NCBI RefSeq assembly: GCF_003234565.1
Contig: NZ_QKTU01000001.1
Location: forward strand, 496,001 to 560,000
DNA: 64,000 bases
DNA from: Curtobacterium sp. MCBD17_013
GTDB lineage: Bacteria > Actinomycetota > Actinomycetes > Actinomycetales > Microbacteriaceae
Direction of reading: 5' to 3'
Under the pieces are notes generated by a model. The model made no database searches and was not told the origin of the DNA. It was given only the letters and a program-made list of their open reading frames with translations. Of this stretch, positions 1-64,000 are shown in pieces (positions within the stretch are counted from its first letter, which is position 1; each line of letters begins with the position of its first letter). The position numbers were made by a program, and so were the translations under genes.

Positions 1-1
1 G

Positions 2-496
2 CCCCGCGTCGTGCCGGACCAGGCGAAGATGGGCGTCGCCGTGCCCTCGCTGGCCCAGGCGCAGCCCGGGGACCTCATCATCCCGAAGGGCGAGGGCCAC
101 GTCGTCATCTACGTCGGCAACGGGAAGGTGCTCCACGCGCCGCACCCCGGCAAGGACGTCCGCATCGTCGACAACTGGCTGAAGGACAGCGACATCGCGA
201 CGATCCGACGCATCGTGCCGTCGACCGCCACGTCCTCGCCCCCGGCCGCGGCCGCCTCCGACGCGTCCGCGGTCGCGTCCGCCCGGTCCCTCCTGGCGTC
301 GCTGTCGTCCGCGACGGGAGCGGGCTCGAGCGCGTCGTCGCTCGACGCGCTGGCGTCGCTCGGCGGGCTGTCCTCGCTGTCCTCGCTCGGGGGCCTGTCG
401 TCGCTCTCGTCGCTCGGCGGCACCGTGGGGACCTCGTCGGCCGACCTCCAGACAGCGGCGCTCATGTCGCTGCTCGGCGGCGGGAGCATCGCATGA
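2..496 (+). CDS. NlpC/P60-family cell-wall hydrolase, C-terminal part (5' end outside window)
   Basis: The reading frame enters from the left edge, so the N-terminus and catalytic Cys are not visible. What remains reads like the second half of an NlpC/P60 (C40) peptidase: a PGDLI segment, then GHVVIYVG containing the expected catalytic His, then a gate-like HAPHPG. A Ser/Ala/Gly-rich tail follows with repeats such as SSLSSLGG. Proteins of this family cut peptidoglycan cross-links. Its 4-bp ATGA overlap with fliK suggests it opens the wall for the growing flagellum. The family call rests on the C-terminal half only; the flagellar role is inferred from position. Confidence 0.75.
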   Translation, partial: PRVVPDQAKMGVAVPSLAQAQPGDLIIPKGEGHVVIYVGNGKVLHAPHPGKDVRIVDNWLKDSDIATIRRIVPSTATSSPPAAAASDASAVASARSLLASLSSATGAGSSASSLDALASLGGLSSLSSLGGLSSLSSLGGTVGTSSADLQTAALMSLLGGGSIA

Positions 497-2292
497 CCGT
501 GCTCGCCACGCCCGCGGCACCGCCGCCCGCGGCGCCACGGTCCGGTACGGCCCGTCCGACGTCGCCCACCGGCTCCGGGGACTTCGACGCGACCCTGGCC
601 TCCGTCGCCACCGACAGCGATCGGGACGGCCGGTCCGACGACCGGCTGGACCAGGAGGCCGGCGTCCGACCCGATCACCGGCCCGCTCCGTCGACCGGGA
701 GGCCCGGGAGCAGCCACGACGACCGCGCCGCACGACCACGGGGGCGCCACGACGGCGCCGACCGCCATGCGGAACGAGCCCGGCCGGCATCGACGCCCGC
801 GAACGGGACGGACGCGGGCGACCAGTCCGGCGCCGACGTCGGGGACGGGCTCGTGGACGTCGCCGGTGCCGCGGCGCTCGCGAGCCTGGCTGCTGCCGTC
901 ACCGGGGCCTCCTCGACGGCCGCCGGTGCGCCTTCTGCCGTGGCCGACACCGGAGCCGCGTCCGGCTCGGCCGGTGCCGTCCCGACGGGCGCGGGTGCTG
1001 CGCTCGACGTCCCCGGTGCCACGACCGCCACGGCCACCACCGTCGCCGGGGGCGCCGTGCCCACGGGCGTCGGTCTCGGCGCGGACCCGACCACCGGCCG
1101 CCGCGCGGCGCTCGGGTCCGGTGCCTCCGGCCCGACATCCGCCGTGCCGGCGACGCTCACCCCGATGGGGGGACTGCCCGGGCTCGCCGCCGCCCCGGTG
1201 TCCGACGCCGTTCCGGGGAACACCGCGGCCGACGCGACGTCCGACCCGAGCGCGACCGCAGGCGTCCCCGGCACGCTCGCCGGAGGCACCACGGCCCCGG
1301 GCGGCGCCTCCGTCACGTCGACGTCGCCGGTCGGAGTCGACACCGTCGGCCGCAGCCGGCTCGGCCGGAGTGCCACCGGCACCGGCGCCGGCACCGGCGC
1401 CTCCCGGTCCGGCTCCGTCGAGACCAGGACCTCCGAAGCCATCACCGACGGGGTCGGCATCGCCGGGCGCGCCACCGACGCCTCGAGCCCCGGAGCGAGC
1501 GTCACCGGACCCGCCACGACCGGCACCGCGACGAGCGGCACCGCGACGAGCGGCACCGCGACGAGCGGACCCCTGCCGAGCGCGGCGGCGGCCAGCGGGG
1601 CGATCACCGTCCCGCCGTCGACGGCGACCGAGCGACCGGCGGTCCGCATGGCGTCCGCGGACGCCGCACCGTCCCTCCCGACCCGCACCGCGGGACCGGC
1701 GCCGGCCGGGCCGGCGCGCACGACGACCGGACCCGCGGCCGTCGACCAGCGCGCGCCGGACGCGGCCCCGTCCCTCCCGTTCGCCGTACCCGCGGTGGCC
1801 CCGGGAGCCGGACCGGCCGGTCCCGCGGTGTCGGCGACCGCCGCAGCGCCGTCACCGACCCCCGCGCCGTTGGCGCAGCAGCTCGCGCGACCGCTGTTCA
1901 CGCTCGCGGCAGCGCCACACGGCGAGCACGTCGTGACCGTCACGGTGAGCCCGGAGACGCTCGGATCGGTGACCGTCCGCGCGCACGTGTCCGCCGACGG
2001 GATGCGCGTCGAGCTGTTCGCCGCGTCGGACGCGGGCCGGGACGCGGTGCGGTCGATCCTGCCCGAGCTCCGACGTGACCTCGGGCAGACCGGGGTGGCG
2101 ACGACACTCGACCTCTCGGGGCAGAACCAGCCGTCGGACACGGGCGGCGGCGACCGGCGACCCTCGACCGCCCCGACGCCCGGGTCGGGCGGTCCGGTCG
2201 GGCCCACCGGCGCCACGGTGGCGTCCGCTGACGCCGCTGCGGCCGCCGGACGGACGGCCACCCCGACCACCGGGCTCGACGTCCTCGCCTGA
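493..2292 (+). CDS. fliK: Flagellar hook-length control protein FliK
   Basis: FliK is a secreted molecular ruler that sets hook length and switches export specificity through FlhB. The 599-aa protein has a very long Ala/Pro/Thr/Ser/Gly-rich low-complexity N-terminal region (about residues 1-450) with a repeated GTATS unit near residues 343-357. The compact C-terminal domain (about residues 455-550) carries the Flg_hook pattern, with SPETLGSVTVRAHVSADGMR followed by a helical segment. The start overlaps the previous stop by 4 bp. Position before flgD and flgE is the usual order. The ruler region is hard to align, so identification depends on the C-terminal domain and context. Confidence 0.88.
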   Translation: MTVLATPAAPPPAAPRSGTARPTSPTGSGDFDATLASVATDSDRDGRSDDRLDQEAGVRPDHRPAPSTGRPGSSHDDRAARPRGRHDGADRHAERARPASTPANGTDAGDQSGADVGDGLVDVAGAAALASLAAAVTGASSTAAGAPSAVADTGAASGSAGAVPTGAGAALDVPGATTATATTVAGGAVPTGVGLGADPTTGRRAALGSGASGPTSAVPATLTPMGGLPGLAAAPVSDAVPGNTAADATSDPSATAGVPGTLAGGTTAPGGASVTSTSPVGVDTVGRSRLGRSATGTGAGTGASRSGSVETRTSEAITDGVGIAGRATDASSPGASVTGPATTGTATSGTATSGTATSGPLPSAAAASGAITVPPSTATERPAVRMASADAAPSLPTRTAGPAPAGPARTTTGPAAVDQRAPDAAPSLPFAVPAVAPGAGPAGPAVSATAAAPSPTPAPLAQQLARPLFTLAAAPHGEHVVTVTVSPETLGSVTVRAHVSADGMRVELFAASDAGRDAVRSILPELRRDLGQTGVATTLDLSGQNQPSDTGGGDRRPSTAPTPGSGGPVGPTGATVASADAAAAAGRTATPTTGLDVLA

Positions 2293-2298
2293 CGGCGC

Positions 2299-2325
2299 TG
2301 ACGAGACCCGAACGACGACCGATAG
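2299..2325 (+). promoter_or_regulatory. Sigma-28 (FliA/SigD)-type promoter before flgD
   Basis: TGAC (2299-2302), a 15-nt spacer and ACCGATAG (2318-2325) fit the flagellar sigma-28 pattern TAAA-N15-GCCGATAA. The same pattern occurs before flbD and fliM. It lies 28 bases upstream of the flgD start. The prediction is from sequence only. Confidence 0.55.
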
Positions 2326-2352
2326 TCACCGAGAACGAACGAAGGACCGCAC

Positions 2353-2796
2353 ATGGCACTCGACGGCATCACCGGCACCGTGGACACGGCCGCCCAGGCA
2401 TCAGCGCTCGCGGCGAACCCGACGACGACCTCGTCGACGATGGACTCGCAGATGTTCCTCAAGCTGCTCGTCACGCAGCTGCAGAACCAGGACCCGTCGA
2501 GCCCGATGGACACGAACGCCATGATCAGCCAGCAGACGCAGATGGCGATGATGGAGCAGATGACGAACCAGACGTCGACCGCGAACGAGAACTTCTCGCT
2601 CCAGATGCGGATCGCCGCCGCCAACCTCGTCGGCAAGCAGGTCTCCTACACCGACGCGACGACCGGCACCGACGTGACCGGCACCGCCACCGCCGTGTCG
2701 TACGCCGGGAGCGTCCCGCAGGTGACCGTCAACGGGAAGGAGGTCGCTCTGGACAGCGTCTCCGGCGTCACGACCACGACCAGCAGCGGGTCCTGA
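2353..2796 (+). CDS. flgD: Flagellar hook capping/assembly protein FlgD
   Basis: FlgD caps the growing hook and assists FlgE polymerisation outside the cell. The conserved N-terminal FlgD signature is clear: MFLKLLVTQLQNQDPSSPMD followed by an NAMISQQTQMAMMEQM-like helix (about residues 35-70). A short C-terminal part includes AANLVGKQVSYTD. At 147 aa it is a short actinobacterial-type FlgD lacking the extended Ig-like regions of enterobacterial forms. It sits between fliK and flgE and has its own sigma-28-like promoter and a GAAGGA ribosome-binding site. Confidence 0.95.
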   Translation: MALDGITGTVDTAAQASALAANPTTTSSTMDSQMFLKLLVTQLQNQDPSSPMDTNAMISQQTQMAMMEQMTNQTSTANENFSLQMRIAAANLVGKQVSYTDATTGTDVTGTATAVSYAGSVPQVTVNGKEVALDSVSGVTTTTSSGS

Positions 2797-2950
2797 GGGC
2801 CCCGCGTCTCCCCGGGCCCTGCCCGCACGACCACCCCGGCCAGGACGGCCGGTCGGACCACCACCGCACAGCACGGACGCGCCGCGGAGACCACCACTTC
2901 CGTCACCGACGGCGAGCCAGCCGGCCCGTCGCCCTCCGAAAGGACGCACC

Positions 2951-4126
2951 ATGCTCCGCTCGCTGTACTCCGGGATCTCCGGACTCCGCTCCCACCAGGA
3001 GATGCTCGACGTCACGGGCAACAACATCGCCAACGTCAACACGGCCGGCTTCAAGTCGTCGACGACCGTGTTCCAGGACACCCTGTCGCAGATGACCCAG
3101 GGTGCGGGCTCCCCGCAGTCCGGCCTCGGCGGCACGAACCCGGCCCAGATCGGCCTCGGCGTGCAGGTCGCCGGCGTCTCGACGAACTTCGCGCAGGGCT
3201 CGGCCGAGGCGACCGGCAAGGCCACCGACCTCATGATCTCCGGCGACGGGTTCTTCGTCACGCGACAGGGCAACGACACCGTCTACACGCGGGCCGGCTC
3301 GTTCGACTTCGACGCCCAGGGCCTCCTGACCACCCCGGACGGCAAGATCGTCCAGGGCTACTCGGCCACCAACGGTGTCGTCGACGACGGCGGCCAGCTC
3401 GGCGACATCACGCTGCCGCTGACCGCAGCGGCACCCGCTGCCGTGACGACCTCGGCCACGGTCGACGGCAACCTGCCGTCGGACACCGCGACCGGACAGG
3501 TGATCACCCGCGACAGCGACGTGTACGACGCGTCCGGCACCAAGCACGCGATGACGCTCGCATTCACGAAGACCGCCGCGGGCTGGAACGTCAGCGGCAC
3601 CGACGGTGAGGGCAACGCCGCGTCCGGCACGATCACGTTCGGCGCCGACGGCAAGATCAGCGGCGGTGGGACGCTGAAGATCGGTGGCATCACCGCTGAC
3701 ATGACCCAGCTCACCGGGTTCGCCACGCTCTCGACCGCGTCGATCAGCAGCCAGAACGGCCACGCGGCCGGCACCCTCAAGGGCTTCTCCATCTCGCAGG
3801 ACGGCACGCTCGTCGGCCAGTTCTCGAACGGCTCGACCGAGGCGCTCGGCCGCATCGCCCTGGCGTCGTTCGCGAACCCGGGTGGCCTCGAGAAGGTCGG
3901 CGACTCCGGCTACCGCGCCACGGCGAACTCGGGTTCGGCGCAGGTCGGGAGCCCCACGTCCGGCAGCCTCGGCTCGCTCGCGTCGGGCACGCTCGAGATG
4001 TCGAACGTGGACCTCTCGCAGGAGTTCACGAACCTCATCGTCGCCCAGCGTGGGTTCCAGGCGAACGCCCGCATCATCACGACGTCCGACTCCGTGCTCG
4101 AGGAGCTGACGAACCTCAAGCGCTGA
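2951..4126 (+). CDS. flgE: Flagellar hook protein FlgE
   Basis: FlgE forms the universal-joint hook. The protein starts with the rod/hook N-terminal helix MLRSLYSGISGLRSHQ and the ANVNTAGFKSS motif. It has the middle signature DLMISGDGFFVTRQG and ends with a C-terminal coiled helix containing MSNVDLSQEFTNLIVAQRGF and ITTSDSVLEELTNL, all diagnostic of the flagellar basal-body/hook family. At 391 aa its length is typical. The start follows a GAAAGGA site. It is the last gene of this flagellar block, followed directly by a strong hairpin. Confidence 0.96.
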   Translation: MLRSLYSGISGLRSHQEMLDVTGNNIANVNTAGFKSSTTVFQDTLSQMTQGAGSPQSGLGGTNPAQIGLGVQVAGVSTNFAQGSAEATGKATDLMISGDGFFVTRQGNDTVYTRAGSFDFDAQGLLTTPDGKIVQGYSATNGVVDDGGQLGDITLPLTAAAPAAVTTSATVDGNLPSDTATGQVITRDSDVYDASGTKHAMTLAFTKTAAGWNVSGTDGEGNAASGTITFGADGKISGGGTLKIGGITADMTQLTGFATLSTASISSQNGHAAGTLKGFSISQDGTLVGQFSNGSTEALGRIALASFANPGGLEKVGDSGYRATANSGSAQVGSPTSGSLGSLASGTLEMSNVDLSQEFTNLIVAQRGFQANARIITTSDSVLEELTNLKR

Positions 4127-4142
4127 CGCGCACGCCGCGCGG

Positions 4143-4196
4143 CCGGGAGGCCCGGCGGACGTCCGGTTCACCGGTCACGTCCGCCGGGCCTCCCGG
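4143..4196. terminator. Long perfect hairpin after flgE
   Basis: CCGGGAGGCCCGGCGGACGT (4143-4162) and its exact complement (4177-4196) form a 20-bp perfect stem with a 14-nt loop. No U-run follows, which is common in high-GC actinobacteria. It should end the first flagellar transcript before the non-flagellar insert. Confidence 0.75.
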
Positions 4197-4265
4197 CATG
4201 TGCGCGGTCACCGGCGCGCCGCTGCCCCTCGGGTGCTGGGAATTCGAAGCACCTAGGATGGACGG

Positions 4266-4796
4266 ATGCCCGTCGACGAAGCCCGACCCCTGCTCGACCC
4301 CGTCGAACTCGACGCGTACTTCGCGCTCATCGAGGTGAGCAGTCTGCTGCGCCACACGGTCGAGCAGCAGCTGCGTGAGGCCGGCGACCTCAGCTACGTG
4401 CAGTTCCAGCTCCTCGCCACGCTGGGCGACGCTCCGGACGGCAGCCGCCGGATGACCGAACTCGCCGACGGCGTCGTCTACAGCCGGAGCGGCCTCACCT
4501 ACCAGGTGGGGCTGCTCGAGCGGGCCGGGCTCGTCGCCCGGAGCACCTCGGCCGAGGACGAGCGCGGCGTCACCGTGACGGTCACCGACGCGGGTCGCGC
4601 CGTGCTCGCCCGCGTGTTCCCGGGCCACGTCGCGGTCCTCCGCGAGCTGTTCCTCGAACCGCTCGGCCACGACGACGTCGTGGCGCTGTTCCGCGTCCTC
4701 GCCCGCGTCCGCGACCACATGCGCACCATCCCGCCCCGTTCCGCCAGGCCGCGGCGCACCCGTGCCGCACGGCGCGACACGCCGAGCGGCGACTGA
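4266..4796 (+). CDS. MarR-family transcriptional regulator
   Basis: A winged-helix regulator of 176 aa. The MarR core is visible as LSYVQFQLLATLGDAPDGSR, MTELADGVVYSRSGLTYQVG (recognition helix) and LVARSTSAEDERGVTVTVTD (wing), followed by the C-terminal dimerisation helix. Such proteins usually repress nearby genes and respond to phenolic ligands or oxidation. A TAGGAT box at 4254-4259 lies 6 nt before the ATG, suggesting a leaderless message. No obvious target gene adjoins it: flagellar genes lie upstream and a sigma factor downstream. Confidence 0.9.
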   Translation: MPVDEARPLLDPVELDAYFALIEVSSLLRHTVEQQLREAGDLSYVQFQLLATLGDAPDGSRRMTELADGVVYSRSGLTYQVGLLERAGLVARSTSAEDERGVTVTVTDAGRAVLARVFPGHVAVLRELFLEPLGHDDVVALFRVLARVRDHMRTIPPRSARPRRTRAARRDTPSGD

Positions 4797-4843
4797 CCGG
4801 AACGGATCGTGAACCCGATCGCCCGGTCCGTGCAATACCTGGT

Positions 4844-5422
4844 GTGAGCACCGACAGCGACATCATCCGGCGGACCCTGGAGCGGCCCGCCGAGTTCGCG
4901 CAGCTGTACGACCGGCACGCCCCGGCGATCCACCGGTTCGCAGCGCGCCGCGCGGGACCCGACGTGGCCGAGGACCTGGTGTCCGAGACCTTCACCGTCG
5001 CGTTCGAGCGCCGGACCGCGTACGACCTCGACCGCGCGGACGCCCTGCCCTGGCTGTACGGCATCGTCACGACGCTGCTGAAACGGCACCGTCGGATCGA
5101 GGCGCGGCTCTGGGCGAGCGCCCGGGCCGACCCGACCGCGCTCGTCACCGAGCACGACCACGAGGCGCTCGAGGCCGAACTCGCGGTCCGCCGACTGCGC
5201 TCCGCGATCCAGCGGATGCCCGCCCGCGACCGCGACGTGCTGCTGCTCTACGCCTGGGCCGACCTCGACTACGAGGGCGTCGCCCTGGCGCTGGACGTTC
5301 CCGTCGGGACGGTCCGCTCACGACTCAACCGAGCACGCCGCACGCTGCGTGCCGCTGCAGGCCGCGACGCGGCTCAGGAGGTGGAACATGGACGAGTTGA
5401 CACTGCTCCGGTCCGTTCGTGA
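4844..5422 (+). CDS. ECF (RpoE-like) RNA polymerase sigma factor
   Basis: A sigma-70-family ECF protein of 192 aa. Region 2 is visible as LYDRHAPAIHRFAARR, AEDLVSETFTVAFERR and WLYGIVTTLLKRHRR. Region 4 follows as MPARDRDVLLLYAWADLDYE and VPVGTVRSRLNRARRTLR. It directs RNA polymerase to a small regulon. The GTG start lies closely downstream of a possible -10 element. The gene overlaps the next by 35 bp, and that gene encodes a CU044_5270-type protein, a pairing frequent in actinobacteria and consistent with a sigma/anti-sigma unit. Confidence 0.92.
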   Translation: MSTDSDIIRRTLERPAEFAQLYDRHAPAIHRFAARRAGPDVAEDLVSETFTVAFERRTAYDLDRADALPWLYGIVTTLLKRHRRIEARLWASARADPTALVTEHDHEALEAELAVRRLRSAIQRMPARDRDVLLLYAWADLDYEGVALALDVPVGTVRSRLNRARRTLRAAAGRDAAQEVEHGRVDTAPVRS

Positions 5423-6428
5423 CGACGTGGAACCGGTCCAGCCGGAGACGTTGGCACGCGGCCGGGAGGCACTGCTCGCGCACATCGAGCAGGGCACGCC
5501 CACACGGGGTCCGGTCCGACGTGGATCCGGTCGGCGCGGCCGCCGTGCCGGGTGGATCGGCGCCGGTTCCGTCGTCGCCGCGGGCGTCGCGGCGGCCCTC
5601 GTCGTCGGGAACGTGATCGGCGTGGCCGGCACCGGACCGCACGGGAGCGCCGCGCCGGCAGCGGCGGAGGTCCTCACCCACGCCGCCGCCTCGACGACCG
5701 CCACGACGGACCCGGTCGTGCACCCCGGCCAGTACCTCGAGGTCGCGACGCGGGCCGTCTACGCATCCGGGTTCGAGGACGACCACGGCTCCGGCACCTA
5801 CCTGTCGTCGCAGGACGGCCAGTTGTACGTCCCCGCCGACACGGCCGGTGACTGGGTCTGGGTCCGCGACCCGGAGCGGGTGGTGCAGACGTTCGGGCCC
5901 GACTCCGAGCGCGCCGCGCGCGTGTCCGACAAGGCGAAGGGGGAGTACCTGCGCGCAGCCGGTGGTGGGTTCTACGGGAGCCCGGCCGTGGTGTCGCCGT
6001 CGGACCTCGCGGCCCTTCCACGGGACCCCGCCGCGCTGCTCCGGCACGCCTACGACGCCACGAAGGGCCAGGACGACCCGGACCTCGCCGCGTTCGGGTG
6101 GATCGCCGACACGCTCCGCAGTGGACTCGCACCGGCGGACCTCCGCGCAGCCCTGTACAAGGCGGCCGCGGGCATCCCCGGGGTCGTCCTGACCGACCGC
6201 CAGGCCAACCTCGAGGGACGGACCGGCGTCGCGATCGGCTACGCACAGGGCAACGGCGACCAGCAGGAGCTCATCATCGATCCGTCCACGGGCCTGCTCA
6301 TCGGCGAACGCGAGGTCGTCACGGGCGGGGCGGCTGCCTCCTGGAAGGTGCCCGACGGCACCCCCATCGGCTGGACCGCGGTGACCACGAGCGTCGTCGA
6401 CGCCGCACCGGCCAGGAGCGCCCGGTGA
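5388..6428 (+). CDS. CU044_5270-family membrane protein, putative anti-sigma partner
   Basis: I chose the ATG at 5388 because AGGAGGTGG lies just upstream; an in-frame ATG at 5349 lacks this. The 346-aa product starts with a cytoplasmic MDELTLLRSVRDDVEP helix. A basic segment and one membrane span (GAGSVVAAGVAAALVVGNVIG) follow, then a long extracytoplasmic domain. This matches the CU044_5270 family commonly coded next to ECF sigma factors. The short N-terminal segment could hold the sigma factor, but no zinc-binding ZAS motif is visible, so the anti-sigma role is inferred from genetic pairing. Confidence 0.75.
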   Translation: MDELTLLRSVRDDVEPVQPETLARGREALLAHIEQGTPTRGPVRRGSGRRGRRAGWIGAGSVVAAGVAAALVVGNVIGVAGTGPHGSAAPAAAEVLTHAAASTTATTDPVVHPGQYLEVATRAVYASGFEDDHGSGTYLSSQDGQLYVPADTAGDWVWVRDPERVVQTFGPDSERAARVSDKAKGEYLRAAGGGFYGSPAVVSPSDLAALPRDPAALLRHAYDATKGQDDPDLAAFGWIADTLRSGLAPADLRAALYKAAAGIPGVVLTDRQANLEGRTGVAIGYAQGNGDQQELIIDPSTGLLIGEREVVTGGAAASWKVPDGTPIGWTAVTTSVVDAAPARSAR

Positions 6429-6553
6429 GCGCCGCACCGCAGGTCGAGACCGTCGGCGTGGACACCGTGCCGCTCCTGGTGATCCCGACGCCGAGGACCC
6501 GCTGGGTCGACGTCACCTGGGCACTCGAGCGCGAGGCCGCGAACGGACGATGA
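6425..6553 (+). CDS. Small hypothetical protein, translationally coupled (42 aa)
   Basis: A GTG start overlaps the previous stop (GTGA) and the stop overlaps a downstream ATG (ATGA). The peptide begins MSAAPQVETVGVDTV and has no membrane span or known motif. The double coupling supports translation in the sigma/CU044_5270 operon, but no function can be given. Confidence 0.45.
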   Translation: MSAAPQVETVGVDTVPLLVIPTPRTRWVDVTWALEREAANGR

Positions 6554-6606
6554 CGGCCCGTGCCGGGGAGCGGCACCGCCCGACCACCGGGCGTACGCTC
6601 CCCGGC

Positions 6607-6993
6607 ATGACCGCCGCCGACCCCGCGATGCCGACCCTCGTCGCCACCGTCCTCGACTCGCCGCGCCCCCTGGAGCTCGCCCGCTTCTACGGCGCCCTGA
6701 CGGGTTGGACGGTGTTCGAGGACGACGACAGCTGGGCCCGGGTCCGTCCTGACGACGGCCCGGGCCTCTCGGTGCAGCTCGAGCCCGAGTACGTCCCGCC
6801 GACCTGGCCCGGCCGATCGGACGCGCCCGGCATGCAACTCCACCTCGACTTCCTGGTCGAGGACCTGCCTGCCGCGGTCGCGCGAGCCGAGGGGCTCGGC
6901 GCACGGCAAGCCGCGTGGCAGCCGACCGAGGACGTCCGGGTGATGCTCGACCCCGACGGCCACCCGTTCTGCCTGTTCCTGCCGGGGGCTTGA
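6607..6993 (+). CDS. VOC-superfamily (glyoxalase/bleomycin-resistance-like) protein
   Basis: A single-module vicinal-oxygen-chelate protein of about 128 aa. It shows the paired beta-alpha-beta-beta-beta pattern: TLVATVLDSPRPLELARFYG, a central MQLHLDFLVEDLPAAV and the closing DPDGHPFCLF. Members bind a metal and small electrophiles or drugs; the substrate is unknown. I prefer the ATG at 6607 because TACGCT at 6594-6599 lies 7 nt upstream (leaderless pattern) and family homology begins near it; an in-frame ATG at 6550 would add 19 unrelated residues. Confidence 0.85.
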   Translation: MTAADPAMPTLVATVLDSPRPLELARFYGALTGWTVFEDDDSWARVRPDDGPGLSVQLEPEYVPPTWPGRSDAPGMQLHLDFLVEDLPAAVARAEGLGARQAAWQPTEDVRVMLDPDGHPFCLFLPGA

Positions 6994-7033
6994 GCGTTCC
7001 CGGCTGTCCCCGCCGGTGGTGCGGGCCGGCGGG

Positions 7034-7594
7034 TCAACTCCCGTCCCCGGTCGGACGGACGGGCGACGGCGCCGGCCACGCCCCGCCCGGCGCACCGTCC
7101 GACCGCCCATGCTCCGCGGCGAGCCGGTCGGCTCGGCGGAACTCGCCGCGCCGAGCGATCGCCCCGGCGGCGCCGGCCGCGACCGAGATGGGCACGAACA
7201 GGATCGCCGACGGCGGCCAGACGGCGATCGGGACCGCGGCGAGCGTGCCCGCGAGCACCGAGGTCGCGACGACGTGCACCGCGCGCGAACGGACGGGGCG
7301 CATCACCCGGCCCAGTGACCACGTGAACGGCAACGCGACGAGGACGGCGCCGAAGGCGAACACGGCAGTGAGGCCGTCCATCCAGACGACCCAGAGCAGC
7401 ATCTGGCCCACGACCTCGTACCAGGGCCCGCCACCGACGCCGATGCCGTCCGTGAGCGACACGAGCGAGGTCCCCGACAACCCCAGGAGCAGGACGATCG
7501 GCAGTGTCACCCCGACGAGCCACCCGTACGCCCGGATCTCAAGCCACCAGCTGTCGGCCCACGTCCGGGTCCCGTTCTGGCGGTCGGTCGTCAT
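7034..7594 (-). CDS. Hypothetical multi-pass membrane protein
   Basis: The 186-aa protein has about four hydrophobic segments: YGWLVGVTLPIVLLLGLSG, VVGQMLLWVVWMDGLTAVFA, VVATSVLAGTLAAVPIAVW and an adjacent ILFVPISVAAGAAG. A charged cytoplasmic C-terminal tail follows. I do not recognise a family. Its ATG overlaps the stop of the TetR gene by 4 bp, so the two are co-transcribed and the regulator probably controls this protein. A transport or stress-tolerance role is possible but unsupported. Confidence 0.7.
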   Translation of the reverse strand: MTTDRQNGTRTWADSWWLEIRAYGWLVGVTLPIVLLLGLSGTSLVSLTDGIGVGGGPWYEVVGQMLLWVVWMDGLTAVFAFGAVLVALPFTWSLGRVMRPVRSRAVHVVATSVLAGTLAAVPIAVWPPSAILFVPISVAAGAAGAIARRGEFRRADRLAAEHGRSDGAPGGAWPAPSPVRPTGDGS

Positions 7595-8265
7595 GCGAGG
7601 CGCCCGGCGACGATGCCGACGATCTCGGTGACCGCCGAGCGGAACGGGCGGATCCGGAGCATCGGGAGTGCGAACCGGAGGACGCGGAGCATCGCGTCGA
7701 CGAGACGTGCCGTGCGGGCCTGCTCGGCGGAGGTGTCGTAGGTCCAGAACAGCGTGAGGAGCAGGTAGCCGGTCCAGAGCGCGATCGGCAGGTCACCCGC
7801 GAGGTCGCGGGGGAGCTGTTGCCGCGCAGCGTCGACGGCCTCGCGGAACAGCCCGAGCACGAGGTCCCGCGCGGCGGACGACTCGGTGGACAGCGGGTTG
7901 ATCGGGGAGCCGGGCGCCATCGCGGCCGCGAGGAACTGCGGGGCGATCGCGTGGTAGCCGCGGAGGTTCGCGAGCCCGGTCCGGACGACGATGCCCACCC
8001 GCGCCGTCAGATCGTCCTCCGCGGCGAGCTGCGGGAGCGCGACCGCGCGGTGCTGCTGCTGCACGTCGACGTAGAGTTCCTGGACCAGGTGGTCTTTCGT
8101 CGGGAAGTGGTAGTAGGCGTTCCCGACGGAGAGTCCGGCGTCGGTCGCGATGCCTCGCATGGTCGTACCGTCGTAGCCACGCTCGCGGAGTGACCGCAGC
8201 GCGACCTCGCGGATGTGCGCCCGTGTGCGGCTGCGCTTCGACTCCCGGTCCTCGTTTTTGAACAT
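7591..8265 (-). CDS. TetR-family transcriptional repressor
   Basis: The N-terminal HTH reads REVALRSLRERGYDGTTMRG followed by GLSVGNAYYHFPTKDHLVQE, the classic TetR recognition helix. The rest (to about residue 224) is a helical ligand-binding domain. The ATG at 8265 is taken as the start; a TTG two codons upstream also fits. A perfect 22-bp palindrome spans the start codon, so the protein very likely represses its own synthesis and that of the coupled membrane protein. The inducer is unknown. Confidence 0.92.
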   Translation of the reverse strand: MFKNEDRESKRSRTRAHIREVALRSLRERGYDGTTMRGIATDAGLSVGNAYYHFPTKDHLVQELYVDVQQQHRAVALPQLAAEDDLTARVGIVVRTGLANLRGYHAIAPQFLAAAMAPGSPINPLSTESSAARDLVLGLFREAVDAARQQLPRDLAGDLPIALWTGYLLLTLFWTYDTSAEQARTARLVDAMLRVLRFALPMLRIRPFRSAVTEIVGIVAGRLA

Positions 8266-8275
8266 GTTCAAAAAC
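8254..8275. promoter_or_regulatory. Perfect 22-bp palindrome, probable TetR operator
   Basis: The half-site GTTTTTGAACA is followed immediately by its exact reverse complement. The palindrome covers the first codons of the TetR gene. It is AT-rich against its surroundings. Binding here would block initiation of a short or leaderless transcript. Confidence 0.75.
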
Positions 8276-8329
8276 TAGCGCGCGATGCGTTCCGCCGTCC
8301 AGCTTCCGGGACGGCGATCGTCCAATCCG

Positions 8330-9331
8330 TCACCGTCGGACCGGCTCCGTCCCTCCGGACCGTGCGGCTCGGCGGATGGCATCCACCACGTCGAGGTTCG
8401 CGACGATGTCGTCGCCGCGCCCGTACGCCGTGCTGGGATCGGGGACGCCGGCACCGACACGACGGACGAAGGCGTCGAGCTGGTGGTCGAAGCTCGTGCC
8501 GCCGGCGACCGTCGTCATCGTCGGAGCGCCGTGTCGGGGGATGACACGGAGGCTGTTTCCGTGGTGCGGCACGATCGGTCCCGTCACCGTCACCTCGGCC
8601 TCCGCGAGTTGGAGCGTGAGGGACACCGGATCGTCCTGGTCGAACGAGCAGTGGATGCTGGCGGTGGTGCCCGTGGGGAAGCGCAGCGTCGCGATCGTGT
8701 CCGAGTCCGCGCCGCTCGGGTTCCACCGCTGACGGGCGGCCACCTCGCTCGGCTCCGCGTCGAACAGGAGTCGCGACCAGTGCACGGCGTACACGCCGTT
8801 GTGGAGGAGGGCACCGCCTCCGAGCGCGGCGACGTGCAGGATCGACTGCGGATCGTACGGGCGGGTGCCGTTGACCGAGGAGCTGATCGACGAGAGCGCC
8901 CCGTACCGGCCGTCCCCGACCAGCGTCCGGAGCGCGTCGAACAGCGGGTGGAAGCGGTAGTGGAACCCCTCCATGACGAGCCGCCCCGAGTCCGCCGCGA
9001 CGGCGACGATCGCGCGACCCTCGGCGCCGCTCACACCGATCGGTTTCTCGCACAACACGTGTTTGCCCGCGCGGAGCGCCGCGATCGTCCACCGTGCGTG
9101 TTCGGCCGCGGCGTTCGCGATGTACACCGCGTCGACGTCGGCGTCGGCGAGGACGTCCTCGTAGTGCTCCGACGCGCGCGGGATGTCCCACGTCCGCGCG
9201 TACTCCGCGGCTGCCCCGGGGCGACGCGCCGCGACCCGCGCGACGCGCACGTCCGGACGACGTGCGGCAGGCTCGACCAACCCGGATGGACCGATCGTCG
9301 ACGCCCCGATCATCCCGAACGTCAATGGCAT
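8330..9331 (-). CDS. Gfo/Idh/MocA-family NAD(P)-dependent oxidoreductase
   Basis: The 333-aa protein opens with a Rossmann nucleotide-binding segment (FGMIGASTIGPSG). It then carries the family signature HVLCEKPIGVSGAEGRAIV, including the catalytic-type EKP Lys, and a C-terminal beta-sheet domain with YRFHPLF and GGGALLHNGVY. Members oxidise or epimerise sugars and cyclitols using NAD(P). The ATG at 9331 is preceded by GAGGGAGCG. It is the last gene of a minus-strand set with a second Gfo/Idh enzyme and a GH43-like protein, suggesting plant-sugar or inositol-type metabolism; the exact substrate cannot be read from the sequence. Confidence 0.88.
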   Translation of the reverse strand: MPLTFGMIGASTIGPSGLVEPAARRPDVRVARVAARRPGAAAEYARTWDIPRASEHYEDVLADADVDAVYIANAAAEHARWTIAALRAGKHVLCEKPIGVSGAEGRAIVAVAADSGRLVMEGFHYRFHPLFDALRTLVGDGRYGALSSISSSVNGTRPYDPQSILHVAALGGGALLHNGVYAVHWSRLLFDAEPSEVAARQRWNPSGADSDTIATLRFPTGTTASIHCSFDQDDPVSLTLQLAEAEVTVTGPIVPHHGNSLRVIPRHGAPTMTTVAGGTSFDHQLDAFVRRVGAGVPDPSTAYGRGDDIVANLDVVDAIRRAARSGGTEPVRR

Positions 9332-9390
9332 GCTCGCTCCCTCGTGGCTCATCTCGGTGTTCGTGTTCGCTCCCCGCGACGCGCGGACGC

Positions 9391-10488
9391 TCACCAGGTG
9401 TCGGGACGCGCTCCCAGCGGGACGGGCTCCGGTCGCTCGACGCGCGACGCGATCTCGACGACGCGGTGCTCGGCGGCGGCACGGGTGATCGACTCCATCA
9501 CGTCGAGCACGTGGAACGCGAGCGCGCCGGAGGCCCGGTGCGGCCGGCCGGTGGCGATCGCGTGGGCCATGTCCGCGAGGCCGTGACCGCGGCCCGCGTC
9601 GGCGTACCCGCCGGCGCCCGGGAGCTCCCGCCACGCGTCGCTCCCGGCGACGAACACCGACACGGGGTCCGAGAAGCGGTTGGGGTCGGGCACACCCAGC
9701 GTGCCCGCGGTGCCGTACACCTCGAACAGGGGTGCGCGGGTCGCCCAGACCTCGAACGACATCGTGACGGTCGAGACGCTGCCGTCGACGTGCTCGAGGA
9801 TCGCGACGACGTGGGTGTCGACCGACACGTCGATGCCCGTCCCGGCCGCCGGGCCCGTACCGATCGTGCGCCGGCGGTCCGATCGCGTCGCACTCGCGCT
9901 CACCCGGGCGACGGGGCCGAGGAAGGTCACGAGGCTCGACAGGGAGTAGGGACCCATGTCGAAGAGCGGACCCCCGCCCGGCTGGTAGTAGAACCCCGGC
10001 GCGGGGTGCCACAGCTCGTGCCCGGGCGCGCTCCAGGCGACGGCGGCACCGACGGGTGTGCCGACGAGCCCGTCGTCGATCGCGGCCCGTGCGGTCTGGA
10101 TGCCGGTACCGAGCACGGTGTCCGGGGCGCTGCCCACCCGGACGCCCGCGCGCGCGGCGGCCTCGAGCACCGGGGCGGCCTCGGCGGTCGAGAGCGCGAG
10201 CGGCTTCTCGCCGTACACGTGCTTGCCGGCCGCGACGGCGCGTGTGGCCACGGACGCGTGTGCGGCGGGGATCGTCAGGTTGAGCACCACGTCGACGTCG
10301 GGCGAGGTCAGGAGGTCGTCGACCGCGAGTGCCTGCACGCCCGCAGCGGCGGCGACGGCAGCCGCACGGTCCTCCAGGACGTCCGCGACGGCGGTGAGCC
10401 GGAGTCCGGGCAGGGACGGCAGGTCGGCGAGGTACTGGGCGCTGATGGTGCCCACGCCGACCAGGCCGACGCGCATCGGGGCGGTCAT
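9391..10488 (-). CDS. Gfo/Idh/MocA-family oxidoreductase
   Basis: A second family member of 365 aa with VGLVGVGTISAQYLADL (dinucleotide fold), KHVYGEKPLALSTAEAAPVL (EKP signature) and a C-terminal domain containing GGGPLFDMGPY, typical of sugar or cyclitol dehydrogenases. The ATG at 10488 overlaps the stop of the upstream glycosidase-like gene by 4 bp, so the two are translationally coupled. Together with the downstream Gfo/Idh gene this looks like a small carbohydrate-oxidation operon. Confidence 0.9.
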   Translation of the reverse strand: MTAPMRVGLVGVGTISAQYLADLPSLPGLRLTAVADVLEDRAAAVAAAAGVQALAVDDLLTSPDVDVVLNLTIPAAHASVATRAVAAGKHVYGEKPLALSTAEAAPVLEAAARAGVRVGSAPDTVLGTGIQTARAAIDDGLVGTPVGAAVAWSAPGHELWHPAPGFYYQPGGGPLFDMGPYSLSSLVTFLGPVARVSASATRSDRRRTIGTGPAAGTGIDVSVDTHVVAILEHVDGSVSTVTMSFEVWATRAPLFEVYGTAGTLGVPDPNRFSDPVSVFVAGSDAWRELPGAGGYADAGRGHGLADMAHAIATGRPHRASGALAFHVLDVMESITRAAAEHRVVEIASRVERPEPVPLGARPDTW

Positions 10489-11468
10489 CGCGCGGCCTCC
10501 CCGTGGAACTCGACGCGCGGAGTCGCACCGTCGAACGACACCCGTGTCGCGCCGATCCGCCACGTGTGCCCGTCGTCCGCGTTCGCCTGGAAGAACAGGA
10601 CCCCGGCGTCGGGGCCGTCGGCGAGGAACCCGGGATGTCCGGACTCGCTGTGGTTCCAGGCGCCGCCCGGACCCGCCGGGATCAGCGGCTCGTCGGCACC
10701 CCGCGTCCACGTCCGCGCGTCCGTGCTCGTCGCCCAGCCGATCTGCTGCGGGCAGTTGTTGTACGCGCCCGCGTAGAACATCGTGAACGTCGTGCCGTCC
10801 CAGCGCAGCGCCGGCGCTTCGATGCACTCCTGCTCCCACGGCAGTTCCGGTGCCAGCGCGGGACCGTCGACCGACAGCTGCTCCCAGTCCGCCCTGCCGA
10901 AGGCGCTGTCGAGGGGCGCGCGAGCGGTGCCGAGCATCTGGATCCGCATCTCCGGGTCGCGCGTGACCCAGGCGAGCACGAGGTGCTCGTCGGTCGCCAC
11001 GAGGTCGGCGTCGATCGCACGTCCGCACGTCCAGTCGCCCGACGGCGCGAAGACCGGGTTCTCGGGGTTCGGCGTGAAGGCGATGCCGTCGTCGCTCACG
11101 GCGTGGCAGATCGCGTCCTCGCGACCACGGCCGTAGGTCTGGAAGAACAGGTGCACGCGTCCGTCGAGCACGACCGCACCGGGGGCGGCGGCGCCCGTCG
11201 CGTCGTAGTCGCCGAACGGCGGCAGGACGGCGACGGTGCGCCAGGACACGAGGTCGTCGCTCTCGGCCACGGCGACCGACCAGCCCTCGGCGACGTCGTC
11301 GGACCCGGACGGCAAGGAGCAGTAGAGCAGGTAGCGGCCACCGAACCGGATCACCGACGGGTCCTTCGCGTACGGGCGGCCCCGCCGCGAGGTGTCACCC
11401 CACGGTGCGCCCACCAGTCGAGGGGTGCCGGGGAGGTCGATGGACCCGAGTGCGTCGTCAGCGGTCAT
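10485..11468 (-). CDS. GH43-like five-bladed beta-propeller glycoside hydrolase family protein
   Basis: The 327-aa protein shows the repeated blade pattern of the GH43/GH32/GH117-like superfamily: YAKDPSVIRFGGRYLLYCS near the N-terminus (the Asp of the DPSV segment is in the general-base position), then GAVVLDGRVHLFFQ, ECIEAPALRWDGTTFTMFYA (Glu-rich, general-acid position) and SGHPGFLADG. It has no signal peptide, so it would act on imported oligosaccharides. Its coupling to two Gfo/Idh oxidoreductases supports a role in sugar breakdown. Exact family and substrate are uncertain. Confidence 0.75.
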   Translation of the reverse strand: MTADDALGSIDLPGTPRLVGAPWGDTSRRGRPYAKDPSVIRFGGRYLLYCSLPSGSDDVAEGWSVAVAESDDLVSWRTVAVLPPFGDYDATGAAAPGAVVLDGRVHLFFQTYGRGREDAICHAVSDDGIAFTPNPENPVFAPSGDWTCGRAIDADLVATDEHLVLAWVTRDPEMRIQMLGTARAPLDSAFGRADWEQLSVDGPALAPELPWEQECIEAPALRWDGTTFTMFYAGAYNNCPQQIGWATSTDARTWTRGADEPLIPAGPGGAWNHSESGHPGFLADGPDAGVLFFQANADDGHTWRIGATRVSFDGATPRVEFHGEAAR

Positions 11469-11495
11469 GCCCCGAGCCTGCTCCCGATCCGCTCG

Positions 11496-12233
11496 TCATG
11501 CCGCGACGAGCAGGTACCCGGCGAGCACGAACCCGCACACCGCGATGGCGACACGGAGCACGGACTGCGGGACACGCCGTGCGACGCTCGGACCGATCAG
11601 CCCGCCGATGAGCGCGCCGAGGCCGAGGGGCCACACCGCGGCCCACGTGACCGTCCCGGAGAGGGCGAACAGCACGGCGGGCACGATGTCACCAGCGAGG
11701 AGCAACACGTTCTTCAGCGCGTTCGCACGGTGCAGGACGGGTTCGCCGTCGAGCAGCAGCACGGCGATCATGAGGACCCCGGAGCCCGCCCCGAAGTACC
11801 CGTTGTAGAGCGAGACGCCGGCGACGCTCGCCGCGGCGACCGGGCGCGCCATCGTCGTCGCCGTCCGTCGGCGGTCGATCCACGGTTGCACGAGCAGCAG
11901 GGCGGACCCCGCGGCGACGAGGAACGGGACGATGCGGTCGAACACGTGCGACGGCGTCGCGAGCAGCAGGGCCGCGCCCGCGGTCGACACGACGACCGTG
12001 ACCGGCAGCCACCGCCGGACGGTCGGCGCGTGCCCGACCAGGTCGCCCCGCGCGCTGAGGGCCGATCCCGCCCCGCTGCCGAGCAGGGCCACTGAGTTCG
12101 TCACGTTCGCGGCGAGGGGCGGGATGCCCACGGCGAGCAGGGCCGGGTACGCCACGAGCGACGTGATGCCGCCCGCGGTGCCGATGACGCCCGCGGCGAC
12201 ACCGGCCACGAACAGGAACACCGCGGTCGTCAC
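11496..12233 (-). CDS. TauE/SafE-family sulfite/anion exporter
   Basis: A 245-aa membrane protein with about eight spans. It has the TauE/SafE hallmark at the N-terminus (AGVIGTAGGITSLVAYPALL, then NVTNSVALLGSG) and the second internal repeat near YNGYFGAGSGVLMIAVLL. The family moves sulfite, sulfoacetate or other small organic anions. It lies downstream of the ligase-like gene and upstream of the carbohydrate operon on the same strand, with no overlap, so its specific substrate remains open. Confidence 0.87.
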   Translation of the reverse strand: MTTAVFLFVAGVAAGVIGTAGGITSLVAYPALLAVGIPPLAANVTNSVALLGSGAGSALSARGDLVGHAPTVRRWLPVTVVVSTAGAALLLATPSHVFDRIVPFLVAAGSALLLVQPWIDRRRTATTMARPVAAASVAGVSLYNGYFGAGSGVLMIAVLLLDGEPVLHRANALKNVLLLAGDIVPAVLFALSGTVTWAAVWPLGLGALIGGLIGPSVARRVPQSVLRVAIAVCGFVLAGYLLVAA

Positions 12234-12308
12234 CGTTGGATCCTGGCACGTCGCGGAGCCCGGCCGACGGGTCCGCGCCGTGGCTCGGCGGGTTCCCGCT
12301 GCCGGTCG

Positions 12309-13490
12309 TCAGGCGGTCGCGGTCCTCGGCCGGGAGGCCCGGTGCGGGGTTGCGGATGGGTCCGGCTCCTCGAGGTCGATCGTCCCGGAGCGGTTGCGTC
12401 CCTGCGTCTCGAGCACCGCGCTCCGCACCACGGCGCCGAGATCGCCCGTCCGCGCGTACTCGGCGCGCTGCCGCTGGGCACCCGTGCCGTGCGCGAGGAC
12501 CTCGGCGATGCCCCGCTCGACGAACTGCTCGTCACCGTTCGCGCGGAGCGCCGGGCCGAGGCGCTCGAGGAGCATCCCGATGACCGTGCGCGCCTCCGCC
12601 GCACGTCCCGTGACCGGGTCGACGAGTTCGCCCTCCAGTCCCTCGAGTGCCGCCCGCCAGTTCGCCAGTCGAACCGCGCACGCGGGAGCGTCCGGGGCGG
12701 GCACGCCGTTGCGCCAGTCCGCCGCGGCGGTGTCGACCATCGCCCGCACGATGCCCGCGATCATCGCCGTCACCGCCGGGTCGAGCGGCACGTCCGCGAC
12801 GCGCACCTCGACCGTCGGGAACGACCGCGACAGCCGAGCGTCGAGGTAGAGCATGCCCGCATCGAGCAGGGCACCGGTGCCGAGCATCGCCTGCTCGACG
12901 GCGTTGTACCGGGCGACGGATCCGAACCGCTCCATCGGCCCGGCGGAGGGCCACCGCGTCCACTCGATGCTCCGGTAGCTCGCGTGCCCGGTGTCCTCGC
13001 CGTCGTGGAACGGGGAGTTCGCGGTGAGGGCGATGAGGACCGGTGTCCAGGTGCGGATCCGGTCCAGCACGGCGACGCCCTCGTCCTCGGACTCGATGCC
13101 GACGTGCACGTGCAGCCCGCAGGACAGGCTCCGACGGGGCAGCGCTCCGTAGCGGTCGAGCATCGTCCGGTACCGCGGTGTGTCCCGGGCGTGCGGTCGC
13201 GTCGGGAGCGGCGCGCTCGCGAGTGCGGCGACCCGGGCACCCTCGAGCGCCGCGATCGCGTCGACCGTGCCGCGGTTCGCGAGCACCTCCTGCTCGAGCG
13301 CCGACAGCCGGTTGTGCACCGACGACACGGTCTCCAGCATCTCGAGCTGCATCTCGCCCGTCAGGGAACCGTGGGCGCGTGACCCCTGCAGCCGGGTCCG
13401 CCAGCCGAGGACCTCGTCGGCCAGGGGCACGGGCTCGCCGGTCTCGCCATCGACCAGCAGCAGTTCTTCCTCGACACCCATGGTTCGCAT
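12309..13490 (-). CDS. YbdK-type carboxylate-amine ligase (glutamate-cysteine ligase family 2)
   Basis: The 393-aa protein starts with MGVEEELLLVD, the family ATP-binding motif, and contains LQLEMLE-like and SCGLHVHVGI motifs plus a TANSPFHDGEDTG loop, all typical of GCS2/YbdK. Family members join an amine to a carboxylate with ATP; E. coli YbdK has weak glutamate-cysteine ligase activity. Several such paralogues exist in actinobacteria, so a thiol-synthesis role is not assured. The gene points away from flbD, and the shared intergenic region holds a sigma-28-like promoter for the other direction. Confidence 0.85.
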   Translation of the reverse strand: MRTMGVEEELLLVDGETGEPVPLADEVLGWRTRLQGSRAHGSLTGEMQLEMLETVSSVHNRLSALEQEVLANRGTVDAIAALEGARVAALASAPLPTRPHARDTPRYRTMLDRYGALPRRSLSCGLHVHVGIESEDEGVAVLDRIRTWTPVLIALTANSPFHDGEDTGHASYRSIEWTRWPSAGPMERFGSVARYNAVEQAMLGTGALLDAGMLYLDARLSRSFPTVEVRVADVPLDPAVTAMIAGIVRAMVDTAAADWRNGVPAPDAPACAVRLANWRAALEGLEGELVDPVTGRAAEARTVIGMLLERLGPALRANGDEQFVERGIAEVLAHGTGAQRQRAEYARTGDLGAVVRSAVLETQGRNRSGTIDLEEPDPSATPHRASRPRTATA

Positions 13491-13588
13491 GCCACAACTG
13501 TGTGCGGACGCGGCCGGGAGGACTCACGGGGTTGCCAGGTGGACGACGCGGGTGTAAAGCGCGCGATCGCCGCCCGTGCGCGAGGGGC

Positions 13589-13614
13589 TAACGGCGGCGA
13601 CGCCACGGCCGATA
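13589..13614 (+). promoter_or_regulatory. Sigma-28-type promoter before flbD
   Basis: TAAC (13589-13592), 15 nt, then GCCGATAG (13608-13614 with one following base) closely match the flagellar sigma consensus. It is the best of the three copies in the window and would drive the flbD-to-flhA operon. Confidence 0.65.
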
Positions 13615-13692
13615 GTCGTGCCTGTACCGCTCAGGACGAGCGGGACACCCGCCCCACGGACGGCGGCGGGAGCACACGACCTAGGACGGGCC

Positions 13693-13989
13693 ATGATCGT
13701 CGTCACGCGACTCAACGACAGCAGATTCGCTGTCAACCCGGATCTCGTGGAACGCATCCAGGAGAGCCCGGACACCACCCTCATCATGGTGGACGGCGCG
13801 AAGTACATCGTGCAGGAGTCGATGGCCGAGGTCATCGACATGATCGCCGCGTACCGCGCCCGGATCATCGCGATCGCCTCCGGCGTGGCCGACGACACGG
13901 CCTCGAGCGTGAACACGACGGGCCCGCAGCCGGTCCTCGCGCCGGTGTCCGACATCGCCGCACCGCGCACGTCCGAGGGGCGGCGCTGA
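13693..13989 (+). CDS. flbD: Flagellar FlbD-family protein
   Basis: A 98-aa protein. The first 60 residues match the small FlbD family of Gram-positive flagellar operons: MIVVTRLNDSRFAVNPDLVE, TPDTTL-like PDTTLIMVDGAKYIVQES, then an MAEVIDMI helix. Its function is not well defined; this is not the Caulobacter response regulator of the same name. The C-terminal extension is Ala/Thr-rich. The stop is separated from motA by one base. Confidence 0.88.
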   Translation: MIVVTRLNDSRFAVNPDLVERIQESPDTTLIMVDGAKYIVQESMAEVIDMIAAYRARIIAIASGVADDTASSVNTTGPQPVLAPVSDIAAPRTSEGRR

Positions 13990-13990
13990 C

Positions 13991-14815
13991 GTGGACCTCG
14001 CGACGATCATCGGCGTCCTGCTCGCGTTCGGGGCGCTCTTCGGCATGGTCTCGATGGAGCACGTCGAGATCTCCGGACTCATCATCCCCGCCCCGATGGT
14101 GCTCGTGTTCGGCGCGACGCTCGCCTGTGGCCTCGCCGGAACCACGCTCAAGGACGCCATCGCGAACCTCAAGGCGATCCCGACCGCGTTCACCGGCAAG
14201 GTCGTGCCCCCGGCATCGGTGATCGAGGACGTCGTCGGTCTGGCTGAGACGGCGCGGACGAACGGCCTGCTGTCGCTCGAGCAGGAGGCCGACAAGCACG
14301 ACGACCCGTTCCTCAAGAAGGCGCTCCAGAACATCGCGGACGGCACCGACGGCGAGGAGCTCCGGATCCTCCTCGAGGACGAGATCGAGTCGAACGCGTC
14401 GACCCTGCGGAACGCGAGCAAGTTCTTCATGGGACTCGGCGGATACGCCCCGACGGTCGGCATCATCGGCACCGTCGTCAGCCTGACCCACGTGCTCGCG
14501 AACCTGTCGAAGCCGGACGAGCTCGGGCCGCTCATCGCGTCGGCGTTCGTGGCGACGCTCTGGGGCCTGCTCAGTGCGAACTTCCTGTGGCTGCCGATCG
14601 GCGGCAAGCTCAAGAAGCTCGCCGACCTCGAGGTGGCTCGACAGACGCTGCTCATGGAGGGCCTCCTGGCCGTGCAGGCGGGCAGTCAGCCGCGCCTGCT
14701 CGGCGAGCGGCTCCGCGCCATGGTGCCGCCGTCGGCCCGCGGTGACGCGGCTCCGGCCAAGGGCGCCAAGGGCAAGGGCAAGGGCGCCGCCGACGACGAA
14801 GCGCTGGCGGCCTGA
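13991..14815 (+). CDS. motA: Flagellar motor stator protein MotA
   Basis: MotA and MotB form the proton channel that drives rotation. The 274-aa protein has four membrane spans: about residues 5-25, 30-50, 150-170 and 180-200. The cytoplasmic loop lies between spans 2 and 3 and contains LLEDEIESNASTLRNASKFF. The signature MGLGGYAPTVGIIGTVVSL and the conserved Pro-containing GYAPTVG segment are present. The C-terminus is Lys/Gly-rich. GTG start, one base after flbD. Confidence 0.96.
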   Translation: MDLATIIGVLLAFGALFGMVSMEHVEISGLIIPAPMVLVFGATLACGLAGTTLKDAIANLKAIPTAFTGKVVPPASVIEDVVGLAETARTNGLLSLEQEADKHDDPFLKKALQNIADGTDGEELRILLEDEIESNASTLRNASKFFMGLGGYAPTVGIIGTVVSLTHVLANLSKPDELGPLIASAFVATLWGLLSANFLWLPIGGKLKKLADLEVARQTLLMEGLLAVQAGSQPRLLGERLRAMVPPSARGDAAPAKGAKGKGKGAADDEALAA

Positions 14816-14816
14816 C

Positions 14817-15839
14817 GTGGCTGGCAGAGGGCGAGGGCGCCGCGGTCACGGCGGCGGCGGACACGATGACGACGACCACCCGGACGAGCGCTGGATGGCG
14901 TCGTACATGGACATGATCACCGTGCTCATGTGCATGTTCCTGGTCCTGTTCGCGATGTCGCAGGTCGACCAGCAGAAGTTCATCGCGCTCAAGGACTCGC
15001 TCGCGACCGGCTTCGGCCAGGTGCAGAAGCAGAAGGTCGACACGGCGTCCGGCACGGTCGTCAAGCCCGACGAGGTGACGAAGAAGGACGGCAAGGGCTA
15101 CGCGCTGTCGAAGTCCGATGCGGAGCACTCGAGTGCGGCGAGCGGCACGGCGAACAGCAACGCGGACGGCACGAGCGCCGACCCGAGCGCGGTCGCGGTC
15201 CCCGCGGCGGCCCCGACGCCGAACACCGCCGTGGCGAAGGCGAGCAAGGCGGACGTCGAGGCGGCGAAGAAGGAGCTCGACGACCTGAAGGCGATCGAGG
15301 CCGCGATCAAGAAGAACCTGACGGCCGAGGGCAAGACCGCGAACGTGCAGTTCGACCTCGACGCCCGCGGGCTGACGGTCCGGCTGGTCGGGAGCGAGAC
15401 GTACTTCGCCACCAACAGCGCGGACCTGTCGGACGAGGCCCGGGCGGTCATGGACGCGATCGCCCCGGTCCTCAAGAGCAGCGGCCACGATATCAGCGTC
15501 GAGGGGCACGCCGACCAGCGGAACTCGACCGCGCCCTACGCCACGAACTGGGAGCTGTCCGCGGCCCGCGCGACCGGCGTGCTCCGGGATCTCGTCGAGC
15601 GCGGAGGCCTGCCGGCCGACCACGTGCAGAGCGTCGGGTTCGGGTCGAGCCGGCCGCTGTCCAAGGGGTCGACCGACGCCGACCTCGCGCTGAACCGTCG
15701 CGTCGACATCGTCGTGCTGTCGAACCAGGACCAGGACGTCAGCGCGCTCATGCCGGCCATCGCGGCTGCGCAGGACGCGGCGCATCGGGGCGAGACGGCG
15801 GGGACCACGGCGCCGACGACCGCGGAGGGCGATGGGTAG
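14817..15839 (+). CDS. motB: Flagellar motor stator protein MotB
   Basis: MotB anchors the stator to peptidoglycan. The protein (340 aa, GTG start one base after motA) has a basic/His-rich N-terminus. A single membrane span follows, with the proton-carrying Asp at residue 32 in YMDMITVLMCMFLVLF, the same residue number as in E. coli MotB. After an Ala/Lys-rich linker comes a C-terminal OmpA-like domain (about residues 190-310) containing VEGHADQRN and LSAARATGV. Confidence 0.96.
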   Translation: MAGRGRGRRGHGGGGHDDDDHPDERWMASYMDMITVLMCMFLVLFAMSQVDQQKFIALKDSLATGFGQVQKQKVDTASGTVVKPDEVTKKDGKGYALSKSDAEHSSAASGTANSNADGTSADPSAVAVPAAAPTPNTAVAKASKADVEAAKKELDDLKAIEAAIKKNLTAEGKTANVQFDLDARGLTVRLVGSETYFATNSADLSDEARAVMDAIAPVLKSSGHDISVEGHADQRNSTAPYATNWELSAARATGVLRDLVERGGLPADHVQSVGFGSSRPLSKGSTDADLALNRRVDIVVLSNQDQDVSALMPAIAAAQDAAHRGETAGTTAPTTAEGDG

Positions 15840-15876
15840 CGGCGACGGGACCCCCGCCCAGTCCGGGGGACAGCGC

Positions 15877-15904
15877 TAACGACGGATCACCGCGGGACCG
15901 ATAG
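15877..15904 (+). promoter_or_regulatory. Sigma-28-type promoter before fliM
   Basis: TAAC (15877-15880), 16 nt, then ACCGATAG (15897-15904). The -10 ends 8 nt before the GTG at 15913, so the transcript would be leaderless or nearly so, and a GTG at 15904 cannot be the start. Confidence 0.55.
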
Positions 15905-15912
15905 TGCCCGTC

Positions 15913-16890
15913 GTGACCGACCTCCTCGCCCAGCGCGCCGTGGCGTCCCCCCGCGACGACCACGGTGGGGACCAGCGTGCGCACGACGACGCCCAGGTCG
16001 AGGTGGTGGACTTCCGTCGACCGACGACCCTCGCCCGTGAGCAGTCCCGCGTGCTCGAGCTCGCGTTCGAGACGTTCGCGCGGCAGTGGGGCACCCAGTT
16101 GACCGCGAAGGTCCGGGTGCTCTCCCAGGTCACCTGCGAGCAGGTGCAGGTGCTGACGTACGACGAGTACGCCGCGTCGCTGCCGCCGCTCACCGCGATG
16201 GTGCTGCTGACGATCGAGGACGTGAGCGCCAAGGGCGTCCTGCAGTTCCCGCTCACCTCGGTGCTCACGTGGGTCAGTCACATGCTCGGAGCGGCCCGAC
16301 CGCTGCCGGCCCCCGAGCGCACCTTCACCCCGATCGAGCAGGCGCTCGTGCGCAAACTCGTCGAGGACGCGCTCGACGACCTCCGCTACTCGCTCGGCAC
16401 GCTCCTCGTGCAGCCGATCGGGGTCGGCTCGTTCCAGTGGAACAGCCAGTTCGCGCAGGCGGCCACGAAGAGCGACCTCATGCTCGTCGCGTCGTTCGAC
16501 ATCCGCGTGGGGGAGCGCATCGCGCCGGCCACCCTGGCGATCCCGCTCGAGGTCGTCCTGCCGCAGCTCGGCGAGTCGAACCCGACGGTGACGACGGCCG
16601 ATCCGCGCGAACTCCTCGACGCGCAGATCGCGAACGTGCCGGTCGGGGTCTCGCTGCAGCTCGCCCCGGCGGTCGTGCGTCCGGCCGTCGTCCTCGGCCT
16701 CGCGGTCGGCGACGTCGTGCCGCTCCCGCACCCGCAGCACCGTCCGCTGACCCTGACGGTCGACGGCGAGCCGATCGGCACGGCGGCGGTCGGCGCGAAC
16801 GGCTCACGTCTCGCCGGCGTCGTCGTCGCCACCACGCCCGCCGCCGCCGGCGCCCACGCACGCACTCCGAACACCGAAAGGGCGTCATGA
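15913..16890 (+). CDS. fliM: Flagellar motor switch protein FliM
   Basis: FliM is the middle switch protein, linking FliG and FliN and normally binding CheY-P. The CheC-like middle domain (about residues 30-220) is clear from the family pattern FETFARQWGTQLTAKVRVLS, TEIEQALVRKLVEDALDDL-like TPIEQALVRKLVEDALDDLR and SFDIRVGERIAPATLAIPLE. A SpoA-type C-terminal domain follows. The usual N-terminal CheY-binding LSQxEIDALL peptide is not recognisable in MTDLLAQRAVASPRDD. The start at 15913 is chosen because the promoter overlaps the upstream GTG. Confidence 0.92.
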   Translation: MTDLLAQRAVASPRDDHGGDQRAHDDAQVEVVDFRRPTTLAREQSRVLELAFETFARQWGTQLTAKVRVLSQVTCEQVQVLTYDEYAASLPPLTAMVLLTIEDVSAKGVLQFPLTSVLTWVSHMLGAARPLPAPERTFTPIEQALVRKLVEDALDDLRYSLGTLLVQPIGVGSFQWNSQFAQAATKSDLMLVASFDIRVGERIAPATLAIPLEVVLPQLGESNPTVTTADPRELLDAQIANVPVGVSLQLAPAVVRPAVVLGLAVGDVVPLPHPQHRPLTLTVDGEPIGTAAVGANGSRLAGVVVATTPAAAGAHARTPNTERAS

Positions 16891-17588
16891 CCGCCACCAT
16901 CACCCTGCAGACCTCGGTCGCCGAGGCGCTCGTCGGTCAGCTCCCGACCCCCACGCCCCTGCGCGCCACCCCGCTCACGCCGGGAGCGGCGAGCGGTGCC
17001 GCCGGGCAGGCGGGCGGCGCGGTCGTCGCGTCGTTCGTCGGTGCGCTGTCGGCCGACCTCGCGCTCGTGCTCCTCGACCTCGACGGCATGACGGCCGCCG
17101 GCGGCGTCGACGCGCCGCTCGTCTCGGTGACGGACGTCGTCCGGCCAGCGCTCGAGGCGGCGGCCGGCATGCTCGGCGTGGGCGTGCTCGGCGAGGCCGT
17201 GCGCGCGTCCGCCGCGTCGCTCCTGCTCGACCCCCAGACCACCGTGTTCGAGCTGAGCGCCGCGGGCGTCCCGGCGGGGTGGTTCGCCATCCGCATCCGC
17301 GAGGACGCACCCGCGGCCGCGGCCGTCGCCTCGTCTATCAGCGGCAACCTCGGCCGGATCAACAACGTCGAGATGGCGCTCACCGTCGAGATCGGTCGCA
17401 CCCGCATGGCCGTCCGTGACGTCCTGGGCCTCGAGCCCGGGGCCGTCGTGGAACTCGACCGATCCGCCGGCGCACCGGCCGACGTGCTGCTCAACGGCCG
17501 CCTCATCGCGCACGGCGAGGTGGTCGTCGTCGACCAGGACTACGCCGTCCGCATCACGAAGATCCTCGACGTCGCCGAGGGGATCTGA
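16887..17588 (+). CDS. fliN: Flagellar motor switch protein FliN
   Basis: The 233-aa protein has a C-terminal SpoA/FliN domain (about residues 155-230): VEMALTVEIGRTRMAVRDVL, PGAVVELDRSAGAPADVLLN and GEVVVVDQDYAVRITKIL. It is longer than enterobacterial FliN (about 137 aa). The N-terminal half, LALVLLDLDGM and VRPALEAAAGMLG, has a CheC/CheX-like feel as in FliY-type proteins, but phosphatase motifs are not clear. It forms the lower C-ring. The ATG overlaps the fliM stop by 4 bp. Confidence 0.93.
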   Translation: MTATITLQTSVAEALVGQLPTPTPLRATPLTPGAASGAAGQAGGAVVASFVGALSADLALVLLDLDGMTAAGGVDAPLVSVTDVVRPALEAAAGMLGVGVLGEAVRASAASLLLDPQTTVFELSAAGVPAGWFAIRIREDAPAAAAVASSISGNLGRINNVEMALTVEIGRTRMAVRDVLGLEPGAVVELDRSAGAPADVLLNGRLIAHGEVVVVDQDYAVRITKILDVAEGI

Positions 17589-17594
17589 CCCTCC

Positions 17595-18143
17595 GTGGAC
17601 ACCCTCGTCGTCGCCCTGCGGGTCGCGCTCTCCCTCGGCGTCGTGCTGGCCCTGCTCTGGTTCGTGCAGCGCCGCGTCGCGAAGAGCACGACCGGCTCGT
17701 CGCGTGGTCGCGGACGACGCTCGGCGGCGGTCCAGGTCGTCGCGCGCCAGGGGATCGGTGGCAAGGCCAGCGTCGTCGTCGTCGACGTCGAGGGTGAGCG
17801 GCTCGTCCTCGGGGTGACCGAGCAGCAGGTGGCCGTGCTCGCCTCCGGGACCGCGCCCGCGGCGTCGGCCGCGGGGTCCGACGCGGGGTCCGACGCGGGG
17901 TCCGACGCGACCGACCCGTTCCGGGCGGTCCTGGCGGCACAGGCTGCACCGTCCCTCCCGGCCGCCGCGCAGGCGCTCACCGAGGAGCCGGAGAGCGTCG
18001 CACCCGTCCTCCGGGCCCGCCCCCGCAACCGCCGCGCCGCGCACATCGCCGTGCCCACGCAGCAGCAGCTCCAGGGCTCGATCCTGTCGGCGGACACGTG
18101 GCGGCAGGCCGCCGCGGCCGTCCGCGCGAGGCGCGCCGGATGA
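17595..18143 (+). CDS. fliO: Flagellar biosynthesis protein FliO
   Basis: FliO assists FliP assembly of the export gate. The 182-aa protein has one N-terminal membrane span (VALRVALSLGVVLALLWFVQ) and a small cytoplasmic beta domain with VVARQGIGGKASVVVVDVEG and LVLGVTEQQVAVL, the family pattern. A disordered tail holds three tandem GSDA units and basic residues. Position between fliN and fliP confirms the call despite low sequence conservation in this family. Confidence 0.88.
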   Translation: MDTLVVALRVALSLGVVLALLWFVQRRVAKSTTGSSRGRGRRSAAVQVVARQGIGGKASVVVVDVEGERLVLGVTEQQVAVLASGTAPAASAAGSDAGSDAGSDATDPFRAVLAAQAAPSLPAAAQALTEEPESVAPVLRARPRNRRAAHIAVPTQQQLQGSILSADTWRQAAAAVRARRAG

Positions 18144-19057
18144 CGCTCGTCCCCGGCGGACGCACCCCGCTGCGTCCGCTCGTCCTCGCGCCCGGCGTCG
18201 GCCGGGAGGCCCGGAGCAGCCGAGCCCGCGCGGTCCGGGTCGCACGCATCGCCGTCCTGGTCTTCCTCGGTCTCGCAGCGGTCGTCGGCTTCCTCATGCT
18301 CACCGCTGGCGGCGCGCACGCCGCCGGCGTGGTCGGGCCGACCGCACCCGCGGCCCCCACCGCGCCCGCGACCCCGTCGACGAACGGCGGCCTCGACGTG
18401 TCCGTGAACGGGCCGGACGGCACCCCCTCGTCGGCGGTCGTCACCCTCGTCGGCATCACGCTGCTCAGCGTCGCACCCGCGTTGCTGCTCATGATGACGT
18501 CGTTCACGAAGATCTTCGTCGTCCTGTCGATGACTCGGAACGCGCTCGGACTGCAGTCGATCCCGCCGAACCAGGTGATCGCCGGGCTCGCCCTGTTCCT
18601 GTCCCTGTTCATCATGGGGCCGATCATCGGGCACATCAACGACGACGCCCTGCAGCCGTACCTCGCCGGGCACATCGACTTCCAGCACGCCGTGGACGTC
18701 GGCAGTGCGCCCCTGCGGAAGTTCATGCTCCACCAGACGCGGCAGGAGGACCTGGCGTTGATGACCCGCGCGGCCGGCCGGCCCAACCCGAAGAACGAGG
18801 CCGCGGTGGGGATGACGACGTTGGTCCCGGCGTTCATGATCTCGGAGCTCCGCAGCGCGTTCATCATCGGGTTCGTCATCTTCCTCCCGTTCCTCGTCAT
18901 CGACCTCGTCGTGTCCGCGGCGCTCCAGTCGATGGGCATGATGATGCTGCCGCCGGTGATGATCTCGCTGCCGTTCAAGGTGCTGCTCTTCGTGCTCGTC
19001 GACGGCTGGGGACTCATCATCAAGTCGCTCATCGAGAGCTACCAGGTGGTGTCGTGA
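18140..19057 (+). CDS. fliP: Flagellar export gate protein FliP
   Basis: FliP forms the core of the FliPQR export channel. The 305-aa protein has a long N-terminal leader with a hydrophobic segment ending TAGGAHAAG (signal-peptide-like). The FliP signature follows: LLLMMTSFTKIFVVLSMTRN, PPNQVIAGLALFLSLFIMGP, then MTTLVPAFMISELRSAFIIG and a C-terminal PPVMISLPFKVLLFVLVDGW. The ATG overlaps fliO by 4 bp; an upstream GTG at 18098 is less likely. Confidence 0.96.
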   Translation: MTLVPGGRTPLRPLVLAPGVGREARSSRARAVRVARIAVLVFLGLAAVVGFLMLTAGGAHAAGVVGPTAPAAPTAPATPSTNGGLDVSVNGPDGTPSSAVVTLVGITLLSVAPALLLMMTSFTKIFVVLSMTRNALGLQSIPPNQVIAGLALFLSLFIMGPIIGHINDDALQPYLAGHIDFQHAVDVGSAPLRKFMLHQTRQEDLALMTRAAGRPNPKNEAAVGMTTLVPAFMISELRSAFIIGFVIFLPFLVIDLVVSAALQSMGMMMLPPVMISLPFKVLLFVLVDGWGLIIKSLIESYQVVS

Positions 19058-19326
19058 ACCAACAAGCCGTCATCGACCTCGTCCTGCAGGCGCTCATCGT
19101 CGCGGGCAAGCTCGCCGCGCCCGTGCTCATCACGTCCCTCGTCGTCGGGTTCGCGATCTCGCTCCTGCAGTCGATCACGCAGATCCAGGAGGTCACGCTC
19201 GCGTTCGTCCCGAAGGCCCTCGCCGTCGCCGTCGCGCTCGTCGTGTGCGGCAACTGGATGATCGACGAGATCGTCGGGTTCACGCACTTCCTGTTCGACC
19301 AGATCCCGAACCTGCTCGGGAGCTGA
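19054..19326 (+). CDS. fliQ: Flagellar export gate protein FliQ
   Basis: A 90-aa two-span membrane protein, the usual length for FliQ. The family pattern is visible: KLAAPVLITSLVVGFAISLL, then QSITQIQEVTLAFVPK and a second hydrophobic hairpin ending in WMIDEIVGFTHFLFDQIP. It packs around FliP in the export gate. The GTG start overlaps the fliP stop by 4 bp. Confidence 0.96.
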   Translation: MNQQAVIDLVLQALIVAGKLAAPVLITSLVVGFAISLLQSITQIQEVTLAFVPKALAVAVALVVCGNWMIDEIVGFTHFLFDQIPNLLGS

Positions 19327-19327
19327 C

Positions 19328-20086
19328 GTGGACCTGTCGATCGACTTCGACCAGCTCGAGGGCACCATGCTCGCGGGCGTACGGATGGTGGCGTTCATCG
19401 TCATCGCGCCGCCGTTCTCGTACAAGGCGTTCCCCGGCACGGTCAAGGCGATGCTCGCGATGGGCCTGGCGCTCGCGGTCGCGCCACGGGCGGCAGCCCG
19501 GTACCACGCGCTCGACACCGGCGCGTTCGTCGTCGCGCTCGTCGTCGAGCTCGCCGTGGGACTGACCCTCGGGTTCCTGGTCTACCTCGTGTTCGCGGCG
19601 GTCCAGTCGGCCGGCGCGCTCGTCGACCTGTTCGGCGGGTTCACGCTCGCGCAGGCGTACGACCCGCAGTCCCAGGTGAACGGGGCGCAGTTCACGCGCC
19701 TGTTCGAGATGACGTCGCTCGCGCTCCTGTTCGCCTCGGGCGGGTACCAGCTCATCGTGGGCGGCCTGACCCGCTCGTTCGACGCGGTGCCGCTGGCCGG
19801 GTCGTTCTCGCTGGCCGACCCGGTGCACGCGATGCTCGCCGGCACGACGCAGATGTTCCTCTCGACACTCCAGATCGCGGGCCCGCTCGTCGTCGTGCTG
19901 TTCCTGTCCGACGTCGGCCTCGGCCTGCTCACCCGCGTCGCACCCGCGCTCAACGCGCTGCAGCTCGGGTACCCGATCAAGATCGGTCTGACCGTCATGT
20001 TCGCCGGCGCGTTGTTCATGGCGCTGCCGAGCGTCGTGTCCTCGCTCACGGGTGACGCGGTGACCCTGCTGACCGGAGGGCGGTGA
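19328..20086 (+). CDS. fliR: Flagellar export gate protein FliR
   Basis: A 252-aa hydrophobic protein with about six spans. Typical FliR segments are AGVRMVAFIVIAPPFSYKAF, VELAVGLTLGFLVYLVFAAV and GALVDLFGGFTLAQAYDPQS, with a C-terminal PIKIGLTVMFAGALFMALP. One FliR joins five FliP and four FliQ in the gate. GTG start one base after fliQ; the stop overlaps flhB. Confidence 0.96.
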   Translation: MDLSIDFDQLEGTMLAGVRMVAFIVIAPPFSYKAFPGTVKAMLAMGLALAVAPRAAARYHALDTGAFVVALVVELAVGLTLGFLVYLVFAAVQSAGALVDLFGGFTLAQAYDPQSQVNGAQFTRLFEMTSLALLFASGGYQLIVGGLTRSFDAVPLAGSFSLADPVHAMLAGTTQMFLSTLQIAGPLVVVLFLSDVGLGLLTRVAPALNALQLGYPIKIGLTVMFAGALFMALPSVVSSLTGDAVTLLTGGR

Positions 20087-21270
20087 CCATGTCCGACACC
20101 GGAGAACGCACCGAACAGGCGACCGAGAAGCGGATGAAGGAGGTCCACCGCAAGGGCCAGCTCAGCCGTTCGACCGACCTCAGCGCCTGGCTCGGGGTCG
20201 CCGCGGCCGCCGTCATGGTGCCGTCCACCATCGCATCGGCCGCCGCAGCGGGCACGGACCAGGTGTTCCGGATCGAGCGGGTGATCGCCCACCCGACGGT
20301 GGGCGCCGTCCGCGAGACCATGGCCGCCGACCTCGGCTCGATCGGGTCGACCCTCGCCCCGATGCTCGGCGTCGTCGCGGTCGTCGTGGCGGCCACCGCG
20401 ATCGCGCAGGGCGGCGTGCACATCAAGCGCATGACCGGCAACTACGAGCAGTTCAACCTGCTCACCGGCATCACCCGGGTGTTCGGCACCCAGGCGCTCT
20501 GGGGCGGCGCGAAGGCCCTGCTCAAGAGCGCGGTCGTCGGGCTCGTGCTCTGGGGGGCCGTGCAGGGCCTCGTGCCCGTGCTCATGTCCTCGGGGTCGCT
20601 GCCGCTCACCGCGGTGCTGCAGGCCGCCGGGAACGGCGCCGCCACGCTCCTCCGCGCGGCGATCGCGGCCGGCCTGCTCCTGGCGGCGGTCGACGTGTTC
20701 GTCGTCATGCGCCGGAACCGCAAGAAGACCCGGATGACGAAGAAGGAGGTCAAGGACGAGCACAAGAGCACGGACGGCGATCCCCACGTCAAGTCGCACC
20801 GGCGCTCCCGACAGCTCGCGATGAGCCGGAACCGCATGATCGGTGCGATCGCCACGGCCGACGTCGTCCTGACGAACCCGACGCACTTCGCGGTCGCGAT
20901 CCGGTACGAGCCGGGCAAGTCGGCACCGAAGGTCGTCGCCAAGGGCGCGGGCGCCGTCGCCGAGGTCATCCGCGACCGTGCCGAGGCGGACCGTGTCCCG
21001 ATCGTCCGCGACGTCCCGCTCACCCGTGCACTGCACGCCGCGTGCGAGATCGGCGCGGAGATCCCGGTCGACCTCTACACGCCCGTGGCCCGGGTCCTGT
21101 CGTTCGTCATGGCGCTCCGCGCCCGCGGCGCCGCCACCGGCGTGCACTCGGCCCCGCGTCCCACGACCGCCGACGAGGTCGCCACCGTCATCGCCGCCGA
21201 CCAGCTCGCCGGGGACGCCCTGCCCCGCCGCATCGGTCATGCCCGGACCACCGAAGGAGCCCCAGCGTGA
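20083..21270 (+). CDS. flhB: Flagellar export switch protein FlhB
   Basis: FlhB switches export from hook to filament substrates. The 395-aa protein begins GERTEQATEKRMKEVHRKGQ, has four membrane spans (to about residue 210) and a basic linker. The autocleavage site NPTH lies within VVLTNPTHFAVAIRYEPGKS (about residue 266). Ala-rich C-terminal extension. The GTG at 20083 overlaps fliR by 4 bp; the ATG two codons later is an alternative start. Confidence 0.96.
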   Translation: MTMSDTGERTEQATEKRMKEVHRKGQLSRSTDLSAWLGVAAAAVMVPSTIASAAAAGTDQVFRIERVIAHPTVGAVRETMAADLGSIGSTLAPMLGVVAVVVAATAIAQGGVHIKRMTGNYEQFNLLTGITRVFGTQALWGGAKALLKSAVVGLVLWGAVQGLVPVLMSSGSLPLTAVLQAAGNGAATLLRAAIAAGLLLAAVDVFVVMRRNRKKTRMTKKEVKDEHKSTDGDPHVKSHRRSRQLAMSRNRMIGAIATADVVLTNPTHFAVAIRYEPGKSAPKVVAKGAGAVAEVIRDRAEADRVPIVRDVPLTRALHAACEIGAEIPVDLYTPVARVLSFVMALRARGAATGVHSAPRPTTADEVATVIAADQLAGDALPRRIGHARTTEGAPA

Positions 21271-23321
21271 ACCGCAAGGACCTGCCCAAGCTCGCGGTGC
21301 CGATCGGCATCGTCGGCATCATCCTGCTGCTCATCATGCCGGTGCCGTCGTTCGTCCTCGACTTCCTCATCATCTGCAACATCCTGCTGGCGCTCGTCAT
21401 CCTGCTCACGACGCTGTTCGTGCGGAAGCCGCTCGACTTCTCGGTGTTCCCGTCGCTGCTGCTCGTCGCGACGCTGTTCCGGCTCGGACTCAACGTCGCG
21501 TCGACGCGACTGGTGCTCGGCAAGGGGTTCGCGGGCGACGTCATCCAGGCCTTCGGGCACGTCGCGGTCTCGGGGTCGGTGATCATCGGCGCGGTGATCT
21601 TCATGATCCTCGTCGTGATCCAGTTCGTCGTCGTCACGAAGGGCGCCGAGCGCGTGGCCGAGGTCGGGGCGCGGTTCACGCTCGACGCGATGCCCGGCAA
21701 GCAGATGGCCATCGACGCGGACCTCAACGCGGGACTCATCACCGACACCGTCGCCAAGGAGCGCCGGGCAGCGGTGTCCGCCGAGGCGGACTTCTACGGC
21801 GCGATGGACGGCGCCTCGAAGTTCGTCAAGGGGGACGCGATCGCGGGCATCCTCATCATCGTCATCAACCTGGTCGGCGGCATCGCGATCGGCATGGTGC
21901 AGAACGGGCTGTCGATCACCGACGCGTTGGGCAAGTACGGCATCCTGACGATCGGTGACGGCCTCGTGACGCAGATCCCGGCGCTGCTCATGGCGGTGTC
22001 CACGGGCATGATCGTCACCCGGTCGAACGCGGACGCCGACATGGGCTCCTCGGCCGCCGCGCAGCTGACGCAGTCCCGCAACGCGATCCTCATCGCGGGG
22101 ATAGCGGCCTGCGGCATGGCGTTCATCCCGGGCATGCCGATCGTCCCGTTCCTGCTCGTCGGGGCGGCGCTCCTCATCGTCGCGTACCGCCTCGGGGTCA
22201 CGGCGAAGGCCGATGCGGCCGCCGCGGAACGGGCCGAGCGGGCCGCGGCGGTCGCGCCGGCGGGGGACACCCCCGAGGACCTCATCGAGCAGATGCGGGT
22301 GCACGCGCTCGAGATCCTGCTCGCGCCCGACCTCGTCGACATGGTGTCCGGGGCCTCGGACGACCTGCTCGGGCGCGTCCGCGCCCTCCGCCGCAAGATC
22401 GCGGTCGACATGGGACTCGTCGTCCCGCCGGTGCGCACGCGGGACAGCGTCGACCTGCCGCCGTCGACGTACGCGATCCGCATCGCGGGGGTCGAGGCGG
22501 GCCGCGGCACCGCGCCGGCACGGAGCGTGCTCGCCCTCGGCGACCAGCTCGACGGGCTGCCGGGGGAGCCGACGACCGAGCCGGTGTTCGGGCTGGCCGG
22601 CAGGTGGGTTCCCGCCGAACTCCGGCACGCCGCCGAGATGACCGGCGCGACGGTGATCGACCGCGTGTCCGTGCTCGTCACGCACCTGCAGGCGATCATC
22701 GGGGACAACGCCGCCCGGCTGCTCACGCGTGAGGACGTCAAGGTCCTGACGGAGGGCGTCAAGCAGACCAACCCGGCAGCGGTCGAGGAACTCGTGCCGG
22801 GCATGCTGTCGATGGCCGAGCTCCAGCGTGTGCTGCAGGGCCTCCTGGCCGAGCGCGTGCCGATCAACGACCTCGGGCGCATCTGCGAGGCGCTGACGCT
22901 CCGGGCGAAGGTCTCGACGGACCCCGAGGGACTCGTCGAGGCGGCCCGTGCGGCGCTCGGCCCCGCCCTGGCCGCGCGCTACCTCGACGGCAGCGTGCTC
23001 CGGGTGATCATGATCGACCCCGGGCTCGAGCAGTCCATGCTCGAGGGGCTCCGCCCGTCCGAGCAGGGCACGCAGATCCTGCTCGACGCCCACCGGGTGG
23101 AGCAGGTGCTCGGATCGGTCCGCGATGCCGTGGGCGCCGTCGAGCACCAGGGCCTGTCGGCCGTGCTCGTGTGTGCGCCGCAGCTCCGTCCGGCGATCCA
23201 CCGCCTGGTGTCCGCCCAGTCCAACGGCCTGCCGGTGCTCTCCTACCAGGAGGCGACCGCCGCGGGCTCCACCATCGAGACCGTGGGAGTCGTCCGTGCC
23301 GCCGATCCGATCGCAGCGTAG
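21267..23321 (+). CDS. flhA: Flagellar export apparatus protein FlhA
   Basis: FlhA is the proton-coupled export engine and docking platform. Eight spans fill the first half (about residues 1-330), with the FHIPEP-family signature FSVFPSLLLVATLFRLGLNV and DALPGKQ-like DAMPGKQMAIDADLNAGLI. The cytoplasmic C-domain (about 350-684) includes TREDVKVLTEGVKQ and VLQGLLAERVPINDLG. At 684 aa the length is normal. The GTG overlaps the flhB stop; the 3' end overlaps the next frame by 26 bp. Confidence 0.97.
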   Translation: MNRKDLPKLAVPIGIVGIILLLIMPVPSFVLDFLIICNILLALVILLTTLFVRKPLDFSVFPSLLLVATLFRLGLNVASTRLVLGKGFAGDVIQAFGHVAVSGSVIIGAVIFMILVVIQFVVVTKGAERVAEVGARFTLDAMPGKQMAIDADLNAGLITDTVAKERRAAVSAEADFYGAMDGASKFVKGDAIAGILIIVINLVGGIAIGMVQNGLSITDALGKYGILTIGDGLVTQIPALLMAVSTGMIVTRSNADADMGSSAAAQLTQSRNAILIAGIAACGMAFIPGMPIVPFLLVGAALLIVAYRLGVTAKADAAAAERAERAAAVAPAGDTPEDLIEQMRVHALEILLAPDLVDMVSGASDDLLGRVRALRRKIAVDMGLVVPPVRTRDSVDLPPSTYAIRIAGVEAGRGTAPARSVLALGDQLDGLPGEPTTEPVFGLAGRWVPAELRHAAEMTGATVIDRVSVLVTHLQAIIGDNAARLLTREDVKVLTEGVKQTNPAAVEELVPGMLSMAELQRVLQGLLAERVPINDLGRICEALTLRAKVSTDPEGLVEAARAALGPALAARYLDGSVLRVIMIDPGLEQSMLEGLRPSEQGTQILLDAHRVEQVLGSVRDAVGAVEHQGLSAVLVCAPQLRPAIHRLVSAQSNGLPVLSYQEATAAGSTIETVGVVRAADPIAA

Positions 23322-24417
23322 TGCGCCGACGCTCGACGCCCTGCGCGCCGACGTCCGCGCCGAGTTCGGCCCGGCGGCCCGCATCGTCGCGGCCGAGCGG
23401 GTGACGACGGGCGGCATCGGCGGCCTGTTCCGGAAGCACCACTACGAGGCGACCGTCGAAGTGCCGGCGCCCGGCGACGAACCGGTGGCGCGCGTCGCCA
23501 TCGACGCGGGTGGGCCCCGTCGCGCCGGGATCCTCGCGTTGCTCGAGGACGCCGAGGCCCGGGAGGACCGGCTCGCCGCCGCCGACGCCGTCACGACCCG
23601 TCGTGGTCGCCGCGCTGCTGAGGAAGCGCGCGGGTCCCTCCGCCCCGTTCCCGGCATCCCGGCCTCGGGCAGGTCGGTGTCGTCCGGTCCCGGCCCGGGC
23701 GGTCCGCTCCTGGTGGGAGCAGACGAGGAGGTCGTCGCGACCCGCTCGGACGCCTTCGCTTCGCTCATGGACGACTTCACCTTCAACGGCCTGGCGCCGC
23801 GCGTCCCGCTCGGTGAGGCCCTCGGTGGGGCCGGGACGGCGACGCCCGCGGTGGGTCCGGCCGTTCCGCTGCCGTCCGACCGGGAGGACCGGCTCGTCGA
23901 GTCGACGCCCCTCACCCCGGTCGCGGCCGGCGTCGACGGGTTCGTGCAGGCTCCCGTCCCCGACGCGACGGACCGGATTCCCGACCCGCCCGCGGTCCGT
24001 CGCGCCGACGGTGACCTCGTGCTCGTCGTGGGCCGGTCCGCGGCGGTGACCGAGGTCCTCCCGGTCGTGGCGACCGCACACGCGCTCCGGATCCTGCCTG
24101 TCGAGGACCGGCGATCGGCGATCCTCGCCCGAGCCGCGGGGGTCCAGGAGGGCACGGCGGTCGTGTCGTCGTTCGTGTGGAGCGGTGCGGCGGACGACCC
24201 GGAGCGTGCCGCACGACTCGTGGGGATCGCGCCCGACCAGGTGTGGGTGGTCGTGGACGCGGGCCGCAAGCACGACGACACGGCGCGCGAGGTCCGCGCG
24301 GTGCAGCGGACGATCGGCGTGACCGGGGTCCTCAGCGTCGGGGCCGAGGACACGACGACGCCGGAGACCGTGCACATGCTCGGGTTCCCCGTGGTCGACG
24401 TCCGGAGCTGGCGGTGA
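23296..24417 (+). CDS. Degenerate FlhF-like protein lacking a GTP-binding P-loop
   Basis: The gene starts (GTG) inside the 3' end of flhA, where flhF usually lies. The N-terminus resembles the FlhF N-domain: TLDALRADVRAEFGPAARIV, then VTTGGIGGLFRKHHYEATVE. After a 190-residue low-complexity linker, the C-terminal third has alternating hydrophobic strands (DLVLVVGRSAAVTEVLPVVA, QVWVVVDAGRKHDD, MLGFPVVDVRSWR) like the SRP-type GTPase fold, but no GxxGxGKTT P-loop or DTAGR motif. It may be a non-catalytic remnant that still places or gates the flagellum. Family assignment is an inference from pattern and position. Confidence 0.6.
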   Translation: MPPIRSQRSAPTLDALRADVRAEFGPAARIVAAERVTTGGIGGLFRKHHYEATVEVPAPGDEPVARVAIDAGGPRRAGILALLEDAEAREDRLAAADAVTTRRGRRAAEEARGSLRPVPGIPASGRSVSSGPGPGGPLLVGADEEVVATRSDAFASLMDDFTFNGLAPRVPLGEALGGAGTATPAVGPAVPLPSDREDRLVESTPLTPVAAGVDGFVQAPVPDATDRIPDPPAVRRADGDLVLVVGRSAAVTEVLPVVATAHALRILPVEDRRSAILARAAGVQEGTAVVSSFVWSGAADDPERAARLVGIAPDQVWVVVDAGRKHDDTAREVRAVQRTIGVTGVLSVGAEDTTTPETVHMLGFPVVDVRSWR

Positions 24418-24474
24418 CCGTCGACGCGATCGGCGCCGTGCCGAGTCCGCACCGGGGGCTCCCCGCGCCCGTCC

Positions 24475-24485
24475 GCCGATAGGCT
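24475..24485 (+). promoter_or_regulatory. Promoter -10 region of csrA
   Basis: GCCGATAG (24475-24482) is a perfect sigma-28 -10 but has no TAAC at the right distance. The overlapping TAGGCT (24480-24485) lies 6 nt before the csrA ATG, as in leaderless housekeeping promoters here. Either sigma factor could use it. Confidence 0.45.
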
Positions 24486-24491
24486 GTCGGG

Positions 24492-24779
24492 ATGCTGGTG
24501 CTCACACGCAAGATCGGCGAGCGGATCCTCGTCGGTGAGGACATCGTCATCACCGTCCTCGACTCCCGCGGCGACGGCGTCCGCATCGGCATCGACGCCC
24601 CGCGCGGCGTCAAGATCCAGCGCGAAGAGGTCGTCGCCGCCGTCACCGAGGCGAACGTCGAGGCGAGCCGGTCCTCCAGCGATGCCGAAGCGCGGCTGCG
24701 CGCGGCGCTCGGTGCCCTGGGCGGGGGCGGCGGCGCCCCGGGTGGGGACCGTCGCGGCGACGCCGAGGAGCCTCGCTGA
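24492..24779 (+). CDS. csrA: Carbon storage/flagellar translation regulator CsrA
   Basis: CsrA is a dimeric RNA-binding protein that blocks translation, in Gram-positives typically of flagellin, and is countered by FliW. The first 60 residues are textbook CsrA: MLVLTRKIGERILVGEDIVI, then GVRIGIDAPRGVKIQREEV. The C-terminus is extended (95 aa against about 61 in E. coli) with Gly-rich and acidic residues. It closes the flagellar block; no fliW is in the window. The stop is followed by a weak AGCCTC/GAGGCT hairpin. Confidence 0.95.
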   Translation: MLVLTRKIGERILVGEDIVITVLDSRGDGVRIGIDAPRGVKIQREEVVAAVTEANVEASRSSSDAEARLRAALGALGGGGGAPGGDRRGDAEEPR

Positions 24780-24801
24780 GGCTGCCTCCCGGCTGACCGC
24801 G

Positions 24802-25368
24802 TCAGGCGAGCGCGACCAGCGCTGCGAACGCCCCGGCCCACAGCATGCTCGCGAGCGTGCCGATGATGAACCGTTCCCGGGCCTCCGCGCTGTCGAGCTC
24901 CGAGAACCGGCCGAGGCCCTTGATCGCGATCACCGCGGCGACGATCTCGAGTCGACCGACGAGGATCGCCGCGACCACCGCGATGCGTTCGAGGTGACCG
25001 ATCGCCGCGCCACCGCGGAGGACCTCGTGTCGCTGCCCGTCCCCGCGCTGATCGAGGATGAGGATGCCCCCGTTGCGCCCGGGCGTCGCGTCGCGGTGCG
25101 TCGCCAGGCGGAGCACGACGGCGGTGGCGGGTCCGCCGCCGACGACGCCGAGCACGCTCATGAGCACGGTCATGGCGCTCGCGAGTGCCGGGTCGGGGGC
25201 GGGGACGCCGACGTGGAACGCGAGCGCGAGTCCGCCGGCGGCGAGGGGCACGACCCCGGCGAGGCCGGCCGCCGTGCGGGGTTCCCGGCCCGAGGTGAGT
25301 GCGAGCACGCAGCAGACGAGCAGGACCACGGGGCCGACGATCCAGACGAGGACCTGCGCCGCGGTCAT
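24802..25368 (-). CDS. Hypothetical membrane protein coupled to SatD-like regulator
   Basis: The 188-aa protein has about five hydrophobic segments: VLVWIVGPVVLLVCCVLALT, LAGVVPLAAGGLALAFHVG, AMTVLMSVLGVVGGGPATAV, IAVVAAILVGRLEIVAAVIA and the C-terminal ASMLWAGAFAALVALA. Its ATG overlaps the stop of the SatD-like gene by 4 bp. The two probably form a regulator/membrane-effector unit controlled by the repeated palindromes upstream. The biochemical role is unknown. Confidence 0.75.
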   Translation of the reverse strand: MTAAQVLVWIVGPVVLLVCCVLALTSGREPRTAAGLAGVVPLAAGGLALAFHVGVPAPDPALASAMTVLMSVLGVVGGGPATAVVLRLATHRDATPGRNGGILILDQRGDGQRHEVLRGGAAIGHLERIAVVAAILVGRLEIVAAVIAIKGLGRFSELDSAEARERFIIGTLASMLWAGAFAALVALA

Positions 25369-25985
25369 GCCGGCGCTCCGTCCGGTTCCGGGCGGTCCGC
25401 GTCCTCGAGCAGCCGGACCAGCGCCGCCCGCACGGCGTCGTCCTCACGGAGCCCGGCGGCGGCCGCGCGCTTGCTCGCCGCCTGCGGGCTGATCCCCAGG
25501 TGCCGGGCGGCCTCACGCTGGCTCATGCCCTGGTCGAGCAGGTCGGCCAGCTCCCAGCCCTCGGGGGACCGGCGCGCGCGGAGCCGGATTGCCTGCGTGA
25601 CGAGGGGTTCGACGTCGTCGGCGGTGCGGTGCCGGCCCGGCTCGACGGCGACCGCGACGTGGTCGGGCCGGTCCTTCGCGCGCTCGACGGCTTCGCGCGC
25701 ACGGTAGAACGCGGTCCCGGATGCCGCACGGGTCGCCGTGGGCAACGGCGTCTGGACGTCGCCGATGCCGCACCCGATGCTCCAGTCACCCGCACGGGCG
25801 AGCCGGAAGACGACGTCGAGCGCGGCGCCCGCGTCGGCGGTGGCGATCTGGAGTTCATCGCCCGCGGTCCGGTCCGCGGGGAGGAGCAACCGGGGCCCCA
25901 CGGCAGCCCTGATCGCGGCGAGCGCGGCCTCGACGAGGTCGGCTCCGTGTCGACTGTCGATCTGGTCTGCGGTGATGACGTACAT
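25365..25985 (-). CDS. SatD-family protein with C-terminal helix-turn-helix
   Basis: The 206-aa protein begins MYVITADQIDSR, the start of SatD-type proteins, with an N-terminal domain containing ADRTAGDELQ. Its C-terminus carries an HTH: DQGMSQREAARHLGISPQAA followed by SKRAAAAGL. The ATG at 25985 is preferred over an in-frame TTG six codons upstream. Three 18-bp palindromes immediately upstream make auto-regulation likely. The family is linked to acid tolerance in streptococci, but its function here is not known. Confidence 0.8.
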   Translation of the reverse strand: MYVITADQIDSRHGADLVEAALAAIRAAVGPRLLLPADRTAGDELQIATADAGAALDVVFRLARAGDWSIGCGIGDVQTPLPTATRAASGTAFYRAREAVERAKDRPDHVAVAVEPGRHRTADDVEPLVTQAIRLRARRSPEGWELADLLDQGMSQREAARHLGISPQAASKRAAAAGLREDDAVRAALVRLLEDADRPEPDGAPA

Positions 25986-25999
25986 GCTCGACCTCCGCG

Positions 26000-26075
26000 T
26001 CAACCCTACGAGGTTGATCTGGTGCGGATCAACCCTGGGAGGTTGATTGCTCCCGGATCAACGCGCCAGGGTTGA
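26000..26075. promoter_or_regulatory. Three 18-bp operator-like palindromes at exact 29-bp spacing
   Basis: TCAACC-N6-GGTTGA occurs at 26000-26017 and 26029-26046, and a variant, TCAACGCGCCAGGGTTGA, at 26058-26075. Starts are exactly 29 bp apart. They fill the gap upstream of the SatD-like gene and are the natural candidates for its binding sites. Confidence 0.75.
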
Positions 26076-26084
26076 CCGCTCTGC

Positions 26085-28169
26085 TCATCGTCGCGGGCGG
26101 GGCTCCGCGCCGGGAGTCCGTCCGGCGGCCCGCTCGGCGGCGTACCACGCGCGGGCCTCGTCCTGCCGTCGCGCCTCCGCCCCCGAGGCGATCGGCGCAC
26201 GGACGTGGCCGGGCTCGTACCCGAACGTCGCCACGAGGTCCGTCGCCAGCGGCCGGAGTCGGCCCACGAGCCGGTCCATGGTGGCCGAGACGGCAGCGCC
26301 CCGCTGCGCGGACAGACGCCCGTGCATGAGGTGCCAGGCGAGGTGCTCCTCGACGAGCCCGAGTCCGAAGCAGTCGCGGAGCCACGTCAGCACCGTCCGC
26401 GAGTCGTCGTCGGGGGCGTCGGCGAGCGCCGCCGTGAAGGCGTCCCACTGCATGAGCTCCGCGTGGGCACGAGCGGCCTCGATGAGCTCGTGCTGCTGCG
26501 CGTTGAGGAGGCGCGCCTGGCGGACGCGGTCCTTCCCCGCGCTGCGGAGACGCATGCCGATGCCGGCCACCATCGTGTCGACGCGGTCGGCGAGGAGTCG
26601 GCGCTGCGTGACCGGGTCCCGGAGGTCCTGCGACGCGCGGCGGACGGAACCGCGGTCGAGCACGCTCTGCCCGACCGCACGGACCCGCGTCGCGTCGGCG
26701 ACCCGGCCGGCGACCCGAGCGGCCACGAAGCGGGCTGCCCCGGCCGGGTCCCGTGGTGCCGCGGCGGCGAAGTCACCGAGCAGGCGCTTGCCGACCAGCT
26801 GGAGGAGCACGGTGTTGTCGCCCTCGAACGTCACGTACACGTCGAGGTCGGCCCGGAGGCCGGTGAGCCGGTTCTCGGCGAGGAACCCGGCCCCGCCGCA
26901 CGCTTCACGGGCCTCCTGCAGCGTGTCGAGCGCGGCCCACGTGGACAGCGGTTTGAACGCCGCGGCCTGCGTCTCGAGGTCCTCGCGCCGCTCCGGCGTG
27001 TCGGCGCGACCGCTGAACACGTCGTCGAAGGTGCGGAGGAGCCGCTCGTGGGCGAACGACTGCGCGAACACGCGGGCGATGCGGGGGATGAGCCGGCGCT
27101 GGTGCTGCCCGTAGTCGAGGAGCACGCCCTCCTCGCCCTCGGCGGTCGGGAACTGCCGACGCTCGGACGCGTACGTGACCGCGATCTGCAGCGCGAGCTT
27201 CTGTGCGACGACCGCGGCGCCGTCGAGCGACACACGGCCCTGCACCAGGGTGCCGAGCATGGTGAAGAACCGGCGGCCGGGGGACGCGATGGGCGACGAG
27301 TACGTGCCGTCCGGCGCGACCGCGCCGTACCGGTCGAGCAGGTTGGTCCGCGGGACCCGGACGTGGTCGAAGTGCAGGCGGCCGTTGTCCACCCCGTTGA
27401 GGCCGCCCTTGACGCCGTCGTCCTCGCCACCGATCCCGGGCAGGAACGCGCCGGTCGCGTCGCGGAGCGGCACGTAGAAGGCGTGCACGCCGTGCCCGAC
27501 CCCGCCCGTGACGAGCTGCGCGAACACCACCGCGGCGACCCCGTGCACCGCCGCGTTCCCGATGTAGTCCTTCCACGCACCCCGGAACGGCGTGTGGATC
27601 TCGAACTCCTCGGTCGCCGGGTCGTACGTCGCGGTCGTGGCGATGCTCTGGACGTCGGAGCCGTGCCCCGTCTCGGTCATCGCGAAGCAGCCGGGCACCG
27701 TGAAGTCGAGGATGTCGGGCAGGAACTCCTCGTGGTTGTGCTCCGTGCCGAGGTGCAGCACCGCCGAGCCGAACAGGCCCCACTGCACGCCCGCCTTGAT
27801 CTGCAGCGACGGGTCCGCCGTGGTGAGCTCCTCGAAGGCCGCGACGTTGCCGCCGTGGTTCTCCTGACCGCCGAACGACCGCGGGAACGGACGCTGGATC
27901 GCGCCCTGTTCGACGAGCAGCCGGCACTGTGCGAGGGCCCGCTCGCGGTGGTCGTCGACCGAAGCACCCTCGAGGCGGTGCGTCGCCGGGTCGAGCGCCA
28001 GCGCGCGCGAGATCCGGCGGTCCTCCGCCCAGCGTCCGAGCAGCATCTCGGCGACCCCGGGGACGTCAATGCGCGGACGGGACCGCCGGTCGGCCGCGTG
28101 GGGTGACGAGCCACCGGACGCGTCCGGTGTGGGTGCGATGGGGACGTCAGGGACGGCGATGTCGACCAT
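26085..28169 (-). CDS. Acyl-CoA oxidase/dehydrogenase family enzyme
   Basis: The 694-aa size and layout match acyl-CoA oxidase rather than the 380-aa dehydrogenases. Visible motifs: PFPRSFGGQENHGGNVAAFE, the FAD-binding CFAMTETGHGSDVQSIAT (Thr/Ser-rich flavin segment), GRVSLDGAAVVAQKLALQIA, and a C-terminal acyl-CoA oxidase domain with EARE-ACGGAGFLAENRLTGL and VTFEGDNTVLLQLVGKRLL. It catalyses the first oxidative step of fatty-acyl-CoA breakdown, reducing O2 to H2O2 if a true oxidase. It stands alone on the minus strand. Confidence 0.92.
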   Translation of the reverse strand: MVDIAVPDVPIAPTPDASGGSSPHAADRRSRPRIDVPGVAEMLLGRWAEDRRISRALALDPATHRLEGASVDDHRERALAQCRLLVEQGAIQRPFPRSFGGQENHGGNVAAFEELTTADPSLQIKAGVQWGLFGSAVLHLGTEHNHEEFLPDILDFTVPGCFAMTETGHGSDVQSIATTATYDPATEEFEIHTPFRGAWKDYIGNAAVHGVAAVVFAQLVTGGVGHGVHAFYVPLRDATGAFLPGIGGEDDGVKGGLNGVDNGRLHFDHVRVPRTNLLDRYGAVAPDGTYSSPIASPGRRFFTMLGTLVQGRVSLDGAAVVAQKLALQIAVTYASERRQFPTAEGEEGVLLDYGQHQRRLIPRIARVFAQSFAHERLLRTFDDVFSGRADTPERREDLETQAAAFKPLSTWAALDTLQEAREACGGAGFLAENRLTGLRADLDVYVTFEGDNTVLLQLVGKRLLGDFAAAAPRDPAGAARFVAARVAGRVADATRVRAVGQSVLDRGSVRRASQDLRDPVTQRRLLADRVDTMVAGIGMRLRSAGKDRVRQARLLNAQQHELIEAARAHAELMQWDAFTAALADAPDDDSRTVLTWLRDCFGLGLVEEHLAWHLMHGRLSAQRGAAVSATMDRLVGRLRPLATDLVATFGYEPGHVRAPIASGAEARRQDEARAWYAAERAAGRTPGAEPRPRR

Positions 28170-28378
28170 GGACGGGAGGCTATGCCCGCCTCCGCGTGCT
28201 CGCCAGCAGCCGCGTGGTCGCCCGACAAGGCCGACCCGGGGGAGTCGACGCCCCTGTGGAGGTTTCCTCCAAGCGGCCTCCGGTGCGGGTCCACAGGATG
28301 CAGGCCGTCCGGATGGGGGAGCCGTCCCTCCGGACCGGGTAGCGTTGCGGACGCACCGTTCGGATCTGGAGGACCCCC

Positions 28379-28489
28379 ATGCTCACTGTCATCGCAGTCG
28401 TCATCATCGGCATCGGCGTGCTCGGCGGCGTCGGCGTGTGCGCGGCGTTCGGCGCCATGCTCAAGGGCGGCACCGAAGGCCGCAGCTGA
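28379..28489 (+). CDS. Small single-span membrane peptide (36 aa)
   Basis: The ATG at 28379 follows GGAGGA at a good distance. The peptide is one hydrophobic helix (MLTVIAVVIIGIGVLGGVGV) followed by CAAFGAMLKGGTEGRS. A TAGCGT -10-like box at 28340-28345 lies upstream. No known family. Confidence 0.5.
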   Translation: MLTVIAVVIIGIGVLGGVGVCAAFGAMLKGGTEGRS

Positions 28490-28589
28490 CCCGACGGGAC
28501 GCCGTGCCACCATCGGCGCGCCGTCCCGTCGCCGTCCGGGCTAGCGTGGCGAGGAGTCCCGTCCAGCACTCCCTCGAAGGAGCAACCGC

Positions 28590-29399
28590 GTGCCCGCCTC
28601 CACCGTCCGCGTCGGCGTCCAGATCGCCCCGCAGCACTCGCCCTACGCCACCATCCGCGACACCCTCGCCGAGCTCGAGGACCTGGGGGTGGACATCGCC
28701 TTCAACTGGGACCACTTCTTCCCGCTGTCCGGCGACCCCGACGGCACGCACTTCGAGGGCTGGACGATGCTCGCCGCCTGGGCCGAGCAGACGACGCGGA
28801 TCGAGTTCGGCCCGCTCGTGACCTGCAACACCTACCGGAACCCGGACCTGCTCGCCGACATGGCCCGCACCGTCGACCACATCAGCGCGAAGGACGGCGC
28901 CGGGCGGCTCGTGTTCGGCATCGGGTCCGGGTGGTTCGAGCGCGACTACGCCGAGTACGGGTACGACTTCGGCACGGCCGGGAGCCGGCTCGACGCGCTC
29001 GATGCCGCGATGCCCCGGATCGAAGCCCGTTGGGCGGCGCTCAACCCCGCGCCGACCCGGAAGATCCCCGTGCTCATCGGCGGTGGCGGCGAGAAGAAGA
29101 CGCTGCGCATCGTCGCGGAGCACGCCGACATCTGGCACAGCTTCTCGGACGTCGAGACGCTCGAGCGCAAGCTCGGCGTGCTGCACGAGTGGTGCGAGCG
29201 CGTCGGCCGGCCCACCGACGCGATCGAGATCTCGACGGGCGTCGACGTCTCCGGCACGCTGACCGCCGAGCAGGGTTCCGCCCTCGACGCCCAGCACGCC
29301 CTCGGGGCACGGCTGTTCACCATCGGGGTGAGCGGGCCGGACATCGACCTGGCGCCGGTCAAGGCGCTGCTCGCCTGGCGGGACGGCGTCAGCGGCTGA
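28590..29399 (+). CDS. LLM-class F420-dependent oxidoreductase
   Basis: The 269-aa protein fits the luciferase-like monooxygenase TIM barrel of the F420-dependent group. It has VGVQIAPQHSPYATIRDTLA, DIAFNWDHFFPLSGD (early active-site strand), RIEFGPLVTCNTYRNPDLLA, LVFGIGSGWFERDYAEYGYD and PVLIGGGGEKKTLRIVAEHA. It would transfer hydride between reduced F420 and an unknown substrate. GTG start with GAAGGAG upstream, ended by a strong hairpin. Confidence 0.93.
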   Translation: MPASTVRVGVQIAPQHSPYATIRDTLAELEDLGVDIAFNWDHFFPLSGDPDGTHFEGWTMLAAWAEQTTRIEFGPLVTCNTYRNPDLLADMARTVDHISAKDGAGRLVFGIGSGWFERDYAEYGYDFGTAGSRLDALDAAMPRIEARWAALNPAPTRKIPVLIGGGGEKKTLRIVAEHADIWHSFSDVETLERKLGVLHEWCERVGRPTDAIEISTGVDVSGTLTAEQGSALDAQHALGARLFTIGVSGPDIDLAPVKALLAWRDGVSG

Positions 29400-29421
29400 G
29401 ACGAGGCCACCCTGCGGAACG

Positions 29422-29454
29422 ACGAAGGCCCCGGGGACTCCCCGGGGCCTTCGT
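29422..29454. terminator. Bidirectional hairpin between LLM gene and tRNA-Val(CAC)
   Basis: ACGAAGGCCCCGGGG (29422-29436), loop ACT, then the exact complement (29440-29454): a 15-bp stem. It serves both the plus-strand oxidoreductase gene and the minus-strand tRNA. Confidence 0.85.
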
Positions 29455-29456
29455 GG

Positions 29457-29532
29457 TGGTGGGCGATACCAGACTCGAACTGATGACCTCTTCGGTGTGA
29501 ACGAAGCGCGCTACCAACTGCGCCAATCGCCC
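29457..29532 (-). tRNA. tRNA-Val (anticodon CAC)
   Basis: The minus strand folds as a cloverleaf: acceptor GGGCGAT/ATCGCCC, anticodon stem CTTCG/CGAAG with loop TTCACAC, T-arm with GTTCGAGTC, discriminator A and encoded CCA. A TAGTAT box (complement at 29557-29562) lies about 24 nt upstream. Confidence 0.95.
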
Positions 29533-29640
29533 CTGCGCGGCTGCCCGCGCCCATCGATACTACTGGAAGCAGCGCCGTCGTCCTATTCGGCGACGTCCGC
29601 GCGCGTCGTCAGCTCGCTGACACGCCCGGCCTGGCTCGTT

Positions 29641-29670
29641 TTGCGATCCGGGCTGGAGGTCGGATAGAGT
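29641..29670 (+). promoter_or_regulatory. Promoter of the tRNA Gly-Cys-Val operon
   Basis: TTGCGA (29641-29646), 18 nt, TAGAGT (29665-29670). The -10 lies about 53 nt before tRNA-Gly. It is a standard housekeeping promoter layout. Confidence 0.6.
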
Positions 29671-29723
29671 AACGGAGTCGCAGCGAGCGGCGGGCCGGAA
29701 ACGGACCGTCCAGTGGCGGCGAT

Positions 29724-29795
29724 GCGGATGTGGCGCAGTGGTAGCGCATCACCTTGCCAAGGTGAGGGTCGCGAGTTCGAATCTCGTCATCCGCT
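29724..29795 (+). tRNA. tRNA-Gly (anticodon GCC)
   Basis: Acceptor GCGGATG/CATCCGC, anticodon stem TCACC/GGTGA with loop TTGCCAA, T-loop TTCGAAT. CCA is not encoded. First of three tandem plus-strand tRNAs. Confidence 0.96.
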
Positions 29796-29879
29796 CGAGT
29801 GCAGGATCCCCGGATCCTGAAGGCTCACCAGAGAGGATCCCCACCGATCCGGTGCTCACGGAGACGTGAACCTCAGCAC

Positions 29880-29950
29880 GGTGGGGTGGCCGAGAGGCGA
29901 GGCAGCGGCCTGCAAAGCCGTATACGCGGGTTCGAATCCCGTCCCCACCT
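29880..29950 (+). tRNA. tRNA-Cys (anticodon GCA)
   Basis: Acceptor GGTGGGG/CCCCACC, anticodon stem CGGC/GCCG with loop CTGCAAA, T-arm GCGGGTTCGAATCCCGT. CCA is not encoded. Confidence 0.95.
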
Positions 29951-29991
29951 CGAATTCGTATCGTTCGCAAGGGCGGTAGGAGTTCAACTCT

Positions 29992-30066
29992 GGGCGATTG
30001 GCGCAGCGGTAGCGCGCTTCCCTGACACGGAAGAGGTCACTGGTTCGATCCCAGTATCGCCCACCA
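29992..30066 (+). tRNA. tRNA-Val (anticodon GAC)
   Basis: Acceptor GGGCGAT/ATCGCCC, anticodon stem CTTCC/GGAAG with loop CTGACAC, T-arm GGTTCGATCCC, discriminator A and encoded CCA. It marks the left edge of the accessory region. Confidence 0.96.
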
Positions 30067-30073
30067 CGTAGCA

Positions 30074-30101
30074 GCCCCCGGGTCTCCGGGGGCCCTCTTC
30101 G
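30074..30101 (+). terminator. Terminator after tRNA-Val(GAC)
   Basis: GCCCCCGG (30074-30081), loop GTCT, CCGGGGGC (30086-30093), followed by the pyrimidine-rich CCTCTTCG. The 270 bp from here to 30367 holds no recognisable gene. Confidence 0.85.
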
Positions 30102-30367
30102 TTTCGCGGTGTGGTCGTGCTTCTCGCTTCATCCCGAGGCACCGTTTGGCACCCCCTGCTGCTGACGTCGCCGGCAAGGTGACGAGAGGGATTCTGCGGT
30201 TCACGCAGACGTGCCTCCGCCTCGCCGATCCGCCCCGGCGGATGCCGACGTTCGAATGACGTGCCCGCATCGAGACTGACACCGGACGGGCTCTGTGAGA
30301 CACGGCGTCCGGCGCATCGTCCGGTCGTGCTCCGTCGTTCGGCGGGGGATCATGCATCGGGCACTGG

Positions 30368-30640
30368 TCACAACGAGTCGTCGACGACGGGTGCAGCTTG
30401 AGCACCGTTGATCACGGTGAGCAGCAACGCGTTCAGCTGAGCACTCTGCGAGGCGTCCAACCCGAAGGCGCTGAGGTCGTTCGTCGCCAGGGCCACAGTC
30501 TGTGCCGCATCGAGCGCGGCCTGCCCGGCCGGCGTGATCGCCGCCGGGTTCCTCCGGCCGCGTGCGCGGACACCGACCCTGTGGACGAGGCCGCGTCGCT
30601 CCATCCCGTCGAGTACATCGGACATGCTCTGCGGGCGCAC
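30368..30640 (-). pseudogene. Truncated MarR-family regulator (C-terminal half)
   Basis: The frame encodes the later part of a MarR winged helix: VRPQSMSDVLDGMERRGLVH, the wing VRARGRRNPAAITPAG and the dimerisation helices. The expected first 45-50 residues are missing. Upstream the frame runs only about 13 codons further before a TAG inside the palindromic repeat at 30663-30689. Those codons match a sequence at 44.4 kb instead of a MarR N-terminus. The gene therefore appears cut by recombination at the repeat. Confidence 0.7.
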
Positions 30641-30662
30641 GAAGACGGCCGGGTCCGTCGAG

Positions 30663-30689
30663 GTCCGGTTGACGATCGGCTACCGGACG
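30663..30689 (+). repeat. Cassette-boundary palindromic repeat, copy 1
   Basis: GTCCGGT at the left and ACCGGAC at the right frame a GATCGGCT centre. It truncates the MarR fragment. Its left arm continues into a 30-bp stretch that recurs at 44.4 kb with one mismatch. Confidence 0.7.
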
Positions 30690-30771
30690 CTGCATCTACC
30701 CAGAGACCGCCAGGCAGGGACACCGTGTGTGACTCCGAAGATGGGCCACTCGACCTAAGGCCGCGGCGGAG

Positions 30772-30978
30772 TCAACGCCGACGGGACTTCGTAGCGCCGA
30801 TACCTCCACCAACAACGGCCAGCATGAGCCCTCCTGATCCCAGGGCCGACCCGGCCAGAGTAGGCAAACCCGCGTACCCGACGAGCAACGCTGACCCGAT
30901 GGCAAGCGCAAATCCGAGTACCGCCAAGGAGTACCAAAAGCGGGGTCTCCCGTCTGGCGTTGGGCGCTTCTCGGCCAT
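30772..30978 (-). CDS. Small two-span membrane protein
   Basis: 68 aa: a charged N-terminus (MAEKRPTPDGRPRF), two hydrophobic helices (YSLAVLGFALAIGSALLVGY and LGSGGLMLAVVGGGIGAT) and a basic KSRRR end, as in many short actinobacterial membrane proteins. It is the only gene between repeat copies 1 and 2, that is, one cassette-like unit. Function unknown. Confidence 0.65.
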   Translation of the reverse strand: MAEKRPTPDGRPRFWYSLAVLGFALAIGSALLVGYAGLPTLAGSALGSGGLMLAVVGGGIGATKSRRR

Positions 30979-31070
30979 GCGGCGGGGGTATCGAACGGGC
31001 GCTGTGCGGACGAGCGTCGCGGGAGCAACCTTTCCAGGCTCACGGTCTCCACGAACGCAGCTACCCTCGT

Positions 31071-31100
31071 CGTCCCAGTTGCGGATCGGCTAACGAGACG
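31071..31100 (+). repeat. Cassette-boundary palindromic repeat, copy 2
   Basis: CGTCCCAGTTGC, GGATC, GGCTAACGAGACG. The complement of its CTA (31090-31092) is the TAG stop of the glyoxalase pseudogene. It shows the right arm ACGAGACG most clearly. Confidence 0.8.
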
Positions 31101-31554
31101 GGCTGAGCGGCGCGACGAAGATGCAGAAGGGGTGTCCCGAGGGGTCGCGGAAGACGATCAGCGGTTCTCACACATCGTCTGATCGGTCCGCCAGTACCGC
31201 GGCGCCCGATCGCAGTGCACGGGCCCGCTGCCGATCGAGCGCCGCAGTCGAGTCGACGGTCAGGTCGAGGTGGAGCATCTGCGGAGGCGTGCCGGTCGGC
31301 CACTGTGGTTCCGGCATGTCGGGCGCGAGTTGGAAGGCCAGGCAACGGGTGCCGTCGTCGGCGGTCAGTACCAACCACTCGGGTTCCCCAGTCTCGCCGG
31401 CACCAGGTGCATCGCCTTCGCGGTACTTGAGGCCCAAGAGCAACCGGTAGAACTCGGCCAACTCTCGCGGTGCGGGGGTGTCGATCACGGTCTGCAAGAG
31501 ACGTGGGGCGTCAGCGGAAGAAGTCACGCCCCTGTCTACCGCCCGGACAACCAT
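31090..31554 (-). pseudogene. VOC-family (glyoxalase-like) gene with in-frame TGA
   Basis: The protein begins with RLLQTVIDTPAPRELAEFYR, LGLKYREGD and, later, PQMLHLDLTVDSTAALDRQ, a normal VOC fold. At 31168-31170 a TGA interrupts the frame after DRSDDV. The same frame then continues EPLIVFRDPSGHPFCIFV, the expected last strand of the family, to a TAG at 31090-31092 inside the repeat. One base change therefore inactivates an otherwise complete gene. Read-through is possible but no recoding signal is evident. The start could be the ATG at 31554 or the GTG at 31527. Confidence 0.8.
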
Positions 31555-31905
31555 TGGCGATCGACACGCAGTTGTTCCGCCCCGGGTTTAGTCGAGGCTC
31601 GGTAGTGCCGCTTCGACGGTAGCCGGAGCGGGGTTGTGCCGGTAGGGGCTCTGCTCGAATTCGACGGGTGGGACCATCCCGAGTTCGCCGTGGAGGCGTC
31701 GGTGGTTGAACCAGTCAATGTATTCGACGGTCGCGATCTCGAGGTCCTCGATGCCGCGCCAAGGCCCGCGGTTGCGGATCAGTTCGGCTTTGAAGATCGA
31801 GTTCACGGCGTCCGCGAGGGCATTGTCGTAGCTGTCGCCTTTCGACCCGACGGACGCGACCGCGCCGGCTTCGGCGAGCCGGTCCGTGTAGCGGATGGCT
31901 CGATA

Positions 31906-33408
31906 CTGGACGAGTTCAACCGGTCGATGCAACACCGGGTTGTTGAAGCGAGCGTAGTTGCTCTTCGAATACCTCGGCTGGTGTCTTCCAGTCGAGGCTC
32001 TTCCGCGGCCGGTTGTTCAACGCGGAAGCAACTGCTTCGAGGTCTCCCGCCGACCACCGTGAGAGGTCCGTGCCCTTCGGGAAGTACTGACGCAGCAATC
32101 CGTTTGTGTTCTCGTTCGTCGGCCGTTGCCAGGGCGAGTGGGGGTCGGCGAAGAACACCTTCGTGCCCGTCTCGAGCGCGAACTGAGCGTGAGCGGACAG
32201 CTCCTTGCCACGGTCCCAGGTGAGGGTCTTGCGGAGCTGCTCGGGAAGCTTGGTCATCGACGCGATCAGCCCGGCGTTCATCGCGACGGCGCTATAGCCG
32301 GCCAACGCGGGACCGTTCTTGACGGGTGGAATCTCGCCATAGCCTGCAAGCCGCGGTAGATGCACCAGCAGGGTCGAACGGCTCTTGCGCTCGACGATCG
32401 TGCCGATCGCCGACCGGCCAGTTCCGATGATCAAATCGCCTTCCCAATGCCCGGGAACTGCACGGTCCGCGGCCTCCGCGGGGCGCTTGGAGAACACGAC
32501 ATCCGCGGTGACATGCCCTTGCGGGCGGTTCTGCGTTCGAGCTCGTGGCTGTCGGAGCGCGCGACCGGTTCGCAGACAGGCGACGAGCTCGCGTTCGAGT
32601 GCACCACGGCCCTGGATGAACAGCGACTGATAGATCGCCTCTGGGCTGATCCGCATGGACTCATCATCGGGGAAATCGACCTTCAGCCTGTGCGAAATCT
32701 GCTCCGGGCTCCACGCGGTCGCCCACCGCCTGTCCTGCCGATGCGGCTTGTTCAACCCTTTCCATGATGGCGGCTCCGGCCCGATGACGATGCTGCCGTC
32801 GGGCCCACGGACGTTGCCGGCAAGGCGCTCCTGGACGTACTCACGCAGCCGCGGGTTCCCCACAAGCCTCGCGGTCTTGGGACGCTTCGCCGCCTGTTGC
32901 GCTTTCCACTGCGCCACCAACGCCCGGTACTCCTGCTTCCCGCTGCGCGTTGCCGCGTTCCGGCGCAGCTCCCGGGAGATCGTTCCCGCGTCGCGGCCGA
33001 TCCTGCGTGCGATCTCGCGAACGCCGATGTGCTGGGCGCGCAACAGTGCGATCTCCTCGCGCTCCTCGAACGACAGATAGCGACCAGACGGCTCGGTCAG
33101 CGAGATCGGTGCCATGCCGCCAGCGTGGCGAAACCAGCGACTCCCAACTGGCACCGACACACCCGATTGCAGCGCCGCCTCGGCTGAGTTGACGCCCGTC
33201 GCGATCAGACGCCAAAACTGCCGCTGCACTGCGCGCGAAGGTTCGGGACGACCGGGCGAGCGCATCGGCGGCCGCAACGCACGATCCGACCGCCACTGAC
33301 GTCGAACACCCTCGGGAGCCTCGCTCGTCTTCGCAATCCAATCCTTCTTCGCCACGTCGCAACACCTCCACGATCAGGGTGTTGCGACGACCAGTTGAAT
33401 CCGCCCTG
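31906..33408 (-). mobile_element. IS30-family insertion sequence (31909-33405) with CTG target duplication
   Basis: The 1497-bp element has 28-bp imperfect inverted ends (22 of 28 identical) sharing TTCAAC, GGTCG and GCAACACC. It is flanked by a direct CTG at 31906-31908 and 33406-33408. Removing it and one CTG restores the IS3 orfB reading frame, which proves the insertion event. It encodes one intact transposase. Confidence 0.92.
31916..33355 (-). CDS. IS30-family transposase
   Basis: The 479-aa protein has an N-terminal HTH typical of IS30: LSFEEREEIALLRAQHIGVR followed by EIARRIGRDAGTISRELRRN. The DDE core follows: GHWEGDLIIG (first Asp), ERKSRSTLLVHL, TWDRGKELSAHAQF (second Asp) and FADPHSPWQRPTNENTNGLL (Glu), ending with LNNRPRKSLDWKTPAEVF. 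GTG start; the stop lies in the left inverted repeat. No disruption is seen, so it may be active. Confidence 0.95.
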   Translation of the reverse strand: MAKKDWIAKTSEAPEGVRRQWRSDRALRPPMRSPGRPEPSRAVQRQFWRLIATGVNSAEAALQSGVSVPVGSRWFRHAGGMAPISLTEPSGRYLSFEEREEIALLRAQHIGVREIARRIGRDAGTISRELRRNAATRSGKQEYRALVAQWKAQQAAKRPKTARLVGNPRLREYVQERLAGNVRGPDGSIVIGPEPPSWKGLNKPHRQDRRWATAWSPEQISHRLKVDFPDDESMRISPEAIYQSLFIQGRGALERELVACLRTGRALRQPRARTQNRPQGHVTADVVFSKRPAEAADRAVPGHWEGDLIIGTGRSAIGTIVERKSRSTLLVHLPRLAGYGEIPPVKNGPALAGYSAVAMNAGLIASMTKLPEQLRKTLTWDRGKELSAHAQFALETGTKVFFADPHSPWQRPTNENTNGLLRQYFPKGTDLSRWSAGDLEAVASALNNRPRKSLDWKTPAEVFEEQLRSLQQPGVASTG

Positions 33409-34000
33409 AACTCCCCTGTCGCTGTGATGGACCAACCGCGACAGGTCCCGGCCCTCGCGGTGCCGCGTCCAGATGCCCATCTCGAGGGCGTCGAGGACGA
33501 GGTCGGTGCGCATGTTCCGCGACAGCTGCCAACCGACGATCCGGCGGGAGGACACGTCCGTGACGAACGCGGCGTAAACCCACCCGGAGAACGTGCGGAT
33601 GTAGGTGATGTCCGCGACCCAGAGTTGATCCGGGCCGGTCGCGGTGAACGCCCGCTGCACCAGGTCCGCCGGCCCATCCCCGATCGGGCCGGGAATCGTC
33701 GTCTTCGGTCCCTTCCGCTTGCTCACGCCGTGCAGGCCGGCGGATCGCATGAGCCGTTCGATGGTGCAGCGGGCGATCTGGTGGCCCTCCCGGCGCAGCT
33801 GGGCGTGCACTTTGCGGGCGCCGTAGACGCCGTAGTTGCTTCGGTGCACCCGCTCCACCTCGATCATGCGAGCAGCGTCACTAATCGACCGCGCCGATGG
33901 TGGTCTGGACTTTGCCGCGTAGTAGCTCGATGGGCGACCTGCGAGGTGCGGCAGATCGGCTCGACCCCGAACTCGTGCTTGTGGGATTCGATGAACTTCG

Positions 34001-34259
34001 TCACCTGCTGGATGGGCGGTCGAGCTCCGCCGCGAAGAAAGCCGACGCCGACTTCAGAATCGCATTTGCACGGCGCAGCTCCCGGACCTCACGCTTCAAC
34101 TCCGCGATCCGCTGCGCGTCGTCGGTCGTGACGCCGGGGCGGTCGCCGGCATCGAACTCGGCCTGCTGCACCCAGTTCCGCAACGTCTCCGGATTGATCC
34201 CCAGCTGCTCACCAATCCGACATAACGCGCCGGCTCTGGTGCTCGGGTCGCGGCGGGCT
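34001..34259 (-). pseudogene. IS3-family orfA, 5'-truncated
   Basis: The frame encodes the C-terminal part of the small IS3 regulatory protein: ARRDPSTRAGALCRIGEQLG, then INPETLRNWVQQAEFDAGDR, then a leucine-zipper-like ELKREVRELRRANAILKSAS. Upstream codons are TGA and TAA, so the first part is gone. 34260-34499 has no recognisable gene. Confidence 0.8.
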
Positions 34260-34499
34260 TATCAGCACCCAAAACACCTTAGCCAAGTGACAGGCTTACC
34301 ACGTGCTGGCCCGCGCCAAGACAGTGGGCAGCAGCGGACTCGAGCAGATCCGCGGCCCCTCCGCCGGTGACATTGCCGGGCGGTCAGTCGAGACTCACTG
34401 ACCCGCTGAACTCTAGGAGGTATAGCTGGTCGATCGTGATTCCGTGTCCCGGCTGAGGCACCTACCGCGAAGCGTGCCATCGGAGTTATCCTGAATCGT

Positions 34500-35009
34500 A
34501 TGCGGGTTGCAGACGGAATCGCACCTTCCATCGACGCATCGGTGTCGATGTATCCGGAGGGCTTTCTTCGCCTTTTGGCCGTTCGGGCATCGATGAGCTC
34601 TGATCCTGCCCCGGGACTCCCCGATAGCGCCGCACCATTCCAGGTAGCGGGCGCGGCGGACGCCCCCGTTGCGACGTGGCGGGCGCACTGGTCCTCGCTC
34701 ATCACACGCATCGGGATGCTGTCGCATGATCATCGGGACGTCCCCATCTGGCCGGTATCGCTGCCGGTGGTCGACGGGGAAGCTCTCAACCGCTGGCGGT
34801 CAAGCCTTCGTCGCACGCCGGCCGGCACACCGCTGGAGGAACGCCCGTCGCGGCTGTACTGGCATGCGCGCACCGCCAACCCCGACCTCCCGCGCACCGT
34901 CGTCGTCCTGCCCTTCGAGGAGTCATGGTCGAGGCGCGCAACCGAGCAGGTCGGGCTTGTCTCGGTTGCGACGTTCTTCACCGACGCCGCGGAGGCCTTC
35001 CTCCTGTGA
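34500..35009 (+). CDS. Hypothetical protein
   Basis: 169 aa, soluble, no recognised motif; it contains WRAHWSSLITRIGMLSHDHR and a C-terminal TVVVLPFEESWSRRATEQVG. A TATCCT box at 34487-34492 lies 7 nt before the ATG, the leaderless pattern common in this window. A perfect 15-bp hairpin directly follows the stop. The promoter and terminator support expression; function unknown. Confidence 0.6.
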   Translation: MRVADGIAPSIDASVSMYPEGFLRLLAVRASMSSDPAPGLPDSAAPFQVAGAADAPVATWRAHWSSLITRIGMLSHDHRDVPIWPVSLPVVDGEALNRWRSSLRRTPAGTPLEERPSRLYWHARTANPDLPRTVVVLPFEESWSRRATEQVGLVSVATFFTDAAEAFLL

Positions 35010-35048
35010 CCGGTGGTGTTCCCTGGAACGATGAGGGAACACCACCGG
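35010..35048. terminator. Bidirectional 15-bp hairpin
   Basis: CCGGTGGTGTTCCCT (35010-35024), a 9-nt loop and its exact complement (35034-35048) lie between two convergent genes. Confidence 0.85.
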
Positions 35049-35056
35049 CTGATACC

Positions 35057-35674
35057 TCACCCGAAGTCGAACGACGGGCCGCCTGAGTAGCAGGTCGACC
35101 CATCGACGAGGACCGTCTCCGCTTCCGCTGACACGCCGGGCACGAAGATCGTGCCCGGGCCGATCGCCGTCAGCTTCTGGTTCGATACACCCCACTCGGC
35201 GTCGTGCGCGGTACCGGACCACGAGTGGTGGCTGCCGGTGAGGAAGCCGTCGGCCTCGACGTACCAGTGCCACTTCTTCACGGCATCGCGAACCAGCCAG
35301 CCGGTGTCGTAGGTGATGGTGTTGTTCGCCCCCTTGCTGCCGTCCAGGTAGGACAGACCGCAGTTGCCGTTCACCTCGTCATCGGTGTGGACGCCGCTTG
35401 GTGCCGTCGCGGCTGCCGCCGCCGCCTCCTGCTTCGCCGCCGGGGTGACGGGCACCGACTTCTGCACCCCGCCCGGCCCCGTGACGATCTGGTACCCGTC
35501 CTCTTCGGCCACAGCCACGTCGTAGCCGCCGAAGGTCATCGGGATGCTGATGTGCACCGTCGCGGGCGACGACGGCGCGACGGTCGCCGCATTCGCCGCC
35601 GCCGGCACCCCCAGGGCGGTGATCGCCGCGAAGGCCACCCCGACCACCGCCACCGTTGTCCCTCGTTTTTTCAT
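35057..35674 (-). CDS. Secreted hypothetical protein
   Basis: 205 aa with a Sec signal peptide (MKKRGTTVAVVGVAFAAITA, then LGVPAAANA as cleavage site). The mature part has an Ala-rich stretch and a C-terminal domain rich in Trp and Gly: WHWYVEADGFLTGSHHSWSG, GTAHDAEWGVSNQKL. Two Cys (in NGNCGLSY and STCYSGG) could form a disulfide. No family recognised; such small secreted proteins are common in plant-associated actinobacteria. Confidence 0.75.
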   Translation of the reverse strand: MKKRGTTVAVVGVAFAAITALGVPAAANAATVAPSSPATVHISIPMTFGGYDVAVAEEDGYQIVTGPGGVQKSVPVTPAAKQEAAAAAATAPSGVHTDDEVNGNCGLSYLDGSKGANNTITYDTGWLVRDAVKKWHWYVEADGFLTGSHHSWSGTAHDAEWGVSNQKLTAIGPGTIFVPGVSAEAETVLVDGSTCYSGGPSFDFG

Positions 35675-35985
35675 GTGAACCCCTAACTCTTCGCACGACG
35701 AGCGTCCGTCTTTGCGCGAGCTTTTCCGTTGAAAACGGACCCCCAGATGCCGCGGTGCGGCTTCTGGGCTGAGTCAAGACCTGGACGGATCGAAAGGACA
35801 AGTCAGCATTCCGCCGGAATAGAAACGTACCCCGGGGAGTGGGTATCAGCCGTGAGCGAGCAGGATGCCTGCTCAACGGTCAGAGTTGAGCGCGCAGAGA
35901 GCATCCCTCCCCACCGGGCCCTGGCGAAGAGCGGTTTCGGGGGGATCGATCTGACACTTATTGGTCTACGACCGCCGCCGCTTCA

Positions 35986-36014
35986 CGTCTCAATAGCCGA
36001 TGGGCTGACGGACG
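35986..36014 (+). repeat. Cassette-boundary palindromic repeat, copy 3
   Basis: CGTCTCAATAGCC, GAT, GGGCTGACGGACG. It lies in a 435-bp gene-free stretch (35675-36109) in which I see nothing else. Confidence 0.75.
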
Positions 36015-36109
36015 GATAAGTCCTACAGCGGATCGGCCCACGAGGGCATGAGGATCTTTGCTGTTCAATTTGCCGCCGCTCGCTTGCCCGATCCGTACGA
36101 GAGCCGGGA

Positions 36110-36427
36110 TCACTGCAGCAGCGACTGAACCGCGTTCGATAGATCGAACTGCTTGCCACTTGCGAAGAACGCGCCGGCCTTCTTGTACTGGTAGTCCGTC
36201 GCACCAGGCATGCCCGCGCCGAGCAGTCGGACGTGACCGACTGGACGGTCATCGTCGGCGCTCGTCACGGACCAATCTGAGGGAGAGCCGACAGGCGGCC
36301 CGTCGCAGGTGACGATGTACCGGTGCCCCGTATCAGTCTCAACCTCAAACTGCTTCACGTGGTTGAGGTTGGCGTCGCGGTCCTGAACCCGACCCTGGAC
36401 CGTCACGGTTCTGATGTTCGCTTGCAC
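36110..36427 (-). CDS. Hypothetical protein
   Basis: 105 aa starting at a GTG. A beta-rich N-terminus (VTVQGRVQDRDANLNHVKQF, then EVETDTGHRYIVTCDGPPVG) is followed by a C-terminal GAFFASGKQFDLSNAVQSLL. It may be an OB- or SH3-like small domain, but I do not recognise a family. It is the sole gene between repeat copies 3 and 4. Confidence 0.55.
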   Translation of the reverse strand: MQANIRTVTVQGRVQDRDANLNHVKQFEVETDTGHRYIVTCDGPPVGSPSDWSVTSADDDRPVGHVRLLGAGMPGATDYQYKKAGAFFASGKQFDLSNAVQSLLQ

Positions 36428-36457
36428 CTCTTGAGCTTGCTCGGGCTTCGAGCCTGC

Positions 36458-36485
36458 CGTCCGGTTGCCGATCGGCTATCGGACG
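36458..36485 (+). repeat. Cassette-boundary palindromic repeat, copy 4
   Basis: CGTCCGGTTGCCGAT then CGGCTATCGGACG, a nearly perfect 28-nt palindrome and the most regular copy. Confidence 0.85.
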
Positions 36486-36522
36486 ACCGTCGGGTGTTCG
36501 GCATCGCCAGTAGGGTTCGGCC

Positions 36523-36738
36523 GTGGAACCAGATAGCCGTATGTCCGAGACGACCTTCGTCGCCTACCTGATCGGCCCTTCGATCACGATTGCTGGCGTC
36601 GTCGTCGTCTTCTTAATCGGAGGGGTAGAGGGAGCGGCAACGGGAGCAGCACTGATCCTGGGCGGTCTGCTGGTCGTGTGTACCGGGATGCTCGTGGGCG
36701 CGATCAGCCGTCTGCGCCGCGGGCGCGACCAGGACTAG
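36523..36738 (+). CDS. Small two-span membrane protein
   Basis: 71 aa with two hydrophobic helices (FVAYLIGPSITIAGVVVVFL and GAALILGGLLVVCTGMLVG) and a basic, charged end (SRLRRGRDQD). TAGGGT at 36511-36516 lies 6 nt before the GTG start (leaderless pattern). Sole gene between repeat copies 4 and 5. Function unknown. Confidence 0.65.
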   Translation: MEPDSRMSETTFVAYLIGPSITIAGVVVVFLIGGVEGAATGAALILGGLLVVCTGMLVGAISRLRRGRDQD

Positions 36739-36773
36739 GTGGCCCCCGACGCAGCTGGTTGCCCGGCGGCAAT

Positions 36774-36801
36774 GGTTCGGTACCCGATGGTCTACCGGAC
36801 C
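36774..36801 (+). repeat. Cassette-boundary palindromic repeat, copy 5
   Basis: GGTTCGGTACCCGAT then GGTCTACCGGACC. Confidence 0.7.
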
Positions 36802-36839
36802 CGCGCATTCGTGCGGCTGTCTGGACCGGAGGCCGGCGC

Positions 36840-37301
36840 TTACGGTTGTGCGTTTCGGGAGGACGGGACCGTGCCGTCGAACCATCGAAGCTTGTACCGG
36901 GCGGTCCACTGGTCGAACCGTGACAGTTGGAGGAGGTAGTCGTCCGAGGGAAGCACGTTCCGGGTCTCACCGGTGCCACGGGTGAGCACTGCGCTCGCCT
37001 GTTTCCGCGCCTGCGACATGGACCTCTGCTGCCGGATGGTCAGCACGGTCTCGCAGGCGAGCACCAGGATCATGCTTCCGAACAGGAGCACGTTCGGAAG
37101 CGTCCGTTCCCCGGTCGAGCGGAAGCCTTGCGAGCCGAACACGATGAGCAGGCCCGCGACGTAGACGATGAGGACACCGCGCGCGGAACGTTGCGCCCGC
37201 ACGGCCGTGCGTCGTGTCCGCGTCGCTTCCGGCCCGATCCGACGCGACCACTCGGAATCCCTATCACCTGCCCGATCGCTGCGCTTACTCGGTTGGTTCA
37301 C
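36840..37301 (-). CDS. Hypothetical membrane protein
   Basis: 153 aa. A basic N-terminus rich in Arg is followed by two hydrophobic helices (VLIVYVAGLLIVFGS and NVLLFGSMILVLACETVLT), then a cytoplasmic tail with LLQLSRFDQWTARYKLRWFD. The GTG start overlaps the stop of the upstream 84-aa gene (GTGA), so the pair is one unit between repeat copies 5 and 6. Function unknown. Confidence 0.65.
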   Translation of the reverse strand: MNQPSKRSDRAGDRDSEWSRRIGPEATRTRRTAVRAQRSARGVLIVYVAGLLIVFGSQGFRSTGERTLPNVLLFGSMILVLACETVLTIRQQRSMSQARKQASAVLTRGTGETRNVLPSDDYLLQLSRFDQWTARYKLRWFDGTVPSSRNAQP

Positions 37302-37552
37302 CGTGCCTGCCGTCGGCGGGCCGCGCGATCGTTCCGCCGACGCTCCCGGTTCAGGTAATACAGCGTGGAGTACTTCGCGGCGCGACGAACGGATCCGTAA
37401 CCGGTGAGCATCGCCCCGCCGCTCACCGGAATCGCTGCACCGGTGACGGTGTCGACGACCCGTAGCTGCCAGAACGGCCCGAAAAGTCGCCGCGGCTGCA
37501 CCTCAAAACGAACGTCAACGTCCGGAAACTCCCCTCCGCCACCCCTGGTCAC
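37298..37552 (-). CDS. Hypothetical small basic protein
   Basis: 84 aa starting at a GTG. It has a strand-rich part (VDVRFEVQPRRLFGPFWQLR, then VVDTVTGAAIPVSGG) and a strongly basic C-terminus (LNRERRRNDRAARRRQAR) that could bind nucleic acid or membrane. It is coupled to the 153-aa membrane protein by a 4-bp overlap. No family recognised. Confidence 0.55.
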   Translation of the reverse strand: MTRGGGGEFPDVDVRFEVQPRRLFGPFWQLRVVDTVTGAAIPVSGGAMLTGYGSVRRAAKYSTLYYLNRERRRNDRAARRRQAR

Positions 37553-37615
37553 TCAGCGATTCTTGCAGCCTGGGCACCGTCTCCTGCTGCGGAATCACAA
37601 AGGAGAACTCGATGG

Positions 37616-37644
37616 CGTCCCGTAGCCGATCGGCAGCCGCGACG
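37616..37644 (+). repeat. Cassette-boundary palindromic repeat, copy 6
   Basis: CGTCCCGTAGCCGAT then CGGCAGCCGCGACG; the right arm is diverged. Confidence 0.65.
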
Positions 37645-37649
37645 AGCGG

Positions 37650-37868
37650 TCAGTCCTGCTTGCGCTCGTCCTCGTCAGCCCACCGACGAAGCAGCTGGCG
37701 GTTTTCGCGTACTCGCGCAGTCACCGCGACAGCCGCAGTAGCAAAGCCCGCAACGATCATGATCCATCCGAGCACCATCTGGCCCGACGTCGAATAAGTC
37801 GAATAAGTGGACCCGAGCACTCCGACGACGATGCCAACGAGGGCGATGACAGGAAGACCGACCTTCAC
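37650..37868 (-). CDS. Small two-span membrane protein
   Basis: 72 aa. Helix 1 is VIALVGIVVGVLGSTY, helix 2 MVLGWIMIVAGFATAAVAVT, with a charged tail RENRQLLRRWADEDERKQD. GTG start. Six bases separate its stop from repeat copy 6, and it is the only gene between copies 6 and 7. Confidence 0.65.
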   Translation of the reverse strand: MKVGLPVIALVGIVVGVLGSTYSTYSTSGQMVLGWIMIVAGFATAAVAVTARVRENRQLLRRWADEDERKQD

Positions 37869-37903
37869 GACGTGAACGGTACCGGGAGCTAGCTGCTCCT
37901 GTG

Positions 37904-37930
37904 CCCGGTAGCGGATCAGCTAGCGAACGG
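37904..37930 (+). repeat. Cassette-boundary palindromic repeat, copy 7
   Basis: CCCGGTAGCGGATC then AGCTAGCGAACGG. The complement of its CTA (37920-37922) is the stop codon of the MFS gene. Confidence 0.65.
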
Positions 37931-39167
37931 TCGTGGTTCGCAGGGGTGAGCACGCAGCGACAACTACGGCGGCGGCGAACACGAGAGTCACCGCGAGCAG
38001 GGCGAAGCGATCTCCGGCGACGGTCATGAGGGCACCGCCACCCACTGCTCCTACTGCGGCGAGCGTTCGGTTCGCGCTGCGCATCGTGCCGTTCATGCGG
38101 CCGAGGAGGGCGTCGGGTGTGACGGTCTGGCGGAGGCTCATCTCGTTCGCGTTCTCGCACCCCGCCGCAGCGCCATGCACGGCGAACGCGACGAACAAGA
38201 CCACGACGGCCACCAGCGGCGCTGCAGCGCCACTGCCAACGGTTGCGAACGTGATGGCCGCCCACGCGATCGGGTACGCGGCTCGAGCGGCGATGATCGT
38301 CTGGCCGGCACCGAAGCGGGTGCCGAGGCGCGGCGCAGCGGTAGCGCCGAGGAGCATCGCGACTCCGCTGACGGCGATGATGGCCCCGTACACGGCGGCT
38401 GGTAGTGCGAGGGTGCGAAGCGCGAGGGTCGCGAATACCGTCAGACCCGCGGCGTTGGCGAGGAACCACAGGTGTGTGGACAGCGCCAGAGGCGCAAGCG
38501 TTGCATGACCGTACGTCCAACGCAGACCGTCAACGATGTCGTGCCGCAGCCGCGTTCCCGGCAGGCGTGCCGGCTTCTGCTCGACAACGCGGACCCGGGC
38601 GATGAGGAGAGCGTCGACGAAGTAGCTCACCGAGTCGAGGGCGATCGCGACCGGCGCGGTGACGATGCTGACCACGACACCGCCGAGAGCCGGGCCCACC
38701 GTCTGCGCTGCCGCGTCACTCTGATCCACCCGCGCATTCGCCGCCAAGAGGAGCGGGCGAGGGACGATCCGAGGCAGGAGAGACTGCGTGGCGGCGAAGC
38801 CCACGACCGACAAGGCACCGAACACGAACAACGCCGCCGCCGTCACCCAGAGGTTCAGTAGTCCAGTCAGCCAGAGGACTGGAACCGTACCGAGGCACAC
38901 GCCACGACCAACACTCGCCCAGATCAGGAGTGGCTTCCGCCGGAAGCGATCGACGTACGCGCCGACGATCAGACCGAACAATGCATACGGGAGGAATTGG
39001 GCAGCGTTCACCAGGCCCACCTCGAACGGAGTGGCGTGCAGCACCGTCACCACGAGAACCGGTACGGCGACCGCGCTCACCGCTGATCCGAACGACGAGA
39101 CTGTCGCGGCCGACCAGTACGAGCGGAACCCGGGCACTCGACGCAGCGTGGTCACGTCGTCGCCCAT
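37920..39167 (-). CDS. MFS transporter, multidrug efflux type
   Basis: The 415-aa protein has twelve predicted spans and MFS features: MGDDVTTLRRVPGFRSYWSA at the N-terminus, GLIVGAYVDRFRRKPLLIWA (the motif-A loop GxYxDRxRRK) and the second-half loop GRMNGTMRSANRTLAAVGAV. It most resembles the enterobactin/macrolide-exporter-like MFS_3 group. The ATG at 39167 is chosen; upstream in-frame codons lack homology. The TAG stop falls inside repeat copy 7. It is divergent from the phosphoesterase-like gene. Confidence 0.88.
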   Translation of the reverse strand: MGDDVTTLRRVPGFRSYWSAATVSSFGSAVSAVAVPVLVVTVLHATPFEVGLVNAAQFLPYALFGLIVGAYVDRFRRKPLLIWASVGRGVCLGTVPVLWLTGLLNLWVTAAALFVFGALSVVGFAATQSLLPRIVPRPLLLAANARVDQSDAAAQTVGPALGGVVVSIVTAPVAIALDSVSYFVDALLIARVRVVEQKPARLPGTRLRHDIVDGLRWTYGHATLAPLALSTHLWFLANAAGLTVFATLALRTLALPAAVYGAIIAVSGVAMLLGATAAPRLGTRFGAGQTIIAARAAYPIAWAAITFATVGSGAAAPLVAVVVLFVAFAVHGAAAGCENANEMSLRQTVTPDALLGRMNGTMRSANRTLAAVGAVGGGALMTVAGDRFALLAVTLVFAAAVVVAACSPLRTTTVR

Positions 39168-39272
39168 GCGCCAACGCTTGCAGATCGCAAACCCACGAGC
39201 AAGGAGCTTGGCACCACACGTCCCTGTGCGGGTGGCTGATTGCTCGCCGGGCGTTCGTGGCACTGTGAGGTC

Positions 39273-40316
39273 ATGGGTTCCAGCGTCGCCGTCCTCTCCG
39301 ATGTGCACGGCATGCTGCCTGCGCTCGAGCGGGTCCTCAGCGAGCCAGCCGTGCAGCGCGCGGAGCTGATCGTCGTGACGGGAGACCACACCTGGGGCCC
39401 TCAGCCGGCGCAGGTCCTCAACCGCCTCATGCAACTCGGCGACCGGGCGGTCCTGATCAGGGGGAACGCGGACCGGGAGCTGCTGTCCATGTCTCGTGGG
39501 ATCGACGTCGGCCTCGGCGATGACCCCGTGTCAGTGTGGGGCGCGGCGCAGCTCGCCTCCGAGCACCGTGCCCTCCTGGAGTCGATGGCTGAGAACGTCA
39601 CGGTCGACATCGACGGGTTCGGGCCGGTGTTCTTCTCACATGCGACGCCACGCAGCGACGAGGAAGTGGTCCTGGCGCGTCGCGGTGTTCGGAGGTGCGA
39701 AGACCGCGCCGTGCCAGCTCGTACCCTCGCGGCTCTCGACGACGCGACGTTCGACGTCACCGCCGCTCGAGCGAGCGACGGCCAACTGCTCCTGCACGGG
39801 TGGGTCGACGAACACGACACGAGCCTCGGGACGGTGCGACTGCCGGTCCTGCTGACTGTTTCCAAGACAACCGACGTCGTCATGGACAGCACCGGCGGGA
39901 CCGGCGAGCTCGTGCCCGAAAGCATCGACGTCATCGCAACAGCGGCGACGCTTCGAGGCGTCATCCCATGTGTGGTCGTCGTGACCACGTCGACGCGGAG
40001 CGAAGTGCCGCTCGACGTCGGAACCAGCCCGATCGCGCTCCGCCGATGGGGCCGATGGTGGCCATGGGACGGTGCGCCGGCGCTTCTGAACTACCGCGCC
40101 GTGTCGAGGCGGCTCGGGGGCACGGCCTGCCCCGCGTGCACGCATCGGTGGGACGAACACCCGGGCGGAGAGGACGTGACGCGGACGACCTGCGGTGAAT
40201 GCGAGTACGAGCTCGGCACGGTGAGCTGCCGCCGGATGGATCGATCTGCACGGCGACGGTGCCGCGTTGGCTTCTCGAGCTCGGCCGAGCGGACCCCGGG
40301 CGCGGGCACCCCTTAG
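39273..40316 (+). CDS. Chimeric metallophosphoesterase: N-terminal half fused to a zinc-ribbon tail
   Basis: Residues 1-135 are a calcineurin-like phosphoesterase: SSVAVLSDVHGMLPALERVL (DxH metal motif), VTGDHTWGPQPAQVL (GD motif), LIRGNADREL (GNxD) and FFSHATPRSDEEVVL. The expected GHTH and NPGS motifs never follow. Instead the frame continues into unrelated sequence with a C-terminal zinc ribbon (TACPACTHRWDEHPGG, TTCGECEYE). The junction lies near 39690. Loss of the last metal ligands should abolish phosphoesterase activity, so this is a fusion or decayed gene. Confidence 0.65.
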   Translation: MGSSVAVLSDVHGMLPALERVLSEPAVQRAELIVVTGDHTWGPQPAQVLNRLMQLGDRAVLIRGNADRELLSMSRGIDVGLGDDPVSVWGAAQLASEHRALLESMAENVTVDIDGFGPVFFSHATPRSDEEVVLARRGVRRCEDRAVPARTLAALDDATFDVTAARASDGQLLLHGWVDEHDTSLGTVRLPVLLTVSKTTDVVMDSTGGTGELVPESIDVIATAATLRGVIPCVVVVTTSTRSEVPLDVGTSPIALRRWGRWWPWDGAPALLNYRAVSRRLGGTACPACTHRWDEHPGGEDVTRTTCGECEYELGTVSCRRMDRSARRRCRVGFSSSAERTPGAGTP

Positions 40317-40395
40317 CGGGGGGCGGTCAGCATCCCGCTAGCTGATCTTGCCATCGAGACGCGCGTCGACGCTGGCGTGGCCGTAATCTCACTCC

Positions 40396-40704
40396 ATGGC
40401 CGAGGCCCTGTTCCCCCTGGTGAGTGTGGCGATCCTCGTGCTCACCGTCGGAGGAATCGTTTGGCGAGGGCGAGACAAGCGATGGGTTCGTGACGCTCAG
40501 CTCGCGCTCAACGCTCAACCCCTGTTGAGCCTGATCCCGGCCGCGTTCCTCGCACTAGGTGCTGTTGCACTCGCCATCCTCGGCTTTGGATCGCTTGCAG
40601 CAGGCTTCGCGCCCGGGTGGGGCTTCTTCCCCTTGGCTCTCGAGGCGCTAGTCATCATTGGTTTCACCGTGTGGATCGCCCGTTGTCCGTTCCCCGCGGA
40701 CTGA
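40396..40704 (+). CDS. Hypothetical three-span membrane protein
   Basis: 102 aa with hydrophobic segments FPLVSVAILVLTVGGIVWRG, LSLIPAAFLALGAVALAILG and FFPLALEALVIIGFTVWIAR. TAATCT at 40384-40389 lies 6 nt before the ATG (leaderless pattern). Possible degenerate repeat at about 40337-40366 upstream; repeat copy 8 is downstream. Function unknown. Confidence 0.65.
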   Translation: MAEALFPLVSVAILVLTVGGIVWRGRDKRWVRDAQLALNAQPLLSLIPAAFLALGAVALAILGFGSLAAGFAPGWGFFPLALEALVIIGFTVWIARCPFPAD

Positions 40705-40729
40705 CGCGTCGCATCTCCAGCTATGCCGA

Positions 40730-40758
40730 CGTCGGCTACCGATCGGCTATTGAGATGG
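40730..40758 (+). repeat. Cassette-boundary palindromic repeat, copy 8
   Basis: CGTCGGCTACCGAT then CGGCTATTGAGATGG. The complement of its CTA (40747-40749) is the TAG stop of the HAD gene. Confidence 0.75.
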
Positions 40759-41463
40759 AGCCGACCCGCCTGGTAGGGGCGCTCCAGTGCTTTGGATGAT
40801 CTGCCACGCTGCATCGGTCAAGGTGCAGCCGGGTCCTACTTGGATCGCTCGCAGGCCAACCGCTTCGGCGCCGGCGATGTCGGCGATCCGGTTGTCACCG
40901 ACCATCCATACGTCCTCCCCGGCGCCCGCAATCTCCATCGCGCGCGCAAAAATGCGCGGATTCGGCTTCTCGGCTCCCACCGCTGCGCTCGTGACGGTGG
41001 CATCGATCCAGGGGCCGAGTCCGAGGTCAGCGACGAGGTTCGGGAGTTCGGGCGCGTGGTTGCTGAGGATGACGTTCCGATACCCGACGGCAGCCGTGCG
41101 CGCGAGCGCCGGTATCGCGTCTTCGGCCAGATTCCAGGCCGAAGGCCGGTAGTACTCAATAGGGATCTCGGCGATCGCGCGTTCCGCATCTTCTCGTCCC
41201 ACGCCCGCCACCGTGTACGCACGGAGGAACACAGAATGCTGTGCAGCCCACCATGCGGCAGCGGACTGCGTTACGCGCACGATGTCGGGTGAGTGCCAGG
41301 GGAAGCCGACAGAGAGCTCGGCGGGGAAGTCCGCTGCGGCGAGTCCGAGCCCGGGAGCGATCGGCTGCAGCGCCTTTTCCAGAGTGGAGGACCAAAGACC
41401 TTCACGAGACACCAACGTGCCGTCGAAGTCCCACAACACGACGCGATTGGTTCTATTGCGCAC
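40747..41463 (-). CDS. HAD-superfamily hydrolase
   Basis: The 238-aa protein has all HAD motifs: VVLWDFDGTLVSREG (motif I, nucleophile Asp), NVILSNHAPELPNLVADLG (motif II), a motif III Lys in GAEKPNPRIFARAM and DVWMVGDNRIADIAGAEAVG (motif IV). An alpha-helical cap lies between motifs I and II. It would dephosphorylate a small phosphometabolite or act as a dehalogenase; substrate unknown. The TAG stop is inside repeat copy 8. Confidence 0.9.
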   Translation of the reverse strand: MRNRTNRVVLWDFDGTLVSREGLWSSTLEKALQPIAPGLGLAAADFPAELSVGFPWHSPDIVRVTQSAAAWWAAQHSVFLRAYTVAGVGREDAERAIAEIPIEYYRPSAWNLAEDAIPALARTAAVGYRNVILSNHAPELPNLVADLGLGPWIDATVTSAAVGAEKPNPRIFARAMEIAGAGEDVWMVGDNRIADIAGAEAVGLRAIQVGPGCTLTDAAWQIIQSTGAPLPGGSAPSQ

Positions 41464-41850
41464 GTCGCCAGACTAGGGCCGGCAACGCAGTTGTGCCCTC
41501 CCAGTAGCAGACCTTTCATCGGCCGGGAATGAAGGCGTGCTGACGATCGGTCTGCCAGAGTGTTTGCGATCCGCGTTGTATGGGCCTTTCTGCGGTTGCT
41601 CTTGCGGCTTGCGCAGCTCTGTGCACGGCCGTGGCCAGCGTCACCGGCCTGATCCTTCGCCGACTGCGCCGTGGTCCACGAGACGTCAGATCATCGTCTA
41701 CAAGGGGCGGAGACGCGTCCTGACGTATTACGCCGTCAACATCACCACCTGCGCGCGGCACGAGGGGAACTCCGTCCGCTTCCCGCCCGAGACCGGGGCG
41801 CCAGACGCTGGTGTGACAGCGTATGCCTTCGCTGCAGCTCGAACGCGCTA
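41464..41850. other. Unclear stretch between HAD gene and IS5-family element
   Basis: Two overlapping plus-strand frames could be pieces of one frameshifted gene. A peptide from 41580 starts MGLSAVALAACAALCTAVAS and ends at 41723. A second frame ends YYAVNITTCARHEGNSV-PPE and stops at 41849-41851. Neither has a clear ribosome-binding site or known family, so no gene is called. Confidence 0.3.
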
Positions 41851-42790
41851 GGGCGTGTTGCTAAATGCTCGGATCGCAGTGATCGGTAACGCTCGAGGTG
41901 TGTCGCGTGACGTGATCTCCGATGAAACCTGGGCTGTGATCGGACCATTTCTCCCGCGAGCGAAGCCGAGAGGGCGTCCGCCGGTGGATCGTCGCATCGT
42001 GGTGGAAGCGGTGGTGTGGCGGTTCCGGACGGGTGCGCCGTGGCGGGATCTGCCTGAGCGGTTCGGGAACTGGAACACGGTCTTCCGCAACTTCGACCGG
42101 TGGGCCAAGGCCGGCGTCTGGGCGCGGCTGCTCGAACACGTGCAGGGCGCGGGAGAGCGCCGCGGCGACATCGACTGGGCTGCGTCGATCGATTCGACCA
42201 TCGCGCGCGTGCATCAGCACGGCGCGACCCTGCCCCGCGTCAAGAAAGGGCACATCGAACTACAACAAGACCGCCGCTGAGCCAGCTGATCACGCGATCG
42301 GACGATCTCGTGGCTGACTGATGACGAAGACGCATCTCGTTTGCGACGGTAAGGGTAGGCCGCTCGGCTTCGTCGTCACGGCGGCCAGGTGGCGGACACG
42401 ATCATGCTGCCGGAGACGATGGAGCAGATCCGTGTCCCCACCGCGGGGCGCCCCCGTTCTCGGCCGGACCGGCTGCGCGCGGACAAGGGCCACCCGTCGA
42501 GAGCGAACAGAGCGTGGCGGCGGGCACGTGACGTGAAGACGACGATCCCAGAGCGTCATGACCAGATCGCTCATCGTCGGAAACGTCCCGGACGGCCCAT
42601 CGTTTTCGACGCGGCCGACTACAAGAGCCGCAACGTCGTCGAGCGGTCCTTCAACAGGCTCAAGCAGTGGCGCGGCATCGCGATGCGCTCTGACATGACC
42701 GCACGGAACTACCACGCCGCACTCTGCCTTGCAGCGACACTGCTCTGGACTGGTAATCCGAGACCGGCGGCGGGCTCCCTCGATGGTTGA
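41851..42790 (+). mobile_element. Broken IS5-family element
   Basis: The left end is probably GGGCGTGTTGCTAAATG at 41851. The transposase is recognisable (ISDETWAVIGPFLPR, RTGAPWRDLPERFGNWNTVF, then DKGHPSRANRAWRR and KSRNVVERSFNRLKQWRGIA) but is spread over at least three frames. Breaks lie near 42255-42285 and 42300-42325 (a TGA after RSRG) and near 42385. No matching right inverted repeat is seen near 42790, so that end is probably lost. Confidence 0.85.
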
Positions 42791-42806
42791 GAGCCCGCCA
42801 CTGCGC

Positions 42807-43559
42807 TCACGACAGGTGTGCTGCCGCGAACGCTGCATACGCCTCGGGGAGGAACTCGGGCAGCTTTGCAGAGACGCGTTCCAGCACGGCACGGGACTCC
42901 GGCTGGGTGGCAAGCTGCTTGCCGACTTGCTCGAACGCTGCTCGGTCAGGCGTCCACATCGAGCTCATCGCTGCGTGCATCTCCTGCACGACGGCGCTTG
43001 TCCGGGGGTCAGACGGCGAAGTGCCGTCATCCGCCAAAGCGCCGAGCCGTCGGAGCCTGTCCTCGTGATCTGCCTGAGCCTGCTTCTTGGCGGTGTCCGA
43101 CATCCCGGAGATGGCGTCGCGGGACTGCTCCGCCTCCGCCGTCCAGCGCCTTTGCGCTTCGGAGTCGATCGCCGTCGTGTCGAAGCCGGTGAAAAGGTCT
43201 CCGGCGTCGTTTGCGGTCATGGTTGTTCCTTCCTTTGTGAGGAAGCGGAGAGCACGATCGACTGAGGCAAGGACGTCAGCGACCCGAGCCTGCTCACTCA
43301 GTAGCGCCGTGCGCTGCTGTTCGAGCGCGGCTCGCGGATCGACCTCGTCGGCGAGGATCCGGCCGATCTGCTCGAGCGGTACCTGCAGTTGCCGATACAC
43401 CAACACGCGCTGTAGCCGAAGCACCTCGTCGGGACCGTAATAGCGCATCCCCGCGGGAGTCGTACCTGCCGGGTGCACCAGCCCGATCCCGTCGTAGAAC
43501 CTCAGCGTCCGGGCAGTGAGTCCGGTCGCCTTCGCAAGCTCCGAGATCGTCAACCGCAT
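42807..43559 (-). CDS. MerR-family regulator with TipAS-type domain
   Basis: The 250-aa protein begins MRLTISELAKATGLTARTLR, a MerR winged HTH, then FYDGIGLVHPAGTTPAGMRY and the dimerisation helix with LYRQLQVPLEQIGRIL-like YRQLQVPLEQIGRILADEVD. The C-terminal half (about residues 120-250) is helical with the TipAS pattern, a domain that binds thiopeptides or other antibiotics in TipA. An adjacent drug-resistance target gene is not evident. It converges with the broken IS5 element. Confidence 0.9.
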   Translation of the reverse strand: MRLTISELAKATGLTARTLRFYDGIGLVHPAGTTPAGMRYYGPDEVLRLQRVLVYRQLQVPLEQIGRILADEVDPRAALEQQRTALLSEQARVADVLASVDRALRFLTKEGTTMTANDAGDLFTGFDTTAIDSEAQRRWTAEAEQSRDAISGMSDTAKKQAQADHEDRLRRLGALADDGTSPSDPRTSAVVQEMHAAMSSMWTPDRAAFEQVGKQLATQPESRAVLERVSAKLPEFLPEAYAAFAAAHLS

Positions 43560-43686
43560 CGTCCTACTCCGCTCCGACGGGCGGACCATCCGCGCCGTCA
43601 CGACGACCCTAAGAACTGCCGCAACGGCAACCTCAACACCCCAGTTTCCCGCAATAGCTCATTCAGCAACACGGCCTAGTCGCCAT

Positions 43687-43713
43687 CCCGATAGCCGGTC
43701 GGGCTACCGGTCG
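43687..43713 (+). repeat. Cassette-boundary palindromic repeat, copy 9
   Basis: CCCGATAGCCGGTC then GGGCTACCGGTCG. Confidence 0.7.
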
Positions 43714-43798
43714 CTGGATGTCGTCTCTCCGATCTACAAGCTCAGGCCTGCGGAAAAGGGGGAGCGTGCGCTTGATCGTGTGCAACTAGGGTGTGCGT

Positions 43799-44236
43799 GT
43801 GGGGATGAGAACCCGGAGTCGCGTTCTGCTGATCGTGTCGGTCGTACTGGTTGTGCTGGCGCTAGTCGGGGGAGCCGTCGTCGGAGTGAAGGCCTGGTAC
43901 GCGCACGACCAGCGTGAAAAGACTGCGGCTGCGTTTGCTGCGATGCCTGTCGTGGATCGACGTATCGATATCCAAAGCGTCATTCCGGGCGCGAAACGCA
44001 GGGAGAGTGGCGTTGCGGTTCGGCTCGAGGGGCCAGGACCAGTCGTCTCTTACTCGTTCAAGGTATCGGCGACGCCGGACTGGAAGGCTTGTATCGACCA
44101 GGCGATGGAGCGAGCGGGATACGGCCGGGTCGGAGATCCCTGGACGATCCAGGTACGCGATCTCGTGGTCACCGTGACGACGTCCGACCCGAGCGCGGGG
44201 AACGGCGGCACCGCGTTCCTGTTGATGTCAGTCTGA
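43799..44236 (+). CDS. Hypothetical membrane-anchored protein
   Basis: About 145 aa. A basic N-terminus leads to one hydrophobic helix (VLLIVSVVLVVLALVGGAVV) acting as a membrane anchor or uncleaved signal. A small extracytoplasmic domain follows with SVIPGAKRRESGVAVRLEG and CIDQAMERAGYGRVGDPWTI. TAGGGT at 43787-43792 lies 6 nt before the GTG at 43799, so that start is preferred. Function unknown. Confidence 0.6.
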   Translation: MGMRTRSRVLLIVSVVLVVLALVGGAVVGVKAWYAHDQREKTAAAFAAMPVVDRRIDIQSVIPGAKRRESGVAVRLEGPGPVVSYSFKVSATPDWKACIDQAMERAGYGRVGDPWTIQVRDLVVTVTTSDPSAGNGGTAFLLMSV

Positions 44237-44561
44237 ACCTCGTTCGGGGCGCCGCGACCTCGAACAAGGCCTCGGGGGTGGTCCGTCCGATCACGAGTGC
44301 TACCAGACCGAGAAGTGCGGGCCGATGGCCTTCGACGATTCATCGGCGAGTACGAATGAACCTGTCCGAGAGCCGGTCGTTCATCGGATGCACCACCACC
44401 GCTGCCGCTGGTCGACCCTCGTCTCGGAAGTGGATCGTGAACCGGACCTCGACGGACCCGGCTCCCGAAGTCCTCGTGCGCAGCTCGACCCAAGGAGCTC
44501 CGAGGGAACGTCCGTTGCGCGCCGAGTCAGCTGAGTCAGGCCAGGCGGTTACGGTTCGAGC
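44237..44561. other. Gene-free stretch with a duplicated fragment
   Basis: No complete gene. On the minus strand a frame ending at 44340 reads AGSVEVRFTIHFRDEGRPAA then VVVHPMNDRLSDR without a plausible start. Its GSVEVR part recurs beside repeat copy 1 (30.65 kb). A possible diverged repeat copy lies at 44262-44291 (GTCCGTCCGATC ... GCTACCAGACC). Confidence 0.4.
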
Positions 44562-45332
44562 ATGAGCGAGCAGCTGTCCGTTCCCGAACTCGCGGCGCAG
44601 ATCGGTGCTGACCCGAAGCGGATTCGTGGCTGGACGCGACGGCAAGGCTGGCGACACCCGAGCGAGACCGGGCAGCCGTGGAGCCTCACCGGCGAGTAGA
44701 TCGCGATTCTGACTGTCCGATTCTCGAAGACCACTGCCCTCTCCGCCACGGAGCCGTTCGTCTGGGTGGAACCGGCCTCCGCACCGTTGCCGGAACCAGA
44801 AGACATTGATGAGGTTGACGGCGAGTTTGCGACGCCACTCGCGCGCCTGAATGTCGGCGATCTGCTCGACACCTACACGAACGTCCTCGCCGAACTTCGC
44901 ACCCGACACCTGATCCGCACGAACAACGCACCCATCGGAGACCCCGCCGAGTTCTGCGCCGCAATCGTCTACGACGGGCTGCTCGCGCCAAACTCGGAGA
45001 AGTCGTACGACCTGACCGCTGCCGATGGTCGCAAAGTGCAGGTGAAAGTGCGGCTGGTCCGGCCCGGCATGGCAAGCGGCGCCGTATTTTCGCCGCTCCG
45101 ATCGTTCGACTTCGACATTTGTGCCTTCCTCGTCATCGATAACGAAGCCGGTGAAGTCGTCGCGGCGCGGGAATGGACTCCAGTCGAGGTGCGCGAGCAC
45201 GGGTCCTTCAAGAAGTACACTAATGGCACGGTCGTCACGGTGTCCCAGGTGCGCTCGTCCAAGGCCCGCGGACTCGACCGGACGGCGGACTTTGACGTGG
45301 CTTGGCGGGAGCTGCTCAGCCAAACCCGATGA
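44562..45332 (+). pseudogene. HTH plus PD-(D/E)xK-like protein gene with in-frame TAG
   Basis: The ATG frame encodes MSEQLSVPELAAQIGADPKR then IRGWTRRQGWRHP, a small HTH. At 44697-44699 a TAG stands where CAG (Gln) would be expected; the same frame then continues for 210 codons. The later part has a nuclease-like core: GDPAEFCAAIVYDGLL, EKSYDLTAADGRKVQVKVRL (E...D...xVK pattern of restriction-endonuclease-like folds). It probably was a DNA-binding nuclease or defence gene inactivated by one substitution. Confidence 0.7.
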
Positions 45333-45430
45333 ACGGGGAGGAGCCCGACCCGTTCCCTTGACGATCCCCTACTGGGTGACCGAAGCGAAGACGCGCCGGT
45401 GACCAGGGCCGCGCAGGACAAGCTTCCCGG

Positions 45431-45685
45431 TCACGGACCGTCGTCGGAGTGGATCTCCTCGTCCGGCCGTTCGACACGAGCCGAGCCGTGGAGGGCGAAC
45501 CCGATTGCGGCAACGATTGCAATTAGCGCCCCCATCCCCGCGATGACGAGTCCGCCGGTTCCGAGTCCGATGTACCGGACGAGAAAGCCGATGAGCGCGA
45601 CAACGAGCCCGCCGGCGACGGCGCCGATTCCGCCCGCGAGGCCGAGCACTCGAGGGGGAAGGTGTGCCGACTCGCTCGAAGTCAA
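45431..45685 (-). CDS. Small membrane protein, third gene of an overlapping operon
   Basis: 84 aa with three hydrophobic segments (VLGLAGGIGAVAGGLVVALI, FLVRYIGLGTGGLVIAG and MGALIAIVAAIGFALHG) and an acidic tail (ERPDEEIHSDDGP). The TTG start is supported because it overlaps the previous stop by 4 bp (TTGA), as the two upstream genes overlap (GTGA). Function unknown. Confidence 0.6.
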   Translation of the reverse strand: MTSSESAHLPPRVLGLAGGIGAVAGGLVVALIGFLVRYIGLGTGGLVIAGMGALIAIVAAIGFALHGSARVERPDEEIHSDDGP

Positions 45686-46002
45686 CCAGCGCCAGGCACC
45701 GTCCGGTCGTCGATCGGCTGACGAGACGGGTCGTGTAGGCCGGTCACCGCGTTGTGGGAGCCGGCAGCGGTCAGCTGCCGGTGCCCGCTTCCGCTCTTCC
45801 GTTGGTGGAGCGTGACGATGAGTTGAGCGATGTTGCCCAGGAGCCAGACCGCAATCAAGATGAAGTTCAGGATGATCGGGTTGACGATCGCTTGGACGAG
45901 CAAGAAGACGCCGGCTGCGATCCACATGACCCAGATCCACCTCCGCAACCGGCGGCTTTCCTCCGGCGACCGGGGCGGCTCTTCCGGCTGTTCGTCCGTC
46001 AC
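45682..46002 (-). CDS. Small membrane protein, second gene of the operon
   Basis: 106 aa from a GTG. An acidic/Pro start (TDEQPEEPPRSPEESRRLRR) is followed by two spans (WIWVMWIAAGVFLLVQAIV and IILNFILIAVWLLGNIAQLI), then a polar tail. The tail is encoded across repeat copy 10, which here lacks the TAG and is translated (RQPIDDR). It is unusual in having a repeat inside the gene. Function unknown. Confidence 0.6.
   Translation of the reverse strand: MTDEQPEEPPRSPEESRRLRRWIWVMWIAAGVFLLVQAIVNPIILNFILIAVWLLGNIAQLIVTLHQRKSGSGHRQLTAAGSHNAVTGLHDPSRQPIDDRTVPGAG
45700..45728 (+). repeat. Cassette-boundary palindromic repeat, copy 10 (inside a gene)
   Basis: CGTCCGGTCGTCGAT then CGGCTGACGAGACG. It lies within the 3' end of the minus-strand gene 45682-46002; its left-arm TAG has been lost. 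Confidence 0.75.
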
Positions 46003-46229
46003 TGCTGTTCCTGCCCTTCGGTGGAGGCGGCATCGTCGGGGGCGGACGCGTCCCTGCGCTCCGACGTCATCGGCTCCGGTCGGTGTCCGTTCTGCCCGAG
46101 TTCGTTCTTCCGTTCGCGGCGCGTGATAAGGAGTCGAGTGACTCCGCCGAGGAGCCAGAACGCGGCCCGGAGGCGCGGTGTGCCGAGGATCCACTGCAGG
46201 GTGGTGTTCTGCCGCTGCTGTTCGATCAC
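45999..46229 (-). CDS. Small hypothetical protein, first gene of the operon
   Basis: 76 aa: MIEQQRQNTTLQWILGTPRL, a moderately hydrophobic AAFWLLGGVTRLLI segment, then a polar tail. It overlaps the next gene by GTGA. No family recognised. Confidence 0.55.
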   Translation of the reverse strand: MIEQQRQNTTLQWILGTPRLRAAFWLLGGVTRLLITRRERKNELGQNGHRPEPMTSERRDASAPDDAASTEGQEQQ

Positions 46230-46324
46230 GGCTGCACGCTACCGCTGTGAGGCATCCTCGTGGACGCCTGAGATTGGTCAGCCCGAGAGTCGCCTCAGCG
46301 GCGACTGGCGCTCGGCACTGTCGT

Positions 46325-46352
46325 GTCCGATCGCCGATGGGTCAACGAGACG
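46325..46352 (+). repeat. Cassette-boundary palindromic repeat, copy 11
   Basis: GTCCGATCGCCGAT then GGGTCAACGAGACG. Confidence 0.65.
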
Positions 46353-46397
46353 TCCTCGTCGCCGACCGACGAGTGCCTGGCGTCGTGAGTTTCTCGT

Positions 46398-46444
46398 ACG
46401 GGCTAAACGGGCTAAACGGGCTAAACGGGCTGAACGGGCCGAAC
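46398..46444 (+). repeat. Five tandem 9-bp units at the 3' end of the beta-flower gene
   Basis: ACGGGCTAA occurs three times, then ACGGGCTGA and ACGGGCCGA. On the minus strand the units read as Pro-Val plus Arg, Gln or TAG. The gene stops at the first TAG-bearing unit. Confidence 0.85.
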
Positions 46445-46720
46445 TTGACGGACCGGCTTCACAGGCCCACCGGTCGCCCCCTCCATGAACGCCACGATGT
46501 GCCCGCTGTTGTCGCGGAACATCCGATTGTTGAAGTACCCCACGTGACCACCACGCAGGTTGTACACGGCGTCATCACTGAGCCGCCCGATGACCGCCCC
46601 GCGCGGAGACCGAATCGAGTCGGTCTCCAGCCAAGCAACGACCGCTCCATTGGGGCCATAGATCGCGTTCAAGGTTTTCCTCTCCTCGTAGTCGATCCGA
46701 CCTCGAACAGTAACTAGCAC
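46421..46720 (-). CDS. 4-fold beta flower domain protein
   Basis: The 99-aa protein is made of short repeated beta units around Gly-Asn or Gly-Arg turns: IYGPNGAVVAWLETDSIRSP, RGAVIGRLSDDAVYNLRGGH and VGYFNNRMFRDNSGHIVAFM. This is the pattern of small 4-fold beta flower proteins of unknown function. The end runs into a Pro-Val repeat (VKPVRQVRPVQPV) encoded by the 9-bp tandem repeat, where a TAG now terminates it. Confidence 0.75.
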   Translation of the reverse strand: MLVTVRGRIDYEERKTLNAIYGPNGAVVAWLETDSIRSPRGAVIGRLSDDAVYNLRGGHVGYFNNRMFRDNSGHIVAFMEGATGGPVKPVRQVRPVQPV

Positions 46721-46849
46721 CTGCGACGCCGAAGGAAGGGGTGCTGCTCAATCCCTTTCACCGCCAATCCTCTCGTTACGTCAGGTTGCCTCGATAGTCG
46801 ATCGTTCTGCGGGACAGCGGCACCGAAGGATGCGGTGCATCATGGGCCG

Positions 46850-47155
46850 ATGGACGCGAGGGTCGAGATGGGTGTTCACGCGAGTTGGGTGAACGGGTGG
46901 TTTCTCCGCGTCGCGAGTCGGGCGTTCTTGCGTGTGGACGGCGCGGAGATATTGCTCTCTTGGACGCATCCGACGGGAGTTGCCGTGGAACCGGGGCAGC
47001 ACGAGATCGCGGTGGGGGTTCGGTACCGCGGCTTCTCACGTCTGCTCGGCGCTCGGACGTGCCTCGTGTCCGTCGAGCCCGGCCAGACGCTTCAACTGAG
47101 GGCCCACAATGGGCCGCTCAACTCTGACTCCTTCAACATCTTCCAGTCGCAGTAG
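46850..47155 (+). CDS. Hypothetical beta-rich small protein
   Basis: 101 aa. Alternating strands (FLRVASRAFLRVDGAEILLS, GQHEIAVGVRYRGFSRLLG, TCLVSVEPGQTLQLRAHNGP) suggest an immunoglobulin- or carbohydrate-binding-like sandwich. The ATG at 46850 fits better than the one at 46835, but no strong ribosome-binding site separates them. The TAG stop is the first TAG of repeat copy 12, here for a plus-strand gene. Confidence 0.6.
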   Translation: MDARVEMGVHASWVNGWFLRVASRAFLRVDGAEILLSWTHPTGVAVEPGQHEIAVGVRYRGFSRLLGARTCLVSVEPGQTLQLRAHNGPLNSDSFNIFQSQ

Positions 47156-47176
47156 CCGATCGTCTACCGAGACTGG
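47143..47176 (+). repeat. Cassette-boundary palindromic repeat, copy 12
   Basis: CCAGTCGCAGTAGCCGAT then CGTCTACCGAGACTGG: the longest arms (34 nt). Its TAG (47153-47155) ends the plus-strand gene. Confidence 0.8.
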
Positions 47177-47282
47177 CGTCCCTCATGAAGGCCGCAGTTG
47201 CACTTGGCGCGTACGCGCGTTCTATCGCGCATGCTCCCGATCAACAAGCTGACGGCCGGTCTTAGGGCGCCGCCGCACTCGT

Positions 47283-47861
47283 TCAACGCGTGACGTGCCG
47301 GCCAGGCTTGCTGCGGCGTTCTGCTGCGCGCGCCCGTGACTTGGCGCGTTCTCGGCGCCATGCCTCCCCACGGGCGTAGTCGCGGGCGGTCTCGGCGGTC
47401 CGGTTCTGCGCGGGCAGGTAGGCGTTGAGGAGTTCGGCTTGCGCGAGTGCGCGGCTGCGACGGACTGCGGTCGCGGGGAACGAGCGCCGGAACGGTCCGT
47501 TGACGTGGAGCATGTGCACGACTCGGGACTCCCAGCCGCGGGTGAGCACGATGTCGCTCCATTGCTTCGTCGAGAATTGAGTATCGGCAACGAGCGGAAT
47601 CCGGTAGGTGCGAAGCCAACTCCGGACCACCACTTCGTCCGGGCGCAGATACACGCCGATGAGGAGGGTGCGCAACGTCAACAGGACCATCCCTGGAATG
47701 AATCCCCACGCCACGACCGGGTCCAAGCTGCGGTCGAGCTCGCTTTGTTCGCTGGGAGACGTACTGAGGAGCCCGCCGAGGGCGCACACAGCGAAGATCA
47801 GCTGGACGCAGATGGTGACGATCCGGATGCCGCCGCTCGATTGCCGCAACCGATACTGCAA
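47283..47861 (-). CDS. Hypothetical membrane protein, PH-like
   Basis: 192 aa. Two spans (IVTICVQLIFAVCALGGLLS and VVAWGFIPGMVLLTLRTLL) precede a cytoplasmic part with VYLRPDEVVVRSWLRTYRIP and LVADTQFSTKQWSDI, resembling bacterial PH-type small membrane proteins. The C-terminus is very basic (KSRARAAERRSKPGRHVTR). Only gene between repeat copies 12 and 13. Family assignment is weak. Confidence 0.6.
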   Translation of the reverse strand: MQYRLRQSSGGIRIVTICVQLIFAVCALGGLLSTSPSEQSELDRSLDPVVAWGFIPGMVLLTLRTLLIGVYLRPDEVVVRSWLRTYRIPLVADTQFSTKQWSDIVLTRGWESRVVHMLHVNGPFRRSFPATAVRRSRALAQAELLNAYLPAQNRTAETARDYARGEAWRRERAKSRARAAERRSKPGRHVTR

Positions 47862-48240
47862 GACATCCCCCTCCGAAGCGCTCTCAGCGCCGCTGAGTCG
47901 CGGGCGGCCGTGCGCCGCCGCCGGACGATTCTAGGAAGCCGAAGGACGGCGGCACGGCCGGGGCGACAAGCGGCACTAGGTCGGCGTAGCGAGAACCGGC
48001 CAACCGTTGCGTGCCCGAACGCCGAACAGGTCGTATTCGAGAGAAGCACCTATCCGACCGTCCTCACAAACCGTGAGCGGCCGTCCGTAGGCTTCCCCCG
48101 GACTGGACGATCAACCACTTCTCCCAGAGCAACTCAACTGGTGAAGGACAGGGTTTCGTTCCTGCGCTCCTTCGGCGAGTCGCAAGCTCGCCGGCGATGA
48201 GGCCCACATTGATCGCCAGCTCGACCAAGCGGAGGCGCTG
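47862..48240. other. Gene-free stretch
   Basis: No supported gene. A weakly repeat-like sequence lies at about 47975-47995 (GGTCGGCGTAGCGAGAACC), but it is too diverged to count. Confidence 0.35.
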
Positions 48241-48268
48241 CGTCCGTTGGACGATCAGCTACCGGGCG
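48241..48268 (+). repeat. Cassette-boundary palindromic repeat, copy 13
   Basis: CGTCCGTTGGACGAT then CAGCTACCGGGCG. The complement of its CTA (48259-48261) is the TAG stop of the GrpB pseudogene. Confidence 0.7.
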
Positions 48269-48743
48269 AGGAGCTGGCGAATGACCTGGTACTTCTGAGC
48301 GATGTACTCACCCCAGCTGCTCGCTGATGCCTCGGCCGTCCGTTTCGCAGCAAGGTACGTCGACCGCGCGGTGGAGTCTGTTCGGAGAAGGTCGCGGAAG
48401 GCCAACCACTCGCACCATTCGTTCCCGCGGTTCTCGACGACGTGCACGACTGCTGCGCGGTCGGTCCGCCGGGGCAACTGAGCCACCCGTGGAGGTTCCG
48501 GAACCCCTCTTCGTCAAAGCCGGCTGCTTTCAGGGCAGCGACAGCATGGCACACTTGTTCGGCCGGGACCCCAACGAGGACGTCGACAACGTCTTTCGAG
48601 GGCAGCCCGGCGACACTGGTGGATCCGATGTGCTCAATGAAAGCGTTCGGAACGAGCAGCTCGAGACGCTCCCGCAGCACGTCGAAGCGCTCCACCCAAG
48701 CACCATGCTGACTCGGCACCAACTCGATTCGTTGTCCCCTCAC
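48259..48743 (-). pseudogene. Frameshifted GrpB-family (nucleotidyltransferase-like) gene
   Basis: Starting at the GTG at 48743 the frame encodes LVPSQHGAWVERFDVLRERL, EHIGSTSVAGLPSKDVVDVL (the GS and DxD-like nucleotidyltransferase pattern) and VCHAVAALKAAGFDEEGFRN. Near 48480 the frame is lost by a one-base change after HGWLSCPGG. The rest (AAVVHVVENRGNEWCEWLAF then RDLLRTDSTARSTYLAAKR) is in another frame and ends in the repeat TAG. GrpB proteins are common cassette cargo; function unclear. Confidence 0.8.
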
Positions 48744-48770
48744 CCTTCGATCTTCGGCCCTGCAGCCGCT

Positions 48771-48797
48771 GTTCGCTAGCGGATGGGCTACCGGTCG
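48771..48797 (+). repeat. Cassette-boundary palindromic repeat, copy 14
   Basis: GTTCGCTAGCGGAT then GGGCTACCGGTCG. The complement of its CTA (48788-48790) is the stop of the next minus-strand gene. Confidence 0.7.
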
Positions 48798-49273
48798 ATG
48801 GCGGGGGCTTCGTCTCCTGGTTGCGGTGTCGACCGGAACTTGACGCCCCATGCAGCTACGGCGGTCCTGTAATCGTCCAAGGGTCGACGATGCTCGACAG
48901 CTCGTCGATCACTGTCCCAGGCGACGACCCCAGTGGCGTGAAGGTGCCGCCACAGGTCGACCACCGAGCCGAGAGTCATCGGTGTCGTAGGCGGCACTGG
49001 GTCGGTACGAAGGTACTCGGCGGCCGAGTCGACCGTGAAGTCGTCGCTTCCATGGAGGATGACGGGGAAACGGACAGCGACGAGGTCCTCGAGGTCAACG
49101 TCCGGGTGTTGCTCCGCGTAGTTCTCGTACTCCCAGATGGGAACGTTCGGACGGTCCGGCGTTGCTGGCCCGGCGAGCGTGCCACCCGCGAGGGCCGCGG
49201 CACCAGGATGTTCCGCCTCGAGCGACTGGAGGATCGCGAGACGTTCCTCCTCGGGCATGCCTTCGATGTTCAT
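48788..49273 (-). CDS. Hypothetical protein
   Basis: 161 aa from the ATG at 49273 (MNIEGMPEEERLAILQSLEA). It is soluble and acidic at first, with PNVPIWEYENYAEQHPDVDL and LGSVVDLWRHLHATGVVAWD. No family recognised. The TAG stop lies in repeat copy 14, and copy 15 lies upstream, making a one-gene unit. Confidence 0.6.
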   Translation of the reverse strand: MNIEGMPEEERLAILQSLEAEHPGAAALAGGTLAGPATPDRPNVPIWEYENYAEQHPDVDLEDLVAVRFPVILHGSDDFTVDSAAEYLRTDPVPPTTPMTLGSVVDLWRHLHATGVVAWDSDRRAVEHRRPLDDYRTAVAAWGVKFRSTPQPGDEAPAIDR

Positions 49274-49330
49274 CCCCTGATCATCCACCTCCAATCGGCC
49301 GTTAGGGAGATTGCTCCGCTGCGACGAAAG

Positions 49331-49359
49331 CGTCCGACAGCCGATCGGCGGTAGAGACG
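49331..49359 (+). repeat. Cassette-boundary palindromic repeat, copy 15
   Basis: CGTCCGACAGCCGAT then CGGCGGTAGAGACG. Confidence 0.7.
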
Positions 49360-49398
49360 TTCCGAGGGCGGTGGAAGCAGGTGCGGCATACTGCCCAC

Positions 49399-49941
49399 AT
49401 GGACCGCCAGGCCGCGCGTCAGAAACAAAGGGACCTCCGCTCGGAGCGTTTGAGACTGCGCCCCTGGACGGTCGCCGATGCAGCCTTCCACCGCCGACTG
49501 TGGGAGGAGCGCGACGAGCGTGTTCCTGCACGGCGGCGCATCACAGCCGATGGTCATCCCACTGTCGCGGAGATGCAGGCCTGGCTTCGCGCCTATCGGG
49601 CGACGCCAGCACCAGGACTGCTCGTCGTGGAGCAGCCCCGGACCGCCGTTCCGGTCGGATACTGCGGTCTCGTCGAGAACAGCGTCGGTCATCCCGCCGA
49701 GCCCGAACTGGCGTTCGAGTTCCTGCGGGAGTACTGGGGCCAGGGGTTCGCGACCGAAGCATCACAAGTGATTGTTCGTCGGGCAGCGGCGATCGGCTAT
49801 GACCACCTAGCCTCCACGGTTCGCGAGTGGAACACGGCATCACTCAACGTGCTCGACAAACTCGGGTTTGTTCCTACCGGGGAACGAGAGCGCGACCCCG
49901 TGCACGGCAATCTGCTCCTGCTCCGCTTACCGCTTCAGTGA
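49399..49941 (+). CDS. GNAT-family N-acetyltransferase (RimJ/RimL type)
   Basis: The 180-aa protein shows ERLRLRPWTVADAAFHRRLW at the N-terminus, the strand LVVEQPRTAVPVGYCGLVEN, FEFLREYWGQGFATEASQVI (acetyl-CoA pyrophosphate loop) and TVREWNTASLNVLDKLGFVP, the typical C-terminal RimJ/RimL segment. It transfers acetyl groups to an unknown amine. CATACT at 49387-49392 lies 6 nt before the ATG (leaderless pattern). Sole gene between repeat copies 15 and 16. Confidence 0.9.
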   Translation: MDRQAARQKQRDLRSERLRLRPWTVADAAFHRRLWEERDERVPARRRITADGHPTVAEMQAWLRAYRATPAPGLLVVEQPRTAVPVGYCGLVENSVGHPAEPELAFEFLREYWGQGFATEASQVIVRRAAAIGYDHLASTVREWNTASLNVLDKLGFVPTGERERDPVHGNLLLLRLPLQ

Positions 49942-49951
49942 CGGAACCTAT

Positions 49952-49979
49952 CGTCGGGTGATCGATCGGCTACCGGACG
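49952..49979 (+). repeat. Cassette-boundary palindromic repeat, copy 16
   Basis: CGTCGGGTGATCGAT then CGGCTACCGGACG. Confidence 0.75.
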
Positions 49980-49984
49980 TGTAG

Positions 49985-50227
49985 TCAGAGGCCTCGTCTG
50001 GCCTGCCATCGGTTGATCACGAACAGGACGATTCCGAGCACGGCGAGACCGATGCCGATGACCATCGTTCCGGGGCCACCGCCGTGGGCAAGGTCGATGC
50101 CTCCCCGAACCGCCTGAATGACGCCAACGCCGACCACTATCCACGGGAGGACCTCGCGGAACGGGTTAGGGCGAAGAGTCCGGAATCGTCGCGGTGTCTC
50201 GTCCGCTTCCTCATCCCCATCGCTCAT
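49985..50227 (-). CDS. Small two-span membrane protein
   Basis: 80 aa. A charged start (MSDGDEEADETPRRFRTLRP) is followed by helices EVLPWIVVGVGVIQAVRGGI and MVIGIGLAVLGIVLFVINRW, with a basic end. Five bases separate its stop from repeat copy 16. Function unknown. Confidence 0.65.
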   Translation of the reverse strand: MSDGDEEADETPRRFRTLRPNPFREVLPWIVVGVGVIQAVRGGIDLAHGGGPGTMVIGIGLAVLGIVLFVINRWQARRGL

Positions 50228-50259
50228 GAGGGTCAGCCTCTCAGATCACGGGTCCCGAC

Positions 50260-50284
50260 GACCGGTAGCCGACCGACTACTGAC
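50260..50284 (+). repeat. Cassette-boundary palindromic repeat, copy 17
   Basis: GACCGGTAGCCGACC then GACTACTGAC. The 250 bp from here to 50535 hold no supported gene. Confidence 0.6.
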
Positions 50285-50535
50285 ACGGGTCAGCCTGACT
50301 ACCAAGCTCGCCCGATGCTCTGCATTGGAGCGCGCAGCGCCGTCGTGCTGACCTCGTGCACGACATGCGCAGGGCGTGCTGTGGCCGTCATGCAATGAAG
50401 GAGGTCAAAGCCATCGTCGGTAATGCATGAGTTTGGCGTCTTCGCTCATAGTCCGCATCAACATCCTCGAAGAGGGACGGAAGGATCGCTCCTTCGACTG
50501 ATGACTCGAGGGCGCGCTCGGAAGAGACTCCGGTC

Positions 50536-51069
50536 GTGCCCTCCGATCTGTACCAACCACCCGACCTCAGGCGCGGGCTCTGGGCCGGGGCCCTTATTGT
50601 CGGCCTGCTGCTCCTGCTCGTCGGAGGAGTCTTCGGCGGCGTGCTCTGGGTGACGACGGCGATCAGCTCTGGTTCTCACGTGGCCGCCGCACCCAGAAGT
50701 TTCGCCTACGGCATCTGCGACGCGCACGCGCCGTGGTCATGCCCTGCAGTGCCCAGCCGGACCATCGCATCGGAGTTTGGTCGAGCTATCCCGTTGGGTG
50801 CGTCCGTGTTCATCGCGGAAGCTGAACCGACGGCTGGAATCACTGGCACCCCGCAGATTCAGGTCGTGATGGAGCTACCAAAGGGCGATACAGCTTCTGG
50901 TTGGCTGTCGCTGATCGGAACCGCTGATCCCGTCGCCGACCCTAACCAGATCCCAGAACTTGGGCATCTCGGCGTGACCGGCATGTCGGGTGGAGCGTCC
51001 GGGTTCACCTCTGTCTACGCGGGCGAGCTAAACGGCCGGGTGTACGTGTGGGCCTACCGAAGGTTGTAG
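50536..51069 (+). CDS. Hypothetical membrane-anchored protein
   Basis: 177 aa from a GTG. A short cytoplasmic start (MPSDLYQPPDLRRGLW) leads to one span (GALIVGLLLLLVGGVFGGVL). A beta-rich outer domain follows, with a Cys pair (YGICDAHAPWSCPAVP), VFIAEAEPTAGITGTPQIQV and YAGELNGRVYVWAYRRL. No family recognised. Sole gene between repeat copies 17 and 18. Confidence 0.65.
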   Translation: MPSDLYQPPDLRRGLWAGALIVGLLLLLVGGVFGGVLWVTTAISSGSHVAAAPRSFAYGICDAHAPWSCPAVPSRTIASEFGRAIPLGASVFIAEAEPTAGITGTPQIQVVMELPKGDTASGWLSLIGTADPVADPNQIPELGHLGVTGMSGGASGFTSVYAGELNGRVYVWAYRRL

Positions 51070-51226
51070 AAGGGTGTCGCCGCTGTCTCGGCAATCCGAG
51101 CGCGAGGGACGACTTCGGCCGTTGCAGGGGGTGGGACGGCGGGCGGAGAAGCTGCGACCGGAACGGTTCGAGTTTCGCACGGCTTGGTGACGACCTCGCG
51201 GAGCTTGCTCGCCGCGAGCAACCGAA

Positions 51227-51260
51227 GGGGGCCGGTTGCGATCGGCTGACGAGCAGCCCC
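51227..51260 (+). repeat. Cassette-boundary palindromic repeat, copy 18 (last)
   Basis: GGGGGCCGGTTGCGAT then CGGCTGACGAGCAGCCCC. The outer arms pair as GGGGGC/GCCCC. No further copy is seen to the right. Confidence 0.7.
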
Positions 51261-51445
51261 TGGCTGCCAACTCTGCCGGCGCGCTGTCTCTGACGGTCGG
51301 CATGCTCCGGGAAGCTCCTGTCTGACGTGGCGGAACGTCCGCGTCGTGCTGCCGGAGCCTCCGCTGCAATGACGCAGATGACGAGCGGGACGAGACCGCC
51401 GACGGGATTTCCCCAGGACCATCCCACGAGAGGTCCTATGCTGGT

Positions 51446-51718
51446 TTGTGCCGTCGCGATGCCGGGCATTCGGGTTGCCCTGGAACGCAGCGGCTCCGTG
51501 CGTGCCTGCAGCATTCGGGTTGCTGCAGGCACGCACCTCCGGCCGCCCTCGACGATGCCCTCCGCGGCTGGGTCGCACGGTACGACGTGGACGAGCTCCC
51601 CACCGACGGCACCGGCGACACCGATTGGCTTGCGGAGGTGCGCGGCCTGCTCCAAGCACTGCGGGGCCAGAACGCGGACCGGTACCACGTCGTCGTCGAC
51701 GAGCCCCGGTGGGGGTGA
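51446..51718 (+). CDS. Possible small acidic protein, start uncertain
   Basis: The last 60 residues look coding: PAALDDALRGWVARYDVDEL, PTDGTGDTDWLAEVRGLLQA, LRGQNADRYHVVVDEPRWG, an acidic helical protein. The first 30 codons fall in two hairpins and are Cys/Arg-rich, so the true start, if any, may be further in, or the gene may be a 3' fragment. 51070-51445 hold no gene I can support. Confidence 0.4.
   Translation: MCRRDAGHSGCPGTQRLRACLQHSGCCRHAPPAALDDALRGWVARYDVDELPTDGTGDTDWLAEVRGLLQALRGQNADRYHVVVDEPRWG
51466..51536. repeat. Two nested hairpins sharing one loop sequence
   Basis: GCATTCGGGTTGC occurs at 51468-51480 and 51511-51523. The first copy is flanked by short GGGC/GCCC-type arms, the second by perfect 14-bp arms GTGCGTGCCTGCAG (51498-51511) and its complement (51523-51536). 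Both expose the same ATTCGGGTT loop. Confidence 0.7.
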
Positions 51719-51767
51719 CCGGTCCGCTCATGGTCGACGGGTGCCTGTTGGTGATGGCTCGTCTGAG

Positions 51768-52349
51768 CTACTGCTGACCGTCGTCCCAACGGACCGGCTG
51801 CCGGCGGTCGTCCGTCCGGAGCACCGCCGCCAGGAGCTGGTCACGGCGCGTCCCTCGATGTGTCAGGGCTGATCGGAGCCGTCCTTCGAGGCGGAACCCA
51901 CATCGTTGCGCGACCAGAGCGGAAGCCTCGTTCTCAGGGAGGGCATGCCACTGCACACGGCTGAGCCCGAGACCGTCGGGAGGACCGGCGAACGCCCAGT
52001 CGAGGATCGCGCTGACCGCTTCGGTCATGAAGCCGTGGCCGCGACCGGCGGGCGCGAGCAGGTACCCGACTTCTCCGGCTCCGTCTGCGACACCGAAGAT
52101 GCTCACCGCGCCCAGGACGTCGGTGGGGTCGGCTCGCGGGCGGACCGCGAACTCGAACCGGGTCCCGTCCCGCCATCCCGCTTCGACCTGCCGGACGAAC
52201 GACTCAGCTTCGTCGCGTCCGTAGGGCACCGGTATCGGGGTGAACGCGATGACGTCCGGGTCCTGGCAGTACGCCACGATCTGATCCGCGTCCTCGGTCG
52301 TCTGCGGGCTGAGGACGAGCCGCGGCGTTCGGAGCGTCACCGGTTCCAT
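51768..52349 (-). CDS. GNAT-family N-acetyltransferase (RimJ/RimL type)
   Basis: 193 aa beginning VTLRTPRLVLSPQTTEDADQ. Core motifs are DVLGAVSIFGVADGAGEVGY, LLAPAGRGHGFMTEAVSAIL (acetyl-CoA loop) and VQWHALPENEASALVAQRCG with FRLEGRLRSA. It would acetylate a ribosomal protein N-terminus or a small amine. It is on the minus strand and beyond the repeat array, so it likely belongs to the ordinary chromosome. Confidence 0.9.
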   Translation of the reverse strand: MEPVTLRTPRLVLSPQTTEDADQIVAYCQDPDVIAFTPIPVPYGRDEAESFVRQVEAGWRDGTRFEFAVRPRADPTDVLGAVSIFGVADGAGEVGYLLAPAGRGHGFMTEAVSAILDWAFAGPPDGLGLSRVQWHALPENEASALVAQRCGFRLEGRLRSALTHRGTRRDQLLAAVLRTDDRRQPVRWDDGQQ

Positions 52350-52418
52350 CGCCCCACGCTACCGAGCGAGACGGCGCAGGGAGGGGCTTCGTGCCCAGCC
52401 GCGGCCGGTCCGGGTCTC

Positions 52419-52693
52419 TCACCGCCCCGCGCCCGTCGCCGCGACGCACTGGCGGCCGCGGAGGAGGTCCTGCAGGTCGGGGCAGTCCCAGGTCGTCCAT
52501 CCGCTCTGGCCGTACGCGTCGAACGCAGAGGTGGAGGCCACGGAGACGCCCGACGGCGTCGTGCGGACGAAGGCCGGTACCGGATCACCCTCGGTGGTGA
52601 GACCGACCCAGCTGAACGTCGCCGAGCCTCCAGCGGCACCGCGACCACGGCGAGTGCTGCGGCCACCGCCACCACGGGCCTCCCCACCGGCAT
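52419..52693 (-). pseudogene. Frameshifted small secreted protein
   Basis: The ATG at 52693 gives a signal-peptide-like start (MPVGRPVVAVAAALAVVAVP). The coding pattern then moves to another frame: TFSWVGLTTEGDPVPAFVRT, PSGVSVASTSAFDAYGQSGW, TTWDCPDLQDLLRGRQC, ending at 52419. One base change near 52600 would reconnect them. Family unknown. Confidence 0.5.
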
Positions 52694-52728
52694 GGCACGA
52701 GCATGGCGGATCAGGCGGCCCGGCGACG

Positions 52729-53757
52729 TCACGATCGAGCGACGGTGCCGTCGGGTCGAACGTCCTGCTGGCTCTCGCGGAGACGGTCGATGACGGACCG
52801 GTTGGTGGCCGCCCCGACGGTCCAGTACGCGATCAGCGCTGCACCGCGGAGCGCGTCGAGCGCGGCCGGCACCAGTGTCACCGATGCGTACATGTCCTCG
52901 TCGAGCGCGTCCGCGAGGCGGGCGGTGAACGCCGGTGTCGTCGCCAGACCACCCGTCGTCGACACCGTCACGCGGTCGCCGCCGATGAGGGGAGCGAGCA
53001 GTCCGACGCCGCGGGCGGTCTTGCGGGCGAGGTCGCGGAGCGCCCGATCCGCCAGCGGCGATCGATCGGCGGCCTCGGTCACGAGGGGCGCGAGTGCGCC
53101 GAACCGGTGCCGGACCTCCATCCGGTCCACGTGCGCGAGGCCGAGGATGACGTGGCGGAGTCGCGGCACGTCGTCCGCGCCCCAGGAGCGGAGGACCGCC
53201 GCGACGAACTCGTCGTCGTCCGGACCGGCGGCGCCGAGCAGGATGAGCTGCACCGCCTCGTAGGCCAGGTGCCGAGCCGCGCCGGCGTAGTGCTCGAACT
53301 GCCCGCTCTCGACCTCGGTCCCGTCCGCGTCGATCGCGAGGATCATCGAGCCGGTGCCGGTGACCACCATGATCCCCGGGGCACCGAGCAGGGCGCCGCG
53401 GTGCGCGACGACCGCGTCGTTCAGGATGAGCCGTTCGCACTGCAGCCCCGGCACGCGGAAGAAGTCGTCGGCCCAGCCGTTGTCCCCGTCGCCCTGGTTC
53501 GAACCGGCACGGCTCACCATCGCCAGCCCGGCGACGAGCGCGACAGCGTCAGCAGCGTCGCGGCCGGCGTCCTGCAACGCGCGGACCGTCGTGTCCGCGA
53601 CGTTCGCGGCGGCGTCCGCTTGGTGGTACGGACTCCCGCCTCGACCCGTCGCGGAGCCGAGCAACCGGCCGTCGAGGGCGAAACACCCGACGCGGGAGAA
53701 CGTGCCCCCGGCGTCGGCGGCGATCACGAAACGGGGGTCCCCTCCGGCGTCGGACAT
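52729..53757 (-). CDS. BadF/BadG/BcrA-type ATPase, N-acetylglucosamine-kinase-like
   Basis: The 342-aa protein has the ASKHA fold: FVIAADAGGTFSRVGCFALD (phosphate-1 motif), RLILNDAVVAHRGALLGAPG, GIMVVTGTGSMILAIDADGT (phosphate-2) and VSTTGGLATTPAFTARLADA (adenosine motif). The family includes GlcNAc and glucosamine kinases. The ATG at 53757 is preferred over one 19 codons upstream. No sugar-transport genes adjoin, so the substrate is unproven. Confidence 0.88.
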   Translation of the reverse strand: MSDAGGDPRFVIAADAGGTFSRVGCFALDGRLLGSATGRGGSPYHQADAAANVADTTVRALQDAGRDAADAVALVAGLAMVSRAGSNQGDGDNGWADDFFRVPGLQCERLILNDAVVAHRGALLGAPGIMVVTGTGSMILAIDADGTEVESGQFEHYAGAARHLAYEAVQLILLGAAGPDDDEFVAAVLRSWGADDVPRLRHVILGLAHVDRMEVRHRFGALAPLVTEAADRSPLADRALRDLARKTARGVGLLAPLIGGDRVTVSTTGGLATTPAFTARLADALDEDMYASVTLVPAALDALRGAALIAYWTVGAATNRSVIDRLRESQQDVRPDGTVARS

Positions 53758-54027
53758 GGGCCGAGCGTAGCCAACCCGCGCTCGACGCCGCGCTGTCGCC
53801 GCTCCGTGCATCACTCGGTGGCACTACCGCACCGTCGGCACGTGGACCACGGGCCGGTGGCGGTTGTCGATCTCCGCGCTCGGCCGCCACCATGGCACCA
53901 CGCTCGGTGACCCGCGTCGTCGAACCGTCCGGTCGACTCGGATGCGCTGGGGATCCGATGCGCCCGTTGACGAGCGGATCCGGACCGAGCAGGCTGGCTC
54001 GCGACTGCGACGACCCCGGAGGCATCG

Positions 54028-54423
54028 ATGACGAGCAGCATGTGGGTGAGCATCACGTCAGCTGATCTGGCGCGGTCGGCTGCGTTCTACGAAGCGTTGG
54101 GGTTCCCCGTCAACCCGGACTTCTCCGATGAGCACGGAACGTGCTTCGAGCTCGCCGACAACCTGCACCTGATGGTCGTCGCACGAGACTTCTTCGCGAC
54201 GATGACCACGAAGGAGATCGCCGACCCGCGGACCCATGCGCAGGTCGGCCTCAACCTGACACGCGACTCCCGCGACGAGGTCGATGCGATCGTGGAGAAG
54301 GGGATCGCCGCCGGTGGGCACGAGCCCCAACCCGCGCAGGACCTCGGGTTCATGTACTCCCGCGACCTCGAGGACCCGGACGGGAACAACCTCGGGTTCC
54401 TCTGCATGGCCCCGGCCGACTGA
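54028..54423 (+). CDS. VOC-family glyoxalase-like protein
   Basis: The 131-aa protein matches small glyoxalase-fold proteins: WVSITSADLARSAAFYEALG, FELADNLHLMVVARDFFATM, AQVGLNLTRDSRDEVDAIVE and SRDLEDPDGNNLGFLCM (metal-ligand strand). The FFATM segment and its spacing match the lactoylglutathione-lyase-like group of unknown activity. 53758-54027 between it and the sugar kinase hold no gene. Confidence 0.88.
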   Translation: MTSSMWVSITSADLARSAAFYEALGFPVNPDFSDEHGTCFELADNLHLMVVARDFFATMTTKEIADPRTHAQVGLNLTRDSRDEVDAIVEKGIAAGGHEPQPAQDLGFMYSRDLEDPDGNNLGFLCMAPAD

Positions 54424-54462
54424 GGGTCGCTGGTCTCGCGGTCGGGGGCTCGCAGGCCGGGA

Positions 54463-54942
54463 TCACCCTTGGCCGGCGGGCGCGTCCGCGACGAGCGGTG
54501 TGCCGTTGGCCGCACAATCACGCTGTGCCCGTCGCATCCCCGCGCTGAACGCGGGCGCATCCGGGTCGAACTGCGCCGACGCGACGACCGGCGGGGAACT
54601 GGCGATCGCGTCCTGGATGCTGGTGAGGTCGGCGACCAGGCCGCGGTTCGGGGTCCGCAGCATCCCCGATACCACGGTCGGTGTCAGGTTGACGATCGCG
54701 GCGTAGCCGGCGTCCTGGATGGTGCCCGCACTGCGCTCGATGCCGGCGGCCGACAGGTCCGTCTCGAGCTCCGTCAGCCCGGCGCAGGTCACCGCGATGC
54801 CCGGGTCGGGGGTGGGTGTCGACGCGGCTCTCGTGGTGTGTGCGGCGGTGCTCCGCGCGGCGTGATGCGGCGCGGCGGTCGAACATCCCGTCAACGCGAT
54901 CACTGCGCATGTGGCAGTGACAGCGACCAGCAGTGTGCGCAT
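54463..54942 (-). CDS. Hypothetical lipoprotein
   Basis: 159 aa from the ATG at 54942, with GAGGGGGCACC upstream. The signal peptide MRTLLVAVTATCAVIALTGC ends in a lipobox (LTGC), so the mature protein is lipid-anchored. A Thr/Ala/Pro linker precedes a helical domain with two further Cys (VTCAGLTE, QRDCAANG) and NLTPTVVSGMLRTPNRGLVA. No family recognised. Confidence 0.75.
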   Translation of the reverse strand: MRTLLVAVTATCAVIALTGCSTAAPHHAARSTAAHTTRAASTPTPDPGIAVTCAGLTELETDLSAAGIERSAGTIQDAGYAAIVNLTPTVVSGMLRTPNRGLVADLTSIQDAIASSPPVVASAQFDPDAPAFSAGMRRAQRDCAANGTPLVADAPAGQG

Positions 54943-54986
54943 GGTGCCCCCTCGTGCGGCACGTTTCCCCTCGCTGCCGCGTCGAC

Positions 54987-55562
54987 TCATTCTGCCGTAT
55001 CCGCTGTCGCCGCTGTCGGCAGAACGAGCCGGATCGCCACCTCGAGCCGCGCCCGGTACTCGTCGCGGGTGTCGACCTGGTGTTTCAGCCCCACCGACAC
55101 GCTGCTGAGCGTTCGTGCGACATCCGCTGCCGCCTCCCAGTGGTCGCTGATCGCCGCGGTCACCATCGCCTCGAACCGCGCGGGAGCCTCACGGGCCGTG
55201 TCATCGAGGAGTTCCGGGTTGTCGGCGATCACGGCGGACACGTCGCGCACCATCGGTCCGACGTACCGTCCGGCCCACCGGTCGAACGCGTCGAGCAGGC
55301 GGTCGGCGATGGGCCGCGTGTCGTCCGCGAGGAGCTGTTCGATCGCTGCCAGATCCTGGGTCAGGACGTGTGCCGCGGCCTCCCGGAACAACGCCTCCTT
55401 CGACTCGAACAAGAAGTACAACCCCGGGCGGGAGATCCGTGCTGCTCGCGCGATGACGTCCATCGATGTCCGCCGGTATCCCGCTTGTGCGAACGTGTCG
55501 AGCGCTGATTCGAGCACGGTTCGACGGCGTCCCACATCCGCGCCGGTGGAGGTGTCGACCAT
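54987..55562 (-). CDS. TetR-family transcriptional repressor
   Basis: The 191-aa protein has an N-terminal HTH (ESALDTFAQAGYRRTSMDVI, ARAARISRPGLYFLFESKEA) and a helical C-terminal domain similar to the TetR_C group with RYVGPMVRDVSAVIADNPEL. It is divergent from the SDR gene, and a 27-bp near-perfect palindrome sits between them. It most likely represses both the SDR gene and itself. Confidence 0.92.
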   Translation of the reverse strand: MVDTSTGADVGRRRTVLESALDTFAQAGYRRTSMDVIARAARISRPGLYFLFESKEALFREAAAHVLTQDLAAIEQLLADDTRPIADRLLDAFDRWAGRYVGPMVRDVSAVIADNPELLDDTAREAPARFEAMVTAAISDHWEAAADVARTLSSVSVGLKHQVDTRDEYRARLEVAIRLVLPTAATADTAE

Positions 55563-55587
55563 GCCGCCGATGATACCGCGTCCCATT

Positions 55588-55614
55588 CCGACTAGACAGA
55601 ACCTGTCCAGTCGG
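55588..55614. promoter_or_regulatory. Divergent operator between TetR and SDR genes
   Basis: CCGACTAGACAG (55588-55599), AAC, CTGTCCAGTCGG (55603-55614): 12-bp arms with one mismatch. It abuts TACAGT (55615-55620), the likely SDR -10, which lies 7 nt before the ATG. Confidence 0.75.
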
Positions 55615-55627
55615 TACAGTTGCCCGC

Positions 55628-56599
55628 ATGCCCCTTCCGCTCATCCGAACGCGGTTCGACGCCGAGTCCACCGCCGCTGACGTCCTGGTCGACGTCGATC
55701 TGACCGGTCTGCGCGCGATCGTCACGGGCGCGTCATCAGGACTCGGCGTGGAGACGGCCCGCGCCCTCACCGCCGCCGGCGCTGCGGTCACGCTCGCCGT
55801 CAGGAACACGTCTGCCGGCACGGCGGTGGCCGACGTCGTCGGCCGTTCGACGGGCCGTCGACCGGACGTGCGTCACCTCGATCTCGCGGATCGCGCCTCC
55901 GTGGCCGCCTTCGTGGCGCATTGGGAGGCTCCGCTGCACCTGCTCGTCAACAACGCCGGTGTCGTGAGCGCGGGACTCGAGCGGACAGCGGAAGGGCGTG
56001 AGCTGCAGTTCGCCACGAACCACCTCGGCCACCACGCGCTCGCGAATGGTCTTCGACGGTCACTCGCCAGAGGCGCCGCGGAGCGCGACGGCGCCCGGAT
56101 CGTCGCGCTCAGTTCCACCGCGCACATGCGGGCGAACGTCGACCTCGACGACCTCGACTTCACCCGATCCGAGTACGACCCCCAGATCGCCTACGCACGA
56201 GCCAAGACCGCGAACTCCCTGTTCGCCGTGGCGGCGACGCGCCGTTGGGCGGACGACGGCATCGTCGCGAACGCCGTCAACCCGGGCGGGATCGCCACCG
56301 GGCTCCAGCGGAACTTCTCGGCGGCGCAGAAGGCGTCGTTGGAAGCCGCCGAAGCCGCTGGCGTGTTCGCTTACAAGACGGTCGAGCAGGGCGCCGCGAC
56401 CACCACGGTCGCCGCGGTCGCGCCCGAGTTCGCCCACACCGGCGGGCACTACCTCGACGACTGTCAGGAGGCCTACACGGTTCCGAACGACGCGAGTCTC
56501 GCGGATCACCCCCACGGGGTGAAGGCGTGGGCGCTCGATCCCGACGCGGCGGATCGGCTTTGGAGGGCGTCGGAGGAGCTCACACGCCCGTCTCACTGA
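55628..56599 (+). CDS. Short-chain dehydrogenase/reductase (SDR)
   Basis: The 323-aa protein has the NAD(P) motif GASSGLGVETARALTAAGA, the NNAGVV strand, the catalytic Ser in VALSSTAHMR and YARAKTANSLFAVAATRRW (YxxxK). It resembles retinol-dehydrogenase-like or oxidoreductase-type SDRs that act on lipophilic carbonyls. TetR control suggests detoxification or use of an inducing compound. The last 7 bp overlap the convergent phosphatase gene. Confidence 0.93.
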   Translation: MPLPLIRTRFDAESTAADVLVDVDLTGLRAIVTGASSGLGVETARALTAAGAAVTLAVRNTSAGTAVADVVGRSTGRRPDVRHLDLADRASVAAFVAHWEAPLHLLVNNAGVVSAGLERTAEGRELQFATNHLGHHALANGLRRSLARGAAERDGARIVALSSTAHMRANVDLDDLDFTRSEYDPQIAYARAKTANSLFAVAATRRWADDGIVANAVNPGGIATGLQRNFSAAQKASLEAAEAAGVFAYKTVEQGAATTTVAAVAPEFAHTGGHYLDDCQEAYTVPNDASLADHPHGVKAWALDPDAADRLWRASEELTRPSH

Positions 56600-57225
56600 C
56601 GCGGATCCGCCGGGAGCGATCTCGGCAGGTGCTCCGTCGTGCCGATCCCGCCGACGTGGTAGCCGCGAGCCACGACGTCGAGACGTGTGATCGACCCGTG
56701 CTGGAGACCCGCAAGGGCGTCGGGGCGGAGCGATCGCATCTCCTCGTCGGAGAGGATGTCGCGCAGGAGGTCGCGGATGATGCCGCCGTGCGTGACCACG
56801 ACGAGGTCACCTGCGTCCGGCAGCGATTCGTCGATCAGGTCACGGAGCCGTGCCGCGGCTGCGCGCGAGGAATCGCCGACGGCCGGAACGAGGTCACGGT
56901 CGCGCTCAGTGCGGTCCCACGCGTCGCGGAACGCCTCCCACGATGCGTCGTCGACGACTGGGGGGTCGTACTCCATGCGCTCACGCGCCCGGCCGTCCAC
57001 TCGGACAGGGACCGCGGGGCGCTCAGTCAGAAACGGCATCGCCGATTCGCGCGTGCGTCGTGCCGGGCTGATGACGATCCTCCCGATCGGCTCGGTCCGG
57101 AGGCGCCGCATCACCGCTCCGGCCTGCTGCGTCCCGCGCATCGTGAGCTCTCCGTCGCGTCGCCGCACCTGCTCGCCGTGGCGGACGAGCCACACGTGCT
57201 GCAGCACCGTCGGATCCTCGGACAT
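56593..57225 (-). CDS. Histidine phosphatase family protein
   Basis: The 210-aa protein carries the RHG motif in HVWLVRHGEQVRRRDGELTM, the Arg of SPARRTRESAMPF and the second His in DLVVVTHGGIIRDLLRDIL, the complete catalytic set of phosphoglycerate-mutase-like phosphatases. Substrate unknown. It converges on the SDR gene with a 7-bp overlap and is close to the MOSC gene on the same strand. Confidence 0.92.
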   Translation of the reverse strand: MSEDPTVLQHVWLVRHGEQVRRRDGELTMRGTQQAGAVMRRLRTEPIGRIVISPARRTRESAMPFLTERPAVPVRVDGRARERMEYDPPVVDDASWEAFRDAWDRTERDRDLVPAVGDSSRAAAARLRDLIDESLPDAGDLVVVTHGGIIRDLLRDILSDEEMRSLRPDALAGLQHGSITRLDVVARGYHVGGIGTTEHLPRSLPADPRQ

Positions 57226-57249
57226 CGGGAGGTCAGCCGGTCCCGGCGG

Positions 57250-57810
57250 TCAGACCGGACCGAGCGGCTGCAGCTCGCCGGTGGGCAGCTCGACCCGGAT
57301 CGTGTCACCAGCACGGACGACCCCGCCCGCCACGACGACACTCATGACGCCGCCCTTGCGTTCGACGGAGCCGTCGTCAGCCCGCCCGAGCACCGCCCGG
57401 AGGAGACCGGGCTCGAACTCGTTGATCTGCTGGCACGGATTCCGGAGGCCCGTGATGCGGACACGAGCGTCCGACCCCAAGAGCAGGAGCGCATCTGCGG
57501 GGAGACCGAGGAGGTCGATCCCGCGGGTCGTGATGTTCTCGCCCATCTGACCCGGCTCGACGTGGTGTCCCGCTTCCGCCACCTCGTCGAACAGCTCGGC
57601 GTGGATCAGGTGCACCTGGCGCAGGTTCGGCTGCGACGGGTCTCGTGCCACGCGAGACCGGTGCTTCACGGTGACGCCGGCATGCGCATCACCCTCGACG
57701 CCCAACCCCTCGACGAGCACCACCTCCTCCACCACCGGTTTGCTGAACCGATGGGCGCTGTCCCTGCTCACCGCGACGACGCGAGGGCTGATGTCGTTAT
57801 CCGCGCTCAT
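57250..57810 (-). CDS. MOSC-domain protein
   Basis: The 186-aa protein has the MOSC pattern: VVLVEGLGVEGDAHAGVTVK, HLIHAELFDEVAE, GQMGENITTRGIDL (GExxTT-like), LRITGLRNPC-like ARVRITGLRNPCQQINEF with the conserved Cys, and a final GGVVRAGDTIRVELP. MOSC proteins handle molybdenum cofactor sulfur or reduce N-hydroxylated compounds. No cofactor genes adjoin. Confidence 0.9.
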   Translation of the reverse strand: MSADNDISPRVVAVSRDSAHRFSKPVVEEVVLVEGLGVEGDAHAGVTVKHRSRVARDPSQPNLRQVHLIHAELFDEVAEAGHHVEPGQMGENITTRGIDLLGLPADALLLLGSDARVRITGLRNPCQQINEFEPGLLRAVLGRADDGSVERKGGVMSVVVAGGVVRAGDTIRVELPTGELQPLGPV

Positions 57811-57857
57811 GACTCGATGATGGCGCAGGATGTCCCGCGACGGGCAGACTGCACGAC

Positions 57858-58574
57858 ATGCACATCGGGGGAAGGGTGCCGTCGGACCAGCCGGATCCGA
57901 AGTTGAGGATGCGTGCCCAAGCGGACGCCCTCGGGATCACCGTCGCCGGATTCGTTCCGCAACGACATCTCGAGGACCTGGGCGTCGCCGGTATCTCGTC
58001 GCATGGCCAGGGGAGTGGTGCGGACGCCGTCACCATCAGCGCGGCCGTGGCACGGATGTACACGGTGTGGAAGAACCCGGACGACCGTTCGGACCCGGTG
58101 AACCTCGCGTACCTGACCTTGGAGATGGAGGACGCGCTCGCTCGGCCGGTGCCCCGGGACCTGCCGCCGTGGCTGCTCGAGCGCCGGGAGCGGATGCGTC
58201 ATCCCTCGCTGTGGGAGGCCGTGCAGACACACTGGTTCGCTCCGGGATCCGCCGCGCCCGGCGCCGACGAACGCGATCCACCGGAGTTGCTCCGCGCCCA
58301 CGTCGACCACATCCTCCACAACCGGTTCCGCGACGAGTACGGACTCGGCGACCCCACGATGGAGCCCGGCTGGACGGAACTGGTCTCGATCCGCGCGGTG
58401 CAGCCGCAGGCGGTCGTCGTGGACGGAACGGCGAGGGACGGGTTCACGATCGACACCGACGCGTTCGTCCTCGGGCTGGCGGTGTCACTCGACGACGGCC
58501 GGGTGATCACCTCGGTCGTGGAGCGCGACCTCCTGCCCTGGGTGACGACGGAGTTCGTCAGCGACGCCGGCTGA
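57858..58574 (+). CDS. Hypothetical protein
   Basis: 238 aa, soluble, no recognised family. N-terminus MHIGGRVPSDQPDPKLRMRA; middle HLEDLGVAGISSHGQGSGAD; C-terminus with AVVVDGTARDGFTIDTDAFV and GRVITSVVERDLLPWVTTEF. The regular codon pattern and length support a real gene. It is divergent from the MOSC gene with 47 bp between starts. Confidence 0.7.
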   Translation: MHIGGRVPSDQPDPKLRMRAQADALGITVAGFVPQRHLEDLGVAGISSHGQGSGADAVTISAAVARMYTVWKNPDDRSDPVNLAYLTLEMEDALARPVPRDLPPWLLERRERMRHPSLWEAVQTHWFAPGSAAPGADERDPPELLRAHVDHILHNRFRDEYGLGDPTMEPGWTELVSIRAVQPQAVVVDGTARDGFTIDTDAFVLGLAVSLDDGRVITSVVERDLLPWVTTEFVSDAG

Positions 58575-58656
58575 CGGAGTCGGGATCGGAGCAGCCGAAC
58601 GACCACCGAGTCCACCCGACCGCGACGCACACGGTCGGCGACGCAAGCGCCGGATG

Positions 58657-58707
58657 CGCTACGGTCGCCGTAGAGGGAAAAAATCCCGTCTTGCTCCGGC
58701 AAACGGG
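58657..58707 (+). ncRNA. Structured leader upstream of the esterase gene
   Basis: CTACGG-TCG-CCGTAG (58657-58671), then GGGA-AAAAA-TCCC, then CCCGT-C-TTGC-TCCG-GCAA-ACGGG (58685-58707): three hairpins within 51 nt, 55 nt before the esterase start. The A-run is unusual for this genome. It could be an attenuator or other cis-acting element; no known riboswitch class is recognised. Confidence 0.35.
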
Positions 58708-58761
58708 AGCGCGCACGCGGTCTCATGGGAGTCGCCACTTCTCGTTCGAAGGAGTGCACTC

Positions 58762-59793
58762 ATGTCCGTGGATCCGACTTCCGCCACCCGGTCCGCTGGG
58801 TCGCCGGCGCGATTCGCTCGCCCCCCGTTCGATCCGGAGCTCGCGACCTTCCTCGCCGCTCTGGAGGCACGCGGCCCGTTCACGCTCACGGCCGAGATGC
58901 TCCCGTACATGCGGCAGCTCGACGTCACCGAGAACGCGCTCCACGAACGCCTCCGGTCCCACGGCTACGAGCGTCGGAGCGTCACCGTCCCAGGGCACCT
59001 CGGCGACCCGATCACGCTCGCGGTCATCCAACGGATCGGCCGCACCGGAACGACGACCGCGGTCTACACCATCCACGGTGGTGGCATGACGTTCGGCCAC
59101 CACCTCGGGAACCTCGACTCGTACGACGACTGGCTCCTCGATCACGACGTCGTCCTCATCAGCGTCGACTACCGACTCGCGCCCGAACACCCGGACCCGT
59201 ACCCGATCGAGGACTGCTACGCCGGTCTGCTCTGGGTGGCCGCGCACGCCGACGAGCTGGGCGTCGACCCCGACCGCATCGTCATCGCGGGTCAGAGTGC
59301 CGGAGCGGGGCTCGCCGCGGGAACGGCCCTGCTCGCTCGCGATCGACAGGGACCCACGCTCCTCGCGCAGATCCTGGTCTCCCCGATGCTGGACGACCGC
59401 GACAGCACCGTCTCGACGATGCAGATCGACGGTGTCGGCGTCGCGGACCGCCAGATGACCCGCTTCGGTTGGAACGCCTACCTCGGACCACGCCGAGCCA
59501 CCGCCGACGTCTCGATCTACGCAGCGCCCGCGCGCGCGACCGACCTCTCCGGGCTCCCGTCGACCTACCTCGACTGCGGCAGCGCCGAGGTGTTCCGGGA
59601 CGAGACCGTCGCCTACGCGAGTGGCCTCTGGGCCGCAGGCGTCGACGCGGAACTCCACGTCTGGCCCGGCGCGTTCCACGGCTTCACGAGCATGATGCCG
59701 GGGGCCGCTGTCTCCAGGCGTGCGACGTCCGCTCTGGCCGATTGGACCAGTCGGCTGCTCGGCGCACCCGATCCGGTGGCACCTCAGGGCTGA
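58762..59793 (+). CDS. Alpha/beta hydrolase of the HSL (hormone-sensitive lipase) esterase family
   Basis: The 343-aa protein has the HSL oxyanion motif HGGGM, the nucleophile GQSAGAGLA (GxSxG), a late Asp (in YLDCGSAEVFRDE) and the catalytic His in FHGFTSMMPG. A helical cap occupies the first 90 residues. No signal peptide, so it acts in the cytoplasm on short-chain esters. GAAGGAG precedes the ATG at 58762. A structured leader lies upstream. Confidence 0.92.
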   Translation: MSVDPTSATRSAGSPARFARPPFDPELATFLAALEARGPFTLTAEMLPYMRQLDVTENALHERLRSHGYERRSVTVPGHLGDPITLAVIQRIGRTGTTTAVYTIHGGGMTFGHHLGNLDSYDDWLLDHDVVLISVDYRLAPEHPDPYPIEDCYAGLLWVAAHADELGVDPDRIVIAGQSAGAGLAAGTALLARDRQGPTLLAQILVSPMLDDRDSTVSTMQIDGVGVADRQMTRFGWNAYLGPRRATADVSIYAAPARATDLSGLPSTYLDCGSAEVFRDETVAYASGLWAAGVDAELHVWPGAFHGFTSMMPGAAVSRRATSALADWTSRLLGAPDPVAPQG

Positions 59794-60036
59794 TCCGAGT
59801 GCGACCGCGGGACTGACGTCCGTGTCACCCGCACGCCCTCGGGTCTGGCACCTCCGCCCCCGGAGCCGGCGGGCCAGCGGCCGGTGCCGAGGCGTACGAC
59901 CTGACACCACGCCGGGTCCGGACGCGCCACGGATGTTGCCGCCGATCTCAGCGAATCCGTTCGGCCTCCTCCGCGTCACCCGGATGTCACCCGAACAGGG
60001 TTGAATGCTGCTCGTCGGGGTTCAGGGGAGAGCAGC

Positions 60037-63000
60037 ATGCGTCGTTCAATCGCAACATCGGTCGTGGCGGCCGTGGGGATCGCCGGAGGTCTGCTGACCG
60101 CGATGCCCGCGACGGCGGCGCCGTCGGCGGATCTGGTGGTCAACGAGGTGTACGGCGGTGGGGGCAACGCCGGCAGCACCTTCACGAACGACTTCGTGGA
60201 GTTGGCGAACCGGGGATCGTCGACCATCGACCTCAGCGGTCACTCGGTCCAGTACCACGCCGGGTCCGCGACGGGCACGTGGCAGGTGACCCCGCTGAAC
60301 GGGACGATCGCTCCTGGTCGTCGCTACCTCGTCGCCGAGGCGAAGGGCGCTGGCGGGACGACCGCACTGCCGACGCCGGACGCCACGGGCACCATCGCGA
60401 TGAGCGCCACCGACGGCACGGTCGCCGTCGTCGCGAGCCGGACCGCGCTCACCTGTGCCGACAGCGCCTCGTGCGTGAGTGCGTCGGTCGACCTCGTCGG
60501 ATTCGGCTCCGCGGCGATCGCCGAGGGGAGCCCGGCCGTCGGCGCCTCGAACACGGCCTCGGTGCAGCGGCAGGGGCCGTCCGACGACGACCACAACGCG
60601 ACGGACTTCGCCGCCGCTGCACCCACCCCGGGTACGGCGAACCCAGAATCGACGCCGACCCCGCCGACCGGCCCTGCGCCCGAGCCGGGCACGGTCCGCG
60701 TCCACGACATCCAGGGGACGTCGTTCGTCTCGCCGCTCAACGGCGAGCAGGTCACGAACGTCCCCGGCATCGTGACCGGGATCCGGACGTCGGGCAGCAG
60801 CAAGGGCTACTGGATCCAGGACCCCGACGCCGACAGCGACCCCGCGACGAGCGAGGGCGTCTTCGTCTACAGCTCCTCGAGGGCGGCGGTCGCCGTGGGT
60901 GACAGTGTCCTCGTCAGCGGCACGGTCAGGGACTACTACCCCCTCGCCTCCGGCGACACCACGGCGACCACCTCGAACCTGTCGGTCACGGAGCTCACGA
61001 ACGCCACGGCGACCGTCGTCTCGACGGGGGACGCGCTGCCGGCGCCGATCGTCCTCGGCCCGACGAGCGTGCCCGACACGTCCGCTCCGGACCTCGCGGG
61101 CGGGAACATCGAGTCCACGCCCATCACGCCGACACGCTCGGCGCTCGACTTCTTCGAGTCGCTCGAGGGCATGCGTGTCGAGGTCGACGACGCCCGCGTG
61201 GTCGGGCCGAGCGACGAGTACGGCGAGCAGTACGTGACGACGAAGCCGTCCCAGCTCCCGACGACGCGCGGCGGCACGCTCCTGACCGCCGAGAACGCGA
61301 CGCCGTCCGGACGTCTCGAGGTCGTCGCGGCGAACGGCAGCAATCCCCGGGTGGACGTCGGTGACGTGTTCCGTGGTGCCACCGTGGGCGAGGTCGACTA
61401 CTCGCAGTACGGCGGGTACGACCTCACGGCCACGACACTCGGGTCCGTCGCGCGGGGAGGCATCACCCCGACGGTCGCGACGACCCCGAAGCCCGACCAG
61501 CTGTCGGTCGCCACCTACAACGTCGAGAACCTGGCGCCGTCGGATCCGGCGACCAAGTTCGCCGCGCTCGCGAAGGGGGTCGTCGCGAACCTGCGCTCGC
61601 CCGACATCCTGACCGTCGAAGAGGTGCAGGACGACGACGGCGCGACCGATGACGGTGTCGTCGCGGCGGATCAGACCATCGCCAAGCTCACCGCTGCGAT
61701 CACCATGGCTGGAGGCCCGTCCTACGCGTCCCGTGAGATCGATCCGGTGAACGACGCCGACGGCGGTCAGCCCGGCGGCAACATCCGCGTCGTGTTCCTC
61801 TTCAACCCGAAGCGCGTGAGGTTCGACGACCGCGGTCCTGCGTCGGTGAACCGGTCCACCACCGCGACCGCGGTCACCTCCTCCCACGGCGTGCCGGACA
61901 TCACCCTGTCGCCGGGGCGCATCGCTCCGACGGACGCCGCCTGGCAGGGCAGCCGGAAGCCGCTCGTGGGCGAGTTCACGTTCCGCGGCCGGCGCGTCTT
62001 CGTCATCGGCAACCACTTCGACGCGAAGCTCGGCGACCAGAACCAGGACGGTCGATTCCAGTACCCGGCGCAGTCGTCCGCCGTGCAGCGTCAGCAGCAG
62101 GCGCAGCTCGTGCACGACTTCACGGCGCAGATCCTCAAGGTCGACGCGAGGGCCGCGGTCGTCGTGGCGGGTGACTTGAACGACCACCAGTTCAGCCCTG
62201 CGCTCGCCACGCTCACCGGCAAGCCGTTGCACGGCCAGGCCGCGACGAAGCCGGTCCTCACCGACCTGATCACCACCCTGCCGGCGAACCAGCAGTACAC
62301 GTACGTGTACGACGGGATCAGCGAGGTCCTCGACCACATCCTCGTCACGTCGGGGGTCGGCACGCCGGACTACCAGGTGGTGCACCTCAACGCGGAGTTC
62401 GCCGACCAGACCAGTGACCACGATCCGCAGGTCGTCCGCTTATTCGGGCATCATGGAGGCCCGTCCCAGGCTGTCCCGCCGGCGGCGGTGGCGCTCGGCT
62501 ACAGCGACGCGCTGGACAAGCTCGTGCACAACGGGGCCGAGGTGGGCGGCCTCTCGTCGCTGGCCTACGACGGCCGGTCGCGGTCGTGGATCTCCGCCGT
62601 GGACAACCACGCGGACGACCCGTCGCGGATCTGGTTCTTCCGGAACCTCGACGACCCGACGGTCACCCGTGATCCGTTGGTCCTGAGGAACGAACAGGGC
62701 GTTCCCTACACCGGTCTCACGGCAGACGACGAAGGCCTGGCGGTCCTCCCGAACGGCGACTACCTGGTGAGCTCCGAGACGGAACCGTCGATCCGGGTCT
62801 TCGGCCGCGACGGCGTGCAGAAGGCGCAGCTGCCGGTCCCCGGACGGTTCGCGGTGACCGGCACGGCGCTGTCCGGAGCGGGGCTCGAGGGTGCGAGCGT
62901 CCCGGGTGAGGCCACCTCGAACGCAACGCTCGAGGGCCTGTCGATCTCGCCGTCCGGGCACACGATCGTCGCGTCGATGGAGGGCGCGCTCTCCGGCGAT

Positions 63001-63498
63001 GTCTCCGCCGCCGGTGACGCCACCGCCCACCGTCTGCTCGTGTACACCCGGGGGCGCTCCGGCGCGTGGGCGCTGACGAAGCAGGTCGGGTACCGCACGG
63101 ACACGGGCAACCGCATCCCCGAGGTCGCGCTCGTGTCGGACGACCGGATGCTCGTCGAGGAAGCCGCGTTCTCGGCGACCGCGGGCAACTCCGCGGACCT
63201 GTACTCGGTCTCCGGTCTGTCGCGGGCCTCCGACGTGAGCGGGGTCGGGAACCTCTCGGCCGCACCGGCGTCGTGGATCCTGCGGAAGACACTGGTCGCC
63301 GATCTCGTGAAGGGTCCGACGCTCGGCGCGACGGCGCTCGAGACCCAGACGAACCCGCTCCTCGACAACTACGAAGGCATGGCGATCACGGGCCGCGCTG
63401 CCGGTGGGCGCGTGGGCGTCGCGCTCATCTCCGACGACAACTTCGGCGCGCTGCAGCGGACGCGGATCCTGGACCTGGCCGTGCGGCTGCCGCGGTAG
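60037..63498 (+). CDS. Secreted multidomain nuclease (ExeM/NucH type) fused to esterase/phytase-like domain
   Basis: 1153 aa. A signal peptide ends MPATAAPS. Domains in order: lamin-tail domain (about 30-150: SADLVVNEVYGGGG, DFVELANRGSSTIDL); Pro/Thr linker; OB-like region (about 220-470); endonuclease/exonuclease/phosphatase domain (about 487-791: LSVATYNVENL, ILTVEEVQDDDG, VVAGDLNDHQFSP, DHILVTSG, SDHDPQVV); and a C-terminal esterase-like/phytase domain (about 806-1153: TADDEGLAVLPNGDYLVSSE, LEGLSISPSGHTIVASMEG, NYEGMAITG). No cell-wall anchor. It likely degrades extracellular DNA and phosphoesters for phosphate. The ATG at 60037 follows GGGGAG. Confidence 0.92.
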   Translation: MRRSIATSVVAAVGIAGGLLTAMPATAAPSADLVVNEVYGGGGNAGSTFTNDFVELANRGSSTIDLSGHSVQYHAGSATGTWQVTPLNGTIAPGRRYLVAEAKGAGGTTALPTPDATGTIAMSATDGTVAVVASRTALTCADSASCVSASVDLVGFGSAAIAEGSPAVGASNTASVQRQGPSDDDHNATDFAAAAPTPGTANPESTPTPPTGPAPEPGTVRVHDIQGTSFVSPLNGEQVTNVPGIVTGIRTSGSSKGYWIQDPDADSDPATSEGVFVYSSSRAAVAVGDSVLVSGTVRDYYPLASGDTTATTSNLSVTELTNATATVVSTGDALPAPIVLGPTSVPDTSAPDLAGGNIESTPITPTRSALDFFESLEGMRVEVDDARVVGPSDEYGEQYVTTKPSQLPTTRGGTLLTAENATPSGRLEVVAANGSNPRVDVGDVFRGATVGEVDYSQYGGYDLTATTLGSVARGGITPTVATTPKPDQLSVATYNVENLAPSDPATKFAALAKGVVANLRSPDILTVEEVQDDDGATDDGVVAADQTIAKLTAAITMAGGPSYASREIDPVNDADGGQPGGNIRVVFLFNPKRVRFDDRGPASVNRSTTATAVTSSHGVPDITLSPGRIAPTDAAWQGSRKPLVGEFTFRGRRVFVIGNHFDAKLGDQNQDGRFQYPAQSSAVQRQQQAQLVHDFTAQILKVDARAAVVVAGDLNDHQFSPALATLTGKPLHGQAATKPVLTDLITTLPANQQYTYVYDGISEVLDHILVTSGVGTPDYQVVHLNAEFADQTSDHDPQVVRLFGHHGGPSQAVPPAAVALGYSDALDKLVHNGAEVGGLSSLAYDGRSRSWISAVDNHADDPSRIWFFRNLDDPTVTRDPLVLRNEQGVPYTGLTADDEGLAVLPNGDYLVSSETEPSIRVFGRDGVQKAQLPVPGRFAVTGTALSGAGLEGASVPGEATSNATLEGLSISPSGHTIVASMEGALSGDVSAAGDATAHRLLVYTRGRSGAWALTKQVGYRTDTGNRIPEVALVSDDRMLVEEAAFSATAGNSADLYSVSGLSRASDVSGVGNLSAAPASWILRKTLVADLVKGPTLGATALETQTNPLLDNYEGMAITGRAAGGRVGVALISDDNFGALQRTRILDLAVRLPR

Positions 63499-63588
63499 CC
63501 ATGGCGACGCTTTCATGCTCCTCGTGGTGACCGCCGGCACCGTCGCTGCGCGAACGCGACGGTGAAGCGCGTCTCTGAGCGCTGAGGG

Positions 63589-64000
63589 TCAGGACGACAC
63601 TCGGTGGTAGCGGTACCAATCCACCTGGTCCGGGTCGCCGACCACGAGATCGAGTTGGCGATGTGCGGCCGACCCGCGAACGATCGCGGTGCAGCGGTCT
63701 GCATCGCGGTTCTCCGCAGCACACGGTCTTCCACCCCCACCCATCGCCGTCCTCGATGTGCCAGCGGCCGGTGCTCGTGGAGGGCGTGGCCGGGTCATCA
63801 GGCTGTGCCGTGATCCCGCGCAGGGGGACACCCACCAGACGGACCGTGCCGCCGCGGTCGAACCGGATGGTGCCAGCGCCGTCCGAGGCCCAGGTCCCGA
63901 CGAGGTCGGCGCGGGCGAGGGGCGCGGTCGGGAGGTCGGCCGCGTCCTGGCCGCACCCGGCCACGGCGAGGACCGTTGCCAGGGCGATCACGGCCCCGAC
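63589..64000 (-). pseudogene. Frameshifted lipoprotein gene, 5' end beyond window
   Basis: From the right edge the minus strand encodes a lipoprotein signal (VIALATVLAVAGCGQ) and LVGTWASDGAGTIRFDRGGT, VRLVGVPLRG, GRWHIEDGDGWGWKTVCC. Coding then shifts frame near 63720 to AENRDADRCTAIVRGSAAHR, QLDLVVGDPDQVDWYRYHRV, ending at 63589. One base change would restore a single frame. The start may lie outside the window. Confidence 0.55.

Follow-up and report, generated by a model that had tools for sequence, protein, structure and literature searches.

A palindrome-bounded array of exchangeable gene cassettes in Curtobacterium, probably derived from site I of a serine-resolvase res

The window analysed here is a stretch of 64,000 nucleotides from contig NZ_QKTU01000001.1 (positions 496,001 to 560,000) of Curtobacterium sp. 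MCBD17_013, whose genome is a 3.39-Mb draft in 38 contigs. A 20.6-kb island in it is punctuated by a palindrome without polarity, the consensus of which is about CGTCCGGTAGCC-GATC-GGCTACCGGACG. A preliminary description of the locus had listed 18 copies, and the palindrome was present at all 18 positions. Using copy inspection and a symmetric, gap-free weight matrix, sites were placed at 30663..30688 (site 1, the left outer boundary), 31073..31098 (site 2), 35988..36013 (site 3), 36459..36484 (site 4), 36775..36800 (site 5), 37617..37642 (site 6), 37903..37928 (site 7), 40730..40755 (site 8), 45701..45726 (site 10), 46325..46350 (site 11), 47147..47172 (site 12), 48242..48267 (site 13), 48771..48796 (site 14), 49332..49357 (site 15), 49953..49978 (site 16), and 50260..50285 (site 17). 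Copy inspection and a covariance model (R1) placed site 9 at 43686..43712, with one base inserted near the centre, and site 18, the right outer boundary, at 51227..51255, with one base deleted in the left arm. Because of these one-base indels, both (copies 43687 and 51227) were missed by the gap-free matrix, which found 16 of the 18 copies and two extra sites, at 44422 and 46789. When the matrix was applied to the window and 24 fetched loci, 177 sites were obtained, compared to none in reversed sequences. The 14-bp core, with at most two mismatches allowed, was matched nine times in the window, against 0.18 matches expected from shuffles.

The longer outer arm had been described as lying always on the right, such that all copies would share an orientation. 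Site 3 (copy 35986) contradicts this, as its long arm is on the left (CGTCTCAA). Over 251 sites from 48 loci, the long arm occurred on the left only in 48, on the right only in 46, on both sides in 19, and on neither in 138. The site therefore has no polarity.

Many intervals between sites had been described as containing one gene; some contain IS elements (ca. 31.6-33.9 kb and 41.9 kb). Pfam supplied names for a VOC/glyoxalase cassette gene (31168..31554, minus strand), an MFS transporter open frame (37920..39434, minus strand), an overlapping metallophosphoesterase open frame with a provisional start (39240..40316, plus strand), a HAD hydrolase open frame (40747..41463, minus strand), a MerR/TipAS regulator (42807..43601, minus strand), a DUF6998 open frame (44766..45332, plus strand), a 4-fold beta-flower protein (46421..46720, minus strand), and a GNAT acetyltransferase cassette (49381..49941, plus strand). 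Two insertions in the array were likewise recognized, namely an IS30-like transposase within an IS3-like element (31588..33867, minus strand) and an IS5-like transposase (DUF4096; 41855..42280, plus strand). Sixteen of the 30 scanned open frames had no Pfam match at E<=0.1; overlaps among some of these frames mean that not all of them can be genes. GrpB, which had been named among the cargo, did not appear as a family match in the 30 frames. PADLOC, applied to 10 window proteins, gave one restriction-enzyme-like match: the cassette gene at 44766-45332 resembles a methyl-directed type II restriction enzyme (mREase_II, E 1.8e-20). A window-trained gene caller based on codon usage reported 32 genes before 29.4 kb and only two in the interval 29.4-51.7 kb; the codon usage of the cargo is therefore unusual.

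R1 was trained on the 18 copies, and its recovery of all 18 is thus by construction. In a scan of the window's own genome at E<=0.15, 18 of 21 matches fell inside the island; the other three were located at C38:62656, C37:107737, and C12:81063. The flagellar half of the window had been described as free of copies, and this stood except for one weak match at 24461 (E 0.033 and 0.22 in two R1 scans), which is probably due to chance. In 59 genomes scanned on both strands at E<=0.1, matches were present in all 35 other genomes of the genus (3-44 each). Five of the 35 had merely 3-6, which is near the 0-4 matches observed in each of the 23 genomes of other families. A scan of 150 genomes of the family at E<=0.02 gave a match in 20, and at least 12 matches were found only in three members of the genus and in one other genome, G086. 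In 0.90 Mb of Curtobacterium DNA (48 loci), the weight matrix located 250 sites at a median spacing of 734 bp, with none in the reversed control. Palindrome arrays occur across Curtobacterium. Site pairs 48-49 bp apart made up 7 of 204 spacings in this genus (L033, L035, L071), and pairs at about twice that distance (96-97 bp) made up 7 of 84 in Frigoribacterium (L159-L180).

The flank genes at 28590 and 52729 were tried as synteny anchors; no match at E<=1e-30 was obtained in 34 other genomes, and synteny was therefore taken from a strain of the same species, G075. The left flank (16353-30689) was 99.4% identical in G075, with the identity stopping directly after site 1; the right flank was 95% identical from 51175, ca. 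50 bp before site 18. Both outer sites are retained in G075. Between them, the interior was mostly replaced, and a 4.1-kb block was common to both strains at 99.2%. The unit at 36784..37630, the window ends of which lie within sites 5 and 6, was inverted in G075 (96.2% identity). In G075, where the inverted unit has its far end (near 15688), no site scoring at least 8 was detected, and only a half-site was readable. The G075 joins at window positions 37454 and 41543 do not coincide with window sites.

A second close comparison was provided by two plasmids, D35 (from Curtobacterium sp. MCBD17_035) and D40. These are 99.86% identical over 15,501 bp, and the identity ends in the GATC of one site. 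Beyond this breakpoint, D40 carries a cassette from the same array as a second, inverted copy (97.7%). One of the D35 cassettes is also found, at 93-94% identity, in chromosomal arrays of G007 and G035. The preliminary description had looked to sister strains for turnover of whole units with breakpoints in the core. Such turnover was seen, along with some junctions that lie away from sites.

Between arrays of different genomes, homology blocks (71-98% identical) were found in differing neighbourhoods and orientations, many of them ending at palindromes, and species have cassettes in common. Of 226 block ends (57 blocks, 25 loci), 79 fell within a site, compared to 1.7% of random positions; the other 147 were outside detected sites. 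The neighbour changed at the site for 68 of 71 homologous cassette ends, the pairs not all being independent. Identity on the inner side of the switch was mostly 0.75-0.99, whereas on the outer side, from the third base onward, it was about at the level of unrelated sites; the switch was accordingly placed in the central 2-4 bp. A wider comparison of ends, in which 651 of 686 pairs switched, was not used as main evidence because many pairs compare one same res unit and some loci overlap. The left and right halves of the 250 sites were independent of one another (agreement 0.661, shuffled 0.659), which is the expectation for reshuffling and not for a conserved hairpin. Together with the G075 and D35/D40 comparisons, the cross-genome blocks and the switches at cassette ends identify an array of exchangeable gene cassettes, and on these comparisons the palindrome is judged to be a recombination site, as the preliminary description had proposed, naming no enzyme, for an uncharacterized gene-capture system.

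The same description had offered a REP-like element as an alternative. In the form weighed here, a REP-like or terminator-like palindrome of accessory intergenic DNA is shuffled by homologous recombination. The sites are indeed mostly intergenic. However, the flanks are otherwise unrelated and the switch is limited to the central 2-4 bp, ordinary homologous recombination requires more than so short an identical core, and compensatory pairing is missing. This account is highly improbable; it leaves unexplained both why flanks are exchanged at the centre and why the palindrome matches res site I, as described below. Folding was also considered separately: a hairpin reading was rejected given the same lack of compensatory pairing and given that 7 copies folded weakly (best z -2.1).

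A conserved block of ca. 370 bp stands at the end of several arrays and was found, often in partial form, in 32 of 60 genomes of the genus. It had been entertained as an attI-like leader, but this was dropped, as its first 130 bp resemble the res located beside serine resolvase genes; its last 50 bp may, at a guess, represent a transposon end. In five places (G030:C35, G013:C16, G012:C3, G011:C20, G075:C2), the res block is directly upstream of a resolvase gene and has the same direction; in three others (G006:C2, G026:C1, G034:C1), it is on the 3' side and faces a resolvase gene or fragment. Site I of the block carries the half-site of the arrays, and the conserved stretch runs from site I to the gene. 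In D35, the resolvase gene is preceded by site I ca. 0.1 kb upstream and then by eight further sites scoring at least 14, with small genes between the latter. A 56,505-bp contig of G075 contains a resolvase gene with the same place and sequence. The D35 resolvase (WP_111026624.1) comprises a Resolvase domain (PF00239) and an HTH_7 domain (PF02796), and its relatives in the PDB include DNA-invertase, gamma-delta resolvase, and Tn3 resolvase. No TnpA transposase was encountered among the 10 scanned proteins of the D35 region. Two genes of the D40 locus (L239 22531-23746), ca. 10 kb from the resolvase gene, are annotated as a Pycsar effector and a nucleotide cyclase.

Resolvase loci were compared using the best 80 of 143 confirmed relatives of the D35 resolvase, several of the loci coming from one genome. 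Among these 80, sites besides site I numbered 22 in 9 Curtobacterium loci, 124 in 31 Frigoribacterium loci, 28 in 21 loci of Arthrobacter-type genera, and one in the 19 remaining loci (reversed control, 0); 26 of the 31 Frigoribacterium loci had at least two further sites. In the same best 80, the matrix located a site I at -170..-95 in 5 of 9 Curtobacterium loci, in 27 of the 30 Frigoribacterium loci with enough upstream DNA, in 13 of 21 loci of the Arthrobacter type, and in 11 of the 19 that remain. Over 28 Frigoribacterium loci, the gene-side half of site I was nearly invariant across 16 bp, and the far half was as variable as array sites; the DNA beyond it was mostly unrelated, with a left flank common to four loci. 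In D35 and several Arthrobacter loci, the sites lie on the upstream side of the gene; in Frigoribacterium, they are downstream. The Arthrobacter/Pseudarthrobacter loci L203, L222, and L236 have four to five sites upstream of the resolvase gene, which suggests related arrays with a somewhat different site outside Microbacteriaceae.

Homologues of the cargo of the window were met in such settings. In Curtobacterium sp. ISL-83 (L158), res site I is directly adjoined by a homologue (78%) of the VOC cassette, and in Frigoribacterium sp. ACAM 257 (L174), a homologue of the GNAT cassette has a site on either side; these tie the window to the resolvase system. A gene readable as dnaB in the own genome (G000) has next to it, at C38:62656-63265 (L052, L138), a solitary perfect site together with 86 bp left over from the res block; in G007, an array adjoins the homologue of that gene.

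It was also considered that the cassettes could be non-autonomous transposons, with the half-sites as terminal inverted repeats, the GATC or AT as target duplication, and the palindromes as products of side-by-side insertion. Such elements would account for the finding that both ends of a cassette carry the same half-site, one inverted relative to the other, and IS elements are present. Against this, complete palindromes also occur alone (L052 12662), cassettes are inverted in place, the site equals res site I of the resolvases, and no matching transposase was identified in a search less than genome-wide. Little probability was assigned to this explanation.

The recombinase itself was assigned to the resolvase family on three grounds: the identity of the sites, the place where the breakpoints fall, and the linkage to resolvase genes. 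A different assignment, in which another, unrecognized recombinase acts on the palindrome and resolvases merely share the ancestral site and regions, is unlikely but was given some weight. In its favour, no gene for PF00239 (E<=1e-4) was found in 6 of 36 genomes, including the window's own, though R1 matches occur there; a serine recombinase universal to these genomes was ruled out on the same count. Moreover, the geometry of the platforms (resolvase gene and res) is uneven, and the centre of platform site I is GT, compared to AT in 222 and GT or AC in 27 of 250 array sites. Matching overlaps are generally required for exchange, and exchange between array and res should therefore be rarer. On the other hand, the half-sites of res site I and of the array sites are identical, the breakpoint falls where resolvases cut, and beyond two per genome no tyrosine recombinase is common to all. 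Genes with a Phage_integrase match were present in all 36 genomes, with just two in the array-bearing genomes G001, G016, G020, and G031; the two in each near-complete genome would be XerC and XerD. A tyrosine recombinase was accordingly rejected as the enzyme, four array-bearing genomes having only these two and the dif-like site being different. A lone site at the same 4.8-kb distance from a gene for a phage-type tyrosine integrase was noted in two genomes (G010:C1:3124175-3129467 and G021:C11:437324-442616), perhaps marking an element that uses the site.

The preferred reading, regarded as probable, is that of a serine-resolvase gene-cassette system, in which the palindrome would be res site I, the crossover site of a small Tn3/gamma-delta-type serine resolvase, present as an independent copy. 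The DNA between two site centres would make up a cassette, often containing one gene. Two sites would be broken and rejoined in the central GATC, with a 2-bp AT overlap; the breakpoint comparison points to the centre of site I as the place of exchange. Exchange within one molecule would excise a cassette as a circle or invert it, and exchange between molecules would insert or swap cassettes. Since the central AT is its own complement, the sites would lack polarity and cassettes could enter either way. Platform and enzyme source would be a resolvase gene accompanied by a complete res (sites I, II, and III), sometimes plasmid-borne, and the resolvase may act in trans. The role of the resolvase as exchanging enzyme, the circular intermediate, and the action in trans are all inferred from sequence. 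Excision is the preferred reaction of known resolvases, which depend on the accessory sites II and III; most array sites are solitary. Given that no PF00239 gene was found in its own genome, the window would contain an orphan array.

For the Tn3 family, strand exchange at the centre of site I is described in PMC13367494. The systems of PMC4133298 and PMC13367494 (Tn3-family TnpR/res, TIMEs, and TIME-RES) likewise feature a small serine resolvase with res upstream and exchange at the centre of site I, and inversion between res copies is reported there. What differs here is that the crossover site is multiplied, usually lacks sites II and III, and bounds many single-gene cassettes. Module exchange at res is familiar from mercury transposons.

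The textbook system for gathering single genes in cassette form is the integron, which is linked to the tyrosine recombinase IntI. With integrons and CALINs (attC clusters without an integrase), the present arrays have in common mostly single-gene mobile cassettes in rows between recombination sites, a platform of recombinase gene and docking site, and orphan arrays. They differ in having a serine resolvase in place of the tyrosine IntI and a symmetric, double-stranded site without polarity, with genes in both directions; the attC of integrons is a folded single strand. The pdif modules of Acinetobacter plasmids share with the array a 28-bp, two-armed site that flanks small gene modules in either direction; they use XerC/XerD and a dif-like sequence, and the array site is not dif-like. 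The overall look of the array would suit a true integron (IntI, attC) or an Xer/pdif module system. However, TIGR02249 exceeded its curated cut-off in none of 60 genomes of the genus (weaker tyrosine-recombinase matches occurred in all 60), the halves of the 250 sites lack the covariation expected of folded attC, and a sequence that would be dif, TAATGCATATTATGTCA(A/G), was found in nine of nine genomes and is unlike the array site. The probability of this identification is negligible.

With small genes being swapped at resolvase-like cut sites, Curtobacterium appears to have an integron-like collecting system based on an unrelated enzyme. It is likely, on balance, that this constitutes a second, independently evolved kind of integron. 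In it, res site I would have been multiplied into a cassette-boundary site, and polarity-free arrays of single genes would be shuffled both inside and across replicons, species, and genera (Curtobacterium, Frigoribacterium, and perhaps some Arthrobacter); the resolvase platforms would be carried by plasmids, and chromosomes would have orphan arrays. Searches of an open-access library gave no paper that describes such arrays. If correct, a serine-resolvase analogue of integrons would demonstrate more than one evolutionary origin of cassette capture, and it would account for gene differences from strain to strain in Curtobacterium. The site motif can be used to look for such arrays elsewhere.
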